A stretch of 64,000 bases of DNA from Sphingosinicella humi (GTDB lineage Bacteria; Pseudomonadota; Alphaproteobacteria; Sphingomonadales; Sphingomonadaceae): assembly GCF_003129465.1 (NCBI RefSeq), contig NZ_QFFF01000001.1, forward strand, positions 1,721,501 to 1,785,500, written 5' to 3'. A model generated the notes under the pieces. That model saw only the letters and a list, made by a program, of their open reading frames with translations, had not been told where the DNA came from and ran no database searches. Shown piece after piece: positions 1 to 64,000 of the stretch (the stretch's first letter is position 1; each line of letters begins with the position of its first letter). The position numbers and the translations under genes were made by a program.

Positions 1-156
1 CCGGACGAGGCCAGCTGGCAGAGGGCCTTCGACGCCAGGATGGCGTATGACGACCCGGAAGCGCGGGCGATGTGGCTCGACGCCATCGCTGAGGCGCCGC
101 GCGAGCCTGCTTTCACCATGACCGTCACCGACGACCTGCTGACGCGGCGGGCCTGA
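1..156 (+). CDS. C-terminal end of an unidentified protein (5' truncated)
   Basis: An open frame runs from the first base to a TGA at 154-156 and gives the last 51 residues of a protein that begins outside the window. The visible part is acidic and Ala/Arg rich and shows no motif I recognise. It is read as coding because it stays open in good GC-rich codon usage and stops just before the convergent macro-domain gene. No function is proposed. Confidence 0.5.
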   Translation, partial: PDEASWQRAFDARMAYDDPEARAMWLDAIAEAPREPAFTMTVTDDLLTRRA

Positions 157-189
157 GTCCATTCACGCGAGTCTGGATTGCGGCGGGCG

Positions 190-711
190 TCAGGCGCCGG
201 CAGCGGCCTCGATGGCGGCGGCATAGACGGCCTGGTCGGGTGCGCTGAAGCAGACGAAGAGGATTTCCTCGAAAAGATCGGGATTGCGGCGGATCACGTC
301 GTCGACGGTGGCGGCGGCGATGCCGGCCGCCCGGTCGATCGGATAGCCGTAGACGCCGGTCGAGATGGCGGGGAAGGCGATGGTGCGAAGGCCGTGCGCT
401 TCGGCGACGCCGAGGCTGCTCCTGTAGCAGGCGGCGAGCTTGCCGGCCTCGCGGCTCGCCCCGCCGCGCCAGACCGGGCCGACGGTGTGGATGACGTGGC
501 GCGCGGGGAGGGCGTAGCCGCGGGTCAACCGCGCCTCGCCCACCGGGCAGCCGCCGAGGGTCCGGCATTCCTCCAGCAGCCCTGGTCCGGCAGCCCGATG
601 AATGGCGCCGTCGACGCCGCCGCCGCCGAGCAGCGAGCTGTTCGCGGCATTGACGATGGCATCGACGGCAAGCGTGGTGATGTCGGCCTGGATCGCGCGC
701 CAAATCGTCAT
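190..711 (-). CDS. Macro-domain protein, probable O-acetyl-ADP-ribose deacetylase
   Basis: A single macro domain fills the 173-residue protein, as in the YmdB group. The ADP-ribose-binding loop [20 protein letters not shown] lies at residues 18-37, and the second phosphate-binding loop (STGVYGYP) follows in the C-terminal half. The family removes acetyl or ADP-ribosyl groups from ADP-ribose derivatives in the cytoplasm. The start gives the canonical N terminus ([12 protein letters not shown]), though the Shine-Dalgarno is weak. It stands alone, downstream of the wall hydrolase on the same strand. Family assignment is strong; the exact substrate is inferred. Confidence 0.9.
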
Positions 712-745
712 GCGACGATGATAGCATCACTCCAGGGCGGAGGCC

Positions 746-1636
746 TCAGTGAATGTCGGCGGGGGCGTCCTTCCAGCGACCGCTATTTTCATATTCAGGA
801 CGCACCCGCGACTGGGGGAGGCGGTCCGTCGCCGTGACGACCGGGGCGGGTGCCGGGGCGATGGGCGTGAATGTCTCCGCGTCTCGCGCGTTCGGCACGA
901 AGGCCGGCGCGGCGGCATAGCGGATGCGCGCGGCGGGCCCCGGCTCACGGCCAGAATAGATTTGGGTGAAGGCGCTCGGCGCGTCGATCGCGCCCGGCCG
1001 GCGATAGAAGATATGGGACCCGATCACCGCCGTCCTCGTCAGCGCCGGCGCCCAGCCGGGGTAGACGCTGAGCGTGTGATAGTGGGTGGAATGGCCGACG
1101 GGGGCGAATATTCGGCCGGCAATCGCCTCGGCGGCAATGTGGCGGGCGCGGGCCCAGGCAATCCCGGTCGGACGATGGACGAGCGAGCCGTCGCAGGTGA
1201 AGGTGAACTGGCAGCCGGGACCGGTCTTCATCGGTCCCTGATAGACGACGCCGCAGATGCTCTTCGGATAGTCGGGATGGCGGACGCGGTTGAGCACGAC
1301 CTGTGCCACGGCGCGCTGCCCTTCCTCCGCCTCCGAACGCGCTTCGTAATAGATGGCTTCGGCGAGACAATCGAGGGCGCGCATGCCGTCGACGCTGCTC
1401 GCCGCCCGGAACGGGATGGAGGTCGCGGCGGGGAGGAGCTCCAGCCGGGAGGGAAGGGCGGAGGGCGCTGCGACCGGGACTGCCGGTGGCAGCTCTAGGG
1501 AGACGCCTGCCATCGACCCGGGGGACTGAAGGCGCGCCGTTTCGGGAACGCAGGACGCCGCCGGCACCAGCAGCGCGAGCGCAAGCCATTCGCGCCGCGA
1601 CCGGTCCTGCCTTCTGCGCTTCCGGATGGATGCCAT
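746..1636 (-). CDS. SleB-family cell wall hydrolase
   Basis: This 296-residue protein carries a Hydrolase_2 (SleB-like) domain at about residues 85-200. The family block LAEAIYYEARSE is followed by AVAQVVLNRVRHPDYP and a Cys-containing QFTFTCDGS segment. Related enzymes cleave peptidoglycan; in non-sporulating alphaproteobacteria they are wall-remodelling enzymes. The N terminus is Arg rich with a hydrophobic stretch ending PAASC, so export, perhaps as a lipoprotein, is likely though the lipobox is weak. The Pro/Ala-rich C-terminal tail has no recognised domain. It diverges from the L,D-transpeptidase gene, another wall enzyme. Confidence 0.85.
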   Translation of the reverse strand: MASIRKRRRQDRSRREWLALALLVPAASCVPETARLQSPGSMAGVSLELPPAVPVAAPSALPSRLELLPAATSIPFRAASSVDGMRALDCLAEAIYYEARSEAEEGQRAVAQVVLNRVRHPDYPKSICGVVYQGPMKTGPGCQFTFTCDGSLVHRPTGIAWARARHIAAEAIAGRIFAPVGHSTHYHTLSVYPGWAPALTRTAVIGSHIFYRRPGAIDAPSAFTQIYSGREPGPAARIRYAAAPAFVPNARDAETFTPIAPAPAPVVTATDRLPQSRVRPEYENSGRWKDAPADIH

Positions 1637-1824
1637 GCGTTTTGCCCGCCTCGCCCGCTCTCGGGAGCGCGGACCTTAGCGGCAAATGATGAGGGTTTCG
1701 TTAGGCCAATTCGGGCTGTCCCGGAGCGGGACGGGCGGGCCTCGGCGTTTCCAGCGCCGGCGGGCGTGGATCGGATCGGCGCGTGGCGGCGTTCTTTGAA
1801 CGAGTTGAATGTCCAGGAGTATTC

Positions 1825-3366
1825 ATGCGTATCCCACTATTGACTGCCTCATTGGCGGCGTTGCTGACCGCGACGGCCTGCAGCGACCATGCCGATCCCG
1901 TCGAGGCCAAGACGGCCGAGCTCGCGGTCGCGCCCGACGATGTGAGCGCCGAGGATTTGCGCGGCGCCGTCACCGACGAGCGGGTGGCCCGCTTCTACGA
2001 GGCGCGGCAGTGGGAGCCGGTCTGGACGGTGGAGCGGGCCGAGACGCTGGTCGCGGCGCTCCACGACGCCCGCCGCCACGGGATGGACGACACCCGCTTC
2101 CGCAAGGAAGTCGCGGCCGCCGACAACCCGGCCGCCAAAGAGGCGGCGCTGACCTTCGCCGCCATCACCTATGCCGATGCCCTCGCCAACGGCCTCGTCG
2201 ACCCGACCGAGCTGCGCGAGATCTACACGGTGCCGCGGCCGCGCGGGGACGTGGTGGCGGGGCTCACCCAAGCGATCGCCGCCGAGCAGCTCGAGCCCTG
2301 GCTGGCGAGCCTGGCGCCGCAGGATGCGGAGTATAAGGCGCTGTCGGAGGCCTTCCTGAGCTATTCGCAGCGCGCGGCCCAGGACAAGGCGCAGCCCATC
2401 CCCGCCGGCGAGGCGATCGGGCAGGGCGACAGCGACCCGCGCGTTCCGGCCATCGCCGCGGCGCTCCGGGCCAATGGCTATCTCGGCGAGGCGCCGGAGG
2501 AGCCACCCGCCAAACCCAGTCTCTTCGCGCCGGCCATGGCCGCGGCCGTCAAGCGGCTGCAGGAGGATTATGGGCTGGAGGCGGACGGGGTGGTCGGCCC
2601 CTCGACCCTGGAGAGGCTCAACACCGGCGCGGCGGAGCGGGCCCGCATCCTCGCCATCAATCTGGAGCGGCGGCGCTGGCTCGATCGGGCGCCGCCGGCG
2701 ACCCGCATCGACGTCAACACGGCCGCGGCCGAGCTCGATTACTGGCACGACGGCACCCCTGTGCACCGGACGCGGGTCGTGGTCGGACAGCCGGGATGGG
2801 AGACGCCCCAGCTCGGATCGCCGATCGTCCGGCTCGTCGCCAATCCCAACTGGACGGTCCCCAAATCGATTGCCGAGGAGGAGATCATCCCCAAGGGTCC
2901 CGGCTATATGGCGGCGAACGACATGGTCTGGCGCGACGGTTGGATCGTCCAGCGGTCGGGACCGGAATCGGCGCTCGGTCTCGTCAAGTTCGACATGGAC
3001 AATCCGCACGCCATCTACCTGCACGACACCCCGGCCAAGTCGCTGTTCGAGCAGGAGGAGCGCCACGCCAGCCATGGCTGCGTCCGGGTGCATGACGCGG
3101 TCGGGTTCGCGCGGATGGTGGCCGAGCGCCAAGGCAAGCTCGGCGAATTCGACAAGGCGATGACCGGGCGGGAGGAGAGCTTCGTCGAACTGCCGAAGCC
3201 GATCCCGGTGCGGCTCATCTATCAGACGGCCTTCGTCGGGCCGGGCGGGCGGGTGCTGTTCCGGCCCGACGCCTATGGCTGGGACGAGGATCTGGCGCGC
3301 GCCCTCGGGCTGGAGGTGCGCCAACGCGGCCCGGCGCCGGTGCATGTCAGCCTGCCGGGGCCGTGA
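1825..3366 (+). CDS. L,D-transpeptidase (YkuD domain) with peptidoglycan-binding domain
   Basis: This 513-residue exported enzyme resembles the YcbB/LdtD class, which makes 3-3 cross-links in peptidoglycan. A hydrophobic signal ends near Cys19 (TATAC), so it may be a lipoprotein. A scaffold-like region is followed by a PG_binding_1 domain at about residues 206-267 and a YkuD domain at about 293-442. The catalytic motif HASHGCVRVHD lies near residues 414-424. The start at 1825 is chosen because AGGAG lies at 1815-1819, five bases upstream, and the signal sequence begins there; a longer in-frame start at 1783 lacks both. Confidence 0.92.
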   Translation: MRIPLLTASLAALLTATACSDHADPVEAKTAELAVAPDDVSAEDLRGAVTDERVARFYEARQWEPVWTVERAETLVAALHDARRHGMDDTRFRKEVAAADNPAAKEAALTFAAITYADALANGLVDPTELREIYTVPRPRGDVVAGLTQAIAAEQLEPWLASLAPQDAEYKALSEAFLSYSQRAAQDKAQPIPAGEAIGQGDSDPRVPAIAAALRANGYLGEAPEEPPAKPSLFAPAMAAAVKRLQEDYGLEADGVVGPSTLERLNTGAAERARILAINLERRRWLDRAPPATRIDVNTAAAELDYWHDGTPVHRTRVVVGQPGWETPQLGSPIVRLVANPNWTVPKSIAEEEIIPKGPGYMAANDMVWRDGWIVQRSGPESALGLVKFDMDNPHAIYLHDTPAKSLFEQEERHASHGCVRVHDAVGFARMVAERQGKLGEFDKAMTGREESFVELPKPIPVRLIYQTAFVGPGGRVLFRPDAYGWDEDLARALGLEVRQRGPAPVHVSLPGP

Positions 3367-3396
3367 CCGGGCCGGCGACCGCTCACGCCGCTTGCC

Positions 3397-4194
3397 TCAG
3401 CCGAAGCGGTAGGCGGAGACGGTCCAGCCGATGACATGGTCGCGGAAGACGTGCTGGCCGCGGTCGTCGCCCGCCGCGCCCGCGGCGACCATCAGCGGCA
3501 GGAGATGCTCCTCGCGCGGATGGGCGAGCCGCGCATGGGGAAGCGTCTCCCATTCGGCGAGGCGGGCGTTTCGCGATGCCGGTTCGGGATCGGTGACGGC
3601 CGCCGTCAGCGCGTCGTCGAAGGCGTCGGCGACGGCCTGAACCGAGCCGTCGCGCAGCCGCATGTTGTGAAAGCTCATGCCCGATCCGACGATCAGCGCG
3701 CCCTCATCGCGCAAGGGCGCCAGCGCCCGCCCGACGGCGATATGGGCGGCCGGGTCGAGGTCGCGCCGGAGCGAAAGCTGGGCCGTCGGAATGTCGGCAT
3801 CGGGCACCGCGACCTTGAGCGGGATGAAGACGCCATGGTCCCAGCCACGCTCGGTCTCCTGGTCGGCCGCGAAGCCTGTCTCGGCGAGCAACTGCGCCGT
3901 CCGTGCGGCCAAAGCGGGCGCACCGGGGGCGTCCCAGCGCAGCCTGTAGGTATGATCGGGAAAGCCGCCATAATCGTAGAGCAGCGGCGGCCGATCGCCG
4001 TGGTGGACGGTGAAGCGGGGCTCCTCCCAATGGGCGGAGACGACCAGCATCGCTTTCGGCCGTTCGGGCAGCTCGGCAATCGCCTTCGCCAAGAAGGCGC
4101 CCATGGCTTGCCATTCCGGCGGCATAGGCCCGGATTCATTGAGGAAGAAGCAGGGGCCGCCGCCGTGCGGCAGGAAGAAGCTGGGCTGTTTCAT
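3397..4194 (-). CDS. DODA/LigB-type extradiol ring-opening dioxygenase homologue
   Basis: The 265-residue product matches class III extradiol dioxygenases of the 4,5-DOPA-dioxygenase type (YgiD-like). Metal-ligand candidates are His10 in LPHGGGPC and His55 in VVSAHWEEP, with a further His in GSGMSFHNM. Family members open catechol-type rings with Fe(II) or Zn(II) in the cytoplasm. The start at 4194 (MKQPSFF) gives the normal family N terminus; an upstream in-frame Met adds an Arg/Pro-rich stretch unlike the family. The physiological substrate cannot be told from sequence. Confidence 0.85.
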   Translation of the reverse strand: MKQPSFFLPHGGGPCFFLNESGPMPPEWQAMGAFLAKAIAELPERPKAMLVVSAHWEEPRFTVHHGDRPPLLYDYGGFPDHTYRLRWDAPGAPALAARTAQLLAETGFAADQETERGWDHGVFIPLKVAVPDADIPTAQLSLRRDLDPAAHIAVGRALAPLRDEGALIVGSGMSFHNMRLRDGSVQAVADAFDDALTAAVTDPEPASRNARLAEWETLPHARLAHPREEHLLPLMVAAGAAGDDRGQHVFRDHVIGWTVSAYRFG

Positions 4195-4272
4195 GCCGCC
4201 GATCTGGGGCTTTCCCTGCGGTGCGGGAAGGCGGCGAAAGCGCAACAAGGCGTTGCCAGGCCCGCGCCTCCC

Positions 4273-6459
4273 TCATTTGAAGATCACCACCCGGGCCGGC
4301 CCTTCGCGACGCGTGACGGCGACGGTGATGTCGCTGTCGCTGCGCTGAAGCCGAAGGCCGAGGCGCGAACCGGCGAGCGCCACGTTCGGAAGCCACAGCT
4401 CGTTGAGAAAGGCGGGGAGCGCCGGGTCATTGAGCAGTACGCGCTCGCTCTTGTGGTCCACTTCCAGGCCGATGGAGGCGGCGAGCAGGGCGAACGGGGC
4501 GGCGGCGGCCCAGGCCTGAGGCGAGCAGGCGACGGGATAGGCGGTGGGGCCCCGGCGGGGCCGGCGCGGAAAGCCGCAGAACAGCTCCGGCAAGCGGCCA
4601 AGCTCGTCATAGCTGGCGGCGGCGAACAGCCCCTCGAAGATGCGCGCCACCTCTGCCTTGTGGCCGTAGCGGGCAAGGCCCATGGCGATCAGGGCATTGT
4701 CGTGCGGCCAGATCGACCCGTTGTGATAGGACATGGGATTGTATCGCGCCTCGCCCGAAGCGATGGTGCGCACTCCCCAGCCGTTGAAGAATTTGGGTGA
4801 GGTGAGCAGCCGCGCGATCGAGGCCGCCCGATCGGGAGCGGCGATGCCGGTGAGAAGCGCGTGTCCTGCATTGGACGCCAGCACGCTGCACGGCTGCTTG
4901 GCGCCGTCTAGGGCGAGGGCATAGCTGCCCAGTTCCTCCACCCAGAATTTCTCCTCGAACAGGCGGCGAAGCGCCTCCGCCTGGGCGTGGAGCCGTTCGG
5001 ACCGGTCGCTATCGCCGAGCGCTCCCGCCAGCTCCCCGGCGGCGCGGCGCGCGGCGTAGACGTAGCCCTGCACCTCACACAGCGCGATCGGCCCCTCGGC
5101 GAGGCGGCCGTCGGCGTGGAAGATGGAATCGTGGCTGTCCTTCCAGCCCTGGTTGGCGAGGCCGCGCTCCGTCATCCGGCAATATTCGACGAAGCCGTCG
5201 CCGTCGGCGTCGCCGTAGATATCGATCCATTCGAGCGCGGCCAGGATGTTGGGCCAGATGGCGCGGATCGTCTCGACGTCGCCGGTGCGCCGAAAATAGT
5301 CGCCCGCTAGCATGACGAACAGCGGCGTGGCGTCGACCGTCCCATAATAGCGGCGGAACGGCACCTCGCCGACGCGAGCCATCTCGCCGCCCCTCATTTC
5401 GTGGAGGATCTTGCCAGGCTGGGCATCGGCGGTTTCGTCTATCTCGGTTGCCTGCGTGAGGGCGAGCGCGTGCAGCACGCCCCGCGCGATGTCGGGCGCG
5501 TTCCAGACAAGCTGCATCGCCGTGATGATCCCGTCGCGGCCGAAGATGGTGCTGTACCAGGGGATGCCGGCATAGGGATAAAGGCCGTATTCGGTGTTGG
5601 TCAGCAACATGTCGAGATCGGCGGTCGAGCGTCGCACGATCGCATCGAACAGCTCGTTGGAGCTGGTGATGTCGCCGAGCCGACTGGTGCAGCCACGGCT
5701 CTCCCGCCGGACGGAGCGATAGGCCGCGAGGGTGGTCGTCGGCTCCGGTCCATCTCGTTCGGCATGGCCGCAGTCGATCCGGATACCGATGGAGGCCCGG
5801 TTCTTCGTGCTGAGATCGATCTGCCACTGCGCCGAATAGGGCGTGAGGACGGCGGGCGCCGGATCGAATTCCAGTGTCGTGGTCCGCTCGACGCCGTCGA
5901 GGCCGAGATAGAAGAACCGAACCGCCCGATCGGACATGAGCTCGACATGAAGTGTCCCGTGGCGCTCGCGCTCTTCCCCGCGCACTTCGAACAGGTCGGC
6001 GAAGTCCGCGGCGAAGGCCAGCTCGACCGGGAGCGGCTCCGGCACCGCCTCATAGCTGCGCAGGGTGATGCGTTCGTGGCAGCTGGCGCCGCAGAGGAAT
6101 TTCAGCCGATTGGCGAACACGCTGTCGCGCGTCAGGCCGACCGTGCCGTCCGGTTCCAGCAGGTCCGCGTTGGTGAGATCGACCAGCAGGGCGCTGTTGT
6201 CGTCGAGGACGACGGAATCGAGTAGCAGTGGCGGCTTGCGGCCGAGCCGCAGCTCCAGTTGGGACAGATGGCGCGTGTCGAGGAAGAACAGACCCTCGGG
6301 CCCCTTGTCCGCCGCTCGAAAATCGCCGTGATTGTTGAAGACGCCGAACAGGTCGTGCTGCTTGAGCGTCCGAACTGGACGGTCGACGAGCGAGGTCTCG
6401 GCCTCGATGTAATAATCCTCGGGGGGAGGCGGCTTCGGCGCGCCGGCGAGCTCGTTCAT
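4273..6459 (-). CDS. Glycogen-debranching-type amylo-alpha-1,6-glucosidase
   Basis: This 728-residue protein has an N-terminal beta-rich GDE_N-like domain (about residues 25-220, with LFFLDTRHLSQLEL) and a C-terminal (alpha/alpha)6 glucosidase-type domain (about 270-700, with NQGWKDSHDS and MSYHNGSIWPHDN). Related enzymes hydrolyse alpha-1,6 branches of storage or osmoprotective glucans. Its ATG overlaps the stop of the preceding glycosyltransferase by 4 nt, so the two are translationally coupled behind an EcfG-type promoter. A role in stress-related alpha-glucan turnover is inferred from this context. Confidence 0.85.
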   Translation of the reverse strand: MNELAGAPKPPPPEDYYIEAETSLVDRPVRTLKQHDLFGVFNNHGDFRAADKGPEGLFFLDTRHLSQLELRLGRKPPLLLDSVVLDDNSALLVDLTNADLLEPDGTVGLTRDSVFANRLKFLCGASCHERITLRSYEAVPEPLPVELAFAADFADLFEVRGEERERHGTLHVELMSDRAVRFFYLGLDGVERTTTLEFDPAPAVLTPYSAQWQIDLSTKNRASIGIRIDCGHAERDGPEPTTTLAAYRSVRRESRGCTSRLGDITSSNELFDAIVRRSTADLDMLLTNTEYGLYPYAGIPWYSTIFGRDGIITAMQLVWNAPDIARGVLHALALTQATEIDETADAQPGKILHEMRGGEMARVGEVPFRRYYGTVDATPLFVMLAGDYFRRTGDVETIRAIWPNILAALEWIDIYGDADGDGFVEYCRMTERGLANQGWKDSHDSIFHADGRLAEGPIALCEVQGYVYAARRAAGELAGALGDSDRSERLHAQAEALRRLFEEKFWVEELGSYALALDGAKQPCSVLASNAGHALLTGIAAPDRAASIARLLTSPKFFNGWGVRTIASGEARYNPMSYHNGSIWPHDNALIAMGLARYGHKAEVARIFEGLFAAASYDELGRLPELFCGFPRRPRRGPTAYPVACSPQAWAAAAPFALLAASIGLEVDHKSERVLLNDPALPAFLNELWLPNVALAGSRLGLRLQRSDSDITVAVTRREGPARVVIFK

Positions 6460-7517
6460 GCCGGCACGACCATGTCGAAGGGCGGCGCCGGTCGCGAGTG
6501 CGCGATCAGGCGGCGGTAAAGGGCGACATAGTCTCGCGCCATCCGGGCGGCCGTAAATTCCGCTTCGAAGCAGCGGCGCACTCCGGTTCTGGAAAGCCCG
6601 CTCGCACGGTGGACGGCGGTCACCGCTTCGTCGATGCTCGTCACGATGGTGCCGCTCTCGCCGTCGCGGATCACCTCCGGCACCGAGCCGCCCGGCCAGG
6701 CGATGACCGGGGTCCCGGCCGACATCGCTTCGATCATGACTAGGCCGAAGGGCTCGGGCCAGTCGATCGGGAAGAGGAGCGCCCTGGCGCCGCCGAGAAA
6801 GGCCGGCTTCTCGGCGTCCGATATCTCGCCAATGAAGTCGATCAGGGGATGGTCCAGCAGCGGCCTGATCTGTTCCTCGAAATAACGCTGGTCGACGCGA
6901 TCGACCTTGGCCGCGATGCGGAGGGGCATGCCGGCGCGCTTGGCGATCTCGATGGCGCGGTCGGGCCGCTTTTCAGGCGAGATGCGGCCCATGAAGGCCA
7001 GATAATCGCCGCCCCCCGGCGCGAACGGGATCAGGTTTTCCGGAAGCCCGTGATGGACCGTCGCTACGAAATTGGCGTGCGCCACCGGGGCGCGCTGGGC
7101 GTCTGAGATCGACACGAGCGGCATCTCCGGAAATGCGTCGAAGATCGGCCGGAAGTCCGGCAGGTCCTGCCGGCCGTGCAACGTGGTGACGCACTTATGG
7201 GCGAGATGACGGAAGATCGGGAACTGGAAAAGGTCGGTGTGGAAATGGATGATGTCGAAGCGGTCCGCCGACTGCAGGACCTTGTTCAGCATCGCCAGCA
7301 TATAGGCGGTGTGGTCCCCGATACCGGCGAGCCTCAGCCCCGAGGGGGCACAGGGCACCAGACGCGCGGACGTGATGGAATCGGCGCTGGCGAACAGCGT
7401 CACGTCGTGGCCGAGGTCGACCAGAGCCTCGGTTAGCCACCAGATCACCCGCTCGGTCCCGCCATACAGCTTTGGCGGCACCGCTTCGGCCAGCGGCGCT
7501 ACATGGGCGACACGCAT
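6456..7517 (-). CDS. Glycosyltransferase family 4
   Basis: The 353-residue GT-B protein starts MRVAHVAPLAEAVPPKLYGG, typical of GT4 N-terminal domains. The C-terminal nucleotide-sugar half has FMGRISPEKRPDRAIE and the E-x7-E signature in EPFGLVMIEAMSAGTPVIA. It is first in a two-gene operon with the debranching enzyme (4-nt overlap), suggesting synthesis or remodelling of an alpha-glucan or glucoside. AGGAGG lies upstream with a long spacer of about 11 nt. An exact general-stress promoter match lies at 7564-7589. Donor and acceptor are unknown. Confidence 0.88.
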   Translation of the reverse strand: MRVAHVAPLAEAVPPKLYGGTERVIWWLTEALVDLGHDVTLFASADSITSARLVPCAPSGLRLAGIGDHTAYMLAMLNKVLQSADRFDIIHFHTDLFQFPIFRHLAHKCVTTLHGRQDLPDFRPIFDAFPEMPLVSISDAQRAPVAHANFVATVHHGLPENLIPFAPGGGDYLAFMGRISPEKRPDRAIEIAKRAGMPLRIAAKVDRVDQRYFEEQIRPLLDHPLIDFIGEISDAEKPAFLGGARALLFPIDWPEPFGLVMIEAMSAGTPVIAWPGGSVPEVIRDGESGTIVTSIDEAVTAVHRASGLSRTGVRRCFEAEFTAARMARDYVALYRRLIAHSRPAPPFDMVVPA

Positions 7518-7563
7518 TCCTGTACAAACCTCCTATCATTGGGTGGAAAGCCTGAATCGAAAG

Positions 7564-7589
7564 AACGCGAGCGCGACCGGCCCGGTTCC
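7564..7589 (-). promoter_or_regulatory. EcfG-type general stress promoter upstream of the GT4/debranching operon
   Basis: Read on the minus strand, GGAAC (7589-7585) is followed after exactly 17 bases by CGTT (7567-7564). This is the alphaproteobacterial EcfG consensus GGAAC-N16/17-CGTT. The -10 box lies about 47 bases before the start codon at 7517, a sensible leader. Use in vivo is inferred. Confidence 0.7.
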
Positions 7590-7683
7590 TGGAACCGCGT
7601 TCGTCGCCCGAGACATGGCGGCAAGCCGTTGCGCCGCGCGCCGCGCCATGTGAGTAACGGCACCAGCAACCGGAGGGAGACAT

Positions 7684-9528
7684 ATGGAAAAGCTGGACCG
7701 CAGGGAATTCATGGCCGTCACCGGGGCCGCCGCGACGGTCCAGTTGCTGGCCGGCTGCGCGTCGGTCCCCGCGCTCCGCCCACCGGCGGGCAGTGCCGGG
7801 ACCGAATCGCTTCTCGCCGGCATCGCCGAACAGCTGCTGCGCGAATATCCTGAGAATGCCACCGCCCTCGGCCTCGACACCGGCGCGCGCGCGCCGCTCA
7901 AGTCCGAGCTGACGGATCGCTCGCTCGAAGGCCGGCGCCAGCTCGCCGCCGCCGCGGCGCAGCGCCTGGCCGAGCTCGAGGCGGTCGACACGAGCACGCT
8001 CGACCCGCAATCGCGGATCAACGTCGATGTCGTGCGCACCGCGCATGAGCTGGCGAAGGAGGGCTTCGCCTTTCCGTTCGGCGATGTCGTGTCGCTGAGC
8101 GCGCAATGGTCCTATCGCAACGCTCCCTATGTGGTCGCACAGAATACCGGCGCCTTCGTCGAGGTTCCCGACTTCCTCGACAGCAATCACAAGGTCGAGA
8201 CAGCGGCCGACGCGGACGCCTATCTGGCGCGGCTCGAGGCCTATGCGGAAGCGCTGGACGGCGAGACGGCCCGGCTCGCCCATGACGCTGGCCTTGGCGT
8301 CGTCGCTCCCGCTTTCCTGCTCGACAAGACGCTCGGCCAGATGAAGCCGGCGCGCGCCCAGCCGATCGAGCAGTGGACTTTGGTGACGTCGCTGGCGGAG
8401 CGCAGCAAGGCGATCGGCGGCGATTACGGCCGGCGGGCGGCGCAGATCGTGTCGGACAAGGTGGCGCCGGCGATGGACCGGCAGATCGCCGAGCTGGAGC
8501 GTCATCGCGCCCGCGCGACGCAGGATGCCGGCGTCTGGAAGCTGCCCGACGGAGAAGCCTATTATGGCTGGGCGCTGAAGGCGGCGACGACGTCCAACAT
8601 GACCCCGGACGAGGTGCATCAGCTCGGACTGGAGCAGCTTCGCGAACTCTCCGCCGAGATGGACCCGCTGCTGCGCGCGCAGGGATTGACCCAGGGCACG
8701 GTCGGCGAGCGGATGACCGCGCTCGGCAAGGACCCCAAACATCTCTTCCCCAACACCGATGCCGGGCGGAAGCAGATACTGGACTATATCGACGGACGCA
8801 TCGCCGACATCCGCCCGCGCCTGCCGCGCGCCTTCCACACGCTGGTGGAGGGTCGCCTGGTGGTGAAGCGGGTGCCGCCGGCGATCGAGGAAGGCGCGCC
8901 CGGCGGCTATGCGGCGGCGGGGACGATGGACGGTTCGGTGCCCGGCCAATATTATATCAACCTTCGCGACACGGCGATGTGGCCGCGCTACGCGCTGCCG
9001 ACGCTCACCTATCATGAGGGCATTCCGGGGCATATCTGGCAGGGCGAATATACGTACGACCTGCCGCTCGTCCGCTCGCTGCTCGCCTTCAACGCCTATT
9101 CGGAAGGATGGGCGCTCTATGCCGAGCAGCTCGCCGACGAATTGGGCGTCTATGAAGGCGATCCGCTCGGGCGGCTCGGTTATCTCCAGTCGATGTCGTT
9201 CCGCGCCTGCCGGCTCGTGGTCGACACCGGGCTTCACGCCAAGCGCTGGACCCGCGACCAGGCCATCCAGTGGTTCGCCACCACCAACGGCTCGACGGTC
9301 GAGGAGGTGCAGGGCGAAGTCGACCGCTATTGCGCCTGGCCCGGCCAGGCCTGCGGCTACAAGATGGGCCATATCGAGATCAACCGCCTGCGCGACCGGG
9401 CGCAAACGGCGCTTGGCGCGCGCTATGACTATCGCGCCTTCAATGACGCCGTCGTCAAGACGGGCGGCGTGCCGATGACCGTGCTGGAGCGGGAGATCGA
9501 CGCCCATATTGCGGAGCGGAAGGCCTGA
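7684..9528 (+). CDS. DUF885 lipoprotein, putative metallopeptidase
   Basis: This 614-residue DUF885 protein has a Tat-like signal (RREFMAVTG) running into a lipobox (LLAGC, Cys at about residue 25), so it is probably an exported lipoprotein. A zinc-site motif TYHEGIPGH lies near residue 442, and a second acidic motif EGWALYAEQL lies shortly after, as in M3-like gluzincins. The family is thought to be peptidolytic, but substrates are mostly unknown. GGAGG sits just before the ATG (cggagggagacat), confirming the start. It is a single gene, divergent from the GT4 operon. Confidence 0.88.
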   Translation: MEKLDRREFMAVTGAAATVQLLAGCASVPALRPPAGSAGTESLLAGIAEQLLREYPENATALGLDTGARAPLKSELTDRSLEGRRQLAAAAAQRLAELEAVDTSTLDPQSRINVDVVRTAHELAKEGFAFPFGDVVSLSAQWSYRNAPYVVAQNTGAFVEVPDFLDSNHKVETAADADAYLARLEAYAEALDGETARLAHDAGLGVVAPAFLLDKTLGQMKPARAQPIEQWTLVTSLAERSKAIGGDYGRRAAQIVSDKVAPAMDRQIAELERHRARATQDAGVWKLPDGEAYYGWALKAATTSNMTPDEVHQLGLEQLRELSAEMDPLLRAQGLTQGTVGERMTALGKDPKHLFPNTDAGRKQILDYIDGRIADIRPRLPRAFHTLVEGRLVVKRVPPAIEEGAPGGYAAAGTMDGSVPGQYYINLRDTAMWPRYALPTLTYHEGIPGHIWQGEYTYDLPLVRSLLAFNAYSEGWALYAEQLADELGVYEGDPLGRLGYLQSMSFRACRLVVDTGLHAKRWTRDQAIQWFATTNGSTVEEVQGEVDRYCAWPGQACGYKMGHIEINRLRDRAQTALGARYDYRAFNDAVVKTGGVPMTVLEREIDAHIAERKA

Positions 9529-9537
9529 TCACCTGCC

Positions 9538-9562
9538 CGTCGCTGCGCTCCTCGCAATGACG
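9538..9562. repeat. Half of a palindromic intergenic repeat (family A)
   Basis: This 25-base stretch matches the right arm of the palindrome at 16534-16612 with two mismatches. It lies between two convergent genes. Only one arm is present, so it looks like a decayed copy. Confidence 0.6.
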
Positions 9563-9565
9563 AAC

Positions 9566-10264
9566 CTACGCCGCATCGTGGAAGATGATGCCCAGCGTGT
9601 GGCGGCGGCCCGAGCGGATCGTGCTGACGCCGTGGCGCATCGTCACTCGATAGGGGCCGCGGCTGCCTTGCGCCGGCCGCTGGTTGACCGCGAAGATCAC
9701 CGCGTCGCCCTGGTCTAGCGGGACCACCGAGCCGCGCGACTGCATGCGCGGACGCTGCTCGGTCAGCATGAACTCGCCGCCGGTGAAATCCTCTCCCGGC
9801 CGGTCGAGCAGGATCGCCAGCTGGAGCGGGAAGACATGCTCTCCGTAAAGGTCCTGGTGCAGGCAATTATAGTCGCCGGGACCATAGCGCAGGATGAGGG
9901 GCGTCGGCCGCGCCTGGCCGGCGGCGTGGCAGCGCGCGAGGAAATCGACATGGTCCTCCGGAAAGTCGATGTCGATGCCGAGCGTCCGATGCCAGCGATT
10001 GGCGACCGCTGCGAGGCGCGGATAGATGGCGGTCCTGAGCTCCGCGACGGGGCCCGGCTGCGGATAGGCGAAATAGCGATACTCGCCCTTGCCGAAGCCG
10101 TGGCGCGCCATCGTCACGGTGCTGCGGAAGCGGCCATCCTGGTCATAGAGAGCGGAGAGGGACCGGCATTCCGCCGGCACCAGCAGTTGCCGCGCCACCG
10201 CCCATCCCTGCGCGTCGAGATCGGCCTCGATCCGCGGCCAATCGATGCTGTCGATCCTGTTCAT
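9566..10264 (-). CDS. 2-oxoglutarate/Fe(II)-dependent oxygenase
   Basis: The 232-residue protein has a double-stranded beta-helix dioxygenase pattern. The Fe ligands are probably H-x-D in NCLHQDLYGEH and the distal His in VTMRHGVS, followed by an Arg-rich strand (SGRRHTLG) suited to binding 2-oxoglutarate. The start at 10264 (MNRIDSIDWP) is preceded by GGGAAG at good spacing; an upstream in-frame Met adds 32 basic residues with no homology that I recognise. Substrate unknown; a hydroxylase or demethylase role is possible. Confidence 0.85.
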   Translation of the reverse strand: MNRIDSIDWPRIEADLDAQGWAVARQLLVPAECRSLSALYDQDGRFRSTVTMARHGFGKGEYRYFAYPQPGPVAELRTAIYPRLAAVANRWHRTLGIDIDFPEDHVDFLARCHAAGQARPTPLILRYGPGDYNCLHQDLYGEHVFPLQLAILLDRPGEDFTGGEFMLTEQRPRMQSRGSVVPLDQGDAVIFAVNQRPAQGSRGPYRVTMRHGVSTIRSGRRHTLGIIFHDAA

Positions 10265-10489
10265 TCGCTTCCCATAGCGAGCCGGCCGAGTCGTCGCATC
10301 ACGCTGCTTGCCGTCAAACCGGCCGCTCGCCTCCGACATGTTGATCGACGGGAAGCGCATCTTCGTCGAACCGGCGCATCCTTGTCGAAGCCTTGTCCAC
10401 CGCCGTCGACGGAGGCGCGCCCGCCCCGCGCGGCTGATCTAACGGGAGAGTGTCGGCGATCGGGCCGGCACTTAGAGCGGAGACAAAAG

Positions 10490-10591
10490 ATGACTGCGGA
10501 CCTGTTTCGTACATTTTCGACCTGCGTCGCGGCGCTGTTCGTCAGCACGATGCTGGTGACGGCGGCCACGTCTGTGCCGATGGCCTTTTGA
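10490..10591 (+). CDS. Small hydrophobic protein, 33 residues
   Basis: A 33-codon frame starts at 10490 with GGAG at 10479-10482, seven bases upstream. It encodes a short polar head followed by one hydrophobic helix (CVAALFVSTMLVTAATS), which could be a signal peptide or a single membrane span. Small genes of this style occur in sphingomonads, but I cannot name a family. It is followed after 7 bases by another small frame, suggesting a pair. Confidence 0.5.
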   Translation: MTADLFRTFSTCVAALFVSTMLVTAATSVPMAF

Positions 10592-10598
10592 GCCGACG

Positions 10599-10787
10599 AT
10601 GAGCGAACACTCCATCTTCGGCGAGACGGGAGGCGCGGGCCGCCGCAGCCAGCCGTCCCGAGGGGCGGAGACGAGGCGGCCCAACCCCGCCCACGGCCTG
10701 TTCGGCGCGCGGCTGCTCGCGACGGATCGCAAGATCGCCGACGACGACGATAGCGACGCCGAAGACCTCCCGACCAGCCGCAACTGA
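10599..10787 (+). CDS. Small hydrophilic hypothetical protein, 62 residues
   Basis: This frame starts 7 bases after the small hydrophobic gene and stops 8 bases before the end of the convergent response-regulator gene, filling the gap neatly. The product is basic in the middle (RRSQPSRGAETRRPNP) and acidic near the end (DDDDSDAEDLP), so probably disordered. No Shine-Dalgarno is evident; coupling to the preceding gene is possible. No function is proposed. Confidence 0.4.
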   Translation: MSEHSIFGETGGAGRRSQPSRGAETRRPNPAHGLFGARLLATDRKIADDDDSDAEDLPTSRN

Positions 10788-10795
10788 GCGGCGTT

Positions 10796-11557
10796 TCAGT
10801 CCAGCCCGAGGGCTTCCTTCACCGCGCCGATATAGCTCGGCCCCACCTGCACATGCGCGCCGTCGACGAGCAGCAAGGTCAGCGACCGGTTGGCGCGCTT
10901 CACCTCGACCACCTTGTCCGGTCGCACGAAGGCGGAGCGGTGGACGCGCAGCAGCTGCGTGCCCTTGAGCTTCTCCTCCAGCGCCGCCATCGTCGTGCGC
11001 AGCAGGTGGCCCTTCACGGCGGTGTGGAGGAGCACATAATCCCGCGCCGCCTCGATCCAGTCGATGCTTTCGATCGGGACGCGGCGCTGCCCGTGCCGTT
11101 CGGGCACCCAGAAGCCGTTGTCGTCGATCGCCGGGGCGCCCGCCTTCAGCGCCGCCATTTCCTGCTCCAGCTTTCCGGCGCGCTCCGCCTGGTCGCGCAG
11201 GCTGCGCCGCCGCCGGGCCCGATCGACCGCCTGGCGGAGCCGGTCGAAGCGCACCGGCTTCAGCAGATAGTCGGCGGCATCGACGTCGAAGGCGTCGGGG
11301 GCGTAATGTTCATGGGCGGTGACGAAGACGATCTCGGGCCGCGGCTCGATCGCCAGCTCGGCGGCGGCGCGAAGGCCGTTCTTGCCGGGCATCTGCACGT
11401 CGAGAATGATGAGATCTGGCGTCAGCCGTTCGATCTCCGCCAGTGCCTGATCGCCGTCGTGCGCCTCGCCCACCACTTCGACCCCGTCGATATTGTCGAA
11501 GAAGGTGCGCAGGCGATCGAGTGCAAGAGCTTCGTCGTCCACGAGCAATACACGCAT
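10796..11557 (-). CDS. LytTR-family response regulator
   Basis: The 253-residue protein has a receiver domain at residues 1-120 (acidic Asp7/Asp8, phospho-acceptor Asp53 in LIILDVQMPG, conserved Lys in YLLKPV) and a LytTR DNA-binding domain at about 145-250. A short coiled linker joins them. It lies 56 bases downstream of the sensor kinase gene and is its likely partner. LytTR regulators usually control extracellular or envelope genes; targets here are unknown. The start at 11557 (MRVLLVDDEA) is the canonical receiver N terminus. Confidence 0.92.
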   Translation of the reverse strand: MRVLLVDDEALALDRLRTFFDNIDGVEVVGEAHDGDQALAEIERLTPDLIILDVQMPGKNGLRAAAELAIEPRPEIVFVTAHEHYAPDAFDVDAADYLLKPVRFDRLRQAVDRARRRRSLRDQAERAGKLEQEMAALKAGAPAIDDNGFWVPERHGQRRVPIESIDWIEAARDYVLLHTAVKGHLLRTTMAALEEKLKGTQLLRVHRSAFVRPDKVVEVKRANRSLTLLLVDGAHVQVGPSYIGAVKEALGLD

Positions 11558-11613
11558 AGTGCTATCCCCACCGGCACTCCCCCTTCTCCTTTTCCGGGGC
11601 GCGGCCGCGCGAG

Positions 11614-12690
11614 TCAATCGGCTCGTTGGATACCCGGAATGCAGATGGTGGCGGTGTAGAAGTCCTCGCCGCGCTCGGTCGTCAGGCTGGCCGCCTTGCC
11701 ATAGACGGCCTCCAGCCGCCGCTCGACATTGATCAGGCCGACTCCCGTGCCGTGCATTCCCACGGTGCGGGAACCGGCATGATCGTTGGCGACGGTGATG
11801 CAGAGATCCTTGTCCTCGATCACGGCGCGGACGGTGATGGTGACCGGATCCCGGGACGGGGCGACGCCGTGCTTGACGGCATTCTCGACCAGCGGCTGGA
11901 CGAGAAAGCCGGGGACGAGCGCCCGGCCGGCATCGGCGTCGCAGTCGATCTCGACGTTCAGCCGCTCGCCGAAGCGGACACCTTCGATGTCGAGATATTC
12001 CTCGATGAGGGACAGCTCGTGCTCGAGGGGCACCAGCTCCGCCGGGTCGCAGGCAAGCGAGGTGCGCAGGAAGCTCGACAGCTTGTCCGTCATCAGCTCC
12101 GCATCCTCGTTGCGGCGGGTGACGATGAGGGCCGAGATCGAATTGAGCGTGTTGAACAGGAAATGGGGATTGAGCTGGTAGCGGAGCGCGGCGAGCTGCG
12201 CCTGCTGCGCCGCCGAGCGGGCGTCGACCAGCTGCCGCTCCTGGCGAAGCTCCCGGCGCCGCGCGAAGCTCAGCTGGAAGAAGGCCATGTTGACGCCGAA
12301 GACGAGCGTATAGTTGAGCGCTGAAGGATAGCCGCGCTCCAGCGTCCGCTGGAGATTGCTCCAGGAGGACTCGACGTTGGCGGCGACCCAATCGGTATAG
12401 GCGAGATCGAAGACGGTATTGGCCACCGCCACGGTGAAGACCGTTGCGACCAGGATCAGGATGCGCGCCGTCTGCGGCCAGTCGACCGTTTTGCGGAACA
12501 CCCAGAACATCGCCATCGCGAAGGCGAACGAGACGAAATAGGTCGAGAAATCGAGCGCCATGCTGCCGACGCCCGCATCCCAGTGGCGGATGATGATCGT
12601 CGGCAGGAAGATGATCGCGACGAACAGCCACAGAGCGAGCGTCAGGAGGATCGCCTCCCGCCACCGCGCATCGGAACTCGCGGACCGCAT
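11614..12690 (-). CDS. LytS-type sensor histidine kinase
   Basis: This 358-residue membrane kinase has about four N-terminal transmembrane helices, a short coiled linker, a His_kinase (PF06580) domain with phospho-acceptor His near residue 173 (LNPHFLFNTLNS), and an HATPase domain with LVENAVKHG. It is expected to phosphorylate the LytTR regulator encoded next. The start at 12690 is supported by a GGGGGAGGG tract about 12 bases upstream. A longer in-frame extension to 12807 has no family resemblance. Confidence 0.9.
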   Translation of the reverse strand: MRSASSDARWREAILLTLALWLFVAIIFLPTIIIRHWDAGVGSMALDFSTYFVSFAFAMAMFWVFRKTVDWPQTARILILVATVFTVAVANTVFDLAYTDWVAANVESSWSNLQRTLERGYPSALNYTLVFGVNMAFFQLSFARRRELRQERQLVDARSAAQQAQLAALRYQLNPHFLFNTLNSISALIVTRRNEDAELMTDKLSSFLRTSLACDPAELVPLEHELSLIEEYLDIEGVRFGERLNVEIDCDADAGRALVPGFLVQPLVENAVKHGVAPSRDPVTITVRAVIEDKDLCITVANDHAGSRTVGMHGTGVGLINVERRLEAVYGKAASLTTERGEDFYTATICIPGIQRAD

Positions 12691-13023
12691 GATCGAGACA
12701 ACCCTCCCCCTGAGCGGAGGCGTAGCTAGCCGCAATGTCCCTGGCCTGTCACTCATCATCAGCATCGGGCCGCACCATCCGCTCCCGTTCACGCCTTCGC
12801 CCAGCATGGCGTGACGAAAATGCGCGCCGCTGCGACCAACGCGTCGTTTTCCGAGCCAGCCCGGGTCCGCACGGGCTTACGAACGCCATGATGAACGACC
12901 TGTTCAGAGGGGGTTTAACCTCGCGGGTCCATCTGCGGGGCTGGTGCGGCGAGCCGATGGAATCGGCCAGGAACGGCCCTTTTCTCCCGCTCGTTTTTGT
13001 AGCGAACCAAAGGAGACAGTCAT
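12691..13023. other. Intergenic region between divergent kinase and Arg-rich protein genes
   Basis: This 333-base gap holds the 5' leaders of two divergent genes. Near its right end are an exact EcfG promoter match (12970-12995) and AGGAG at 13011-13015, both serving the rightward gene. I see no convincing RNA gene or small reading frame in the rest. Confidence 0.6.
12970..12995 (+). promoter_or_regulatory. EcfG-type general stress promoter upstream of the Arg-rich protein gene
   Basis: GGAAC at 12970-12974 and CGTT at 12992-12995 are 17 bases apart, an exact match to GGAAC-N16/17-CGTT. Transcription would start near 13002, just before the AGGAG at 13011-13015 and the ATG at 13024. The tight geometry makes it likely to be real. 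Confidence 0.75.
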
Positions 13024-14511
13024 ATGCGTAGGCTCCTCATGCTCGCCGGCGCAGCCGCGATGGCCTTTTCGATGCCCGCCGCCGCCAAGGATCAACCGCG
13101 AGGCAACGGCAAGTCCGCCCAGAATAAGGAGCGCGGGCAGTCGCGCGCTCGCGCGGACGGGCGTGCCGAGCGCCGGCAGAAGCAGGCCCAGGCGCGAAGC
13201 CGGGCGCGGGCCGAGGCTCGAGCCGATCGCCGGCAGGCCCGCGCACAGAACGAGCGGCGAGCCGATCGCCGGCAGGCCCGGGCGCAGAATGAGCGTCGGG
13301 CGGAACGCCGGCAGGCGCAGGCGGGCGGTCGCGCCCGGGCGGACGCGCAGCGCGAATGGCGCGAGGTCGCGCAGCGCCGCCAGCAGCGCCGCGCCACGGC
13401 CGCTCGCCAGGAGCGGGCGCAGGAGCAACGTCAGGCCCAGCGGGCGCGGACGTCCGAACGGCGCGAGCGCGCGGAGCGTCTCGTGACCCGCGATAGGGTC
13501 GAGGACCGCCGCGATCGGCGGCAGCGCGCCGAGGCGCGTGAGCGCCGCCAGGACATTCGTAAGCGCCAGCAGCGTCTGGCCTCCCGCGAGCGGCTGGAGG
13601 ACCGTCGCGAGGCCGCTGCGCGGCGCGACCTCCGCTCTGATCGCCGGGAACGCCAGCAGCGTATCGCCGCGCGCGAGCGTCGCCAGGACATGAGACAGCG
13701 CATCGCTGCGCGCGAGCGCCGGGCGGATCGTCGCGAACGGCTTCAGGACCGCCGCCGTTGGCAGCGGGAACTGGCGCGCGATCGCCGCGACGATCGCCGC
13801 GCCTTCCAGCGGCGCCTGGCCGCCCGCGAACGCTGGCTCGACCGGGAGCGCTATTATGCCGCGCAGGCGCGCCGCTATCGCAGGGCCAGCTACGATTGGG
13901 ACGACTACGACTATCGCTACCTCTATCGGAACGTCGAACCGGCCTATTTCTACTCGGCCAGCAACTTCCTGCCGGTCGGGCGCTCGGCTCCGCCGGCCTG
14001 GGCGCCCGCCTGGGGCCGCCGCTACAACGTGCCCTATCGCTATCAGGACATCTACTACGACACGCCGTCCGACTATTATCGCTATGACGACGGCTACATC
14101 TATCGCGTGGATAGCGGGTCCAACCTGATCGCGGATGTGATCCCGCTGCTGGGCGGAGGCTTTGCCGTCGGACAGCTGATGCCGGTCGGCTATGACGCCT
14201 ACAACGTCCCCTATCCGTACCGGGATTATTATTACGACACGGACGATGCCTATTATCGCTACGGCGACGGCGGCATCTTCCAGGTCGATCCCTCGACCGG
14301 GATGATCGAGGCGATCGTGGCGCTGCTGGCGGGCGATCTCAACATCGGCCAGCCACTGCCGACCGGCTACGACGCCTACAATCTGCCGCTCCAGTATCGC
14401 GATCAATATGTCGACAATGACGACTATATCTATCGCTACGCTGACGGGAACATCTACCAGGCGGATGCCCAGACGGGGCTGATCGAGAACGTCATGTCCG
14501 CCTTGATCTGA
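13024..14511 (+). CDS. Exported Arg-rich protein with three C-terminal tyrosine-rich repeats
   Basis: The 495-residue protein has three parts. Residues 1-21 form a signal peptide ending AAAK. Residues of about 22-280 form a highly charged region dominated by Arg, Glu, Gln and Ala with imperfect units such as ARADRRQAR and RIAARERR, likely a long helix or coiled coil. The last 160 residues hold three repeats of about 57 residues, beginning near 334, 389 and 448, with consensus GYDAYNxPxxYRDxYYDT...YYRYxDGxIYxVD. I do not recognise the repeat with confidence; RcnB-like proteins are a loose comparison. AGGAG lies 8 bases before the ATG, an exact EcfG promoter precedes it, and a strong terminator follows. 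A stress-induced envelope role is inferred. Confidence 0.8.
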   Translation: MRRLLMLAGAAAMAFSMPAAAKDQPRGNGKSAQNKERGQSRARADGRAERRQKQAQARSRARAEARADRRQARAQNERRADRRQARAQNERRAERRQAQAGGRARADAQREWREVAQRRQQRRATAARQERAQEQRQAQRARTSERRERAERLVTRDRVEDRRDRRQRAEARERRQDIRKRQQRLASRERLEDRREAAARRDLRSDRRERQQRIAARERRQDMRQRIAARERRADRRERLQDRRRWQRELARDRRDDRRAFQRRLAARERWLDRERYYAAQARRYRRASYDWDDYDYRYLYRNVEPAYFYSASNFLPVGRSAPPAWAPAWGRRYNVPYRYQDIYYDTPSDYYRYDDGYIYRVDSGSNLIADVIPLLGGGFAVGQLMPVGYDAYNVPYPYRDYYYDTDDAYYRYGDGGIFQVDPSTGMIEAIVALLAGDLNIGQPLPTGYDAYNLPLQYRDQYVDNDDYIYRYADGNIYQADAQTGLIENVMSALI

Positions 14512-14534
14512 CGACGCGCGAGGACGGGTCGAAG

Positions 14535-14565
14535 GGGGCTGCTCCGAACGGGGCGGCCCCTTTTT
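14535..14565 (+). terminator. Rho-independent terminator of the Arg-rich protein gene
   Basis: GGGGCTGCTCC (14535-14545), loop GAAC, and GGGGCGGCCCC (14550-14560) form an 11-bp stem with two G-U pairs. Five T residues follow at 14561-14565. It lies 23 bases after the stop codon. Confidence 0.85.
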
Positions 14566-14624
14566 CGTAACGCAACCGGCACGGCTGCTCATGCGTAGTG
14601 CCGGTGAGAAAGGGAGTGAGGGTC

Positions 14625-15206
14625 ATGCGTGTCAGCTTTCTGGCGATGGCGGCCGCGGCGGCTGTCGTGGCGGGATGCAGCGGCGAGGAGCGCGCCGAGC
14701 AGAACGCGGCGGTGGCCACACCGGGAAATGCCAGCGAAACCGTCCGCCAGCCCGCGGGCCAGGGCACCATCGCCCAGTTGCTCGGCGGATCGGCTGATCA
14801 TTCGAGATTGGCCGGCGCCTTGCGGGCGGCGGGGCTGGAGGCGACGCTGGCCGGCCCGGGCCCCTACACCATCTTCGCGCCCACCGACGCCGCGTTCGAG
14901 AAGCTTCCGGGCGCGACCGCCGATAGCCTGATGCAGGCCGAGCAGAAAGCGCGGCTCACCTCGATCCTCACCTATCATATCGTCCCCGGCGTCGTGATGG
15001 CGGCGGACCTCGCCAAGGCTGTCGAGGCGGGTGGCGGCAAGGCGGTGTTGGCGACGCTGGGCGGCGGCAACGTGACCGTAACCGCCGTGGACGGCACCCT
15101 CGTCATCACCGATGCCAAAGGCGGGCAGGCCCGCGTGATCCGGCCGGACGGGACGCCATCGAACGGCGTCGTCCATGGCATCGACGCGGTGCTGATGCCG
15201 AGCTGA
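14625..15206 (+). CDS. Fasciclin (FAS1) domain lipoprotein
   Basis: The 193-residue product has a lipoprotein signal (AVVAGCSGEE, Cys near residue 18), an Ala/Asn-rich linker, and one FAS1 domain at about residues 55-190. The FAS1 signatures YTIFAPTDAAFEKLP, LTYHIVPG and NGVVHGIDAVLMP are all present. Such proteins sit in the envelope and are linked with adhesion and matrix. The start at 14625 is chosen for the AGGGAG eight bases upstream and the immediate signal peptide. Confidence 0.92.
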   Translation: MRVSFLAMAAAAAVVAGCSGEERAEQNAAVATPGNASETVRQPAGQGTIAQLLGGSADHSRLAGALRAAGLEATLAGPGPYTIFAPTDAAFEKLPGATADSLMQAEQKARLTSILTYHIVPGVVMAADLAKAVEAGGGKAVLATLGGGNVTVTAVDGTLVITDAKGGQARVIRPDGTPSNGVVHGIDAVLMPS

Positions 15207-15214
15207 ACCCGGGC

Positions 15215-16447
15215 TCAGGCGGGCTCCGGAACGCTCCGCCGGCCGACCTCGCGGCCGATGATCCCGGCCGCGAGCAACACGGCGGCGGCGATGAAGAAGG
15301 AGGTGCCGGCGTGGGGCAAAGCCGGCGCGGCGCCGACCGACATCGAATAGACGAAGCCGAAGAAGAGGGGCGAGGCGATGCCGGCAATGCTCGCCACGCT
15401 CATATTGGCGCCCTGCAGCTGGCCCTGCTCCGATTCCGATACTCGCCGCGTCATGAGCGACTGCAAGGTCGGCATGGCGAAGCCCCACAGCGCGTTGGGG
15501 ACGATCGCCAGCGCGAAGGCCAGCCCGGTCGGGGCGAGACCCATCGCCGCCAGCCCCGCCGCACCGCCGAAGAGGCCGAAGATCATCGTCCTCCGATCAC
15601 CCCATTTCTTCACCAGCGGCCCGACGAGAACGCCCTGCACCAGCATGTCGAGGGCGCCCGCGAGCGCCAGCACCAGGCCCACTTCCCAGGCGCTCCAGCC
15701 ATATCGATAGGCGGCGTAGAGAACGAAGACGGCGGAAAAGACGTGATGCGCGAAATAGAGAAGGAAGTTGACCGCCGAGAGCCCCGTCAGCTCGGGATGC
15801 GAGCGGAGCAGCTTCAGCGCGCCGAACGGATTGGCTCGCTTCCAAGCGAAGGCCATTCGCTTTTCGGACGGCAGGGATTCGGGCAGCACGAACAGGCCGT
15901 AGAGGAAGGCGAGGGCGCTCAAGGCGGCCGCCGCCCAGAAGGGTACGCGCGGCCCCCATTCGCCGAGCACGCCGCCGATCAACGGCCCGGCGATGAACCC
16001 AGCGCTGAAGGCGGCCCCGATCAGGCCATAGGCGCGGGCGCGGCCTTCGGGCGGGGTGATGTCCGCCATATAGGCGAAGACGGTCGTGAAGCTCGACGAG
16101 GTGATCCCGCCGAGGATGCGCCCCACCGCCAGCCACCAGAGGTTCGGCGCCAGCGCCATCAGCGCGAAATCGGCGGCGAGGCCGGCGGTGGAGATGAGGA
16201 TCACCGGGCGGCGGCCGTGATGGTCGGACAGGGATCCGATCACCGGCGAGAAGATGAACTGCATCCCCGCCCACAGGGTCACGAACAGCCCGTTGTAGAT
16301 GCCCGCCTGGGCGTTCGAGCCGGTGAACTCCTCGATCAGCGTCGGGAGCACGGGAATGACGATCCCCATCGCCATGATGTCGAGCACGGCGGTCACGAAG
16401 ATGAAGGCGATCGCGGGCCGAAAGCGCGAGCGCGGAAGAACAGTCAT
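15215..16447 (-). CDS. MFS transporter, TCR/Tet family
   Basis: This 410-residue inner-membrane protein has about 12 transmembrane helices, the MFS motif A variant SDHHGRRPVIL after helix 2, and the MAMGIVIPVLPTLIEEF first-helix signature of TetA-type proton-drug antiporters. The start at 16447 (MTVLPRSRF) has AGGAG six bases upstream. It is a single gene with no TetR-type regulator next to it, so resistance to a particular drug should not be assumed. Confidence 0.88.
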   Translation of the reverse strand: MTVLPRSRFRPAIAFIFVTAVLDIMAMGIVIPVLPTLIEEFTGSNAQAGIYNGLFVTLWAGMQFIFSPVIGSLSDHHGRRPVILISTAGLAADFALMALAPNLWWLAVGRILGGITSSSFTTVFAYMADITPPEGRARAYGLIGAAFSAGFIAGPLIGGVLGEWGPRVPFWAAAALSALAFLYGLFVLPESLPSEKRMAFAWKRANPFGALKLLRSHPELTGLSAVNFLLYFAHHVFSAVFVLYAAYRYGWSAWEVGLVLALAGALDMLVQGVLVGPLVKKWGDRRTMIFGLFGGAAGLAAMGLAPTGLAFALAIVPNALWGFAMPTLQSLMTRRVSESEQGQLQGANMSVASIAGIASPLFFGFVYSMSVGAAPALPHAGTSFFIAAAVLLAAGIIGREVGRRSVPEPA

Positions 16448-16533
16448 GGCTCGCTCCTGGGAAAGGAGCGGGCTCATAGCTAGACGCGGAGAAGAAAACT
16501 AGATCATCGTCAATCTGGATCTACGCTCCGCAG

Positions 16534-16612
16534 CGTCATTGCGAGCGAAGCGAAGCAACCCCGTGGTCGGCGCGGCGCTGGATTGCGTCGTCGCTCCGCT
16601 CTTCGCAATGAC
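16534..16612. repeat. Palindromic intergenic repeat (family A), full copy
   Basis: Arms beginning GTCATTGCGAGCGAAGCGAA at 16534 and ending CGCTCTTCGCAATGAC at 16612 are imperfect inverted copies around a short GC-rich centre. It lies just past the end of pccA and could fold into a long hairpin that ends the propionate operon transcript. A one-arm relative is at 9538-9562. Confidence 0.75.
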
Positions 16613-17180
16613 GGCTTACTCGAATTCCAGGATGACCGCGTCGACGGCGAGGCTGTCGCCCGGCTTCGCCTCTACCTTGGCCACGATGCCTGCCTTCTCG
16701 GCGCGAAGGATGTTCTCCATCTTCATCGCCTCGACCACCGCGAGCGGCTGGCCGGCCTCGACCTTGTCGCCCTCGCCGACATGGAGCGCGGTGAGGAGGC
16801 CGGGCATCGGGCAGAGCAGATATTTGGAGAGATCGGGCGGCGTCTTCTCGATCATGTGGGCGGCGAGCCTGGCGGTGTGGGGATCGAGGACCCGGACCGA
16901 GTGGCGGGCGCCGCGCGTCGTGAACAGCCACGAGGAGCCGTTGCGCTCGACCTGCACGGTGAGCGGCTCGCCGTCGATCAGGGCTTCGACGACGCGCTGG
17001 CCCGGCGTGTAGCCGAGATCGAGGGTCATCGCCTGTCCCTCAACGGCGATGCCCTCGCCATTGACGGACACGTCGAAATCGCGGCCGTCGATGCGGGCGA
17101 CCCATTTTGCCGGCGGCTCCAGCGGCTCGCCGAGTTGGCCGTCGATGTGACGGGCCCGCCTCGCCTCCGCGGTCGTGATG

Positions 17181-17306
17181 AGGGCCCCCAGCGCGGCGAG
17201 GTTTCGCTGCAGTGCCTCGCCGGCAGGCGCACCGTTGAAGCCCTCCGGATACTCCTCGGCGATGAAGCCGGTGGTGAGGCGTCCCTCGCGGAACCGGGGA
17301 TGCTGC
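17181..17306. repeat. Tandem duplication inside pccA, copy 1
   Basis: This 126-base stretch is identical to 17311-17436; with the four bases ATCG at 17307-17310 the unit is 130 bases. The length is not a multiple of three. Confidence 0.95.
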
Positions 17307-17310
17307 ATCG

Positions 17311-17436
17311 AGGGCCCCCAGCGCGGCGAGGTTTCGCTGCAGTGCCTCGCCGGCAGGCGCACCGTTGAAGCCCTCCGGATACTCCTCGGCGATGAAGCCG
17401 GTGGTGAGGCGTCCCTCGCGGAACCGGGGATGCTGC
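17311..17436. repeat. Tandem duplication inside pccA, copy 2
   Basis: This is the second identical copy. Complete identity shows the duplication is very recent or artefactual. Confidence 0.95.
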
Positions 17437-18732
17437 CTCAGCGCGGAGAGGAAATCGATATTGTGGCCGATGCCGTCGATGGCGAAAGCGTCCAGCGCGG
17501 TGATCTGGCGGTCGATCGCCTCCTCGCGGGTGGCGCCATAGGTGATGAGCTTCGCGATCATCGGATCGTAGAACATCGACACTTCGCCGCCCTCGACGAC
17601 GCCGTCATCGACGCGCACGCCATCCCTCTCGGCGGGCGGGCGGTAGCGCACCAAGCGGCCAGTCGAGGGGAGGAAGCCGCGATAAGGGTCCTCTGCATAG
17701 ACGCGGTTCTCGACCGCCCAGCCCGTCAGCGTCACGTCATCCTGGGTGAAGCCCAATTTCTCGCCATAGGCGACGCGGATCATCTGTTCGACGAGGTCGA
17801 GGCCGGTCACGCATTCCGTCACCGGATGCTCGACCTGGAGCCGGGTGTTCATCTCGAGAAAGTAGAAGCTCTTGCCGCTGGTATCGGCGCCGCTGACGAT
17901 GAGCTCGACCGTGCCCGCGCTGTAATAGCCCACGGCCCGCGCCAGCGCGACGGCCTGCTCGCCCATCGCCTTGCGCATTTCGGGCGTGACGAAGGGGGAG
18001 GGCGCCTCCTCGACCACCTTCTGGTGGCGGCGCTGGACCGAACATTCGCGCTCGCCGAGGTAAACGATGTTGCCGTGCTGGTCGCCCAGCACCTGGATCT
18101 CGATATGGCGCGGGCTCTCGATGAACTTCTCGATGAAGACGCGGTCGTCGCCGAAGCTGGCGAGGCCTTCGCGCTTGGTCGCCTCGAAGCCTTCGCGGAC
18201 GTCCTTCTCGGACCAGGCGAGACGCATGCCCTTGCCGCCGCCGCCCGCGGACGCCTTCATCATCACCGGATAGCCGATGTCGCCGGCGATCTTCACCGCC
18301 TCTTCGGTGTTCGCGATCTCGCCGAGATAGCCGGGGACGACGTTGACGCCCGCCTGCTTGGCGAGCTTCTTGGACTCAATCTTGTCGCCCATCGCGGCGA
18401 TGGCATTGGGCGGCGGGCCGATGAAGGCGATGCCGGCCTCGGCCAGCGCCTGGGCGAAGCTGGTGCGTTCGGACAGGAAGCCGTAGCCCGGGTGCACGGC
18501 CTCGGCTCCCGTCGCCTTGCAGGCTTCGATGATCTTGTCGGCGATGAGGTAGCTCTCGGCGGCGGGCGGCGGGCCGATATGCACGGCCTCGTCAGCCATC
18601 TTCACATGCGGCGCGCGCGCGTCGGCGTCCGAATAGACCGCAACCGTTGCGATCCCCATCCTCTTGGCGGTGCGGATGACGCGGCAGGCGATTTCGCCGC
18701 GATTGGCGATCAGGATTTTCTTGAACATCGTT

Positions 18733-19572
18733 TCAGCGCGATCCTTCGGTGTCGGGCTTCGGATAGAAGGCGCGCAGCGCCTCATATGCGGTGGCGTGGT
18801 AGATTGACGAATGGGACTGGTCGTGGCGGGGCTCGTAGCGCCAGTCGAGCGAAGCCGGCGCGCCGGCTTTCAGAGCTGCGACGAGCCGGTCCATGCCCGA
18901 CTGCATTTCGCGCCCCTCGTCGCCGATGCTGAGCCAGAGCGAGCGCTTGTCGCCATCCTGCTTCGCGAGCAGGTCGGCCGCTTCCTTCGACAGCGATTCA
19001 TTGTCCCACCAGAGGCTGGGGCTGATCGCGACATAGCGGTCGAACGTGCCCGGCGCGCGCAGGAAGGTCTCGACGACGAACAGGCCGGCAAAGGATTCCC
19101 CCAGCACGCCCGTGTCGCCGCTGGTGCGATAATGGGCGTCGACGAAAGGCTCGACCTCGTCGGCGATGAAACGGCGGAAGTCGGCCGCTCCGCCGGCGGT
19201 CGGGAACTCCTTCTGGAGCGCCGGGTCGGCGGTGGGCGACGTCAGCTCCTTCCGGCGGTCGACCGTCTCGACGCCGACGACGATGATCTCCTCCATCGAC
19301 CCCCAGGGAAAGCCGCCGAGCTGCGCGAGGCCGGTGATGTGGTGGAAGTCCTGATCGGTTCCGCCGTCGAGGAGGTAAAGAACCGGATAGCGCTTCCCGC
19401 CTCCGGCATAGCTGGCGGGCGTGTAGACGTTGATCGTTCGCTCGGCGCCCAAGGCCTTGGATGGCAGCCTGTAGGACTGACCGATGACGATCGGCGTCGC
19501 CGCCGGCGGCTCGGCAAGCGCAGGCGCTGCCCACAGCATCATCAGCGCGGCGAGGAGCGCCCGCGCGCTCAT
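18733..19572 (-). CDS. Exported alpha/beta hydrolase, esterase D type
   Basis: The 279-residue protein has a signal peptide (cleavage near ALA-EP, residues 20-22) and a PF00756-type esterase fold. The nucleophile elbow is GESFAG, the N-terminal strand is [10 protein letters not shown], and a His near the C terminus (RHDQSHSS) completes the probable triad. Related proteins include the IroE/Fes-like esterases. Its ATG overlaps the bioB stop by 4 nt and its stop lies 4 bases before pccA, so it sits in the propionate operon although no link to that pathway is obvious. Confidence 0.85.
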
Positions 19573-20582
19573 TCCGCCGCCACTCTTGCCGGCTCCTCGC
19601 TCGTCATCGGCTGCAGTCCCAGCTTTTCGAACAGCACGGCGTCGGCGCCGGCGCCGGCATTGCCGGTGGTGAGCAGCTTGTCGCCCGTGAAGATCGAGTT
19701 CGCGCCGGCCATGAAGCAGAGCGCCTGCGTCGATTCAGACATGCTCTCGCGCCCCGCCGAAAGGCGGACCATCGAGTTCGGCATGACGATGCGGGCGACG
19801 GCGACGGTGCGGACGAATTCGATGTCGTCGATCTTCGCCAGCGGCGTGCCGGCCAGCATGTCGCCGAGCACGGTGCCCTTTACCGGCACCAGTGCGTTGA
19901 TCGGCACGCTTTCGGGATGGGCGGGGAGGCTCGCCAGGGCGTGAAGGAAGCCGACCCGATCCTCTCGGCTCTCGCCCATGCCGACGATGCCGCCGCAGCA
20001 GACCGACATGCCCGAGGCGCGGACGTGGCTTAGCGTTTCCAGCCGGTCCTCATAGGTGCGGGTGGTGATGACCTCGCCATAATATTCGGGCGAGGTGTCG
20101 AGATTGTGGTTGTAATAGTCGAGGCCGGCCTCGGCGAGACGATCGGCCTGGTCCCGGCTCAGCATGCCCAAGGTCATGCAGGTCTCCAGCCCCATGGCCT
20201 TGACCCCCGCGACCATCGCGCAGAGCGTGCCCATGTCTCGTTCCTTGGGGTTGCGCCATGCCGCGCCCATGCAAAAGCGGCCGGAGCCGGCGGCCTTCGC
20301 CTCGGCCGCGGCCGCCAGCACCGCGTCCACGTCCATCAGCTTCTCGGCCTTGAGGCCGCTCTCCGCACGCGCCGACTGGCTGCAATAGCCGCAATCCTCC
20401 GGGCAGCCGCCGGTCTTGATCGAGAGGAGGGTGGAGAGCTGGACCTCGTTCGCCAGGTGATAGGCTCGGTGGACCTGCTGGGCCTGGAGCAGGAGGTCGA
20501 GCAAGGGGCGATCGAACAGCGCGGCGATTTCCGCGCGAGTCCAATCGGTCCGGAACGAATTATCTTCTTTGCACAGACTCAT
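19569..20582 (-). CDS. bioB: Biotin synthase
   Basis: The 337-residue radical SAM enzyme inserts sulfur into dethiobiotin to make biotin. The [4Fe-4S] ligands are Cys60, Cys64 and Cys67 ([10 protein letters not shown]). The [2Fe-2S] motif region CMGAAWRNP, the [11 protein letters not shown] block and GGIVGMGE all match the family. It is coupled by 4-nt overlaps to both scpA upstream and the esterase downstream. Its placement fits the need of PccA for biotin. No other bio gene is in the window. Confidence 0.95.
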
Positions 20583-22861
20583 TCAGCGGCTTCCTCGAGC
20601 GGGGGGAGGTTGTGGCCGAGCAGCTTCAGCACTTCGCCGGCGGCTTCGACCAGATTGGTGCCGGGGCCAAAAATGGCCTGAACGCCGGCTTCGCGCAGCA
20701 TGTCGTAATCCTGCGAGGGAATGACGCCGCCGACGACGACCTTGATGTCGGCGCGGCCCAGGTCCTTCAGGTGGCCGATCAGCTCGGGCACCAGCGTCTT
20801 GTGGCCGGCGGCGAGGCTGGAGGCGCCGACGACGTCCACGTCCTTGTCCACCGCCATCCGCGCGCTCTCTTCCGGCGTCTGGAAGAGCGGGCCGGGCACG
20901 ACCTCGAAGCCTAGGTCGGCGAAGGCCGAGGCGACGAGGTTGGCGCCGCGGTCGTGACCGTCCTGGCCCATCTTGGCGACGAGCAGGCGGGGCTTGCGGC
21001 CGAGGCGGCGGCCGACGGCGGCGACGCCCTGTTCGGCCTGGCCCCAGCGCGGGTCTCCCGCATAGGCGCCGCCATAGATGCCGGTGACGGGCTCCGGCAC
21101 CGTGTCGTAGCGGCCGAACACATCCTCCAGCGCGGCGGAGATTTCGCCCAGGGTGCAGCGGGCGCGGGCACATTCCACCGCCAGAGCAAGCAGGTTCGTC
21201 CGCTCAAACCCCCGTTCGTCCTGAGCGGAGGCCGATCCTGGATCGGCCGTAGTCGAAGGGCGCTTGGCATCGGTCTCGGTGGAGCGCCCCTCGACTTCGC
21301 TCGCGACGAACGAATGTCTGGCGCCCTGCTTGAGCGCCTCCAAGGCAGCCCGCGCCTTTGTCTCATCCCGCTCGGCCCGGACCTTCTCGATGCGCGCGAT
21401 CTGTCCGGCGCGGACCTTGGCGTTGTCGACTTCGAGGATGTCGATCGGCGGCTCGTCCTTGAGGCGGTAGCGGTTGACGCCGACGATCACGTCCTCGCCC
21501 CTGTCGGCGCGCGCGGCGCGCGCGGCCGAGGCTTCCTCGATGCGGCGCTTGGGCATGCCTTCGGCGACGGCCGAAGTCATGCCGCCCATCGCTTCGACTT
21601 CCTCGATCAGCGCCCAGGCCTTGTCGGCCAGCTCCTTGGTCAGCGCCTCGACATAATAGGAGCCGCCCAAGGGATCGGCGACATTGGTGATGCCGGTCTC
21701 CTCGGCGATGACGAGCTGGGTGTTGCGGGCGATGCGCGCGGAGAAGTCGGTCGGCAGCGCGATCGCCTCATCGAAGCTGTTGGTGTGGAGGGACTGCGTC
21801 CCGCCCAGGACGGCCGCCATCGCCTCGATCGTGGTGCGGATGATGTTGTTATAGGGATCCTGCTCGGTGAGGCTGACGCCCGACGTTTGGCAATGGGTGC
21901 GCAGCATCTTGGACTTGGGGTTCTTCGCCTCGAAGCCCTCCATGATGCGGTGCCACAGCAGGCGCGCGGCGCGGAGCTTGGCGACTTCCATGAAGAAGTT
22001 CATGCCGATCGCGAAGAAGAAGCTGAGGCGCGGGGCGAAGGCGTCGACGTCCAGCCCCTTGGCCGTAGCGGCGCGCACATATTCCATACCGTCGGCGAGG
22101 GTGAAGGCGAGCTCCTGCACCGCCGTCGCGCCGGCTTCCTGCATGTGGTAGCCGCTGATCGAGATGGAGTTGAAGCGCGGCATGTGGCGCGAGGTGTAGC
22201 CGATGATGTCGGCCACGATCCGCATCGAGGGTTCGGGCGGATAGATATAGGTGTTGCGGACCGCGAACTCCTTGAGGATGTCGTTCTGGATCGTGCCCGA
22301 AAGCTGGTCCTGAGAAACGCCCTGTTCCTCGGCGGCGACGATGTAGAAGGCGAGCACCGGTAGCACCGCGCCGTTCATCGTCATAGAGACCGACATGTCG
22401 CCCAAGGGAATGCCGTCGAAGAGGATCTTCATGTCCTCGACCGTGTCGATCGCGACACCCGCCTTGCCGACGTCGCCGGTGACGCGGGGATGGTCGCTGT
22501 CATAGCCGCGGTGGGTCGCGAGATCGAAGGCGACGGACAGGCCCTTCTGCCCGGCGGCGAGGTTGCGCCGATAGAAGGCGTTCGATTCCTCGGCGGTCGA
22601 GAAGCCCGCATATTGGCGGATCGTCCAGGGCCGGCCGGTGTACATCGATGCATAGGGGCCGCGCGTGAACGGCGCGAAGCCGGGGAGGCCCGGATCGAGG
22701 TCGGCGATGTCCTCCGCCGTGTAGAGCGGCCTCACGGCAATGCCTTCCGGCGTGTGCCAGGTGAGGTCCTTGCCCTTCACTTCCTTGTCGGCGCGGTCCT
22801 GCCAATCGGCCGGGGTGGGTTTCTTGTCAGTCACGTTTGTTTCCATACCAAAATCGCTCAT
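20579..22861 (-). CDS. scpA: Methylmalonyl-CoA mutase, with a palindromic repeat inside the frame
   Basis: The 760-residue enzyme converts methylmalonyl-CoA to succinyl-CoA with adenosylcobalamin. An N-terminal substrate barrel ([20 protein letters not shown]) is followed by a C-terminal cobalamin domain (DGHDRGAN near residue 636, then [12 protein letters not shown]). In the linker, residues of about 517-550 are encoded by a palindromic repeat (21213-21312) and have no place in normal mutases (ending [10 protein letters not shown]... to ...AQDERG). The frame stays open, so the protein may still work. The first ATG (22861) lies in another repeat; the ATG at 22846 (METNVTD) is an equally good start. 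Overlaps bioB by 4 nt. Confidence 0.93.
21213..21312. repeat. Palindromic repeat (family B) inside scpA
   Basis: It starts CGTTCGTCCTGAGCG and ends CTTCGCTCGCGACGAACG, with arms that are inverted copies, and the left arm carries an extra small hairpin (GGCCGATCCTGGATCGGCC). The right arm closely matches the elements at 29642-29719 and 52770-52797. It adds about 33 in-frame codons to scpA. Confidence 0.85.
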
Positions 22862-22970
22862 CCTGAGGAGCCGCTGAGTTTATCGAAGCGGCGTCTCGAA
22901 GGACGCACTGCCTCTCTCGGCCCTTCGAGACAGGCCTTCGCCAGGCTCAGTCCTTCCTCAGGATGAGCGG
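22855..22970. repeat. Palindromic repeat (family C) between mce and scpA
   Basis: CGCTCATCCTGAGGA at 22855 is mirrored by TCCTCAGGATGAGCG ending at 22969, with a second pair of inverted blocks inside (CTCGAAGG and CCTTCGAG). It fills nearly all of the space between mce and scpA and includes the first possible start codon of scpA. Confidence 0.85.
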
Positions 22971-22975
22971 TTAGT

Positions 22976-23392
22976 TCAATGCGCCTCTTTCGGCGTCTCC
23001 ATCAACTCCACGAGAACGCCGCCCATGTCCTTCGGGTGGACGAAGATCACGGGCGTGCCGTGCGCGCCGATGCGGGGTTCGCCCAACACCTTGGCGCCCT
23101 TGGCCTCCATCTCGGCCTTGGCGGCGTGGATGTCTGGCACTTCGAAGCAGACATGATGCTGTCCGCCCGCCGGGTTCCTGGCAAGGAAGCCATGAAGGGG
23201 CGAATTCTCGCCCAGCGGCTCGATCAGCTCGATCTGGCTGTTCGGCGTATCGACGAAGCACACCCGCACCCCCTGCGGCGGCAGGTCGAACGGCTCGTGG
23301 ATCTTCGTCGCGCCCAGCATGTCGCGATAGAGCGCGATGCTCTTCTCGATCGAGGGCGTGGCGACGCCGACATGGTTCAAGCGGCCTAGCAT
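22976..23392 (-). CDS. mce: Methylmalonyl-CoA epimerase
   Basis: The 138-residue glyoxalase-fold protein interconverts (S)- and (R)-methylmalonyl-CoA, linking the carboxylase to the mutase. The N terminus LGRLNHVGVATPSIEKS carries the first metal His; QHHVCFEVPDI and the Glu in VLVELME supply further ligands. Length and motifs match the family. It overlaps the upstream lipoprotein gene by 7 nt and precedes scpA, separated only by a palindromic repeat. Confidence 0.95.
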   Translation of the reverse strand: MLGRLNHVGVATPSIEKSIALYRDMLGATKIHEPFDLPPQGVRVCFVDTPNSQIELIEPLGENSPLHGFLARNPAGGQHHVCFEVPDIHAAKAEMEAKGAKVLGEPRIGAHGTPVIFVHPKDMGGVLVELMETPKEAH

Positions 23393-24147
23393 ATCGGCAT
23401 CCTCGTCTCGCCGCCGCGAAGCTCGAAACTATCGCCCCGGCGGATCCAGGTTTCGGTGAAGTCGCGCGATCCGGAATAGACCACGTCGAACGAAGCGCCT
23501 TTGTCGATGTTGGCGATCTCGCCCTCGATCTCGGCGCCATTGTCCGCGCCGAAGCCGCTCTGGTTCGAATAGATCGTGCGGATCAGGGTGGATTGGACGG
23601 GCTCGTCCGGCCGCAGCTCGGTCAGCGTTATCCCTCCCGACGTGCAGCCCTGGGCCGTATAGCCGCCCTCGACGAGCACGACCGGATATTGGGCGAACTT
23701 GTCCGACAGGTTCCACTCGGACGGCGGCGCGCCATAACCCGAGCCTCGTATCAGGGTCGGCCAGGCGCCGGTCACGCGAAAGCCATCGCCCGCCGGCTCC
23801 AGATAATGCACCGCCAGCGCCCCGGTGCAGGCGTGGCATTCGTCCAAATTCTTGCCCTGACTGAGCAGAACCGCGCGGTCGCCGATCCACTCCAACCTGG
23901 CCGGCGAGTAGCGCAATTGCCCATCTTCGACATCGAGGACGGGATTCTCCGCGAAGGCGGCCCGAAAGGCGAGGCTGCGCTGCTTCTCGATCGGAAGGGC
24001 CTGGACCGGATGCTGCGTGGCGGGTGCCGCCTCCTGCGAAGCTTCCGGCGGCGCCACCTGCTTGCCACCCTCGTCAGATTGGCCGCAGGCCGCCAACGTG
24101 CCGAGAAGGACAAGGCCGCCGAGACGGTTGAAACGACGCCGGGTCAT
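23386..24147 (-). CDS. Hypothetical lipoprotein in the propionate operon
   Basis: The 253-residue product has a lipoprotein signal (LGTLAACGQ, Cys near residue 21), a Pro/Glu/Ala/Gln linker, and a globular region with paired Cys (DECHACTG, AQGCTSGG) and many aromatic and Gly residues. I recognise no family. It overlaps mce by 7 nt and the small membrane gene by 4 nt, so it is co-expressed with propionyl-CoA genes. An envelope role is likely; function is unknown. Confidence 0.75.
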   Translation of the reverse strand: MTRRRFNRLGGLVLLGTLAACGQSDEGGKQVAPPEASQEAAPATQHPVQALPIEKQRSLAFRAAFAENPVLDVEDGQLRYSPARLEWIGDRAVLLSQGKNLDECHACTGALAVHYLEPAGDGFRVTGAWPTLIRGSGYGAPPSEWNLSDKFAQYPVVLVEGGYTAQGCTSGGITLTELRPDEPVQSTLIRTIYSNQSGFGADNGAEIEGEIANIDKGASFDVVYSGSRDFTETWIRRGDSFELRGGETRMPIC

Positions 24148-24389
24148 AGAGCCTGCCGAATGCTGATGCCGAAAAGGAGATCCACGGCGATGATGGCGGC
24201 CATCAGGCCGGCCAGAAGATAGAAGGCGAGCAAGACGTGGAAGGCGCCCCGGCGGTCACGCCCGACATAGGCTCGACCGATGGGCAGCCGCTCCTGCCTC
24301 AGACCGCGAATGACCGTCCAGGCGGTCCAGGGAACGAGGCCCAAGGCGACAAGCCCGACAAGCAAGTCCTCAGAGAGGGATGTTGTCAT
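24144..24389 (-). CDS. Small two-helix membrane protein, 81 residues
   Basis: Two hydrophobic segments (about residues 8-27 and 50-75) flank a basic loop ([21 protein letters not shown]), giving a small inner-membrane hairpin. Its start overlaps the pccB end by 20 nt and its stop overlaps the lipoprotein start by 4 nt. No family recognised. Confidence 0.65.
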
Positions 24390-25902
24390 GCTTCTTCCAC
24401 GGATTTTCGAGCTGCTTGTCGCGGAGCTTGCGTAAGCCGAGCGCGATCCGTCGCCGCGTCGAATGGGGCATGATCACTTCGTCGATGAAGCCTTTGCTCG
24501 CCGCCACGAACGGGTTGGCGAACTGGGCCTCATATTCGGCGGTGCGTGCCGCGATCTTTTCGGGGTCGCCGATGTCCTTGCGGAAAATGATCTCCACCGC
24601 GCCCTTGGCGCCCATCACTGCGATCTCGGCGGAGGGCCAGGCATAGTTCAAATCGCCGCGCAGGTGCTTGGAGGCCATGACGTCGTAAGCGCCGCCATAG
24701 GCCTTGCGCGTGATGACGGTGATCTTCGGCACGGTCGCCTCGGCATAGGCGAAGAGCAATTTGGCGCCGTTCTTAATGATGCCTTCATGCTCCTGCGCGA
24801 CGCCGGGGAGGAAGCCGGGGACGTCGACGAAGGTCACGATCGGAATGTCGAAGGCGTCGCAGAAGCGCACGAACCGCCCGGCCTTCTTCGACGATTTGAT
24901 GTCGAGCACGCCCGCCAGCACCATCGGCTGGTTGGCGACGATGCCGACCGTGCGGCCCTCGATCCGGCCGAAGCCGCAGATGATGTTGGCGGCGTGCGCG
25001 GGCTGCACCTCGAAGAAGTCGCCCTCGTCGACCGTCTTCAGGATGAGTTCGTGCATGTCGTAGGGCTTGTTGGCGCTGTCCGGGATCAAGGTGTCGAGGC
25101 TGTCCTCGATCCGGTCCCAGGGGTCGGTGGTCGGGCGCGTCGGCAGATCGTGCCGGTTCGAGAGCGGCAGGAAGTCGAAGAAGTCGCGGGTCGCGAGCAA
25201 AGCCTCGATGTCGTTTTCGAAGGCGACGTCGGCGACGCCCGACTTGGTGGTGTGGGTGACGGCGCCGCCCAGCTCCTCCTGGGTCACGACCTCGTTCGTC
25301 ACGGTCTTCACCACGTCCGGGCCGGTGACGAACATGTAGGAGCTGTCCTTCACCATGAAGATGAAGTCGGTCATCGCCGGCGAATAGACTGCGCCGCCCG
25401 CGCAGGGGCCCATGATGAGGCTTAATTGCGGCACGACGCCCGAGGCGAGGACGTTGCGCTGGAACACCTCGGCATAGCCGCCAAGCGAAGCCACGCCCTC
25501 CTGGATGCGGGCGCCGCCGGAATCGTTCAAACCGATGACGGGCGCGCCGACCTTCATCGCCATGTCCATCACCTTGCAGATCTTCTGCGCGTGCCGCTCG
25601 GAGAGCGAGCCGCCGAACACGGTGAAGTCCTGCGCGAAGACATAGACGAGGCGGCCGTTGATCGTGCCCGATCCGGTGACGACGCCGTCGCCCGGGAACT
25701 TCTGGCTCTCCATCCCGAAGTCGGCGCAATTATGCTCGACGAACATGTCATATTCCTCGAAGCTGCCCTCATCTAGGAGCACGTCGAGCCGTTCGCGCGC
25801 CGTCAGCCGCCCCTTGGAGTGCTGCGCCGCGATGCGCTTCTCGCCGCCGCCAAGCCGCGCCTCGGCGCGCTTTGCTTCGAGTATTTCCAGATTGGCCGCC
25901 AT
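24370..25902 (-). CDS. pccB: Propionyl-CoA carboxylase beta subunit
   Basis: The 510-residue carboxyltransferase has the two crotonase-like halves of the family, with [20 protein letters not shown] in the first and [14 protein letters not shown] in the second. It moves CO2 from biotin on PccA to propionyl-CoA. The start at 25902 ([10 protein letters not shown]) has GAGGG five bases upstream; an in-frame extension to 26019 would run through the regulatory region. It is the first gene of the propionyl-CoA operon, divergent from a PccR-type regulator. Confidence 0.95.
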
Positions 25903-25954
25903 TCTCGCCCTCGAAAAGATGGAAGTCTTGCCCTTCCAGCCTTCCCGCGCGAGC

Positions 25955-25996
25955 GCAAATGTAAACTTGTGAAAATGTGTATATGGAGTTTGCAAA
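25955..25996. promoter_or_regulatory. Candidate operator for the PccR-type regulator in the divergent promoter
   Basis: The 104-base gap between pccB and the regulator gene is AT rich for this genome. It holds a perfect palindrome TTTGCAAA at 25989-25996 and a partial relative GCAAATGTAAACTTGTG starting at 25955. TTTGCAAA is the half-site I recall for Rhodobacter PccR, which uses two copies. The perfect site touches the ribosome-binding site of the regulator (AGGAG at 25996-26000), which suits autoregulation. Binding is inferred. Confidence 0.55.
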
Positions 25997-26006
25997 GGAG
26001 TCGCCC

Positions 26007-27434
26007 ATGACCGACGCAACCCCTCGACGCATTTTCGCCGGAGCCCGCGCCCGGGCGCTGCGCCTGCGCCTCGGGCTCAGCCAGGCCGCGATGGCCGCGC
26101 GGGTCGGGATTTCCGTCAGCTACCTCTCGCAGCTCGAAAGCGACGATCGGCCGATGACCGACGCCGTGCTGATGGCCTTCGCCCGCGCTTTTCCGGCCGA
26201 CTGGGCGGATATCCACGCGGACGAAGACGCGGTGCTGCTCGCGCGGGCGATCGAGGCGGCGGCCGATCCGACCGTGGCCGATGCGCCGCTGGCCGAAGAA
26301 GCCTTGCGCCGCGCCGTCAAGCGGCAGCCGCAACTGGCGGAGCGGCTCGTCGCCGTGCACGCCGCCTATCGCCGGTCGCAGGATCAGTTGCGGACGCTCG
26401 ACGATGCGTTTGAACGGGGCGCGTCGGGGGGAAGTCCGCTGCCGTGGGACGAGGTGCGCGACTGGTTCCACCGCGAAGGCAATTATGTCGATGCGATCGA
26501 TCGGCAGGCCGAGGCCATCGCCGAGGAACTGGGCGACCCGCCGGGATTGATCGCCGCGGCCGTCGAGGCGCGTCTTCGCGATCGTCACGGGGTCGTCATC
26601 AGGCGGTCCGCGCCGGAAGGAGGAGCTTCGACCTTGCGGAGCTTCGACCCGGCGACGCGCGAGCTGGCCGTCGAGCGGTCGCTGCCGCCCGAAAGCTATG
26701 CGTTCCTGATCGCGCACCAGCTCATGCGCCTGGAGCTTGTCGAGACGATCGCGGCGGTGGCGACGGCGGCGCAGCTTCGCTCGGAAGAGGCGCAGCAGCT
26801 CCTGTCGGTGGGGCTGGCCAATTATGCCGCCGGCGCCTTCCTGATGCCCTATGCCTCGTTCCGGGCCGAGGCGCGGCGGACGCGGCATGATATCGATGCG
26901 CTCCGCCAGTCCTTCGGCGTCAGCTTCGAACAGGCCTGCCATCGCCTCTCGACGCTTCAGCGGCCGGGCGCGGCGGGAATCCCCTTCTACTTCTGCCGCG
27001 TCGACATGGCGGGCAACATCACCAAGCGCCATTCCGCCACGCGGCTCCAGTTCGCGCGCTTCGGCGGTGCCTGTCCGCTCTGGATGGTTCACGAGGCGGT
27101 CGCGATTCCGGACCGCATCCTGGTCCAGCTCGTCGAAACGCCGGACGGGGTGCGCTACGTCTCGATGGCGAAGGGGCTGGTTAAGCCTTCGGGAAGCTAT
27201 GCGCGCCCCAGCCGACGCTATGCGGTCGCGCTGGGATGCGAGGTCAACCATGCCGCCGATTTCATCTACAGCGACCAGCTCGATCTAAGGGGCGCGGGGA
27301 GCGCGACGCCGATCGGAGTCTCATGCCGCATCTGTCCCCGCGACAATTGCGAGCAGCGCGCCTTTCCCCCTGCCGGTCGTTCCATCAGGGTCGATCCCGA
27401 CAATCGAACGGTGGTGCCTTACAGCTTCGGGTGA
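26007..27434 (+). CDS. Short-chain acyl-CoA regulator of the ScfR/PccR family
   Basis: The 475-residue regulator has an XRE helix-turn-helix at about residues 13-65 ([20 protein letters not shown]), a degenerate peptidase-M78-like middle (AHQLMRLEL where the active family has HExxH), and a C-terminal DUF2083-like region with a Cys cluster ([15 protein letters not shown]). Family members sense acyl-CoAs and control propionate or acetate assimilation. Position, divergent from pccB, fits control of the propionyl-CoA operon. The start at 26007 has AGGAG six bases upstream. Confidence 0.88.
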
Positions 27435-27444
27435 CGAGCGCCCC

Positions 27445-28071
27445 TCAGGCCCGCTTCACCAGCGAAAGCGCGCCGCCGACCACCACCAGGGCCGCACCCG
27501 AAATACGCTCCCGCCAGACGGCGAGGGGCCCCGCCGCCATGAACTTGCCGCCCCGCGTCGCCACCACCGCGTAGGTCGAGAGGACGAGAATATCGATGGT
27601 GATGCCGGTGATGGCGAGGATGGCGAACTGGGTGACCAGATTGGCTGCGCGGAAATCGACGAATTGCGGAAAAAGGGCGCCCCAGAACAGGATCGATTTG
27701 GGATTGGCGAGCTGGTTGAGCAGCCCCTGCATGAAGGGATGGCGCCAGACCGGCACCCGCTTTCCCGAGTCCGGCGTCGCCGCGTCCTTGGCCTTCCAGA
27801 TCGTGCGCAGGCCGAGATAGACGAGATAGGCGGCCCCGGCATATTTGAGGACCATGAACGCCGTCTCGGAGGCGATGAGCACGGCGCCCAAACCGGCGGC
27901 CGAGACGATGAAATAGATGAGATTGCCGAGCTGGGTCCCCAGGATCACGCCGAAGCCGGCGCGGAAGCCGCGGGCGATCGCCTGGCCGGCCGTCAGCAGG
28001 ACCGCCGGCCCCGGCGTGGCGGCGAACAGGAAGCAGAGCGCCACATAGGCGAGCCAGAGTTCAAGTGGCAT
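27445..28071 (-). CDS. LysE/RhtB-family amino acid exporter
   Basis: The 208-residue membrane protein has about six hydrophobic segments and the family N terminus (ATPGPAVLLTAGQAIARGFRAG with GTQLGNLIYF). Members export amino acids or derivatives such as homoserine lactone. It ends 10 bases from the convergent regulator gene. Substrate not predictable. Confidence 0.88.
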   Translation of the reverse strand: MPLELWLAYVALCFLFAATPGPAVLLTAGQAIARGFRAGFGVILGTQLGNLIYFIVSAAGLGAVLIASETAFMVLKYAGAAYLVYLGLRTIWKAKDAATPDSGKRVPVWRHPFMQGLLNQLANPKSILFWGALFPQFVDFRAANLVTQFAILAITGITIDILVLSTYAVVATRGGKFMAAGPLAVWRERISGAALVVVGGALSLVKRA

Positions 28072-28205
28072 GGCGCCTCGCTTCTGATCCTTCAGAACAG
28101 GGAGCGATTAGCGCCCCCGTGTAGAGCCTTAGCGAATGTCGTCGGCGGCCGCGCCGTGAGATATTCACCCGCCGATCGCCAAACCGGCGGCTCATGGCGA
28201 CTACG

Positions 28206-29099
28206 CTATTTCAGCGGCTGATTCTCCTCGGGCGCGTGGAGCCGCAGCCGATTCACGCGCCGCGTATCGCTGTCCGTCACCTCAAGCCGCCAGCCGCTCG
28301 GATGTTCGACCACTTCGCCGCACTGCGGGACATGACCGGCGAGCAGGAAGGCAAGGCCGCCCAATGTGTCGACATCCTCCTCGATATAGCCGAGCCGGGC
28401 ATCGATCGTCTCCGCGACCTCGTCGAGCTCGGCGCGGGCGTCGGCCTCCCAGATGCCGTCTTCCACCGGGATCAGCATCCCGGTCGGTTCCTCGTCATGC
28501 TCGTCCTCGATCTCGCCGACGATCTCTTCGACGACGTCCTCGATGGTGACGATGCCCTCGGTGCCGCCGAATTCGTCGACCACGATGGCGAGGTGGACTC
28601 GCTCCGCCCGCATCCGGGCGAGCAGGTCGAGCACGCCCATCGATTCCGGGACGAACAGAGGAGCGCGGATGAGCACCCTCACATCCTCCGGAATGTCGCC
28701 GGACATCTGCCGCGTGAAGACATCCTTCACATGGACCATGCCGATGACGCGGTCCAAATTCTCCTCATAGACGGGAAGACGGCTGTGGCCGGCATCGGCG
28801 AAGGCCGCGACCAGACCCTTGAAGTCGATGCTGCTCGGCACCGCGAAGATGTCGCCGCGCGGGACGGCAATGTCGCCCGCCGTGCTCTCCCCGAAATGGA
28901 GGAGGTTGCGGAGCATCTGCCGCTCCACCGGCGTCAGGTCGCCGACGCGTGGGACCTCGCCTTCATGATTTTCGATCGCTTCCTCGATCTGGTCGCGAAG
29001 GGTCGCTTCGCCTTCCTCGCCGAAGAGGAATGTTCTGAGGCCACTCCAGAAACTTCGCCCATTCTCCGGGGAGTCGTCGCTGCTGTCGTCGTCGGGCAT
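28206..29099 (-). CDS. CorC/HlyC-type protein with CBS pair and transporter-associated domain
   Basis: The 297-residue soluble protein has two CBS domains at about residues 70-195 (including AVPSSIDFKGLV and VHLAIVVDEFGGTEGIVTIED) and a C-terminal CorC_HlyC domain with DGIWEADARAEL. The N-terminal transmembrane domain of longer relatives is absent, as in CorC (YbeX). It follows ybeY after 5 bases, as in many proteobacteria. A role in ion homeostasis or ribosome-linked function is known only loosely for the family. Confidence 0.9.
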   Translation of the reverse strand: MPDDDSSDDSPENGRSFWSGLRTFLFGEEGEATLRDQIEEAIENHEGEVPRVGDLTPVERQMLRNLLHFGESTAGDIAVPRGDIFAVPSSIDFKGLVAAFADAGHSRLPVYEENLDRVIGMVHVKDVFTRQMSGDIPEDVRVLIRAPLFVPESMGVLDLLARMRAERVHLAIVVDEFGGTEGIVTIEDVVEEIVGEIEDEHDEEPTGMLIPVEDGIWEADARAELDEVAETIDARLGYIEEDVDTLGGLAFLLAGHVPQCGEVVEHPSGWRLEVTDSDTRRVNRLRLHAPEENQPLK

Positions 29100-29104
29100 T
29101 ATTG

Positions 29105-29623
29105 TTAAGTCTCAACCTCTGTCACTGTGTAGGGATCGTCGATGCCAATGGCGGCGAGGGCCTCGCGCTCCACGGCTTCCATGCTCTCGGCGTCCGCGTC
29201 GCTCGTTTCATGATCATAGCCTAGCAGATGCAGGGTGCCATGGACCACAAGATGCGCGGCATGGGTCTCGGTGGCGACACCCTTCTCGGCGGCTTCCCGG
29301 GCGCAGACGCCGTGGGCGAGGACGACGTCGCCCAGCAGCACCTCGCCGCTATCCGCCGACGCGATGGAATCGAGCAGCCCCGGCTCCACCATCGGAAAGG
29401 AGAGCACGTTGGTCGCCTTGTCCTTGCCGCGATAGGTGGCGTTCAGCGCCTTCACCTCTTCGTCGTCGGTGAACTTTACGGATATCTCGATAGCAAGGTC
29501 GCTATTGTTCAATGCCGCGCGGCTGCTGCAGGCGACGGCGGACAGCACGGCCCGTTCAGCCAGGTCTTCCCAGTCGACCCGACTGTCCCATTCCCCGCCG
29601 GCATCGGCTTCGACGAGGATCAT
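29105..29623 (-). CDS. ybeY: Endoribonuclease YbeY, rRNA maturation factor
   Basis: The 172-residue metalloenzyme contains the zinc motif H-G-T-L-H-L-L-G-Y-D-H (in VVHGTLHLLGYDHE) near the C terminus and the upstream GDVVLAHG block. It takes part in 16S rRNA 3'-end processing and ribosome quality control. It lies in the usual phoH-ybeY-corC order; a palindromic repeat separates it from phoH. Confidence 0.95.
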   Translation of the reverse strand: MILVEADAGGEWDSRVDWEDLAERAVLSAVACSSRAALNNSDLAIEISVKFTDDEEVKALNATYRGKDKATNVLSFPMVEPGLLDSIASADSGEVLLGDVVLAHGVCAREAAEKGVATETHAAHLVVHGTLHLLGYDHETSDADAESMEAVEREALAAIGIDDPYTVTEVET

Positions 29624-29641
29624 CTCGCGTTCCCGGAGAAT

Positions 29642-29719
29642 CGTTCGTGCCGAGCGAAGTCAAGGCGCGGGGACTCAGGAGTCCCTGGGTGCGCCCCTCG
29701 ACTTCGCTCGGGACGAACG
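29642..29719. repeat. Palindromic repeat (family B) between phoH and ybeY
   Basis: The 28-base arms (CGTTCGTGCCGAGCG... and its inverted partner ending GACGAACG) differ at about three positions around a short centre. The right arm is identical to the single arm at 52770-52797 and close to the copy inside scpA. Confidence 0.85.
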
Positions 29720-29735
29720 AGGTGAGTGCGCTTGA

Positions 29736-30731
29736 TCACGCCGCCGGCCCCTCATAGGCCTCGACGATCTTGCCGACGAGCGGATGGCGGACGACATCGC
29801 CCGGACCGAAGCGGACGGTGGCGATCTTCGGGATGCCCTCCAGCTTGGAGACGGCGTCGGCGAGGCCGGACTTGCCGTGGTCCGGCAGATCGACCTGCAG
29901 GGGGTCGCCGCAGATGACCATGCGGCTCCGCATACCGAAGCGGGTGAGGAACATCTTCATCTGCTGCGGCGTCGTGTTCTGCGCCTCATCGAGGATGATG
30001 AAGGCGTCGTTCAAGGTGCGGCCGCGCATGAAGGCGATGGGCGCGATCTCGATCTCCCCACTCGCGATACGGCGCTCGACCTGCTCCATCGGCAGCATGT
30101 CGTAGAGCGCGTCGTAGAGCGGGCGAAGATAGGGGTCGACCTTCTCCTTCATGTCGCCGGGAAGGAAGCCCAGCCGTTCGCCCGCCTCGACGGCGGGCCG
30201 CGAGAGGATCAGCCGGTCGACCGAGCCGCCGATGAGCTGCTGCACCGCCTGCGCGACGGCGAGATAGGTCTTGCCGGTGCCGGCCGGGCCCAGCGCGAAG
30301 ATCATTTCGTCCCGCGCCAATGCCTCCATATAGACGGCCTGGGTCTTGGAGCGCGGCACGATCGTCTTCTTGCGCGTGCGGATCATCACCTTGGGCGGTT
30401 CCGCGACGTCGTTGGAGATGATGCCGTCCAAGGTCGGCTGGCCCGACATGGCGATGACCGCGTCGACCGCGCCGGCATCGATGTCCTGGCCCTGGTCGAG
30501 CCGGTTGTAGAGGCCGGTCAGCACGTCGCGCGCCCGCGCCGCCGCCTCGGGCTCGCCCTCGATCTGCACGCGGCTGCCGCGCGCGGCGATATAGACGCCC
30601 AGACGGTCCTCGATGGCCACCAGGTTGCGATCGAACTCGCCGAACAGGGGGCCGAGCAGGTGCGGCTCCTGAAACTCGACCTCCAGCCGGGCGCGCGGTT
30701 CCGAGGGTTCGGTGGCTTTCTTCTGCGCCAT
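29736..30731 (-). CDS. phoH: PhoH-family ATPase
   Basis: The 331-residue protein has an N-terminal KH-like segment (residues 20-100) and a PhoH P-loop domain with Walker A LGPAGTGKTYLA and Walker B FIILDEAQN. PhoH-type proteins (YbeZ) work with YbeY in RNA metabolism. The start at 30731 (MAQKKATEP) lies 13 bases after the miaB stop. A longer in-frame reading back to 30986 overlaps miaB and is rejected. Confidence 0.93.
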   Translation of the reverse strand: MAQKKATEPSEPRARLEVEFQEPHLLGPLFGEFDRNLVAIEDRLGVYIAARGSRVQIEGEPEAAARARDVLTGLYNRLDQGQDIDAGAVDAVIAMSGQPTLDGIISNDVAEPPKVMIRTRKKTIVPRSKTQAVYMEALARDEMIFALGPAGTGKTYLAVAQAVQQLIGGSVDRLILSRPAVEAGERLGFLPGDMKEKVDPYLRPLYDALYDMLPMEQVERRIASGEIEIAPIAFMRGRTLNDAFIILDEAQNTTPQQMKMFLTRFGMRSRMVICGDPLQVDLPDHGKSGLADAVSKLEGIPKIATVRFGPGDVVRHPLVGKIVEAYEGPAA

Positions 30732-30744
30732 CAGGCGGCGGTCC

Positions 30745-32061
30745 TCATGCTTGAGCCCCGGCGAGGCTGTTGGGTCCGGCGGAGACGATTTCAACCTCGA
30801 CCAGATCGCCGAGAGACGCGTCGGTTTCGAGATGGACCGATTGCAGCCAGGGCGACTTGCCGATGAGCTGGCCCGGCTTCTTGCCCAGCCGCTCCAGCAG
30901 GACGGACGTGCGCCGTCCGACGGTGGCGCGGTTGAAGGCGAGTTGCTGCTCATTGAGAAGCGCCTGGAGTCGTTGCAGTCTCTCATCCATGACGTCGGCA
31001 GGCACCTGTCCGTCCATTTCGGCCGCTGGCGTCCCGGGACGCGCGGAGTATTTGAACGAGTAAGCCTGCGCGTAGTTCACCGCCTCCACGATTTTGAGCG
31101 TGTCCTCGAACTCGGCATCGGTCTCGCCCGGAAAGCCGACGATGAAGTCGCCGGAAATCGCGATGTCCGGCCGCGCCTCGCGCACCCGTTCGATGATGGC
31201 GAGATAGCTGGCGGTCGTGTGGCTGCGGTTCATCGCCTTCAGCACCCGGTCGTTGCCCGACTGCACCGGCAGATGGAGGAAGGGCATGAGCTTCTCGACC
31301 TCGCCATGGGCACGGATCAGGCCCTCGGTCATGTCGTTGGGATGGCTGGTCGTGTAGCGGATGCGCTCCAGGCCCGGCAGGCGGTCGAGCGCCCGCGCGA
31401 GCCCGTCCAGGCCTTGCGTGCGGCCCTTCTCGTCCTCGCCTTCCCAAGCATTCACATTCTGGCCGAGCAGGGTGATTTCCCTGGCACCGTGGTCGACCAG
31501 CGCCTTCGCCTCATCCAGGATGGCAGCCCAGCTTCGCGAGACTTCAGCGCCGCGCGTATAGGGGACGACGCAATAGGTGCAGAATTTGTCGCAGCCTTCC
31601 TGAACCGTGAGGAAGGCGGTCGGCCCCTGCTTGCGGCGCGCGGGAAGAGCGGTGAACTTGGACTCGATCGGCATATCCGTGTCGAGCGCGCGCTCACCCG
31701 CCTTCGCCCGGGTCACCAGCTCCGGCAGGCGATGATAGGCCTGCGGCCCGACGACGATGTCGACGCTGGGCGCACGCCGCGGGATCTCCGCACCCTCGGC
31801 CTGCGCCACGCAGCCGGCGACCGCGATCATCGGGCGCGAGCCGTCCTCGCGCTTCAGGCGGCCGATGTCGGAATAGACCTTTTCCGCCGCCTTCTCGCGG
31901 ATATGGCAGGTGTTGAGCACGACCAGATCGGCCTCGGCGCTCTCCGCGGCGGCGGACATGCCTTCGGCCTCGAGCAGCTCCGCCATGCGGGCGCCGTCAT
32001 AGACGTTCATCTGGCAGCCGAAGGATTTGACGTGAAAAGTCTTGGGATTCCGATCGTTCAT
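30745..32061 (-). CDS. miaB: tRNA-2-methylthio-N6-dimethylallyladenosine synthase
   Basis: The 438-residue radical SAM methylthiotransferase modifies A37 of tRNAs reading U-starting codons. The N-terminal cluster Cys residues are in SFGCQMN, NTCHIRE and VAGCVAQ; the radical SAM cluster motif is [13 protein letters not shown] domain ends the protein. Its start overlaps the acyltransferase stop by 4 nt. Confidence 0.96.
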
Positions 32062-32807
32062 CGCGCGGCATATAGTGTGTTGCGCTCCTCGGCGGAAGCG
32101 TCGAGCGCCTGAATGATCTCAGCGCGCGCCGCTTCGGCCAAAGCCTTGCGATCGCTGACGTCGTGCGGATCGACCGGCTCGAGGAAGTGGAGCCTCACGG
32201 GGATGTTGCCCTTGCGCGACAAAATGCGGCGGGCATTCGCCTTGGCGGCTTCGTTCCCCACCCAGGCGATCTCCTCGGCCGCCTTGCCATAATCGATGGC
32301 GATCGGCTGGACCTTGAGGCCCGGCAGCGGCGGCATCACGGATGCGAGCAGGCTTGGGCGAAAGGGCAGTACCTCTTGCCCGCCCGCCGTCGTCCCTTCG
32401 GGAAAAAGCGCCACCGGCTGTCCCGTCGCCAGCGCCTTCCTCAGCGCGTCGGCCTGGCCCTGCACCGCCCGTCGATCGGTTCTGGCGACGAACACCGTGT
32501 TGTTGAGCCGAGCCAGCCAGCCGATCACCGGCCAGCGCGCCACGTCATCCCTGGAGACGAAGGCCGCGCCGGTGACGCCGGCCACGGCCATGATGTCGAG
32601 CCAGCTGAGATGGTTGGAGACGAACAGGACGTGGCGCCTCAGCGGGATGCCGACGGCCCGGACGCGAAGGCCGCACGAATAGCCGACCCAGGCCAGCCAT
32701 CGGCGCGGCCAGGGCGAAGGGCGGCCGGCCAGACGCCAGAGATAATGCAGGGGCAGGCAGGCCAGCAGTCCCGCCACGATCGCGGCGACGCGTAGCGTCA
32801 GGCGCAT
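32058..32807 (-). CDS. 1-acyl-sn-glycerol-3-phosphate acyltransferase (PlsC-like)
   Basis: The 249-residue membrane-associated enzyme has one N-terminal hydrophobic helix, the H-x4-D motif in [10 protein letters not shown], and the FPEGTTAGG substrate motif. It would acylate lysophosphatidic acid or a similar lysolipid. It lies between fur and miaB in one operon. Confidence 0.9.
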
Positions 32808-32816
32808 CGCCGCCGC

Positions 32817-33239
32817 TTACTTCTCGCGGTCCAGCCTGACGCCGTAAAGCTCCATCCGGTGATCGACGAGACGGAAGCCCAGCTTCTCGGCGATGCGACG
32901 CTGCAGAGCCTCCAGCTCTTCGTCGACGAACTCGATGACGTTGCCGCTCTCGACATCGATCAAATGGTCGTGATGGGTCTCGGCGGCGGCTTCGTACCGG
33001 GCGCGACCATCGCCGAAATCATGGCGCTCCAGGATTCCCGCTTCCTCGAACAAGCGGACGGTGCGGTAGACGGTGGCGATCGAAATGCCGGCGTCGATCG
33101 CCGCGGCCCGCTCGTGCAGCTTCTCGACGTCGGGATGATCATCGGATTCCGACAGCACCTTGGCGATCACTCGCCGCTGCTCGGTAATTCGGAGCCCTTT
33201 TTCGGCGCACAGCGCCTCGATGTCGATCCTGCGTGTCAT
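32817..33239 (-). CDS. fur: Fur-family metal-responsive repressor
   Basis: The 140-residue protein has the winged-helix DNA-binding half (RITEQRRVIAKVL, ISIATVYRTVRLFEEAG) and the metal site HHDH at residues 89-92, followed by IDVESGNVIEF. This pattern fits Fur rather than Zur or PerR; in alphaproteobacteria some Fur homologues act as manganese regulators (Mur). The start at 33239 (MTRRIDIEAL) is the usual family N terminus. Confidence 0.9.
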   Translation of the reverse strand: MTRRIDIEALCAEKGLRITEQRRVIAKVLSESDDHPDVEKLHERAAAIDAGISIATVYRTVRLFEEAGILERHDFGDGRARYEAAAETHHDHLIDVESGNVIEFVDEELEALQRRIAEKLGFRLVDHRMELYGVRLDREK

Positions 33240-33278
33240 AACCCATGGCTTTAGCCAAAAGGACGGCCGCGTCAAAGC

Positions 33279-33304
33279 GGCCGGGGCGTCTCCGCGCCCC
33301 GGCC
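33279..33304 (-). terminator. Possible terminator hairpin after mucR
   Basis: GGCCGGGGCG (33279-33288) and CGCCCCGGCC (33295-33304) make a perfect 10-bp stem with a 6-base loop, 7 bases past the mucR stop on the minus strand. Only a short T run follows, so termination may be weak or Rho assisted. Confidence 0.5.
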
Positions 33305-33311
33305 GGCCTGG

Positions 33312-33728
33312 TTATTTCTTGGCGCGGCGTTTGGTGCCGAGGCCGATCTTCTTGGCAAGCGTCCGACGCTGCTCGGCATAATTGGGGGCGACCATCGGAT
33401 AGTCGGCGTTAAGACCCCACTTCTGACGATATTCGTCGGGCGTCATGTTGTAGTGCGTCATCAGATGCCGCTTCAGCATCTTCAGTTTCTTGCCGTCCTC
33501 CAGGCAGACAATATAGTCCGGCTTCACCGACGCCCGGATCGAGACGGCAGGCTCCTGCTTCACTTCCGGCTCTTCGTCGCGCGTGCCCAGGACCTTAAGC
33601 GCACCGTGAACATTCTGGATGAGCGCGGGAAGATCGTTCACCGCCACGCTATTGTTGCTGACGTGCGCCGAAACGATGTCTGCCGTAAGAGTGATCAGAG
33701 TTTCATTCAGGTTATCAGTATTTTCCAT
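33312..33728 (-). CDS. MucR/Ros-family zinc-finger regulator
   Basis: The 138-residue protein has an acidic N-terminal oligomerisation region and the Ros/MucR zinc finger. Visible ligands are Cys75-x2-Asp78-x9-His88-x3-His92 (CLEDGK...LKRHLMTH), the variant in which Asp replaces the second Cys. The C terminus has WGLNADYPMVAPNYAEQR and a basic tail. MucR proteins are nucleoid-like repressors binding AT-rich promoters and regulate polysaccharide, motility and cell-cycle genes. The start at 33728 (MENTDN) fits the family length. Confidence 0.93.
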   Translation of the reverse strand: MENTDNLNETLITLTADIVSAHVSNNSVAVNDLPALIQNVHGALKVLGTRDEEPEVKQEPAVSIRASVKPDYIVCLEDGKKLKMLKRHLMTHYNMTPDEYRQKWGLNADYPMVAPNYAEQRRTLAKKIGLGTKRRAKK

Positions 33729-33847
33729 GGTCAGCTTTTTGAGCCTCCGACTAGAAGTGGGCGTGTTCGCTGGTCCTCGGGGGCGGCAAATCGCCCCTTC
33801 CACGAACTTTTACAAGCGAAATTCGAGATGGAGTCGCAAATTGTTGG

Positions 33848-34321
33848 TTAGCGCGGCGCGCGTCGGGCCAACGTCAGCGCATCGTATACCTGTCCATCGC
33901 GCCCATTATAATAATTTCGGCGCCGGCCGACTTCGATAAAGCCTGACCTGGAGTAAAGCTTAATTGCATGGTTCCCGTCGCGGACCTCCAGATGGAGCCT
34001 TCCCGCTCCCCGGCTCGCGGAAATGGAAGTGAAGCGATCGAGCAGCATCTGCCCGATCCCCTGGTGCTGGCGGCCTCGTTCGACGGCCAGGAGCAACAGC
34101 TCGGCCTCGTCGGCGACCATGCGCGCGAGGGCGAAGCCGACCACCTTGCCTCCGTCGCGCGCGAGGGTCAGCCAGACCCCCGGCATCGGCATGAGCCCGG
34201 CGCATTGGGGTGCCGTCCAGCCTTCGCCATAGGCCGGATCGAAACTGTCTTCCATGACGCGCATCACTGCGTCGAGATCGAGGATGCTGCCCTCGGCAAG
34301 CGTGACCTGCCGGGAACTCAC
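33848..34321 (-). CDS. rimI: Ribosomal-protein-alanine acetyltransferase type GNAT
   Basis: The 157-residue GNAT protein has the acetyl-CoA loop VERGRQHQGIGQMLLDRF and the C-terminal LYSRSGFIEVGRRRNYY block typical of RimI. Its start overlaps the tsaB stop by 4 nt, the common tsaB-rimI pairing. Acetylation of a ribosomal protein N terminus is the family role. Confidence 0.9.
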   Translation of the reverse strand: MSSRQVTLAEGSILDLDAVMRVMEDSFDPAYGEGWTAPQCAGLMPMPGVWLTLARDGGKVVGFALARMVADEAELLLLAVERGRQHQGIGQMLLDRFTSISASRGAGRLHLEVRDGNHAIKLYSRSGFIEVGRRRNYYNGRDGQVYDALTLARRAPR

Positions 34322-34920
34322 GGCATCGGTCTCGCGTCGGGCGCGCGGCCGTAGATCGGGCGTGGTGGAAGGCGGCGGAGCGGCTCGGGCAGGAAGCGAG
34401 CGTCGGCGGCACGGGGGAGGGCATTGTGCGCCTCGCCAAAGCCGCGCGTGCTCACCAACGTCTCTGCCCCCGATCCGTGGACGCGCCGGGCGCTGACGAC
34501 GGCGGCCGCCTCCGCCGGCGGCAGGGATTGGAGATCGTCGCGAGGCCTGAGCGGGTCATCACCGTAACTTTGCACGAAAAGCTGTCCATGTCCTCCTTCC
34601 AGGGCGACCCCGATGTCGTCGCCGCCTTGCACCGCTGCGGCGACGACGGCCATCGCGGAATAGCCTGTCAGGGGAACGCGCCAGCCGATCGCCAGCCCAT
34701 GCGCGGCGGCCAGGCCCACGCGGACGCCGGTGAAGCTGCCTGGGCCGCAATCGACCAGAATGCCGAGCGGCCGACGCCCCGCGAGCAAGTCCTCGATCAT
34801 CGGAATCAGCCGTTCGGCGTGGCCGCGCCCCACCACCTCGTGGCGCTCGTCGACCAGCGTGCCGCCTTCGATCAGCGCGACCGAACAGGCCGCGGTCGCG
34901 CTGTCGATGACCAGCTGCAT
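34318..34920 (-). CDS. tsaB: tRNA t6A-modification protein TsaB
   Basis: The 200-residue ASKHA-fold protein carries DCGPGSFTGVRVGLAAAHGLA (the central family motif) and an N terminus MQLVIDSATAACSVAL. It partners TsaD, TsaC and TsaE in threonylcarbamoyl-adenosine synthesis at A37 of tRNA. Coupled to rimI by a 4-nt overlap; nfuA lies 5 bases upstream. Confidence 0.93.
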   Translation of the reverse strand: MQLVIDSATAACSVALIEGGTLVDERHEVVGRGHAERLIPMIEDLLAGRRPLGILVDCGPGSFTGVRVGLAAAHGLAIGWRVPLTGYSAMAVVAAAVQGGDDIGVALEGGHGQLFVQSYGDDPLRPRDDLQSLPPAEAAAVVSARRVHGSGAETLVSTRGFGEAHNALPRAADARFLPEPLRRLPPRPIYGRAPDARPMP

Positions 34921-34925
34921 GCCCC

Positions 34926-35507
34926 TTAGATCGCTTCGACCGTTTCGACCTCGGGGATATAATGTTTGAGCAGGCTCTCGATGCCCTGCTTCAGGGTCAT
35001 GGTCGAGGAGGGGCAGCCCGAGCAGGCGCCGTGCAGGGCCAGGAAGACGGTGCCCTTCTGGAAACCCCGATAGACGATGTCGCCGCCGTCCTGCGCGACC
35101 GCCGGGCGGACGCGCGTGTCGATCAGCTCCTTGATCTGGGCGACTACATCAGCGTCCGCCGGATCGTCCTCGATCGCCTGGGCCGGCGCCACGGCAATGC
35201 CCGCCGCGCTGCCCGGCTTGAACAGCGGCGCTCCGCTCGAGAAATGATCGAGCAGGACGTTCAGCACGTCGGGCTTGAGGTGGGCCCATTCGACGCCGGG
35301 CGCCGCCGTCACGGAAATGAAGTCGCGCCCGAAGAACACCCCTTCGACCTCCCCGGTCGAGAAGATCGCTTCCGCCAGCGGGGAAGCCTCGGCCTCCTCG
35401 GGCGTGGCGAAGTCGCGCGTGCCGGCGGTCATCACGGCCTCGCCGGGAAGGAATTTGAGGGTCGCCGGATTGGGCGTCGGTTCAGTTTGAATCAGCATAA
35501 GCTTCAT
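34926..35507 (-). CDS. NifU-like iron-sulfur scaffold/carrier
   Basis: The 193-residue protein has an N-terminal Nfu_N domain (IQTEPTPNPATLKFLPG) and a C-terminal NifU domain with the CSGCPSS cluster-binding motif. It delivers Fe-S clusters to client proteins, which in this neighbourhood include the radical SAM enzymes MiaB and BioB. It is first of an nfu-tsaB-rimI group. Confidence 0.92.
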   Translation of the reverse strand: MKLMLIQTEPTPNPATLKFLPGEAVMTAGTRDFATPEEAEASPLAEAIFSTGEVEGVFFGRDFISVTAAPGVEWAHLKPDVLNVLLDHFSSGAPLFKPGSAAGIAVAPAQAIEDDPADADVVAQIKELIDTRVRPAVAQDGGDIVYRGFQKGTVFLALHGACSGCPSSTMTLKQGIESLLKHYIPEVETVEAI

Positions 35508-35549
35508 GTGGCCTTGGCCACGGCGGCGATCAAGGGTGGAGGCCGCATC

Positions 35550-35885
35550 TCAGCGGCCCACGAACAGAAATGCGACCGCCGCCATGATGCAGGCGAACGC
35601 TGCAGCGTGGCGCCAGTGCAGCGGCTCGCCCAATACCCAAACCATGAAGGCGCCGAAGACGAGGAGAGCGATCGCCTCCTGCACGATCTTCAGTTGGCCC
35701 GCCGACCATCCATTCAGATAGCCAATTCGATTGGCTGGTACCGCAAAGCAATATTCGATGAGCGCAATGCCCCAGCTGATCAGGATGACGAGAAGGAGCG
35801 GCTTGGAGAGGTCCCCTTTCAGATGCCAGTACCAGGCGATCGTCATGAAGATGTTGGAGGCGAGCAGCAGCAGGATGGTTGGCAC
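35550..35885 (-). CDS. DUF486 small membrane protein
   Basis: The 111-residue protein has four hydrophobic helices (first LLLLASNIFMTIAWY) and matches the DUF486 family, which looks like a half-size DMT-type unit. Function unknown. Confidence 0.82.
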   Translation of the reverse strand: MPTILLLLASNIFMTIAWYWHLKGDLSKPLLLVILISWGIALIEYCFAVPANRIGYLNGWSAGQLKIVQEAIALLVFGAFMVWVLGEPLHWRHAAAFACIMAAVAFLFVGR

Positions 35886-35899
35886 GCGGGTCCGCCTCG

Positions 35900-36496
35900 T
35901 TAGCAGGTTTCATATTTCCAGTTGCGCTTCTTGCCTTGTGCCATCCATTCGACCGCTAGGGCGATCCGCTTCTCGCGGGTCTCTGGCCGCTTCGCCTCGG
36001 TGATCCATTCCAGATAGTCGCGGCGGGCGCCGGGCGGGAATCCGTCGAAACTGGCCGCGGCTTTCGGCTCCGCATCGAGCGCGGCGCGCAGATCGTCGGG
36101 CATCGGGATGTCCGGCTTGGGATGTTTGGTTCGCGCCGGCTTCACGCCCTTGTCCGTCAAATCCATCGCCTTGCGGATGAGGTCGCGCAGGGTCTCCTCG
36201 TCGGGAAGATCGTCGATGGACGTCAATCGGCCGAACTGTCCCATCGCGCTTCTTTGCTTGTCGGTGTCACCCGTCACCAGGCTGCCCTTCCAGAAGCCGA
36301 AGGTGGCGTGCGCCTTGAACGCGGCCATCATCGCCAGCTGCTCGCCCTTGTAGAGGAAGGCGGGCGCGCTCCATTTGAGCGTCTCCTCGCACCCCGGGCA
36401 GGCGGCGTGGACCGAGGCGCGCAGATGCTCCAGGATCGGCCGCGCGAAATCGGCCTGGCGGGCAATATAGGCGTCTATGCGCTCGTCACTGGACAT
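35900..36496 (-). CDS. YdeI/OmpD-associated-like protein (DUF1801 type)
   Basis: The 198-residue soluble protein has an N-terminal DUF1801-like fold (ETLKWSAPAFLYKG, with AAFKAHATFGFWKG) and a C-terminal YdeI/OmpD-associated region (ARRDYLEWITEAKRPETREKRI). The start at 36496 (MSSDERIDAYIAR) is preferred over an upstream in-frame Met at 36763 that lacks homology. Function is not established for the family. Confidence 0.82.
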   Translation of the reverse strand: MSSDERIDAYIARQADFARPILEHLRASVHAACPGCEETLKWSAPAFLYKGEQLAMMAAFKAHATFGFWKGSLVTGDTDKQRSAMGQFGRLTSIDDLPDEETLRDLIRKAMDLTDKGVKPARTKHPKPDIPMPDDLRAALDAEPKAAASFDGFPPGARRDYLEWITEAKRPETREKRIALAVEWMAQGKKRNWKYETC

Positions 36497-36618
36497 CGAA
36501 AGTCTCCCCAGCCGTCCCCGAGCATCGAACGATCTTCCGCTTCGCGCAAGCGACCATCGTCGGAAAACTATCGGCTGGAGACGATTGCGGAGGCGATGCG
36601 GCCGAAGGCGAAAGAGCC

Positions 36619-36840
36619 CTAGAAGATTCCGCCGCCGAGCATCAGGCGGACGATGCCGATCACGATCACCAGCAGGTTGAGGTTGCGGCCGCTCTTCTGG
36701 CTGGAGAGGACGCCGATGCCGGCGCCAACCAGCGCCAGCGGGATGATCACCCAGTTCGCCCATCCGAGCAAAGGCAGGAAGGCGATGATCGCGAAGAGCA
36801 GGGCGATCGCGCCGATGAGCAGGGAGACGAGGTTTAGCAT
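36619..36840 (-). CDS. Small hydrophobic membrane protein, 73 residues
   Basis: Two or three hydrophobic segments cover nearly the whole protein, with a short polar loop (SSQKSGRN). It lies 7 bases downstream of rarD and is probably co-transcribed. I do not recognise a family. Confidence 0.65.
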   Translation of the reverse strand: MLNLVSLLIGAIALLFAIIAFLPLLGWANWVIIPLALVGAGIGVLSSQKSGRNLNLLVIVIGIVRLMLGGGIF

Positions 36841-36847
36841 GTCCCTA

Positions 36848-37795
36848 TCATGGGACGCGGCAGGGTTCAGCGCAAGCGGCGGCCTTGAGGGCGGCCGCCC
36901 GCTCGCGCGCCGCCGCCCGGCCGGCGCGCAGGCCGTCCACCGCGAAGATGAGGAGCGCCGTCCAGATCGCCCCGAAGCAGACGGCGTGGGCGGTGGTCAG
37001 TTTTTCGCCGAACAACAAGACCGCGATCAGGAACTGGATGGACGGCGCGACATATTGGAGGAAGCCCAGCGTCGAATAGGGCAGGCGTTTGGACGCCGCC
37101 GTGAACATCAGCAGCGGAATGGCGGTCGCGGCCCCGGCCAGCAGGATGAGGATGGTGGTGAGCGGGTCGGAGGTGAACCCGCCCTGGCCGCTGCCCTCCA
37201 GCCACAAAATCCACCCAAGCGCGAGCGGTGTCAGCAAGGCCGTCTCGATGGAGAGCCCCTCCAGCGCCTCGACCGGCGCGACCTTGCGGAAAAAGCCGTA
37301 GAGGGCGAAGCTGCCGGCAAGCGTCAGGCTGATCCAGATGGCGTCGCCGGCGCCCAAGGCGAGCACCGCGACACCGGTTCCGGCCAGGGCGACGGCAAAG
37401 GTCTGCGCTTTCGTCAGCCGCTCCTTCAGCAGGACTACGCCCAGCAGCACGTTGACCAGCGGATTGAGGTAATAGCCAAGGCTGCCTTCGAGCAGATGGT
37501 CGTTCAGCACGGCCCAAACATAGACGAGCCAGTTGCCCGCGATCAGCGCGGCCGTCAGCGCCAAGGTCGCCATTATGCGGATGGAACCGAGGCCTCGACG
37601 GATCGCCGGCCAGCGCTTCCACAGCATGACCAGCGGGCCAAGGAAGAGCAACGACCAGACGATGCGATGCGCCACGATCTCGGTCGGGAGGAGATGATCC
37701 AGCGCTTTGAAGTAGAGCGGCAGGACGCCCCACAGAAGATAGGCACCAAGCCCGAGAAGCAGGCCCCCTCGGATGTGGCCATGGTCGTGCGTCAT
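36848..37795 (-). CDS. rarD: EamA-family transporter, RarD type
   Basis: The 315-residue protein has ten hydrophobic helices in two EamA repeats, with the RarD signature GLGAYLLWGVLPLYFKAL at the N terminus and GFLQYVAPSIQFLIAV in the second half. RarD proteins were first tied to chloramphenicol sensitivity; the natural substrate is unclear. Confidence 0.9.
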   Translation of the reverse strand: MTHDHGHIRGGLLLGLGAYLLWGVLPLYFKALDHLLPTEIVAHRIVWSLLFLGPLVMLWKRWPAIRRGLGSIRIMATLALTAALIAGNWLVYVWAVLNDHLLEGSLGYYLNPLVNVLLGVVLLKERLTKAQTFAVALAGTGVAVLALGAGDAIWISLTLAGSFALYGFFRKVAPVEALEGLSIETALLTPLALGWILWLEGSGQGGFTSDPLTTILILLAGAATAIPLLMFTAASKRLPYSTLGFLQYVAPSIQFLIAVLLFGEKLTTAHAVCFGAIWTALLIFAVDGLRAGRAAARERAAALKAAACAEPCRVP

Positions 37796-37895
37796 GGCGC
37801 GCGCCTAGAGCAGCGCCAAGACGGCCGCAAGCGCGGAGAATACCGGGGTAGGCGTCTCCGGGTCGAATGGGTCGGGGGTCCCAAGGGCCGACGGT

Positions 37896-37911
37896 TTAAC
37901 GAATTATTAAC
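37896..37911. promoter_or_regulatory. Candidate CtrA-binding site
   Basis: TTAACGAATTATTAAC matches the alphaproteobacterial CtrA consensus TTAA-N7-TTAAC exactly. It lies 66 bases before the DUF4893 gene at 37977 and about 100 bases before the divergent rarD start. It is one of very few AT-rich stretches here. Binding is inferred. Confidence 0.5.
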
Positions 37912-37976
37912 CTTAATCACGGCTTGTCGGACTTGCTCTGGGCTTTCTTCTACAGGAGGACATAATCGTCAGATCT

Positions 37977-38618
37977 ATGGCCATCCGCGCGCTCCTGCCA
38001 CCGCTGCTCCTGCTCGCCGCCTGCGCTCATGAACCGGTAGTGGTGGAGCCGGCCGTGACGGTCGCGCCGGTGGTGGAAGATCCAAGCGAATGGCGCCAGG
38101 TCGCCAGACCCGAGGATATAGATAGGCTGGACCGGCTGGACGAGGCGTGGACCACAGCCTTGTCGGAGGCGCGTTCGGGAGGCTTCAAGACCGCCGTTGC
38201 CGAGGAGGGCGAGCTGCTGGACCCGGATGCGGCGCTGCCGCGCGGGGCTCCGCCACCAGGTTCATATCGCTGCCGCGTCATCAAGATCGGAACGCAGGGG
38301 AAAGCGCCCGCTTATGTCGCCTACAAACCCTTCTTCTGCCACGTCGCGGCCGAGGGGGATCTGCTCACCATCGTCAAGCAGACCGGCTCGCAGCGGCCGG
38401 CCGGGCGCCTCTATCCGGAGAGCGACGAACGGATGATCTTCCTCGGCACGATGGCGCTCGAGGACGAGACGGAGCCACTACCCTATGGCGAGGATCCCGA
38501 GCGCGACATGGTGGGGGTTGCGGAGCGGGTCGGGCCCTTCCGCTACCGCCTGGTCATCCCCTGGCCGCGCCAGGAATCGAAGCTCGACGTCTTCGAACTG
38601 GTCCCCGCCACGCCTTGA
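37977..38618 (+). CDS. DUF4893 lipoprotein, first copy
   Basis: The 213-residue product has a lipoprotein signal (LLLLAACAH, Cys near residue 15) and one DUF4893 domain with RGAPPPGSYRCRVIKIG, AYKPFFCHV and a C-terminal RYRLVIPWPRQESKLDVFEL. Function unknown; cell-envelope location expected. A strong AGGAGG (37954-37959) is 17 bases before this ATG, longer than usual. A close paralogue follows at 38739. Confidence 0.85.
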   Translation: MAIRALLPPLLLLAACAHEPVVVEPAVTVAPVVEDPSEWRQVARPEDIDRLDRLDEAWTTALSEARSGGFKTAVAEEGELLDPDAALPRGAPPPGSYRCRVIKIGTQGKAPAYVAYKPFFCHVAAEGDLLTIVKQTGSQRPAGRLYPESDERMIFLGTMALEDETEPLPYGEDPERDMVGVAERVGPFRYRLVIPWPRQESKLDVFELVPATP

Positions 38619-38738
38619 AGGTGGCCGCAGGATTGGGCGACGGCACATATCACTTAGCTTTGATCGAGCCTTTCGTCGGCGGGCTGACTCGTCTATTTTG
38701 AGCGAAGGGGGTTGCCGTTCAGCATCGGGTGGGGAAGC

Positions 38739-39410
38739 ATGTCCATCGGCACCGGGCAATTTTGTTCGACCCTCCTGCTCGTGAGCGCTTGCGCTGCCTG
38801 CGCGCCCATCGCGGAGACGGCCCCCCCGGCCGGCAAGGCGGACGTGATCGTCGATGAAGCAAGCGCGGAGGAAGAAGCGGGCTGGAAAGGCATCGCCAGC
38901 GCGGACGATCTCGACCGCATATTGCGCCTCGATTCCGCCTGGGAAGCCGCTCTTTCCGAAGCCCGCGCGAAGGGCTTTGGCGCCGCGATCGAGAAGGAAG
39001 GCGCCTTGCTCGATCCCGCCATCGCCCAGCCGCGCGGAGCGCCGCCGCCGGGCTCCTATCGTTGCCGCGTCGTCAAGATCGGGTCGCAGGGCAAAGGCCC
39101 CGCCTACACCGCCTACAAGCCCTTCTTCTGCTATGTGGAAGCGGAGGACGATTTGCTGACTATCGTCAAGCAGACCGGCTCGGAACGGCCGGCGGGGCGC
39201 CTCTATCCGGAAAGCGACGAGCGGATGATCTTCCTCGGCACCTTGGGTTTGGGTGACGAGGCGGAACCGCTGCCTTATGGCGAAGATCCTGAACGCGACA
39301 TGGCGGGCGTGATGGAGCGGGTCGCGCCCTTCCGCTATCGGCTCGTCATCCCTTGGCCCCGCCAGGAATCGAAGCTCGACGTGTTCGAATTGGTGCCGGC
39401 CACGCAATGA
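38739..39410 (+). CDS. DUF4893 lipoprotein, second copy
   Basis: The 223-residue protein is a tandem paralogue of its neighbour: the last 120 residues are nearly identical (for example GRLYPESDERMIFLG in both), while the N-terminal signal and linker differ. A signal with several Cys (VSACAACAP) suggests lipidation. The start at 38739 has GGGGAAG immediately upstream. Confidence 0.85.
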   Translation: MSIGTGQFCSTLLLVSACAACAPIAETAPPAGKADVIVDEASAEEEAGWKGIASADDLDRILRLDSAWEAALSEARAKGFGAAIEKEGALLDPAIAQPRGAPPPGSYRCRVVKIGSQGKGPAYTAYKPFFCYVEAEDDLLTIVKQTGSERPAGRLYPESDERMIFLGTLGLGDEAEPLPYGEDPERDMAGVMERVAPFRYRLVIPWPRQESKLDVFELVPATQ

Positions 39411-39446
39411 GCTAAGCTCGGCCTTCGACCAGAGGGAAGGAAATCC

Positions 39447-39980
39447 ATGAATCGCGCAAAGCTCGTAGCCGCTCTGTCCGCCGCCGTGCTGCTCATCGCT
39501 TGCGAGGCGCGGATCGGCAAGGACGACGGCGAAACCGCCAAGAGCGGGGAGGGGAACGCCAGCGTCGCTTCGGCGGAGGGCAAGTCGGAGACCGGCCAGT
39601 TCTCGATCGATGCGCCGGGGTTCGACCTCAAGTTCCGGATCCCCGAGGGTATGACGGACCGAGCCAAGATCGACAGCGACAGCGACGTCCTCTATCCCGG
39701 CGCGCGCCTCACCGGCATGCACATCCAGGCCGAAGAAGGCTCCGGCCGCGATAGTGTCGAGCTTCGCTTCGCGAGCAGCGATGCGCCGCAGACCGTCGCC
39801 GCCTGGTACCAGGATCCGGGCCGCGCCGACAAGCTCAAGGTCGCGGCGGTGCGGCAGGAGGGAGGCAGCCTCATTGTCGAAGGCAGCGAAACCGACGATG
39901 GTGATCCATTCACCGTGCACCTCAGCGCGGGAACCGGCGGCGGCACCGACGGGCGGCTGGTCCTCAGCGACCGGGATTGA
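39447..39980 (+). CDS. Hypothetical lipoprotein with YPGARLT motif
   Basis: The 177-residue protein has a lipobox (LLIACEA, Cys at 19), a low-complexity linker and a small domain with VLYPGARLTG and DAPQTVAAWYQDPG. The same two landmarks occur in the protein at 40426-41142, so the two appear to be distant paralogues. Family unknown to me. GGAAGG precedes the start. Confidence 0.7.
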   Translation: MNRAKLVAALSAAVLLIACEARIGKDDGETAKSGEGNASVASAEGKSETGQFSIDAPGFDLKFRIPEGMTDRAKIDSDSDVLYPGARLTGMHIQAEEGSGRDSVELRFASSDAPQTVAAWYQDPGRADKLKVAAVRQEGGSLIVEGSETDDGDPFTVHLSAGTGGGTDGRLVLSDRD

Positions 39981-39989
39981 GGCGCTACC

Positions 39990-40376
39990 GTGTCGGCGCT
40001 CGCCGAGCCCGAGGAGGTGCGGGCGCACCTGGTCGCGGCCGCGCGGGCGGGCACGGCCCTCACCTATTCGGAGCTCTTGGAGCAGCTCGGCTACGCCTTT
40101 TCGCGGCCGAAGATGCGCCAACTCTGCGCGATATTGGGCGCCATCGACGAGGTCGGCGCCGCCAGGGGCGAACCGGAACTCGCCGTCCTCGTCGTCCGCC
40201 AGAGCGACGGTATTCCCGGGCAGGGCTGGTGGGTGGCGGGCGGCGCTCGCTCGCGCGGCTATCAAGGCCCGTGGGAAGGGCCGGAGGCGGCGCGCTTCAT
40301 CGCGCGCGTGCAGGCGGAAACCTTCGCCTTCTGGCGGTCCGAGAATGGGACAGGCGAAGACGGCGGGTCCGATTAA
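39990..40376 (+). CDS. Conserved hypothetical protein, winged-helix-like
   Basis: The 128-residue soluble protein starts at GTG, 9 bases after the preceding stop. LTYSELLEQLGYAFSRPKMR suggests a helix-turn-helix-like N-terminal half, and AVLVVRQSDGIPGQGWW is a striking second motif. I recall similar sphingomonad proteins labelled as phosphoribosyl-diphosphate synthase, but no such motif is visible, so I leave function open. Confidence 0.65.
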   Translation: MSALAEPEEVRAHLVAAARAGTALTYSELLEQLGYAFSRPKMRQLCAILGAIDEVGAARGEPELAVLVVRQSDGIPGQGWWVAGGARSRGYQGPWEGPEAARFIARVQAETFAFWRSENGTGEDGGSD

Positions 40377-40425
40377 CCCTGTCTGGTCACCCATTCCCCG
40401 CTTTTTTCAAGCATATGCCCCCCAC

Positions 40426-41142
40426 ATGGCTGAACGCTTACGCACGCTGACGAGATCGGCCGCGCTCGCTGCGGCGCTGATGCTGGCTGCCTGTGGCGAC
40501 GCCTCCGACGAGGCGGAGCTGGCCAATCTCGACGCGCAGATCGCCGGCAACGATGCCGATCCGGCGCTGACCAGCGCGCTCGAAGACCAGATCATGGTCG
40601 ACCCGACATTGTCGCAGCAGTCGAACGGCAACGCCGTGCGGCCTCCGGAAACGCCGATGACGGCACAATATCCCGTGGCTGCCGAGGACGCCGATGCGGC
40701 CCGCACGGGCCGCGGGCTCATGTCGGCGCCGGCGCCGACGCGCGCGGACCATGTCCAGTTCAGCGAGCTGCGTCAGGACATGGCGGGGCGGCGCGGCGTC
40801 GCCTGCGGCGAGCGTTTCGACCATGATCCGGCCTGGGCCTCGCGTCTTCCCGCCGCCTTTGCCGTCTATCCCGGTGCCCGGCTGACGGATGCGGCCGGCA
40901 ATGATCAGGGCGATTGCCGCGTTCGCGTCGCCACCTTCGTCGCGGACGCGCCGTGGCAGCGGGTGCTCGATTGGTATCATACAAGCGCGGTCCGCGCCGG
41001 CTACTCGTCAGAGCATCAGGTCCGAGGCGCCGATCATATATTGGGCGGCGCCAACGAGCGCACCGGCGGCGCCTTCTACCTGATCGTGACGCCCAAGGGC
41101 GGCGGTTCCGACGTCGCTATCATCGCCAATAACGGACGCTGA
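40426..41142 (+). CDS. Hypothetical lipoprotein with YPGARLT motif, longer relative
   Basis: The 238-residue product has a lipoprotein signal (LMLAACGDA), a long Asp/Ala/Thr-rich linker and a C-terminal domain with FAVYPGARLTDA and DAPWQRVLDWYHTSA, paralleling the protein at 39447. Two Cys residues (VACGERF, GDCRVR) could pair in the periplasm. Function unknown. Confidence 0.72.
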   Translation: MAERLRTLTRSAALAAALMLAACGDASDEAELANLDAQIAGNDADPALTSALEDQIMVDPTLSQQSNGNAVRPPETPMTAQYPVAAEDADAARTGRGLMSAPAPTRADHVQFSELRQDMAGRRGVACGERFDHDPAWASRLPAAFAVYPGARLTDAAGNDQGDCRVRVATFVADAPWQRVLDWYHTSAVRAGYSSEHQVRGADHILGGANERTGGAFYLIVTPKGGGSDVAIIANNGR

Positions 41143-41190
41143 AGCCCAGCCCACTGGCGGAGCGGCCATGGCCTCGCTACATCGCCGGCC

Positions 41191-41568
41191 ATGCCCAATT
41201 TTCTCCTCGTCATGGCCGGGGGTGCCATCGGCGCCGGTTTCCGCTGGCATCTGAGCCGGATCGCGCTCCAGCTGCTCGGCCCCGCCTTTCCGTGGGGGAC
41301 GTGGATCGTCAATCTGTTGGGGAGCCTGCTGCTCGGGCTGCTTGCCGGTGTCGTCGTGCGGCACGGCCCGTCGGGCGAGCCGCTGCTCCTCTTCCTCGGC
41401 GTCGGCGTGCTCGGCGGCTTCACCACCTTTTCCGGCTTCAGCCTCGAGATGGTCCAGATGCTTGAGCGTGGGAATGCCCTGCTGGCGGTCGCCTATGCCG
41501 TGTCTTCGGTTGCCGGGTCGGTGATGCTGCTGATCGTCGGGCTTTGGCTCGCCAGGGCAGCGGCATGA
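41191..41568 (+). CDS. crcB: Fluoride exporter CrcB/Fluc
   Basis: The 125-residue channel subunit has four helices and the family blocks GGAIGAGFRW, NLLGSLLLG and GGFTTFSGFSLE. Fluc channels assemble as antiparallel dimers and export fluoride. It is coupled to the pseudouridine synthase gene by a 4-nt overlap. I see no fluoride riboswitch upstream. Confidence 0.94.
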   Translation: MPNFLLVMAGGAIGAGFRWHLSRIALQLLGPAFPWGTWIVNLLGSLLLGLLAGVVVRHGPSGEPLLLFLGVGVLGGFTTFSGFSLEMVQMLERGNALLAVAYAVSSVAGSVMLLIVGLWLARAAA

Positions 41569-42662
41569 GCGAGAGCGCCGCTTCCGATCAAGTCCGCCAG
41601 TTCACCGTCTCGGTCGAGGACGACGGCATCCGGCTCGACCGCTGGTTCAAGCGCAACCTGCCGGACGCGACCTTCAACATCGTCTCGCGCTGGTCGCGCA
41701 CCGGCCAGCTGCGCCTCGACGGCAAGCGCGCCGCGCCCGGCGACAGGGTCGAGGCCGGGCAGATCATCCGCGTGCCTCCCGCCGAAGCGCCGGCGAGCGC
41801 CAAGCCCGCGCCCGAGCGGCGTGCGCTTAGCGAGGATGAGATCGCCTATGTGAACGAGATGGTGATCCATCGCGACGCGGCGGCGATCGTCGTCAACAAG
41901 CCGCCGGGCCTTGCGACCCAGGGCGGCACCAAGACCAAGGCGCATCTCGACGGGCTGCTCGATGGTCTCGCCGAAGGCGGCACGCGCCCCAAGCTCGTTC
42001 ACCGTCTGGACAAGGATACCTCTGGCGCACTCCTCGTCGCGCGCACGCCGCGCGCCGCCGCCTATTTCTCCAAGTCCTTTTCCGGCCGCACCGCGCGCAA
42101 GGTCTATTGGGCTTTGGTCGTCGGCGTGCCCGAAGTGAAGGACGGCTTCATCGACTTGGCCGTAGCCAAGCAGCCCGGCACCGGCGGCGAGAAGATGCAT
42201 GTCGACGAGGAGAACGGGCTTCCCGCCCGCACCCGCTACCGCGTCATCGAGCGCGCTGGCAACCGGGCCGCCTGGGTCGAGCTGCAGCCGCATACCGGCC
42301 GCACGCACCAGCTTCGCGTCCACATGGCGGCGATCGGCCATCCGATCGTCGGCGACGGCAAATATGGCGGGCAGGACGCCTTCCTCACCGGCACGATCAG
42401 CCGCAAGCTCCACCTCCACGCCCGGCGCCTCCGGATCGATCATCCCGACGGCGGCCGTATCGATGTCACCGCCGAGCTGCCCCAGCATTTCGCCGAGAGC
42501 ATGGCATCGCTCGGGTTCGACATGGAACTCGGCGACCTTCCGCTCGACGAGGTCAAGTTCTCCGAGACGCCCGAAGGCAAGCGCCGGGCCGCGACCGTCG
42601 CCGCCAAGGCCCGCCGCAAGGAGCGCAAGGGCGAGCGGCGCAGCCGCGGAAGGGGTCGATGA
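41565..42662 (+). CDS. RluA-family pseudouridine synthase
   Basis: The 365-residue protein has an N-terminal S4 domain (IRLDRWFKRNLPD...) and the RluA catalytic motif HRLDKDTSGALLVA with the conserved Asp, plus HTGRTHQLRVHMA. A Lys/Arg-rich tail ends it. RluC or RluD of 23S rRNA is most likely; I cannot choose with certainty. The ATG overlaps the crcB stop. Confidence 0.92.
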   Translation: MSESAASDQVRQFTVSVEDDGIRLDRWFKRNLPDATFNIVSRWSRTGQLRLDGKRAAPGDRVEAGQIIRVPPAEAPASAKPAPERRALSEDEIAYVNEMVIHRDAAAIVVNKPPGLATQGGTKTKAHLDGLLDGLAEGGTRPKLVHRLDKDTSGALLVARTPRAAAYFSKSFSGRTARKVYWALVVGVPEVKDGFIDLAVAKQPGTGGEKMHVDEENGLPARTRYRVIERAGNRAAWVELQPHTGRTHQLRVHMAAIGHPIVGDGKYGGQDAFLTGTISRKLHLHARRLRIDHPDGGRIDVTAELPQHFAESMASLGFDMELGDLPLDEVKFSETPEGKRRAATVAAKARRKERKGERRSRGRGR

Positions 42663-43318
42663 ACCGCCTCGCCATCTTCGATTGCGACGGGACGCTCGTC
42701 GACAGCCAGATCAACATCTGCCTGGCGATGGAGGATTGCTTCGCCCGCGCGGGGCTGGAGGCGCCGTGTCGCGAACGGACGCGGCGGGTGGTGGGCCTCA
42801 GCCTCGTCGAGGCGATGCGCGCCATGCTTCCGGACGCCGACCCGGATTTCCACATCACGCTCGCCGAGGATTACAAGCGCTCTTTCCAGCGGCTGCGCGG
42901 CGGCGGCCTGGTTGACGAGCCGCTCTATGAGGGTATCGTCGAGCTGATCGAGGCGCTGGACGGAGAGGGTTGGATGCTCGGCATCGCCACCGGCAAGTCG
43001 GATCGCGGCCTCAGCCTCTGCCTCGACCATCACGGCATCGCCCGCCGCTTCGTCACCTGCCAGACCGCCGATCGCCACCCCTCCAAGCCGCACCCGTCGA
43101 TGATCGAGCAGGCGATCGCCAACGCCGCCGCGGCGCGCGAGACGACCATCATGATCGGCGACACCAGCTACGACATGGCGATGGCGCGCGCCGCGGGCGT
43201 GACGGCGATCGGGGTCAGCTGGGGCTATCACGGCGCGGATGAGCTTCGCGAGGCGGGCGCGCATCATGTCGCCTCGCATCCGCTCGACATCCTCCAACTC
43301 ACAAGGGCTTTCGCATGA
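42659..43318 (+). CDS. HAD-family phosphatase, phosphoglycolate phosphatase-like
   Basis: The 219-residue enzyme has HAD motif I FDCDGTLVDS, motif II IATGKSD, the motif III Lys in SKPHPSM and motif IV IGDTSYDMAMARAAG. The helical cap places it in subclass I. Substrate could be phosphoglycolate or another small phosphate ester. It overlaps both neighbours by 4 nt. Confidence 0.88.
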   Translation: MNRLAIFDCDGTLVDSQINICLAMEDCFARAGLEAPCRERTRRVVGLSLVEAMRAMLPDADPDFHITLAEDYKRSFQRLRGGGLVDEPLYEGIVELIEALDGEGWMLGIATGKSDRGLSLCLDHHGIARRFVTCQTADRHPSKPHPSMIEQAIANAAAARETTIMIGDTSYDMAMARAAGVTAIGVSWGYHGADELREAGAHHVASHPLDILQLTRAFA

Positions 43319-43548
43319 CACCATCCCCCGACGAGGCGACGTGGCGCAACCGTTTCATCCTGCTCAACCTGGCGCGGATCGGCGGCACGATCGTCGTCCT
43401 AATCGGGCTGGTCGTGTGGCAAGGTGATCTGCTGCGCGAAGGCGGCGCGCCCGCCGTCGGTATTCCGATGGTGATCGTCGGCCTCGCCGCGAGCTTCGGC
43501 GCGCCCAAATGGCTCGCGCGCCGCTGGAAGACGCCGCCCGGGCCATGA
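43315..43548 (+). CDS. Small two-helix membrane protein, 77 residues
   Basis: Two hydrophobic helices (about residues 18-38 and 47-63) join a polar N terminus and a basic C terminus. It lies between the HAD and ATP12-like genes with 4-nt overlaps on both sides, so translation is certain enough; the family is unknown to me. Confidence 0.75.
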   Translation: MTPSPDEATWRNRFILLNLARIGGTIVVLIGLVVWQGDLLREGGAPAVGIPMVIVGLAASFGAPKWLARRWKTPPGP

Positions 43549-44243
43549 AACGCTTCTACGATCAGGCCCGATTCGACCCGGCTGCGGACGGGTTCGAAAT
43601 CCGGCTCGACGAAAGGCCCGTCAGAACGCCCGCACGAAACCTCCTCTACGTTCCGACCGAGGGCCTCGCCCAGGCCATTGCCGAAGAATGGAACGCCCAG
43701 GGCGAGGAGGTGAACCCGCGATCGATGCCGCTCACCGGCCTCGCCAACGCCGCCCTCGATCGCGTCGCGCCCGACCCCCAGACCTTCGCCGCCAGCCTCG
43801 CCCGCTATGGGGAAAGCGACCTCCTCTGCTATCGCGCCGACACGCCCGCACCGCTCGTTCGGCGCCAGGCCGAGCATTGGGACCCGCTCCTCGCCTGGGC
43901 GCGTCGCCGCTTCGACATCGATTTCGAGATCGTCTGCGGCATCATGCACCGGCCCCAGCATGAAGCGACCTTGCGCCAGCTCGCCCATGCCGTGGCCGCG
44001 CGCGGACCGTTCGAGCTGGCTGGCCTGTCGCCGCTGGTGACGATCGGAGGATCGCTCGTCATCGCGCTCGCATTGGCCGAGGAGGCGATCGACCTCGACG
44101 CCGCCTGGTCGGCGGCCACCCTCGACGAGACGTGGCAGGCCGAGCAATGGGGCGAGGATGTGGACGCCGCCGCCGTGCTCGAAGAGCGACGCCGGGACTT
44201 CGCCGCCGCCTACCGCTTTCTGACTCTCGTGCAGGTGCGATAA
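43545..44243 (+). CDS. ATP12-family F1-ATPase assembly chaperone
   Basis: The 232-residue protein matches ATP12 (PF07542): MKRFYDQARFDP start, LDERPVRTPARNLLYVPT, and the helical C-terminal half with LAEEAIDLDAAWSAATLDETWQAEQWG. In mitochondria ATP12 binds F1 alpha subunit before assembly; alphaproteobacteria keep a homologue. End of the crcB operon. Confidence 0.9.
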   Translation: MKRFYDQARFDPAADGFEIRLDERPVRTPARNLLYVPTEGLAQAIAEEWNAQGEEVNPRSMPLTGLANAALDRVAPDPQTFAASLARYGESDLLCYRADTPAPLVRRQAEHWDPLLAWARRRFDIDFEIVCGIMHRPQHEATLRQLAHAVAARGPFELAGLSPLVTIGGSLVIALALAEEAIDLDAAWSAATLDETWQAEQWGEDVDAAAVLEERRRDFAAAYRFLTLVQVR

Positions 44244-44249
44244 GCTTCC

Positions 44250-44363
44250 GTCATTCCGGCGAAAGCCGGGACCCAAGAACACCGGAGCCAATAGTAAAGG
44301 CGAGACCGCATCGCCTGACTTGGCGGAGGCAGTGTTCTTGGGTTCCGGCTTTCGCCGGAATGA
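44250..44363. repeat. Palindromic intergenic repeat (family D)
   Basis: The 33-base arms at each end (GTCATTCCGGCGAAAGCCGG... and its inverse ending CGGAATGAC) are inverted copies with one mismatch, around a centre of about 48 bases. It lies between convergent genes and could fold as a bidirectional terminator. Confidence 0.88.
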
Positions 44364-44372
44364 CGATGGTTC

Positions 44373-44960
44373 CTACACGTCCGTGGGAGGGCTCGTTTCA
44401 CTCGGCCGATACACAGCCGCCGGCAGCAGCTTCAGGATGACGAGGCCGGCCACCGTCAGCGACACCGTGTCGGCGACGAACAGGTAGATGGCATAGGCCC
44501 AGCCATGGTGATGCCAGATGGGATCGCCGAGGCGCATGAAGATGGCCGCTGCCAACACCGCGAGCACCAGCATCCTCACCCGATCCGCGAAGCTCGCCAC
44601 ATGGCGGGACAGCAGATAGAGCGCGGCGGCCATCAGCAGGGCCACGATCAGCATCTGGATGAAGCCGGCCAGCAGCGCGCCGCTGTCCATCGCGGGGAAA
44701 CCGGACGTGTTGTAGAAGATGGTGGCGACGGGGCCCTGGCCGTACATCACCGTCTGGCTCGATGATGCCTCGGGGTCGGGCACGACGAAGGTGCCGGTGC
44801 CCGGCAGGTTGGCGGCGAGGACCTGCTGCACCGCTGCCGCCGGCATATCATCGAGGCTGCCGGTCACCGTCTTCTGCAGACCGCTCGCAAAGAAGATGAA
44901 TCCGAGGATGAACATCGCTACCGCGGCCGCGACTGCGCCGATGACTGCCCGTCCCATCAT
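44373..44960 (-). CDS. Hypothetical membrane protein, 195 residues
   Basis: One N-terminal helix, a periplasmic loop of about 70 residues (with AANLPGTGTFVVPDPEASS) and three further helices, one ending in IWHHHGWAY, make up the protein. The pattern resembles a family of small conserved membrane proteins of proteobacteria but I cannot name it. Confidence 0.75.
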   Translation of the reverse strand: MMGRAVIGAVAAAVAMFILGFIFFASGLQKTVTGSLDDMPAAAVQQVLAANLPGTGTFVVPDPEASSSQTVMYGQGPVATIFYNTSGFPAMDSGALLAGFIQMLIVALLMAAALYLLSRHVASFADRVRMLVLAVLAAAIFMRLGDPIWHHHGWAYAIYLFVADTVSLTVAGLVILKLLPAAVYRPSETSPPTDV

Positions 44961-45019
44961 GGCCGTTCCCCTGCATTGTTTGTGGGAAGGCTACTCCCAA
45001 AGCCGGCAAAGCAAAAGCG

Positions 45020-45652
45020 TCAGCCGATCAGGCTTCGGACGAAGTCGTGGAGGCCGATGCGCCGCGTCGCCTTCAGCCGCTCGGCATCGAGGATCGCCTG
45101 CACCTTGGAGAGGCAGGTCTCGGCATCCTCGTTGACCAGCACATAATCATATTCGGCCCAGTGGCTGATCTCGCCCGCCGCCCGCTCCATCCGGCTCTGG
45201 ATCACCTCGTCGCTGTCGGTGCCGCGCGCGCGCAGCCGCCGCTCCAGCTCCTTCATCGACGGCGGCAGGATGAACACGCGGACGATGTCGGGATCGACCT
45301 GCTTCAGCTGCTGCGTCCCCTGCCAATCGATGTCGAGCAACACGTCGCAGCCATTCTCGATCGATTTCCAGACTTCGTTGCGCAGTGTTCCGTAGCGGCG
45401 GCCGAAGACGTGCGCCCATTCGAGAAAAGCGCCGCTCTCCACCATCCGATCGAACTCGGCATCGGTCACGAAATGATAGTCGCGCCCTTCGACTTCTCCT
45501 TCGCGCATCGGCCGGGTCGTGGCCGAGACCGAGAGCGAAATGCCCTCGTCCTGCGCGAGGAGCATGCGCGCGATGGTCGTCTTGCCCGCGCCGCTGGGGC
45601 TGGAGAGGACGAAGAGAAGGCCTCTCCGCTTGAGCTGTATCGAGGTCGCCAT
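45020..45652 (-). CDS. gmk: Guanylate kinase
   Basis: The 210-residue enzyme phosphorylates GMP to GDP. The P-loop SSPSGAGKTTIA, the GMP-binding block VSATTRPMREGEVEGRDYHF and DIDWQGTQQLK are all present. The start at 45652 (MATSIQLKRRG) is the family N terminus; the in-frame extension to 45742 has no homology. Confidence 0.96.
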   Translation of the reverse strand: MATSIQLKRRGLLFVLSSPSGAGKTTIARMLLAQDEGISLSVSATTRPMREGEVEGRDYHFVTDAEFDRMVESGAFLEWAHVFGRRYGTLRNEVWKSIENGCDVLLDIDWQGTQQLKQVDPDIVRVFILPPSMKELERRLRARGTDSDEVIQSRMERAAGEISHWAEYDYVLVNEDAETCLSKVQAILDAERLKATRRIGLHDFVRSLIG

Positions 45653-45735
45653 GCGCGCTACTGGCGTGGCGCGCCGGGGCGCGTCAAGCATTTGCGAGTT
45701 TACAAGGTGGCCGCGGGCCGGTTGAACTGCGGCCC

Positions 45736-46278
45736 ATGACAACCTTCATCGCCCTCCTTCGCGCCATCAATGTCGGAAAGCGCCAGGTTCCGATGAAGGC
45801 GCTGAAGGCGCTGGCCGAGGAAATCGGCTTCACCGACGTGCGAACCTATGTCGCCAGCGGCAACCTCCTGTTCTCCGGCGAGGGGAAAGCCGATGCGGTG
45901 GCGCGCACGCTGGAGGAGGCGATCTCCAGCCGCTTCGGTTTTCCCGTCGAGGTGATCGTCCGCACGGCCGATGAATGGCCGGCGCTGATGGCTTCCAATC
46001 CCTTTCCCGAGGAGTCGGAGCTTGAGCCGAACCGAGTGCTGCTCCTTCTCTCCAAGGCCGCGCCGCCGCCCGACGCCGCCGACCGGCTGCTGGAGCGCGC
46101 TCAGGCGGACGAAAGGGTGAAGGCCGCGGGCGGGGCGCTCTGGTTCCACTTTCCCGCCGGTGTCGGAACGTCGAAGCTGACGCCCGCCTTCATCGACAAA
46201 GTGTGCGGCTCCCCCACCACCGGCCGCAATGTCCGCACGGTCGCGAAGCTGGCCGAATTGGCCGGAGTGGCCGAATGA
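45736..46278 (+). CDS. DUF1697 family protein
   Basis: The 180-residue soluble protein has the DUF1697 signatures FIALLRAINVGKRQVPMKAL, YVASGNLLF and GRNVRTVAKLAELA. No biochemical role is established. It shares a 4-nt overlap with the DUF2585 gene downstream. Confidence 0.9.
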   Translation: MTTFIALLRAINVGKRQVPMKALKALAEEIGFTDVRTYVASGNLLFSGEGKADAVARTLEEAISSRFGFPVEVIVRTADEWPALMASNPFPEESELEPNRVLLLLSKAAPPPDAADRLLERAQADERVKAAGGALWFHFPAGVGTSKLTPAFIDKVCGSPTTGRNVRTVAKLAELAGVAE

Positions 46279-46850
46279 CGGAACGGACCGTTGGCCGGAT
46301 CGGCGCCAACTACCGCCTTGTCGCCCTTGCGATCGTCGTCGCCACCGCCGCGATCCTGCTGTGGATGGGCCGTCCACCGATCTGCACCTGCGGCGAGGTG
46401 AAGCTGTGGACCGGTGCCGTGCAGAGCGCTGACAACAGCCAGCATCTCGCCGACTGGTATACGCCGAGCCACATCATCCACGGCTTTCTCTTCTATTCCC
46501 TCGGCTGGCTCTTCCTGCGGCAAAATCCGTTCGGCGACCGCTTCCTCGCCGCCGTCGCGATCGAGGCGGGTTGGGAGCTGCTGGAAAACAGCCAGTGGAT
46601 CATCGATCGTTATCGCGAGGCGACCTTCGCCTTCGGCTATAATGGCGACAGCGTCCTCAACAGCATGGCCGACATCGGCTGGATGACGCTGGGCTTCATG
46701 CTGGCCCGGCGCCTGCCGCTGTGGGCCACAATCCTGCTGGCGATCGGCTTCGAGCTTCTCACCCTTTGGACGATCCGCGATAATCTGACGCTCAACGTCC
46801 TGATGCTGGTCGCGCCGATCGACGCCGTTCGGGCTTGGCAAGCCGGCTGA
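46275..46850 (+). CDS. DUF2585 (UPF0314) membrane protein
   Basis: The 191-residue protein has about four helices and the family motifs DWYTPSHIIHGFLFY, EAGWELLENSQWIIDRYR and NGDSVLNSMADI. Function unknown. The start at 46275 overlaps the stop of the preceding gene. Confidence 0.88.
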   Translation: MTERTVGRIGANYRLVALAIVVATAAILLWMGRPPICTCGEVKLWTGAVQSADNSQHLADWYTPSHIIHGFLFYSLGWLFLRQNPFGDRFLAAVAIEAGWELLENSQWIIDRYREATFAFGYNGDSVLNSMADIGWMTLGFMLARRLPLWATILLAIGFELLTLWTIRDNLTLNVLMLVAPIDAVRAWQAG

Positions 46851-46863
46851 GCCGAACCTCCCA

Positions 46864-47895
46864 TCAGCGGCGGACGGCCGCACCTTCAGCATAGATGGCA
46901 TCGACGGCGGCGGCGACGTCGACCAGCCGCTCCGCCTCGGCATCGAAACGGGCGCCAGCCGCCAGCCGCCGCGCCCAGTCGACGGCGGCGCGGCCGCCCC
47001 AGGCATCGGGAGGCACGGCCAAGGTAGTACGGGCGGTGCCCTGAAAATGTTCGGCCGTGAAATCGTAGAAGGAGCCGTTCACGTTGCGCATGGCGCCGCT
47101 GCCGCTCGTGCCGTGGAAGTCCGCCGAAATGAGGGCATCGCATCCGGCCGAGAGGCGCCAGGAGCAGGCGATCCGCACGATGGCGCCCGTCTCGAGCTGG
47201 AGCGTGGCGACAGCATAATCCTCGACTTGCTGCGACGGCTGCAGCGGCCGCCCTCCCGCGAAGAGGCTGGCGGAGACGCGGGTCACGGCGGGGAAATCGA
47301 GCATCCATAGCGCGAGGTCCACGAGATGGACGCCGAGGTCCATCACGCAGCCGCCTCCCGACAGCGCCGGATCGTAGAACCAGGCCTTGTCCGGTCCGTA
47401 GGCGTTATGGAAGACGAGGTCGGCGGCGTAGACCTCGCCCAGCGCTCCGGAGCGGACCAGCTCCCTGATCTTCTCCATGGCCGCGGTATGGCGATAGCTG
47501 AGGTCGACGGCGAGAAGCCGGTCCGCCCTCCTCGCCGCTTCGACGACCTGCCGCGCCTCAGCCGCAGTGCGACCGAGCGGTTTCTGGCAGAAGACGGCGA
47601 CGCCGGCGTCGAGCGCACGGATCGCCTGCTCGGCGTGAAGCGCGCTGGGGGTGGCGATTACGATACCGTCGAGGCCGAGCGCGAGCAGATCGTCGAGCGA
47701 GGCTGCCAGCTCCGCCTTGGGCGCCAGCTTCGCCGCTTCCTTCGTCATGTCGGCAGAAGGATCGGCGATGGCGGCGATTTCGGCGGCTCCACTGGTTGCG
47801 ATCGCTTCCATGCGGTGGCGGCCGATCCAGCCGACGCCGAGAAAGCCGACGCGGGGCTTGGCCGCTTCGGGCGCGAGGGCGGCGGCCGGGCTCAT
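46864..47895 (-). CDS. Gfo/Idh/MocA-family sugar or inositol dehydrogenase
   Basis: The 343-residue oxidoreductase has a Rossmann start (VGFLGVGWIGRHRMEAIA) and the C-terminal Gfo/Idh domain with DLGVHLVDLALWML. The usual EKP catalytic motif reads QKP (FCQKPLGRT), keeping the catalytic Lys. Family members oxidise sugars, inositols or nucleotide sugars at C-OH. It is last in the ten-gene minus-strand operon. With an inositol-phosphate synthase nearby, an inositol or inosose substrate is plausible but unproven. Confidence 0.88.
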   Translation of the reverse strand: MSPAAALAPEAAKPRVGFLGVGWIGRHRMEAIATSGAAEIAAIADPSADMTKEAAKLAPKAELAASLDDLLALGLDGIVIATPSALHAEQAIRALDAGVAVFCQKPLGRTAAEARQVVEAARRADRLLAVDLSYRHTAAMEKIRELVRSGALGEVYAADLVFHNAYGPDKAWFYDPALSGGGCVMDLGVHLVDLALWMLDFPAVTRVSASLFAGGRPLQPSQQVEDYAVATLQLETGAIVRIACSWRLSAGCDALISADFHGTSGSGAMRNVNGSFYDFTAEHFQGTARTTLAVPPDAWGGRAAVDWARRLAAGARFDAEAERLVDVAAAVDAIYAEGAAVRR

Positions 47896-48905
47896 GGGAA
47901 GATCACCAGCGCTTTCAGGAAACCGTCCGGTCGGTCGCGAGTGGCGTTCAGCGCCTCGACCAGCTGCTCGAGCGGATAGCGATGGGTGTAGAGCGGGTCG
48001 GGGTCGAGCCGGCCCGAGGCCACCGCCTGCACGGCTTCCTCGATACCACGGATATAGGCTTTCGGGTCGCGCTCATGCGCGTTGATCACGTCGATGCCGC
48101 GCCAGTTCCAGAGCTGCATGTTCACGTGGCGGAGGCCGTCCTGATGGTAGCCGGCGACGACGAGCCGGCCGCCCTCGCGCACCAGCTCGCCGGCGAGGTC
48201 CAGCGGCCACTGCTTGCCGACCGCCTCGATGACGCGATCGCAGAACTGCCCGGCGGTCAGTGCCTTCACCTGCTCGATGATCGCATGATGGTCCTCCATC
48301 GCGATCGTCTCCGCCGCACCCATTTGCCGCGCCACGTCGAGCGAATAGGGGCGTCGCGAGATGGCGATGACGCGGGCTCCGGCATCCGTTGCGAGGCGGG
48401 TCAGGAGCGCGCCGAGAAAGCCGATGCCGATAATCGCTACCGTCTGGCCGGGCTCGATCGCGCTCCGGCGGAAGATGTTCATCGCGCAGCCGAGCGGCTC
48501 GCCCGGAAAGGCGCGGCCTTCGAGAGCGGCCGGCAATGGCACCACGGCATCGGCGGCCGCGATGTCGTATTCGGCATAGGCCTTGAAGGAGAGGGCGGCG
48601 ACGCGATCGCCGACGGAGACGGTGTCGATGCCGCTGCCGACGGCATCGACGACGCCCCAGCCCTCATGGCCGAGGGCGCCTGGCTCCGTCGGAAACTGCA
48701 TCCATTCCGGCCCCTTCCAGGGGGTGAGGTTGGAGGCGCAGACGCCGCAGCCTTCCAGCCGCACCCGCACTTGGCCCAGCCCCGGCTCCGGCACTGCGAC
48801 CTCGTCGATGCGGATCCGGCCGGGCTGGCTCAGCACGGCGGCACGCATCGTGGCGGTCGAGACGGGCTTATCGTCCAACATTTCACTCGCGGCCAGCATC
48901 CTCAC
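47892..48905 (-). CDS. Zinc-type medium-chain dehydrogenase (MDR)
   Basis: The 337-residue protein has the catalytic zinc pattern (GCGVCASN and GALGHEGWG) and the Rossmann segment IIGIGFLGALLTRLA. The structural-zinc Cys cluster of classic alcohol dehydrogenases is missing. It is coupled by 4-nt overlaps to the DUF1003 gene and to the Gfo/Idh gene, a pairing that suggests two-step oxidation/reduction of one sugar-like compound, similar in logic to polyol or inosamine routes. Substrate unknown. Confidence 0.87.
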   Translation of the reverse strand: MRMLAASEMLDDKPVSTATMRAAVLSQPGRIRIDEVAVPEPGLGQVRVRLEGCGVCASNLTPWKGPEWMQFPTEPGALGHEGWGVVDAVGSGIDTVSVGDRVAALSFKAYAEYDIAAADAVVPLPAALEGRAFPGEPLGCAMNIFRRSAIEPGQTVAIIGIGFLGALLTRLATDAGARVIAISRRPYSLDVARQMGAAETIAMEDHHAIIEQVKALTAGQFCDRVIEAVGKQWPLDLAGELVREGGRLVVAGYHQDGLRHVNMQLWNWRGIDVINAHERDPKAYIRGIEEAVQAVASGRLDPDPLYTHRYPLEQLVEALNATRDRPDGFLKALVIFP

Positions 48906-49444
48906 TCCTTCTTGGTGGCTTCGATGGCATCCATGACGCGCTCCGGTGCCACGTCGCGCTTCAGGTCCTCGACGTCGTCCGGCTTGGCGTCGCCGATGCC
49001 GAGATGATCGGTGATCGCAGAGACCATCTCGATCAGCCGGGTCACTTCATGCTCGGCCAGCAGATTGGTCTGGAGATCGAGATCGTCGCGCTCGTCCGCC
49101 GCCTTGGCCATTCGATTCTGGGTAATCAGCACGAACGTCGAGAGGAATATCGCTTCCACCGACGCAATCATCGCCAGCACGACGAAGGTCGGATCCCACG
49201 GCGTTATCAGCGGCACCCAGCCCAGATTGGCCAGGATCCAGAATCCGAACAAGCCGAGGTGGAGGAACACGAACGTCATGCTTCCGGTGAAGCTCGTAAT
49301 CTTCCCGGCGAGACGGTCCCGCCATGTGGCTTCCTCCTCCTTCCGTTCCCGGCGACGCCTCAGCGCCTCGATGTTGCGCCCGAGCGGAGCGGCGAGATAT
49401 CGGGACTCCGGCGGCTCGACGGTGACCCCTTTGTCGTCGGACAT
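48902..49444 (-). CDS. DUF1003 membrane protein
   Basis: The 180-residue protein has an Arg/Glu-rich N-terminal part, two transmembrane helices (from FTGSMTFVFLHLGLFGFWIL and VVLAMIASVEAIFLSTFVLI) and a charged C-terminal tail: the DUF1003 layout. It sits inside the glycan operon. The start could also be at 49453. No biochemical role known. Confidence 0.85.
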   Translation of the reverse strand: MSDDKGVTVEPPESRYLAAPLGRNIEALRRRRERKEEEATWRDRLAGKITSFTGSMTFVFLHLGLFGFWILANLGWVPLITPWDPTFVVLAMIASVEAIFLSTFVLITQNRMAKAADERDDLDLQTNLLAEHEVTRLIEMVSAITDHLGIGDAKPDDVEDLKRDVAPERVMDAIEATKKE

Positions 49445-49476
49445 AGGACCCATCCCAGGTTTCGCCGCCGGCCCCG

Positions 49477-50520
49477 TTACTCCGCAACGGCGATCAGGTG
49501 GCGCTCGGCCGGCGATGCCTCCGCATGGGCAACGCCGCGCCATTGTTGCGACGACTTCGCCTGTTCGGAGGCGAACCATTCGATCGTCCGTTCGAGCCCC
49601 TTTTGAAGCGCCACGGCCGGTTCCCAGCCCAGCAGTTCGCGGGCCCGGGAAATGTCGGGCTTGCGGCGACGGGGATCGTCGATCGGCAATGGCATGTAGG
49701 TAACGGGCGAGTTGCTGCCGGTGAGGGCGACGACCCGCTCAACGAGATCGCCCACGGTCAGTTCCGTCGGATTGCCGAGATTCACGGGGACGTCGATCGG
49801 CCGGTCGCTGTCCATGAGGCGCATCAGCCCGTTTATCAGATCGCTGACGAAGCAGAAGCTGCGCGTCTGCGAGCCGTCGCCATAGATGGTGATCTCGTCG
49901 CCGGAGAGCGCCTGGCAGATGACGTTGGACACGACGCGGCCGTCGTCCGGGCGCATGCGCGGGCCATAAGTATTGAAGATGCGCGCGACGCGCACGTCGA
50001 CGCGCTTGGAGCGGTGGAAGTCGAAGGCCAGAGTCTCGGCCGCCCTCTTGCCTTCGTCGTAACAGGCGCGGGGGCCGGTGCAGCTGACGGAGCCGCGATA
50101 GCTTTCCGGCTGGGGATGGGTCTCGGGGTCGCCATAGACTTCGCTGGTGGAGCTGAGCAGCAATCGCGCGCCCGTCTCCTCCGCCAGCCGCAACATGTTG
50201 CGCGTGCCGACGACGCAGGTCAGCATCGTATGCTCCGGGTCCGCCTGATAATGCGGCGGCGAGGCGGCGCAGGCGAGATGATAAATGTGGGTAAAGCGCG
50301 CCTTGCCGGCGATACGGTAGGGAAGGGGATCGACGACGTCGCTCTCGATGGAATCGAACCGATGGTCCCGGCGGAGATGGGCGATGTTGGACTCGCGCCC
50401 GGTCAGGAGATTGTCGAGACACACTACCCGCGCCCCCTCGCCGAGCAAGGCATCGCATAGATGCGAGCCGATGAAGCCCGCGCCGCCGGTCACCAGGATT
50501 GTTTTGTTCTTACTTGTCAT
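49477..50520 (-). CDS. SDR sugar-nucleotide decarboxylase, UDP-xylose-synthase-like
   Basis: The 347-residue extended SDR has NAD-binding TGGAGFIGSHL and catalytic YDEGK. The blocks YGDPETHPQPESY and GPRACYDEGKRAAETLAFD match UDP-glucuronate decarboxylase (UXS), which makes UDP-xylose. A UDP-xylose donor would suit the glycosyltransferases beside it. It overlaps the upstream CgeB-like gene by 4 nt and lies 32 bases before the DUF1003 gene. Confidence 0.82.
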   Translation of the reverse strand: MTSKNKTILVTGGAGFIGSHLCDALLGEGARVVCLDNLLTGRESNIAHLRRDHRFDSIESDVVDPLPYRIAGKARFTHIYHLACAASPPHYQADPEHTMLTCVVGTRNMLRLAEETGARLLLSSTSEVYGDPETHPQPESYRGSVSCTGPRACYDEGKRAAETLAFDFHRSKRVDVRVARIFNTYGPRMRPDDGRVVSNVICQALSGDEITIYGDGSQTRSFCFVSDLINGLMRLMDSDRPIDVPVNLGNPTELTVGDLVERVVALTGSNSPVTYMPLPIDDPRRRKPDISRARELLGWEPAVALQKGLERTIEWFASEQAKSSQQWRGVAHAEASPAERHLIAVAE

Positions 50521-51629
50521 TGCACGTCGCTCCGGATGTGGGTCTCTGTTTTGGCGGCGGATAGGGAGCGGTTCTGCGCCGCTTCCCGTAGATAAGTTTC
50601 GAGCTCGCCCGCACGGTGAGCGGCGGTGTGGGCCTGCAGCACGCTGGATCGGGCCGCGCGGCCGATCCGCTGCGCCTGTTCGTCGGTGGTCGTTCGGAGC
50701 GCGCCGATGACGGCGTCGGTGCCGGAGGGGAGCAGGATTTCGGCGTCCGGCGCGAATAAGGTGTCGAGGCCCTCCCATCGGTCCGAGATCACCGGAATGG
50801 CGCAAGCAGCGGCCTCGAACAGCCGCACTGACGGGGACCAGCCGGCGGCGATCATGTTCGCTCGCGTGACGTTCAGGGTGAAGCGCGAGGCGGCGTAGAA
50901 TTCGGCATGCTGGGCGGGAGGCAGATGATCGATCCGCTCGACGTTGGTCGGCCAGTCGATGTCCGCCGGATATTGCGGTCCCGCCACCGCGAAGCGCCGC
51001 TCCGGCAGGCGGCGCGCGGGCTCGATCAGCAGCCGCTCCAGCGTCGGTTGGCGGTCGGGGCTGTAGGTGCCGAGATAGGTGAGGTCCCAACGCTTCGGCA
51101 CGTCCATCGGCGGATAGGCTTCCGGATCGACCGAGCAATAGAGCGCCCGCGCCGCCGGCGAGCCGTGGCGGCTTTCGAGGGTGCGAAGGGTGGGCCCGCC
51201 GGTGAAGGAGAGATAGAGGTCGTAGCCGGGGATGATCTCCGGCGACAGATATTCGAAATCGCCGCGCTCCAGCTTGGCCAGGGTGACGGGCGTATCGATG
51301 TCGTAGAAGGCGGTGACCCCGTGCGCCGCTCCCTGGACGAAGCGCCCGACGGCGACCCCTTCCGGCACATAGGAGCCGACGATGACCGCGTCCGCCTCCG
51401 CGATCTCGCCGCGCCAACTCGCCAGCTCATCCAGGTCCGAATAGAATTGAAGCCGCGCGAAATCGGGCTCGGCGAGATCCCGGTGCGACGCATACCAGGG
51501 CACGTCGCGCTCCAGGAACAGGATGTCGTGGCCGCGGGCGGCGAATTCCCTGAGCAGCGCCCGATAGGTGGTGGCATGGCCGTTGCCCCATGAGGAGGAC
51601 AGGCTGAGGCCGAGGACGACGAGCTTCAT
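50517..51629 (-). CDS. CgeB-like glycosyltransferase, copy 3
   Basis: The 370-residue GT-B protein has an N-terminal half with SLSSSWGNGHATTYRALLRE and a C-terminal PF13524-like half with WDLTYLGTYSPDRQPTLE and RLFEAAACAIPVISDRWEG. It belongs with the two upstream relatives; all three share the pattern xxLSxSWxNGxATxYRxLLRExxxRGH. The start at 51629 overlaps the preceding stop by 4 nt. Donor and acceptor unknown. Confidence 0.83.
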   Translation of the reverse strand: MKLVVLGLSLSSSWGNGHATTYRALLREFAARGHDILFLERDVPWYASHRDLAEPDFARLQFYSDLDELASWRGEIAEADAVIVGSYVPEGVAVGRFVQGAAHGVTAFYDIDTPVTLAKLERGDFEYLSPEIIPGYDLYLSFTGGPTLRTLESRHGSPAARALYCSVDPEAYPPMDVPKRWDLTYLGTYSPDRQPTLERLLIEPARRLPERRFAVAGPQYPADIDWPTNVERIDHLPPAQHAEFYAASRFTLNVTRANMIAAGWSPSVRLFEAAACAIPVISDRWEGLDTLFAPDAEILLPSGTDAVIGALRTTTDEQAQRIGRAARSSVLQAHTAAHRAGELETYLREAAQNRSLSAAKTETHIRSDVQ

Positions 51630-52714
51630 GCCGCGCTCCTCTGCTTCGCGCGCTGCTCGCGCCACAGGGCGTCCACCTCGGCGCCGCGATGAGCATAGGT
51701 GTGCTGGCTCAGCACCCGGCGCAGAGCAGCCTGGCCTATGGTGCGAGCGCGCTCGCGGGTGAGCGAACCGACATGCTCGGCCACGTCGCGGCCGTCGAGG
51801 GCCACCAGCACTTCCTCGTCCGGCTTCAGGAACTGCTCGATGCCGTCCCAGGCGTCGGTGATGAGGCAGGCCGCGGCGCCCGCCGCTTCGAACACGCGGG
51901 TGGCGGGCGAGAAGCCGATATGCGCCATGCTGTCGCGGGCGATATTGAGCACGGCGAGCGGCGTGCAATTGAAGGCGTTGTGTTGGTGGGTGTAGACGTG
52001 ACCCAGATGGCGAACATTGTCCGGCATCGCCTTGGTCTCCCAGCCATTGCCGCCGATCAGGAAGCGCCGCCCGGGACGCTGCGCAGCAGCTTTCAAAAAG
52101 AACTCTTCTACCCGCGCCTCGCGGTCTGGGAGGCGGTTGCCGAGGAAGGCCAGATCGGCGGCAAAGCGCTCGTCCGGCCCGACGGGGAAATGGGTCGTCG
52201 GGTCGAGGGCGTTGTAGATGGGAACGCAAAGACGAGCGCCGAAGCCTTCATAAGCCTCGACCACCGGCGGTCCGCCGCCATAGGTCAGCACCATGTGGAG
52301 CGACGGCAGCATCCGGCGGACGACATGGGCGTCGTCGCCGCGCATCTCGTCCAGGGTGGCGGCGGCGTCGACGTCCCAGAAGAGCCGAAGCGCGTCGGGC
52401 CGCGAATGCTGGACGATGCCTTCGAGAAGCTCCGTGTCGAACACCCCGACGCCGCTCGCCTTGACGACGATGTCGGCGGCGCCGGCCTGGCTGAGGACGC
52501 TTCGCAACCCTTCGAGAGTGGCGGGATAGACGACCGAGCGAGCCCATTCCGGCGGCTCGATGTCGCGATGCTGCTGCCGATCGAAGGCATCGGGCTCATA
52601 GAAAGTGATGTCGTAGCCGCGCCCCGCAAGGTCCCGGAGCAGCCCGCGATAATAGGTCGCCGCGCCGTTCCAGTAGGAGGAGAGAAGGCTCGATCCGTAA
52701 AAGGCGATCTTCAT
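51626..52714 (-). CDS. CgeB-like glycosyltransferase, copy 2
   Basis: The 362-residue protein starts MKIAFYGSSLLSSYWNGAAT, matching its neighbours, and its C-terminal half contains DLAFLGNRLPDREARVEEFF, GHVYTHQHNAFNCTP and ATRVFEAAGAAACLITDAWD. The start at 52714 is fixed by the ATGA overlap with the upstream gene. Likely arose with copies 1 and 3 by tandem duplication, then diverged. Confidence 0.83.
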   Translation of the reverse strand: MKIAFYGSSLLSSYWNGAATYYRGLLRDLAGRGYDITFYEPDAFDRQQHRDIEPPEWARSVVYPATLEGLRSVLSQAGAADIVVKASGVGVFDTELLEGIVQHSRPDALRLFWDVDAAATLDEMRGDDAHVVRRMLPSLHMVLTYGGGPPVVEAYEGFGARLCVPIYNALDPTTHFPVGPDERFAADLAFLGNRLPDREARVEEFFLKAAAQRPGRRFLIGGNGWETKAMPDNVRHLGHVYTHQHNAFNCTPLAVLNIARDSMAHIGFSPATRVFEAAGAAACLITDAWDGIEQFLKPDEEVLVALDGRDVAEHVGSLTRERARTIGQAALRRVLSQHTYAHRGAEVDALWREQRAKQRSAA

Positions 52715-53877
52715 GCGACGCTCCTCAACTCGGGCTCGGTCGACGCGTGATGTACGGCCTCTGTGGGTACGCCCCTCGACTTCGCTCGGGACGAACGAAG
52801 GCGGGTGACGATGGCTAGGAGCTCCTCTGCTCTGTGCGCGCAGCTGTGGCGGGCGCGGATGGTCTCCAAGCCATGCCGGACCAGCGAGACTCGAAGGTCC
52901 GGGTCGGCTTGCAGCCGCTCGAGCTGCCGGGTCATGTCCGCGCCGTCGGAGGCGGTCAGATAGTCGGTGCCGGCGCGGAACAGGCCCTCGGCATCGTCCC
53001 AAGGCGCGCACAGGAGGGGGATGCCAGAGGCCAACGCTTCGAAGATCCGGATGGTGGGGATGCCCGGAAGCAGCCTGGTGTAGAAGCGGCGCGGGACATG
53101 GATGGTGGCGAGGTGCCGGGCGAACACGTCCGGTGCCGCCGCATTGGGGAGCCAGCCATGATAGCGGCCGCCATAGCGCCGCACCGTCGCCTTGGCGGTT
53201 TCGTGATAGCGCACGCCATAGACGTCGAGGCCGATGCCGGTCTCGCGGGCGGGGCGGAAGAGGAATTCCTTCAGCTCCTTGGTGCGCTCGCCCTCGCCCC
53301 AATTGCCGATCCAGACGAGACCTTGCCGTTCCCGCTCGACAGCCGGCGGATGGAAATGGCGAAGGTCGGCGGCCTCGTGCCAGACGAACGCCCGGTCGCC
53401 CCAGCCCCAGCCGCGATAGACTTCGGCGAGCGCCTCTCCGAAGGCGAGGACGCCGTCATAGGCGGAAAGATCGTAGGCGCGCATCGCCTCGGGCTCGCTG
53501 ACGGCGCGGTGATGCGTGTCGTGGAAGAGCAGTAGAAAGGGCGCGCCCTGCGCACGCAGCTTGCCAAGCCGCGCGACCAGATCCGGTTCGCTCCATTCAT
53601 GGACGATGACGAGGTCGGCGCCGTCGACCATGCGAGCCAGGTCCCCCCGCTCGCCATAGCTTTCCGACCGCAGCTCCGGATAGGCGTCGCGATAGGCGTC
53701 GAGGCCTTCGGGGCCATGGTCCTCCAGCAGATTGGCGAGGCTCCAGGCGCCTTCCGGCTCATAGGCCTGCACCTCATGGCCGAGCGCGATCAACTCGCGC
53801 AGCACGCCGCGCAAAAAATGGGCGTTGCCGTGGTTCCAGCAGCTGGCGAGCGAATGGGTGAAATAGACGATCTTCAT
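52711..53877 (-). CDS. CgeB-like glycosyltransferase, copy 1
   Basis: The 388-residue protein shows MKIVYFTHSLASCWNHGNAH at the N terminus and RIFEALASGIPLLCAPWDDAEG in the nucleotide-sugar half. Its last 30 residues (…SRAKSRGVPTEAV…) are encoded partly by a single arm of repeat family B at 52770-52797, so the natural C terminus has probably been extended. It overlaps its neighbours by 4 nt. Confidence 0.83.
   Translation of the reverse strand: MKIVYFTHSLASCWNHGNAHFLRGVLRELIALGHEVQAYEPEGAWSLANLLEDHGPEGLDAYRDAYPELRSESYGERGDLARMVDGADLVIVHEWSEPDLVARLGKLRAQGAPFLLLFHDTHHRAVSEPEAMRAYDLSAYDGVLAFGEALAEVYRGWGWGDRAFVWHEAADLRHFHPPAVERERQGLVWIGNWGEGERTKELKEFLFRPARETGIGLDVYGVRYHETAKATVRRYGGRYHGWLPNAAAPDVFARHLATIHVPRRFYTRLLPGIPTIRIFEALASGIPLLCAPWDDAEGLFRAGTDYLTASDGADMTRQLERLQADPDLRVSLVRHGLETIRARHSCAHRAEELLAIVTRLRSSRAKSRGVPTEAVHHASTEPELRSVA
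52770..52797. repeat. Single arm of palindromic repeat family B, inside a coding end
   Basis: These 28 bases are identical to the right arm of the element at 29642-29719. They lie inside the C-terminal codons of a CgeB-like gene, read there as SRAKSRG. No partner arm is nearby. Confidence 0.8.
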
Positions 53878-54980
53878 GCCGCCACCTCCTGCGCCAGGGT
53901 GGCCGCGGCCTGTGGGCGGAGCAGGGACTGGTAGATGGCCGCCATCTTGCCCGCCATCGCCTCAACGCTGAACTGGGCGGCGCGAAGCTGCGCCTGCCGG
54001 CCCATCTCGGCACGCGCGAAATCGTCGCGGACGACGAGGCTGATCGCCTCGGCGAAACCGTTGGCGTCCATCGGGTCGACGAAGACCGCGACGCCGTGCC
54101 AAAGCTCGCGAAACGTTGGGATGTCCGCGAGGACGAGCGGACAGCCGGCAGCGGCCGCCTCCAGCACCGCGAGGCCGAAAGGCTCGTAGAGCGCGGCGGA
54201 CACGAACACCGGCCGCGCCCCGAGCCAGGACGAAATCTCGCGATCGCTCAGCGTGCCGAGCGCGTGGATGTGGTTGAACTCGATCCTGTCGCCGCTGGGA
54301 CCTTCGATCGGGCCGGCGGCGTGGAGCGGGAAGGGGAGTCGCGCCGCCGCGCCGTCCAGGGTCGCGACATTCTTGCCCTTGTCCCACAGCCGTCCGGCAG
54401 TGAAGGCGAAGTCGTGCGAAGCGACGGGCTCCACGGGCCGGAGACTGCGGCCGTTGTGAACCGTCGTCGGCAGCTGGGCGAGACGGTGGACCTCCTTCGT
54501 CGCCCGCGCGATAGCCTTGGTCGGCGCGACGACGCGATCGGCGAGGGCGAGGCCCTGGCCGGTCAGCTCGGAGCGCCAGCGGAAGGGGCTGTCCGGATCA
54601 TCGCCCTTGGTTGCCCGCCACCAGGTGCCGAGACAGCTATGGGCGACCGCCACGACCGGCTGGTCGAACTCGGTCTCCGCTGCGAGTGCCGCCGCGTTCA
54701 GCTGGACCAGGTCCGCGTCGTGCCGGCGAGCAAGCTCCGCGAGCGTCCGTCCCGCGTCGGCGATGGCCTTCGGGCTTTCGGCCAGCCAGTCGAGCGGCAA
54801 ATGGGTCTCAACCAGGGTCGAACCGTCGATGGATCGCGCCGCGTCACGCTGCCGGGGGGAGGGCGGTGGGCCCATGGCGGCAAGCACGGTTTGGATATTG
54901 AGGTCGGCAAGCCCTTGGGCGAGGTCGGTTGCATATTGCCAGACGCCGCCCACGGCATCGGCGGTCAGAAGTATCTTCAC
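53874..54980 (-). CDS. Glycosyltransferase family 4
   Basis: The 368-residue protein begins at GTG (54980), within a GTGA overlap with the upstream SDR gene; this start gives the normal GT4 N terminus KILLTADAVGGVWQYA. The second half has TAGRLWDKGKN and the E-x7-E motif in EPFGLAVLEAAAAGCPLVLAD. It is third in the ten-gene operon. Confidence 0.87.
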   Translation of the reverse strand: MKILLTADAVGGVWQYATDLAQGLADLNIQTVLAAMGPPPSPRQRDAARSIDGSTLVETHLPLDWLAESPKAIADAGRTLAELARRHDADLVQLNAAALAAETEFDQPVVAVAHSCLGTWWRATKGDDPDSPFRWRSELTGQGLALADRVVAPTKAIARATKEVHRLAQLPTTVHNGRSLRPVEPVASHDFAFTAGRLWDKGKNVATLDGAAARLPFPLHAAGPIEGPSGDRIEFNHIHALGTLSDREISSWLGARPVFVSAALYEPFGLAVLEAAAAGCPLVLADIPTFRELWHGVAVFVDPMDANGFAEAISLVVRDDFARAEMGRQAQLRAAQFSVEAMAGKMAAIYQSLLRPQAAATLAQEVAA

Positions 54981-56047
54981 TGTGCCGCCTCGACCAGCTC
55001 GGGCCGGGTGCGCAGGCTGCGGCATTCGCACAGCCATTCGGCCAGCCGTGCGACGCCCTGCCGCCACGGCACGGCCGGCGAGAGGTCAAGCGCCCGGCGG
55101 ATCGCCCGGGTGTCGGCCACGAACCAGCGCTGATCGCCCGCGCGCCAATCGTCGAACCGCACGTCGATCTGGCGACCGAGGAGCTCGGCCATATAGGTCA
55201 CAAGCTCGCGCAACGAGACGGCATTGGCCGGGCCGCCGCCGAGGTTGAAGGCATGGCCCGAGATGTGGCCAATGCGCTGCCAAGCCCGGAGATAGGCGTC
55301 GACGGCGTTCGAAACGTCGAGGATGTCGCGGACCTGGTGGCCGTCGCCATAGAGGGTGATCGGCTCGTCCTCGAGGGCGCGGATCAGGAAATGCGCGACC
55401 CAGCCCTGGTCCTCGGTGCCCATCTGCCGGACGCCGTAGATGCAGCTCATCCTCAGCACCGCGGCGGGAAGACCGTAGCTGCGGGCATAGTCGAGCACAT
55501 ATTGATCGGCCGCGCCCTTGGAGCAGCCATAGGGCGTGTGAAAGTCGAGCGGCCTTGCCTCGCTTATGCCGTGCGCGGCCACCGCCTCGTCCGGAGGCGC
55601 ATAGCCTTGCCCCTCCAGCCGAAAATCGAGGTCGGCGAGATCGCCATAGACCTTGTTGGTCGAGGCGAAGATGACGGGCGTCGGGCGGCCGTGCAGCCTC
55701 AGCGCGTCGAGCAGGTTGAGCGTGCCGCGAAGATTGATCTCGAAATCGTCGCGCGGGTCGGTGAGGCTGGTCGTGACGGCGACCTGGGCAGCCATGTGGA
55801 ACACCGCCTTGGCTTCGCGCGCGGCGCGCGACAGCTCCTCCTCGTCCCTTATGTCGGCGATAATGGGCGTGATCTGATCGGAATAGCGTTCCTTCAGCCA
55901 GTCGAGATTGGCCTCCACGCCGGGCCGCGACAGCGCATCGTAGATCAGGATGTCATGACCTTCGCGAGCGAGCCGGTCGGCGATGTTGCAGCCGATGAAC
56001 CCGGCGCCCCCGGTGATGAGAACGGGCCTCCGATCGGCGGGGATCAT
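54977..56047 (-). CDS. SDR epimerase, CDP-paratose/tyvelose 2-epimerase-like
   Basis: The 356-residue extended SDR has ITGGAGFIGCNIADRLA and catalytic YGCSK. Motifs STNKVYGDL, GCSKGAADQYVLDY and MSCIYGVRQMGTEDQGWVAHF match the RfbE-type 2-epimerase subgroup closely. True substrate may differ since no CDP-sugar pathway is visible here. Start fixed by ATGA overlap. Confidence 0.83.
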   Translation of the reverse strand: MIPADRRPVLITGGAGFIGCNIADRLAREGHDILIYDALSRPGVEANLDWLKERYSDQITPIIADIRDEEELSRAAREAKAVFHMAAQVAVTTSLTDPRDDFEINLRGTLNLLDALRLHGRPTPVIFASTNKVYGDLADLDFRLEGQGYAPPDEAVAAHGISEARPLDFHTPYGCSKGAADQYVLDYARSYGLPAAVLRMSCIYGVRQMGTEDQGWVAHFLIRALEDEPITLYGDGHQVRDILDVSNAVDAYLRAWQRIGHISGHAFNLGGGPANAVSLRELVTYMAELLGRQIDVRFDDWRAGDQRWFVADTRAIRRALDLSPAVPWRQGVARLAEWLCECRSLRTRPELVEAAQ

Positions 56048-57156
56048 GCGACAAGACCCCGTACTTCCAGCTCGGCCCGCGCCTCTTGCGTGCGATCGTC
56101 GGCCGTCTGCTCTGCCACCCATTCGGCCAGTTCGGTCAGGCCCTCGTGGAAGTCCTTGACGGCGCGAAAGCCGAGCGTCTCGGCCGCCTTGCTGGTGTCG
56201 CAGAAGCAGTGGCGGATGTCCCCGATGCGCGACTTGCCGACGATGTCCGGCTCGACATCGTTGCGGCCCAGGGCACCGGCGAGCGCCCGCGCCACCTCGT
56301 TGACGGAGCGGTCGTCGCCCGACCCGATGTTGAACACGCCGCCCGCCGCCTGCGGCAGTTCCAGCGCGTCGGCGAAGGCGCGGCCGATGTCGCCAACATA
56401 CACGAAATCGCGGCGCTGCTCGCCATCCTCGAAGACCATCGGCCGCTGTCCGTTGAGCAGGCGCGAGGCGAAAATGGCGAGAACGCCGGTATAGGGATTG
56501 GAAAGGGCCTGGCCCGGGCCGTAGACGTTGAAGAGGCGCAGGCACACGCCCTCCATCCCATAGGCATTGGCGAGGATGAGGCTGGTGCGCTCCTGCACAT
56601 ATTTGTTGAGGGCGTAGATGGAGGCGAGCTGCGGCCGCTTCCATTCCGGCGTCGCGACCGGCGTCAGCGGTCGGCCACGGCCGTCGAGCGGGTCCCAGGC
56701 CTGATCGGAGCTGGCGCGCGGGTGCCGCTCTGCATTCTCGACCATTTCGCCATCGGCATCGAGATAGAGGCCTTCGCCATAGATGCTCATCGAGGAGGCG
56801 GTGACGACGCGGCGGACCGGCTGGTCGATCAGTTTCTCGAACAAAACGGCGGTGCCGACGTCGTTGACCGACGTGTAGCGTTCGACCGCATACATGGATT
56901 GACCCACCCCGACCTCGGCCGCGAGATGGACGACGCTGTCGACCCCCCGCAGCGCCTCGGCAACCTTGGCGCCATCGCGCACGTCCGCATGAAAGAATTC
57001 GACATCCGAGGTGACTGACCTCGCGTCGGCGTCGGCACCATGAACCTGCTCTATCAGGCTATCGAGCACTCGGACCCGGTGGCCGCGGCGAAGCAGCTCC
57101 CCGGTCACCGCTCGCCCGATAAATCCCGCGCCGCCCGTTACGAGAATCGTCTCCAT
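56044..57156 (-). CDS. SDR sugar-nucleotide epimerase, dTDP-rhamnose 4-epimerase-like
   Basis: The 370-residue extended SDR has VTGGAGFIGRAV, TASSMSIYGEG and catalytic YALNK. The stretch ALSNPYTGVLAIFASRLLNG with FEDGEQRRDFVYV is characteristic of the dTDP-L-rhamnose 4-epimerase subgroup. It is the first gene of the ten-gene operon; two near-matches to the EcfG promoter lie upstream. Confidence 0.83.
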   Translation of the reverse strand: METILVTGGAGFIGRAVTGELLRRGHRVRVLDSLIEQVHGADADARSVTSDVEFFHADVRDGAKVAEALRGVDSVVHLAAEVGVGQSMYAVERYTSVNDVGTAVLFEKLIDQPVRRVVTASSMSIYGEGLYLDADGEMVENAERHPRASSDQAWDPLDGRGRPLTPVATPEWKRPQLASIYALNKYVQERTSLILANAYGMEGVCLRLFNVYGPGQALSNPYTGVLAIFASRLLNGQRPMVFEDGEQRRDFVYVGDIGRAFADALELPQAAGGVFNIGSGDDRSVNEVARALAGALGRNDVEPDIVGKSRIGDIRHCFCDTSKAAETLGFRAVKDFHEGLTELAEWVAEQTADDRTQEARAELEVRGLVA

Positions 57157-57188
57157 AAGGTCTTGCCCTCCGCTACATTGTTATGGCG

Positions 57189-57213
57189 GGAACGGTGTTG
57201 GAAGCCGTCCGTT
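57189..57213 (+). promoter_or_regulatory. EcfG-type general stress promoter facing the phosphatase gene
   Basis: GGAAC at 57189-57193 and CGTT at 57210-57213 are 16 bases apart, an exact consensus match. The downstream start codon at 57460 is about 240 bases away, a long leader, so function is less certain than for the other sites. Confidence 0.55.
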
Positions 57214-57233
57214 AGTGGATTGTTATGTGAACG

Positions 57234-57259
57234 AACCGAGTTGAACCTGTTGTTGTTCC
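57234..57259 (-). promoter_or_regulatory. Near-match EcfG promoter facing the ten-gene operon (proximal)
   Basis: On the minus strand GGAAC (57259-57255) is followed after 17 bases by GGTT (57237-57234). Only the less conserved first base of CGTT differs. The -10 is about 78 bases before the start at 57156. Confidence 0.45.
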
Positions 57260-57337
57260 CACCGGCCAGTTCATTGCGTATCCGTAGCGATTTTTAAGGT
57301 TTACATAGGTTTAGTTTGCATCATCTTCTTCATCATC

Positions 57338-57363
57338 AACCGATCAAAAGCGGACATAGTTCC
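57338..57363 (-). promoter_or_regulatory. Near-match EcfG promoter facing the ten-gene operon (distal)
   Basis: On the minus strand GGAAC (57363-57359) is followed after 17 bases by GGTT (57341-57338), the same one-base variant as the proximal site. It would leave a leader of about 175 bases. Confidence 0.35.
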
Positions 57364-57459
57364 GCAGCAGTTCCATTGCGGAAATGTATCGAGGGCCGGA
57401 GCGGCGTCGTTCAAGAGTCGATCGTTGTAGATGATGCCTGATCGACCAAGTCGCCGCCG

Positions 57460-58071
57460 GTGACGACCGACATACTCCTAATTCGCCATGCTGCGCATGT
57501 GGATCTGGGGCAGGTCCTGACCGGGCGGCGGCGCGATGTGGCGCTGAGCAGGGAAGGGCTGGAACAGGCGACGATTATAGCCGACCTGCTGGGTGCCGAA
57601 CCGATCGCTGCCGTCTACTCGTCGCCGCGGGAGCGCGCTTACTATACGGCACGCGAAATCGCCGACCGGCATGAGCTCAAGGTGCGTATCGCCGAGGATG
57701 TCGACGAGATCGACTTTGGCGAATGGACGGGCTTGTCCTTCGACGCACTGGAGGGCGATCCCGAGTGGCAGCGTTGGAACGAAGCCCGCGGCACCGCTCG
57801 TCCGCCCGGTGGTGAAAGCATCGGGGAGGCAGCTGACCGGGCGGCGCGTGCACTGGAACACATCGCCCACGATCATCCCGGCAAGACGGTCGTTTGCGTC
57901 ACCCATTGCGATGTCATCAGGGCCGTGGTCGCCCGCTACCTCGGGCTACCCTTCGACAACCTGCTTCGGTTCGACATCGATCCGGCCTCGGTCTCGCGGC
58001 TCGTCATAGGCGAATGGGGCGGCCGCCTCGTGTCGCTCAACTGGAGATGGTGGCTCGAATCGGACCGCTAG
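57460..58071 (+). CDS. Histidine phosphatase family protein
   Basis: The 203-residue protein has the family N terminus DILLIRHAAH (RH with the catalytic His, but Ala replaces the usual Gly), SSPRERAYYTA, DFGEWTG, PPGGESIGE and the second catalytic His in VVCVTHCDVIR. It starts at GTG with no clear Shine-Dalgarno; no better start exists. Removal of phosphate from inositol phosphate made by the island's synthase is one possible role. Confidence 0.85.
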   Translation: MTTDILLIRHAAHVDLGQVLTGRRRDVALSREGLEQATIIADLLGAEPIAAVYSSPRERAYYTAREIADRHELKVRIAEDVDEIDFGEWTGLSFDALEGDPEWQRWNEARGTARPPGGESIGEAADRAARALEHIAHDHPGKTVVCVTHCDVIRAVVARYLGLPFDNLLRFDIDPASVSRLVIGEWGGRLVSLNWRWWLESDR

Positions 58072-58482
58072 CCCCGAGAGCGACGAGGCTCCGGCATGAT
58101 AGCTCTTCTCTTCGATTATCGGGGAGTCGAGGAGGATGTTGATTTCACGCTTGAGCGCGGCCCGCCGGTCATTGCTCTGGTACACGCAGCGCGCGAGCCG
58201 GATGAACTCCGGGCCGAAATCGGCGTCCGTCTCCCTCTGTCTGATCGCCTCTTCAATATCCCATAGCGACGCGTTCACCTCCCGAAGCTGCTCGATCAGC
58301 AAGACGACGGCGGTTCTGCGCATGACTGGCGAGGCCACGCCCCTGAGAAGGCCATATTCCTTGTTCACGTTCCCGACGGCGGTCGAGTCAGCGATCCGTT
58401 CTCGCTTGAGGTCGAGGATCGTGATCTTGTCGAGCAACTCTCCCCAGGACAGGGGAACGAGCGGGCATGCGGCGTCTCCCAT
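57946..58482 (-). CDS. DUF6165 family protein with a C-terminal run-on
   Basis: The product is 178 residues from the ATG at 58482, which has AGAGGAG upstream. The first about 130 match DUF6165 (LSWGELLDKITILDLKRERI, LWDIEEAIRQRE, FIRLARCVYQSNDRRA, ending IIEEKSYHA). The family normally stops about here, but this frame runs on for about 45 residues antisense to the end of the phosphatase gene, giving a 126-base convergent overlap. Function is unknown, though the family is often found beside glycosyltransferases. Confidence 0.75.
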   Translation of the reverse strand: MGDAACPLVPLSWGELLDKITILDLKRERIADSTAVGNVNKEYGLLRGVASPVMRRTAVVLLIEQLREVNASLWDIEEAIRQRETDADFGPEFIRLARCVYQSNDRRAALKREINILLDSPIIEEKSYHAGASSLSGLAVRFEPPSPVERHEAAAPFAYDEPRDRGRIDVEPKQVVEG

Positions 58483-59387
58483 TGATCCGCTCCTCTGAAC
58501 TGTTCGGCTACGAACGCTTTGAGTTGAGCAAGGTCCCGGCCGACCTGGGCGATGGGTGAGCTCCAGTCGCCCGGCGCGGGCTGAACATAAAGTCGCATCG
58601 AAGGATACCAGTCGCTCCGGCACGACAGGGGCGACCATCGCCAATCGGGCTCGTGTTTCAGGAGCAGCCAGACCGGCTTCCCTAAAGCCCCGGCGAGATG
58701 CGCGATGAAGGTGTCGACGGTGACCACCAGATCGAGGCCGGCGATCAAGCTCGCCGTCGCCTCCACATCATGAGGACATCCTTCGGGGTTGAGGACGGGA
58801 AGGTTGGTGGGGCCGCAATCCAGCGTGAGGCAGGGCCACCGTTCCGCAAGGGGAAGAAGGCGTTCTGCAGGGATGGAGCGATGGCTGTCCCAGGCACCGG
58901 CCCGACCGCACAGCCCCACCGTGCCCTTCGGGAGCGATGCCGCCTCCGCTTGAAGATAGGGCGGAGCAACGCTCGAAGGCGGCGTCCGGAGCGCGAATGC
59001 CAGCTCCATGATCTCGATGTCGCAATCCGATTCCGCGCTGGGACTATCGGGATCGAAGGCGACGATCCGATCCACTCCGGGAAAATGGTCGAGCAGGCAG
59101 GCGAGCCGCGGCTGGACCTCGATCGCGACCGAGGCAGCGCTTTGCCGCAGGATGGGAAGATAGCGCGCGAACTGGATCGTATCCCCCAGCCCGTGATAGC
59201 AGCGAACAAGCACATGCCGCCCGTCAAAAGATCGGCCGTCCCATACCCATCTGAGGTGATAGGGTGTCGAAGGATCGTCCCGCTTTCCGGGATCGCGCGC
59301 CGCGAGGATGCCTTCAGATAGCTTCCAGGCGAGCGCGTAATCGCCCCGACGGACAGCTCCGGTCCAGTCATGGCTGGCTACCGACAT
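58365..59387 (-). CDS. GT9-like glycosyltransferase with a C-terminal run-on
   Basis: The 340-residue protein has YHGLGDTIQFARYLP near the N terminus and VVTVDTFIAHLAGALGKPVW with the DWRWSPLSCRSDWYPSMRLY block in the second half, the pattern of the heptosyltransferase-like domain often attached to TPR proteins. No TPR part is present. The frame does not stop at the natural end but continues about 38 residues, overlapping the DUF6165 gene by 118 bases on the same strand. The last residues are low-complexity Ser/Arg and may not matter. Confidence 0.72.
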   Translation of the reverse strand: MSVASHDWTGAVRRGDYALAWKLSEGILAARDPGKRDDPSTPYHLRWVWDGRSFDGRHVLVRCYHGLGDTIQFARYLPILRQSAASVAIEVQPRLACLLDHFPGVDRIVAFDPDSPSAESDCDIEIMELAFALRTPPSSVAPPYLQAEAASLPKGTVGLCGRAGAWDSHRSIPAERLLPLAERWPCLTLDCGPTNLPVLNPEGCPHDVEATASLIAGLDLVVTVDTFIAHLAGALGKPVWLLLKHEPDWRWSPLSCRSDWYPSMRLYVQPAPGDWSSPIAQVGRDLAQLKAFVAEQFRGADQWETPHARSFPCPGESCSTRSRSSTSSENGSLTRPPSGT

Positions 59388-59464
59388 GTTCCTCTAAGTT
59401 GCTGCTCCCCCTTTGGTTCCGGCCCATGCGGTAAAATGCCGGCCAGGGATGATCGAGCCGCTGC

Positions 59465-59489
59465 GGAACAGGTTTCGCCGGCAACCGTT
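59465..59489 (+). promoter_or_regulatory. EcfG-type general stress promoter of the methyltransferase-GH-ino1 operon
   Basis: GGAAC at 59465-59469 and CGTT at 59486-59489 are 16 bases apart, an exact consensus match. The start codon chosen at 59547 is 57 bases past the -10 box, and the site lies within the region that longer start choices would make coding, which argues for the later start. Confidence 0.7.
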
Positions 59490-59546
59490 GCGCAAGCGAA
59501 GCGTCTTTTTAGAAACGGTGACGAACGCAATGCACGAGAATTCCGA

Positions 59547-60326
59547 ATGAAGCTCGCGGAGCGCAGCAGAGCGGACGAGGAGCTTCGTGACAGGGTCGAG
59601 GCGCTCGGCCCCTGGTTCCACAACATCAATCTGGGCGGCGTCTGGACTGCGGGCGACCACTTCCTGGGGGACTATCCAGGTGAGAAATACCGCCGCTTCG
59701 CGCCTCATCTTCCAGCCGATCTCAGCGGCAAGAGCGTGCTCGACATCGGCTGCAACGCCGGCTTCTACTCGATCGAGATGAAGCGCCGCGGGGCGAAGCG
59801 CGTGCTCGGCATCGACAGCGACGATCGCTATCTGGAGCAGGCGCGTTTCGCCGCCGACGCGCTGGATCAGGAGATCGAGTTCCGCAAGCTCTCCGTTTAT
59901 GACGTCGGCGCGCTCGGCGAGAGGTTCGACCTCGTCGTCTTCATGGGCGTGCTCTACCATCTGCGCCATCCGCTGCTCGCGCTCGACCTCATTCGCGAGT
60001 ATGTCGCTGGCGACATGCTGCTTTTCCAGTCGATGCAGCGCGGCTCCCCCCATGTCTTGAAGACTGAGGAAGATTATCCGTTCGAGGAATCCAGCGTCTT
60101 CTTCGAGACCGGCTATCCCAAGCTCCATTTCGTCGAGCGAAAATATGCGCACGACTGGACCAACTGGTGGGTGCCGAACCGGGCCTGTGCCGAGGCGATG
60201 CTGCGCGCGGCCGGTTTCGCCATCGAGAAGCGGATCGAGGAGGAAGTTTATATCTGCCGAACGGCGCCGGTGCCGTTTTCGGAATGGGGTGAAGGCGCGG
60301 TCTATCCGGCGCAGGGAGGCGAATAA
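59547..60326 (+). CDS. TIGR04290-family SAM methyltransferase
   Basis: The 259-residue enzyme has the SAM motif VLDIGCNAGFYSIEMKRRGA, the acidic GIDSDDRYLEQARFA and post-motif VVFMGVLYHLRHPLLAL. The family block LGPWFHNINLGGVWTAGDHFLGDYP is present at the N terminus. This family is known mainly by its genomic company with glycan genes. Earlier in-frame starts (59370, 59436) add non-homologous sequence over the promoter. It opens a three-gene operon. Confidence 0.85.
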   Translation: MKLAERSRADEELRDRVEALGPWFHNINLGGVWTAGDHFLGDYPGEKYRRFAPHLPADLSGKSVLDIGCNAGFYSIEMKRRGAKRVLGIDSDDRYLEQARFAADALDQEIEFRKLSVYDVGALGERFDLVVFMGVLYHLRHPLLALDLIREYVAGDMLLFQSMQRGSPHVLKTEEDYPFEESSVFFETGYPKLHFVERKYAHDWTNWWVPNRACAEAMLRAAGFAIEKRIEEEVYICRTAPVPFSEWGEGAVYPAQGGE

Positions 60327-61241
60327 GTGATCGAAGCGGCGATGATCTGGAACGAGCCCAATAATAAGTCGCATTGGGACCCTGAGCTCGATCCCGAATG
60401 GTCGATCTTCGCCAAAACCGCGATCGAGGCCGGCAAGGCGATCGCCTCGGTCAACCCGGACGTGAAGCGGGTGCTGGGCGGAATCTCGCCCATCGATCCG
60501 CACTTCATCAATCGCATGAAAACCATGGGCGTCCTCGACGAGGTCGATGTGGTGGCGGTGCACGGCTTCCCGCTCGACTGGAACTTGTGGCCGATCCACG
60601 AATGGCCCCAGCGCATCGCCGAGATCGAAGCCGTCGCGCCCGATCATGAAATCTGGGCGACCGAAGTCGGCGTCGGCAGCTTCGGCGCCGAGGAAGTGCA
60701 GGTGTTCGGTCTGGAGAAGACCGCGGAGCTGCTGCTCGGCCGCGTGCCGCGCGTCTTCTGGTACAGCCTGTTCGACCTGCCGCGCGAATGGGAGGCGACG
60801 ACCCGCCACCGCGAGGCCGAAGGCTCAAGCTATTACCGCCATTTCTACATGGGACTCATCAAGGAAGACGGCACACCCAAGCTCGCGCTGGAAAACTTCG
60901 CGCGGCACAGCCCGCAGATGGGCATCATGCAGTGGTTCCATTTCGAGGATCCGCGCCTCGACGACGCCGTCGCCTGGATGAAGCGGCTCGGCGTTACCCA
61001 TCTCCGCACCGGGCTCAGCTGGTGGGACAGCTACCGGCCCGGCTGGGAGGCCTGGTTCGACCGGCAGATGGAGGCGCTCGAGGCGTTCGAGACGACGGTC
61101 ACCTTCTGCTTCACGCCCGATCATGAGGGCGTCGCGCCCCACTATACGAGCCCCCCCAAGGACCCGATGTATTTCGCGGACTTCTGCGCGCGGATGATCG
61201 AGCGCTACGCGCCGGCGCAGAGAAAGGCGGCGGTCGCATGA
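60327..61241 (+). CDS. Glycoside hydrolase (beta-xylosidase-like, clan GH-A), apparently circularly permuted
   Basis: The 304-residue protein starts at GTG with GGGAGG (60314-60319) seven bases upstream, directly after the methyltransferase stop. It opens at the acid/base motif MIWNEPNN, normally found mid-way in GH-A barrels, and the likely nucleophile is Glu in WATEVGVGSFG. The C-terminal half (WMKRLGVTHLRTGLSWWDSY..., TVTFCFTPDHEG..., FADFCARMIERYAP) looks like the missing first half of the barrel. I recall database entries calling such proteins beta-xylosidase. It would trim or transfer a sugar of the island's product; this is inferred. Confidence 0.8.
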   Translation: MIEAAMIWNEPNNKSHWDPELDPEWSIFAKTAIEAGKAIASVNPDVKRVLGGISPIDPHFINRMKTMGVLDEVDVVAVHGFPLDWNLWPIHEWPQRIAEIEAVAPDHEIWATEVGVGSFGAEEVQVFGLEKTAELLLGRVPRVFWYSLFDLPREWEATTRHREAEGSSYYRHFYMGLIKEDGTPKLALENFARHSPQMGIMQWFHFEDPRLDDAVAWMKRLGVTHLRTGLSWWDSYRPGWEAWFDRQMEALEAFETTVTFCFTPDHEGVAPHYTSPPKDPMYFADFCARMIERYAPAQRKAAVA

Positions 61242-62365
61242 GCCTGCACGATCCCGGACGTCACGATATCAACGTCGCCCTGGTCGGCGTCGGCAATTGT
61301 GCCAGCTCGCTGGTGCAGGGCATTGCTCATTATCAAAATGGCGGCGCCAACGAGCAGATCGGCCTTCTGCACTGGGACCTTGGCGGCTATCGGCCGAAGG
61401 ATATCAAGTTCGTCGCTGCCTGGGACGTCGACGAGCGCAAGGTCGGCCGCGACATTTCCGAAGCGATCTTCGCCAAGCCCAATTGCACGACCGTCTTTTG
61501 CGATCATGTCCCGCACGCCGGCGTCAAGGTGCGCATGGGCTGTATCCTCGACGGCTGGTCCGACCATATGGCCGACGCTCCGCCCGAGCGCACCTTCCTC
61601 CTCGCCGACGCGCCGGAGCCGGACAAGGCCGAGGTGATCGAGACGCTCCGCGAGACGAAAGCCGACGTGCTCTTGAACTATCTGCCGGTCGGTAGCCAGC
61701 AGGCGACGGAATTCTACGCCGAATGCGCGCTCGAGGCCGGCGTTGCCTTCGTCAACAACATGCCGGTCTTCATCGCAAGCCACCCGGCCTGGGCGCGCCG
61801 TTTCGAGGAAGCCGGGGTTCCCGTCATCGGCGACGACATCAAGGCCCAGCTCGGCGCCACCATCGTCCACCGCGTCCTCACCGATCTCTTCCACAAGCGC
61901 GGCGTGAAGCTGGACCGCACCTATCAGCTCAACACCGGCGGCAACACCGACTTCCTCAACATGCTGAACCGGTCGCGCCTCAAATCGAAGAAGGTGTCGA
62001 AGACGGAAGCCGTGCAATCCGTTGCCGAGCATCGCCTCGACGACGAGAATATCCATATCGGTCCCAGCGACTATGTCGCCTGGCAGAACGATAACAAGAT
62101 CTGCTTCCTGCGCATGGAGGGCCAGGTCTTCGGCGGCGTGCCGATGAACCTGGAGCTGCGCCTGTCGGTCGAGGACAGCCCCAATTCGGCGGGCGTCGCC
62201 ATCGACATGATCCGCTGCGCCAAGCTCGCCAAGGACCGGGGCCTCGCCGGCGCGATCGACGCCCCCGCCATGTTCTTCTGCAAGCATCCGCCGCGCCAGC
62301 TTCCCGACGACGAGGCCTATGAGGCGCTGGAGGCGTTTATCGCAGGCGAGGCCGGCCGCCTCTGA
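61238..62365 (+). CDS. Inositol-3-phosphate synthase
   Basis: The 375-residue NAD-dependent enzyme turns glucose 6-phosphate into inositol 3-phosphate. The short prokaryotic form is seen: VALVGVGNCASSLVQGIAHY, NYLPVGSQQATEFYAECAL, VPVIGDDIKAQLGATIVHR, QLNTGGNTDFLNML and NSAGVAIDMIR. Its ATG overlaps the hydrolase stop. Its product is the likely starting compound for the island's dehydrogenases, phosphatase and transferases. Confidence 0.95.
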   Translation: MSLHDPGRHDINVALVGVGNCASSLVQGIAHYQNGGANEQIGLLHWDLGGYRPKDIKFVAAWDVDERKVGRDISEAIFAKPNCTTVFCDHVPHAGVKVRMGCILDGWSDHMADAPPERTFLLADAPEPDKAEVIETLRETKADVLLNYLPVGSQQATEFYAECALEAGVAFVNNMPVFIASHPAWARRFEEAGVPVIGDDIKAQLGATIVHRVLTDLFHKRGVKLDRTYQLNTGGNTDFLNMLNRSRLKSKKVSKTEAVQSVAEHRLDDENIHIGPSDYVAWQNDNKICFLRMEGQVFGGVPMNLELRLSVEDSPNSAGVAIDMIRCAKLAKDRGLAGAIDAPAMFFCKHPPRQLPDDEAYEALEAFIAGEAGRL

Positions 62366-62381
62366 CCGCGGCGGCGCTGGA

Positions 62382-63482
62382 TCATTGATCGAGGTCTGCG
62401 AGCCGCTTCGGCGACAGCCGGCGCAGCACGCGTCCGAACCGGCTGCGGAAGCCCGGGCTGTGCAGCGCGACTGCGCCGATGAAGCCGATGTATGCACCGA
62501 GCAAGGTGTCGATGAAGCGCGCCTGGATCAGACCGGTGCTGGACTCGTCGCCGAGCATCGGCGCCTCCGCAAGCAGGATGGTCAGCGGCGTGATGAAGAT
62601 CGCGGCGAAGCCATAGTGCCGAACCACCGCGGTCTCGATGAGGAACGTCAGCAGGATGATGGCGATTGCGATCGTCCATCCGTCCTTCAGCACCAGCAGC
62701 AGTACCCAGGTGACGCCTAGGCCGATACCGGTCCCGAGAATGCGGTGCACCTGCCGGTTCCATGAAGCCCGGAGCGACAGCCCCTGAAGGACCGCAAGGC
62801 AGCTCACCGGAACCCAATAGGCCTTTTCGAGCGAGAGCAGCTGCGCGACGGCCAGCGAGAGGCCGACCAGCAAACCGATGATCACCGAATCCACCCAGAC
62901 ATAGTCGTAAGTCGGCTGTTGGATCGCGGGAATGGGATCGGGCCGCCTGCGCCTGAGGATATGCAGGCTGTAGAGGAAGGCGATCAAAACGGCGTTGATG
63001 CAGCCGATGGCCAATATGCCGGTCCTGAACAGCGCATCCGCCAGGGTTCCGGGCGAATAGGCGGCGATGGCGGCGGTCATGATGAAGAACAGGCTGCCGG
63101 GCGCAGCCACCCGATAGTAGCGGCAGACCATCGTCACCAGGATCGCGCAGAGAGTGATGAGCGGCACCCTGGCGGCAGGCACGAGGTGGCTGAGCGCACC
63201 CAAGGCGAAACAGCTGATCATCCCGAAGGCGCACGCCATCAAGGTGACCATGCGGTGGTGCATCGGCGTGGACGGCAGATAGAGGAAGACGAGCCCGGCA
63301 AGAGCCGCCACGACGCCTTCCGCGACCCGATCGAAGGCCGCCGCGACGAGCATCGGGCCGCCGCTGGCGATCGCCGCCGCGAAGGGCATCTGCCAGGGAC
63401 GGTCGCTGGCCTTGATCGTCACCAGCTCGCGCCATTCGCGAACAACGAGGTTCCTGATCAAGGTACGGTCGGGAACTTTCAT
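62382..63482 (-). CDS. FUSC-family membrane protein
   Basis: The 366-residue protein has two blocks of about five to six helices joined by a basic loop (ILRRRRPDP), and the FUSC-like segment YWVPVSCLAVLQGLSLRASWNRQVHRILGT. The family includes efflux proteins for aromatic acids. The start at 63482 (MKVPDRTL) has GGAG five bases upstream. It ends 16 bases from the inositol synthase gene, convergent. Confidence 0.85.
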   Translation of the reverse strand: MKVPDRTLIRNLVVREWRELVTIKASDRPWQMPFAAAIASGGPMLVAAAFDRVAEGVVAALAGLVFLYLPSTPMHHRMVTLMACAFGMISCFALGALSHLVPAARVPLITLCAILVTMVCRYYRVAAPGSLFFIMTAAIAAYSPGTLADALFRTGILAIGCINAVLIAFLYSLHILRRRRPDPIPAIQQPTYDYVWVDSVIIGLLVGLSLAVAQLLSLEKAYWVPVSCLAVLQGLSLRASWNRQVHRILGTGIGLGVTWVLLLVLKDGWTIAIAIILLTFLIETAVVRHYGFAAIFITPLTILLAEAPMLGDESSTGLIQARFIDTLLGAYIGFIGAVALHSPGFRSRFGRVLRRLSPKRLADLDQ

Positions 63483-63804
63483 GTTGCTCCAATCAAGCGT
63501 GCCGGGGCTTGTCTCGGCCGCGCATGGTGAACTCCGTTGGGCGCGACCGAGGGGCTCGTCCTCAACGCCGGTCTGCGGCTGCGGTTCGGAAGTGAGCACC
63601 AGACCCGGCTGCCCGGTGGCGCAGCGACGCGCGCGAAAGCTCTTCGGCGAAGCAACCTTGGACGCCGCCGCAGTCGCAACCTTAATTTCGGCAGCGGATT
63701 GTCAGCTACCGGTCAGCTTAGCGCCTTCTCGAAAGTCCCGACGAATTGCTGAGTTTTCCGAGACCCACGATCCTTTGTCATCGTTGGTTATGTCTACGGA
63801 AGGT
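63483..63804. other. Intergenic region between FUSC gene and tRNA-Ala
   Basis: This 322-base stretch contains overlapping open frames in several phases but none with a start, ribosome site and family resemblance. I see nothing in it beyond the leader of the FUSC gene. Confidence 0.5.
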
Positions 63805-63880
63805 TGGTGGAGCCGAGGGGAATCGAACCCCTGACCTCTGCAGTGCGATTGCAGCGCTCTCCCAGCTGAGCTACGGCCCC
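63805..63880 (-). tRNA. tRNA-Ala, anticodon CGC
   Basis: A complete 76-nt cloverleaf is seen with encoded CCA. The acceptor stem GGGGCCG pairs with CGGCTCC and has the G3-U70 pair that marks alanine tRNAs. The anticodon stem CTGCA/TGCAG encloses loop ATCGCAC, giving anticodon CGC for codon GCG. D-arm AGCTCAGCTGGGAGAGC and T-arm GGGGTTCGATTCCCC are standard. Confidence 0.97.
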
Positions 63881-64000
63881 GCGCCTGTCGGGCGAAGGCG
63901 CTCCCCATAGCCGCGCCGCGCGCCGGGTGCAATGCGGCATTTCATGTGCGCGGAAGCCTCGTCAAAAAGGAGAACGGTCGTTCCGCCGCCGGGCCGCAAC
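63881..64000. other. Window end, no gene seen
   Basis: The last 120 bases carry no frame I can support. A purine-rich AAAAAGGAG lies at 63965-63973 with no ATG, GTG or TTG at suitable distance before the window ends, so a gene may begin just outside. Confidence 0.4.

Follow-up and report, generated by a model that had tools for sequence, protein, structure and literature searches.

A conserved alphaproteobacterial gene cluster with stress-promoter motifs and a predicted circularly permuted PslG-like hydrolase: a candidate pathway for an inositol-primed oligosaccharide

Priming of mycothiol involves Ino1, MshA and a phosphatase, and PslG presumably belongs to glycoside hydrolase family 39. The TIGR04290 and TIGR04295 families, for which curators have apparently remarked on a conserved gene neighbourhood for a rhizobial oligosaccharide, are already catalogued in NCBIfam as hypothetical equivalogs, without assigned function in the entries seen. 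The alpha-amylase MalS is, according to the part of the source available to us (PMC10223318), a GH13 enzyme with circularly permuted domains. For Sphingomonas melonis Fr1, the accessible sections of PMC6599016 give GGAAC-N17-20-GTT as the EcfG motif, include trehalose genes among those dependent on EcfG, the known parallel to the case below, and leave about 40% of the EcfG-dependent genes without known function.

Here we analyse a window of 64,000 nucleotides from Sphingosinicella humi. All sixteen genes of the inositol-linked glycan island listed by a first-pass annotation were found, at about the coordinates it had given, and its statement that no pathway is described for the set agrees with our searches of an open-access library, in which none was found. 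We infer, with a probability of about 0.5, that the cluster is a stress-response pathway for a soluble, cytoplasmic, inositol-primed, xylose-containing and methylated hetero-oligosaccharide serving in stress protection.

The window was compared with 85 related loci, the best 80 of 589 found by a hydrolase search plus five plasmid records, extending 10-15 kb on each side or to the contig ends. Presence was counted from tblastn scores above 60 bits, and the hydrolase is found in 85/85 loci by construction because they were picked for carrying it. A nine-gene core, consisting of the UDP-xylose synthase, two other epimerases, a GT4 enzyme, three CgeB-like transferases, the TIGR04290 methyltransferase and the glycoside hydrolase, was complete in 48 of the 64 full-length loci. 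The conserved linkage anticipated from the window was found in most loci and scattering of the genes was not; the exception is 10 of the 64 with only two core genes nearby, the hydrolase and one other. CgeB2 (E 1e-60) and TIGR04290 occur in the identical 14 of 289 alphaproteobacterial genomes. The genes for synthase, phosphatase, methyltransferase and hydrolase likewise occur together repeatedly in relatives, and the cluster was found in Sinorhizobium meliloti 1021, at about 242-261 kb of pSymB, and in Sphingomonas melonis AS2.3 (L077). Of 12 further genomes with TIGR04290 in a phylum sample, 8 were used, each with one locus compared over a 20 kb stretch. Two unrelated gene groups adjacent by chance, or a catabolic island, would fit the opposite strands of the two halves, the potentially catabolic hydrolase and two oxidoreductases, and the 10 loci in which the rest of the core is not nearby. 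However, the shared set of 14 genomes, the 48 complete cores, the stress motifs shared across the cluster and the fact that none of the sixteen genes encodes a sugar importer or a regulator make this highly improbable, and chance adjacency is contradicted by the co-occurrence data. The gene set is a conserved unit common to many Alphaproteobacteria and no chance neighbourhood, and the linkage evidence for it is strong.

Two minus-strand genes, encoding a DUF6165 protein (57946..58482; 36.6 bits against a cut-off of 27) and a GT9-like protein (58365..59387; 24.8 bits against 22), had been counted as parts of the cluster. Both are present here, but they are optional accessories, occurring in 17/85 and 24/85 loci, respectively. 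The GT9-like protein has an unusual C-terminus, which overlaps the DUF6165 gene.

At the head of seven overlapping minus-strand genes lies SDR_C (56044..57156), of the nucleotide-sugar epimerase/dehydratase family. It is followed by SDR_B (54977..56047), a nucleotide-sugar epimerase closest to CDP-tyvelose 2-epimerase (9rl0, E 9.8e-84), a GT4 glycosyltransferase (53874..54980), three CgeB-like glycosyltransferases matching PF13524, CgeB3 (52711..53877; 62/85 loci), CgeB2 (51626..52714) and CgeB1 (50517..51629; 65/85 loci), and SDR_A (49477..50520). Every one of the six junctions from SDR_C to SDR_A is a 4-base overlap, which suggests a single transcription unit. By sequence SDR_A is a UDP-glucuronate decarboxylase (UDP-xylose synthase), with E ~5e-106 to the solved structures 4gll and 2b69; its closeness to the human enzyme (4gll, E 4.8e-106) speaks for the supply of UDP-xylose previously suggested. 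In the proposed pathway SDR_A would provide UDP-xylose, the family assignment being strong, SDR_B and SDR_C may provide epimerised sugar nucleotides, and the three CgeB-like transferases may lengthen the chain. The chain would then be methylated by the TIGR04290 enzyme (plus strand, ~59547..60326), a full member of its family (373.8 bits, cut-off 300). Its open reading frame begins at 59370, and the start at 59547 was chosen from the profile match and the lengths in relatives. Sister clusters carry in addition TIGR04295, a B12-binding radical SAM enzyme (720 bits); this family had no match in the window's own genome and none within the stretches of the 85 related loci (L021-L105).

The inositol-3-phosphate synthase (61238..62365, plus strand) is of the actinobacterial Ino1 type. 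Its Inos-1-P_synth domain scores 126.7 bits against a cut-off of 27, the nearest solved structure is M. tuberculosis Ino1 (1gr0, E 1.3e-123), and the protein falls below the equivalog cut-off of TIGR03450, the mycothiol INO1 family (454 against 638 bits). The synthesis of inositol phosphate read from the window is borne out as a prediction by the match to Ino1: with this strong family assignment, the enzyme would convert glucose 6-phosphate to inositol-3-phosphate. A histidine phosphatase of branch 1 (57460..58071, plus strand; 173 bits) is encoded in 67/85 loci, and its gene adjoins that of the synthase in several relatives. By analogy with mycothiol priming, the GT4 enzyme might glycosylate inositol or inositol phosphate, after which the phosphatase would remove the phosphate. 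Among solved structures GT4 resembles MshA and PimA weakly (E ~1e-5 to 1e-6). Mycothiol proper was rejected as the product, GT4 being far below the MshA cut-off (40.1 against 462.5 bits); MshB, MshC and MshD had no match among the scanned cluster proteins. PimA and MshA are both enzymes with inositol-type acceptors.

The inositol branch is not universal to the set, which had been described as inositol-linked. Clusters with an unpermuted hydrolase have no synthase, and the synthase lies nearby in only 56/85 related loci; inositol may therefore be dispensable to the pathway or arise as a by-product. The oxidation or epimerisation of inositol that had been proposed was not upheld, as it rests on matches far below curated cut-offs. 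For the Gfo/Idh/MocA oxidoreductase (46864..47895, minus strand; 55/85 loci) the best NCBIfam model is inositol 2-dehydrogenase (111 against 355 bits), and for the zinc-type MDR dehydrogenase (47892..48905, minus strand, start possibly 48848; 54/85 loci) it is scyllo-inosose 3-dehydrogenase (103 against 450 bits). The two were found with good identity in just 1 of the 8 further loci; they could conceivably modify the cyclitol or a sugar.

The glycoside hydrolase (60327..61241, plus strand) had no Pfam match at E 0.01 and is, judging from its alignments, a circularly permuted relative of PslG. In native order it aligns to PslG as two swapped pieces, and the rotated sequence aligns as one. Glu10 and Glu113 are invariant in 38 sequences and both align to PslG; we take these residues, in the NEP and TE motifs, to be the catalytic glutamates. 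A barrel fold is predicted. The protein begins directly at the WNEP strand in the loci inspected (22/85), which leaves no room for a signal peptide. On a purely biosynthetic reading of the set, which we prefer, such a hydrolase is an unexpected component and counts against that reading.

In other clusters, an unpermuted hydrolase is fused in front of an SDR_B-type epimerase, and the inositol-phosphate synthase is missing. Genome-wide, the synthase was found in 5/6 genomes with a permuted hydrolase and in 0/6 with a distant, fusion-type one, the fusion and strand order having been read in four of the latter (G202, G055, G199 and G135, with G073 and G300 left out). In the eight further loci it was present in 7/7 permuted and 0/1 unpermuted cases, within the 20 kb covered and with little beyond SDR_C in the unpermuted locus. 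We rejected the idea that the hydrolase state tracks the core-gene tree, as the core of the permuted-hydrolase Sinorhizobium cluster is placed in the tree with those of unpermuted ones (support 0.97 to 1.0); a swapped cassette is therefore proposed instead of one clean split. Synthase, phosphatase and permuted hydrolase would form this inositol cassette, which some versions of the core may lack and which may pass from one version to another, and the permuted hydrolase may trim or transglycosylate the chain. A broader view, which we offer tentatively and consider rather doubtful, is that a cytoplasmic, inositol-primed, xylose-containing and O-methylated oligosaccharide is an EcfG/RpoE2 stress metabolite shared among Alphaproteobacteria. 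It would be made by a modular core with an exchangeable priming cassette, in which a permuted hydrolase, acting as transglycosylase or proof-reader, accompanies synthase and phosphatase, or an unpermuted epimerase-fused form operates without cluster-made inositol.

That clusters without the inositol cassette retain the core, and that CgeB-like enzymes are to our knowledge not tied to one acceptor, would also suit transferases whose acceptor is a protein, or else a small lipid or pigment such as a carotenoid, hopanoid or sphingolipid, with the inositol branch serving a separate use. We regard this as improbable: in four annotated loci the cluster genes are not interspersed with any gene for lipid or terpene synthesis, the few acyl-CoA or acyltransferase genes being seen in L023 and L025 only, in the outer flanks, and the genes for synthase and phosphatase share one co-directional run with those for methyltransferase and hydrolase in 7/7 permuted loci of the eight-locus sample.

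EcfG/RpoE2-type motifs were found on both strands of the window. On the minus strand, GGAAC-N18-GTT lies at 57234..57259, 77 nt upstream of SDR_C and in the same position class in relatives, and a second motif directed towards the SDR_C operon lies at 57338..57363. On the plus strand, one motif (57189..57213) points towards the phosphatase gene from 246 nt upstream, more distant than in most motif-bearing relatives, and another (59465..59489) precedes the likely start of TIGR04290 by 57 nt. Across 58 divergent regions (27/85 loci, which offered no usable divergent region at SDR_C, are not counted), GGAAC-N17/18-GTT was present in 36, compared to a mean of 0.7 and a maximum of 4 in 200 rounds of shuffling; the exact motif was absent in 22/58, including 7/9 from Paracoccus. 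The spacing is sharp, with 40 occurrences at N17, 20 at N18 and 0-6 at other spacings from 8 to 30. A loose form of the motif was found at the operon heads SDR_C (33/62) and His phosphatase (32/66), compared to 2.7% in random windows and 0-7% for other genes, with the exception of GT9 (4/24), which also heads an operon. The S. meliloti cluster has 9 motifs in 34.8 kb where 1.4 are expected; the synthase, SDR_C, DUF1003 and pyruvyl transferase genes have sites at upstream distances of 39, 43, 52 and 41 nt, respectively. The window's own genome encodes the anti-sigma factor NepR (27.7 bits, cut-off 25.7). This motif evidence is strong, and the cluster is apparently under the control of the general stress response (EcfG/RpoE2), whose promoters would switch the set on under stress.

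In the available portion of PMC6599016 the cluster is not identified as EcfG-dependent. The glycosyltransferase genes #3506-3509 of its Table 1 were considered as a possible equivalent and rejected, since none of the loci compared, which include S. melonis AS2.3 and not strain Fr1, contains their printed motifs at up to 4 mismatches; we therefore claim no published EcfG dependence. A search by tentative locus tags found no paper on the S. meliloti cluster genes.

An alternative product, a glycan of the cell surface or a glycolipid of the membrane (LPS, capsule or inositol glycolipid) that is made or modified under stress with export machinery encoded elsewhere in the genome, is suggested by the many glycosyltransferases, by the optional GT9 and DUF6165 genes, by a polysaccharide pyruvyl transferase gene in the Sinorhizobium and Paracoccus clusters and by the kinship of the hydrolase to PslG, a polysaccharide hydrolase; envelope modulation is among the stress-regulon functions given in the accessible text of PMC6599016. 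However, no flippase, polymerase, ABC exporter, ligase or membrane priming transferase was matched by Pfam among the sixteen genes, a result that speaks against a surface polysaccharide of the ordinary kind. In hydropathy scans of the sixteen proteins, only DUF1003 (48902..49579, minus strand, start probably 49444; 92 bits; 30/85 loci) has more than one transmembrane-like window, namely two; four proteins show a single borderline window, and the others lack any. Together with the hydrolase lacking room for a signal peptide, this makes a surface product, the kind of pathway also considered in the first-pass annotation, less likely, and we hold it to be rather unlikely.

On the reading that we prefer, a soluble cytoplasmic oligosaccharide, a pathway of 9-16 genes that bears stress motifs at the operon heads and is found in S. 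meliloti 1021 and S. melonis AS2.3 would turn part of the EcfG gene-function gap into one testable metabolite. To the first-pass annotation, the present analysis adds the stress promoter motifs at the operon heads, the circularly permuted hydrolase with its fused, unpermuted counterpart, and the variant that carries a B12 radical SAM enzyme. Compared with the general stress regulon, the cluster motif fits the GGAAC-N17-20-GTT of S. melonis Fr1 (PMC6599016), and the cluster genes are none of the trehalose genes that form the known parallel. Compared with the two-enzyme TIGR04290/TIGR04295 variant, the window genome lacks TIGR04295, and its cluster has an inositol-phosphate synthase, a phosphatase and a permuted hydrolase. 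Like mycothiol priming, it combines an Ino1-type synthase, a GT4 enzyme and a phosphatase, but GT4 reaches 40 bits where MshA requires 462, and the synthase 454 where 638 are required. With its two halves swapped, the hydrolase is related in sequence to PslG from end to end, and it keeps both glutamates at the NEP and TE motifs; it differs in beginning with the WNEP strand and ending with what is the N-terminal third in PslG. The pair of hydrolases, one permuted and alone and the other unpermuted and epimerase-fused, in clusters otherwise alike, constitutes a natural experiment on circular permutation of a catalytic domain. MalS is likewise a natural glycoside hydrolase in permuted order, but in that GH13 enzyme, as far as the accessible part of PMC10223318 describes it, the domains are permuted, whereas here it would be the catalytic domain itself, in a PslG-type enzyme, that has undergone permutation.

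All sixteen genes that the first-pass annotation had assigned to a sugar-building cluster, ten on the minus strand and six on the right-hand side, were located in the window by domain and profile searches (genome size, 3.03 Mb). Seven genes, from the SDR family gene SDR_C (56044-57156, minus strand) to SDR_A (49477-50520, minus strand), follow one another with successive overlaps of exactly 4 bases; an overlap of 4 bases also joins Gfo/Idh and MDR, and likewise the hydrolase and the inositol-3-phosphate synthase. Between the phosphatase and methyltransferase genes are two minus-strand genes, DUF6165 and the GT9-like one. The GT9-like gene extends 118 bases into DUF6165 in a different frame, with an atypical tail (58365-58482); in the Paracoccus locus L021 this overlap is only 4 bases. 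Guanylate kinase (45020-45742) flanks the cluster on the left and a FUSC-type transporter and tRNA-Ala on the right. None of 85 related loci was found to have the FUSC gene beside the cluster, so the gene set sits between differing flanks. Two DUF4893 genes lie in tandem elsewhere in the window (37977-39410).

Linkage of the set was examined in other genomes. A plasmid search with the hydrolase as query matched 146 records, and annotated neighbourhoods of Paracoccus yeei, Sphingobium yanoikuyae, Roseomonas mucosa and Sinorhizobium medicae contained between 13 and 16 of the sixteen genes. A genome scan with the hydrolase confirmed at least 589 relatives, with 80 loci kept. Among 85 loci, all selected by carrying the hydrolase, the TIGR04290 methyltransferase was present in 84, the histidine phosphatase in 67, the transferases CgeB1 and CgeB2 in 65 each, SDR_B and SDR_C in 64 each, GT4, CgeB3 and SDR_A in 62 each, the synthase in 56, Gfo/Idh in 55, MDR in 54, DUF1003 in 30, GT9 in 24 and DUF6165 in 17. 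All nine core genes were found in 48 of the 64 full-length loci, eight in 2, five in 2, four in 2 and only two in 10. Co-occurrence was also assessed independently of this selection in 289 genomes of the class: TIGR04290 occurred in 14 and CgeB2, at E 1e-60, in exactly these. Twelve of the 14 also have the hydrolase (absent from G111 and G177, each 82-83% complete), and the radical SAM family TIGR04295 occurred in 12 of the 289, all within these 14 (absent from the window's own genome and G177). A phylum sample of 398 genomes, for which the number outside the class is not stated, gave 14 matches, all in the window's own class.

Several related loci carry additional genes. An extra CgeB1-like transferase, more distantly related (43-46% identity), occupies the phosphatase-methyltransferase interval in L103, L104, L137, L138, L143 and L144. 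The Sinorhizobium (L025, 11365-13113) and Roseomonas (L023, 2704-4464) clusters share a conserved protein of ~585 residues (47% identical) with no Pfam or NCBIfam match, in which visual inspection suggests stretches resembling a phosphoribosyltransferase and a kinase. A polysaccharide pyruvyl transferase and an F420-hydrogenase beta-subunit-like protein lie beside the cluster in Sinorhizobium (L025, 15876-18366) and Paracoccus (L021, 16626-19063).

SDR_A matches UDP-glucuronate decarboxylase in sequence (E 4.8e-106) and therefore very probably produces UDP-xylose. The closest match of SDR_B is CDP-tyvelose 2-epimerase (E 9.8e-84), whilst SDR_C is an epimerase or dehydratase by sequence, its substrate not being clear from the matches. 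The synthase can be assigned to the Ino1 type of M. tuberculosis (E 1.3e-123), GT4 weakly matches cyanobacterial Tll1590, PimA and MshA, and CgeB2 has no relative among solved structures at E 0.1. The best NCBIfam models of MDR and Gfo/Idh are inositol oxidoreductases, with scores at or below one third of the cut-offs.

The hydrolase, which has no Pfam match, aligned with PslG as two pieces in swapped order (whole-sequence E 2.2e-4), residues 202-295 corresponding to PslG 26-129 (the weaker piece, 4.8 bits) and residues 4-190 to PslG 133-327. When its halves were exchanged, a single piece aligned (9-296 to 26-319, E 2.1e-6). In four alphaproteobacterial genomes an unpermuted form (31-36% identity) is encoded in one open frame with SDR_B. 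Against these four the native query again gave swapped pieces (domain E ~1e-11 to 1e-14 and 1e-22 to 1e-30, referring to the four-sequence set), and the exchanged query gave one main piece in 4/4. The NEP- and TE-motif glutamates are both invariant in 38 permuted sequences. From these alignments we conclude that the hydrolase has undergone circular permutation in nature, in a form now fixed across a widespread family. For MalS, a GH13 enzyme, PMC10223318 reports domains in circularly permuted order; no such case for GH39/PslG was among the matches listed in the literature search.

The four clusters read with the unpermuted fusion contain the core and TIGR04295, but lack inositol-phosphate synthase; TIGR04295 also accompanies the permuted form in L126-L128, L138, L141 and L144. 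Genome-wide, inositol-phosphate synthase was found in 0/6 genomes with the distant hydrolase versus 5/6 with the permuted one. From 12 new TIGR04290 genomes 8 further loci were fetched; synthase and phosphatase lay within 20 kb in 7/7 permuted loci and 0/1 unpermuted, the latter's stretch stopping just past SDR_C. The synthase was commoner with TIGR04290 (6/14) than without (21/275; Fisher 0.0007), also with the own genome removed (5/13; Fisher 0.003), the genomes not being independent in either comparison. A tree built on five core proteins of the window and 68 loci left the versions unseparated, the permuted Sinorhizobium core nesting among unpermuted ones; we therefore read the inositol genes as a cassette exchangeable between cluster versions.

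The window contains 7 GGAAC-N17/18-GTT sites versus 1.9 expected (largest shuffle 6). EcfG-type motifs precede the heads of cluster units at 57189 (+), 57234 (-), 57338 (-) and 59465 (+), and one site falls within SDR_A. A clear divergent region was available for 58 relatives and was tested with 200 rounds of dinucleotide shuffling; the motif was present in 36 (shuffle mean 0.7, maximum 4), 27 pointing towards the divergent partner and 30 towards SDR_C. Counting against stress control, the exact motif was absent from 22, among them 7/9 Paracoccus. Scrambled -35 letters gave a mean of 1.0, the single high value (CGGAA, 13) being a one-base register shift, and spacing peaked sharply at 17 or 18. 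A looser motif stood at the operon heads SDR_C (33/62) and histidine phosphatase (32/66) versus 2.7% of random windows and 0-7% before other genes, except GT9 (4/24), which likewise heads a unit. S. meliloti has 9 motifs in 34.8 kb versus 1.4 expected, among them, by annotation, sites 39 nt upstream of the synthase, 43 of SDR_C, 52 of DUF1003 and 41 of the pyruvyl transferase; one of the nine is within the synthase gene and one beyond the cluster. In 5/7 further synthase-bearing loci the motif ends 47-72 nt upstream of the synthase match. NepR is encoded by the window's genome, and the cluster motif agrees with GGAAC-N17-20-GTT, the motif given for S. melonis Fr1 in PMC6599016.

Two more such sites lie away from the cluster. 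One (7564-7589, -) is 46 nt upstream of a gene group within 3397-7589 made up of a GT4 glycosyltransferase (6456-7517), a GDE_N_bis/MGH1-like glycosidase (4273-6459) and a LigB dioxygenase (3397-4248), which might form another sugar operon under stress control. The other (12970-12995, +) is 28 nt upstream of a 495-residue protein (13024-14511) with no Pfam match, followed by a fasciclin-domain protein; the whole region spans 12970-15206.

Both TIGR04290 and TIGR04295 have catalogue entries as hypothetical equivalogs; curators had thus at least noticed the families, and reportedly linked both to one neighbourhood. No paper on either family, on the synthase/phosphatase/glycosyltransferase set, on an EcfG-inositol link or under presumed locus tags of the S. 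meliloti genes was found in the open-access literature, and the cluster is not described in excerpts of stress papers, or of papers that these cite (PMC8877191, PMC10315480, PMC2912261, PMC6180224 and PMC3616915). Within the literature searched, we found no earlier description of the stress promoters, the inositol cassette pattern, or the permuted hydrolase and its unpermuted fused counterpart.

The analysis shows the enzyme families, the gene linkage and the promoter motifs; for the sequence of reactions, their acceptors and where the product resides, we infer the following. EcfG, freed by stress, would transcribe both sides of the cluster. Three CgeB-like transferases would add sugars, one plausibly xylose, the TIGR04290 enzyme would methylate, and the hydrolase may act in trimming or transfer. 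DUF1003 is the only one of the sixteen proteins with two TM-like windows by hydropathy (FUSC control, seven); a single borderline window occurs in Gfo/Idh, MDR, GT4 and GT9 each, and none in the remaining proteins. Because such windows are scarce, a cytoplasmic solute seems to us likelier than an exported glycan. Inositol-3-phosphate would be produced, glycosylated by GT4 and then dephosphorylated, or alternatively dephosphorylated ahead of glycosylation. In mycothiol synthesis inositol-3-phosphate is made, glycosylated and dephosphorylated, and the proposed order of GT4 followed by the phosphatase would be that of mycothiol.
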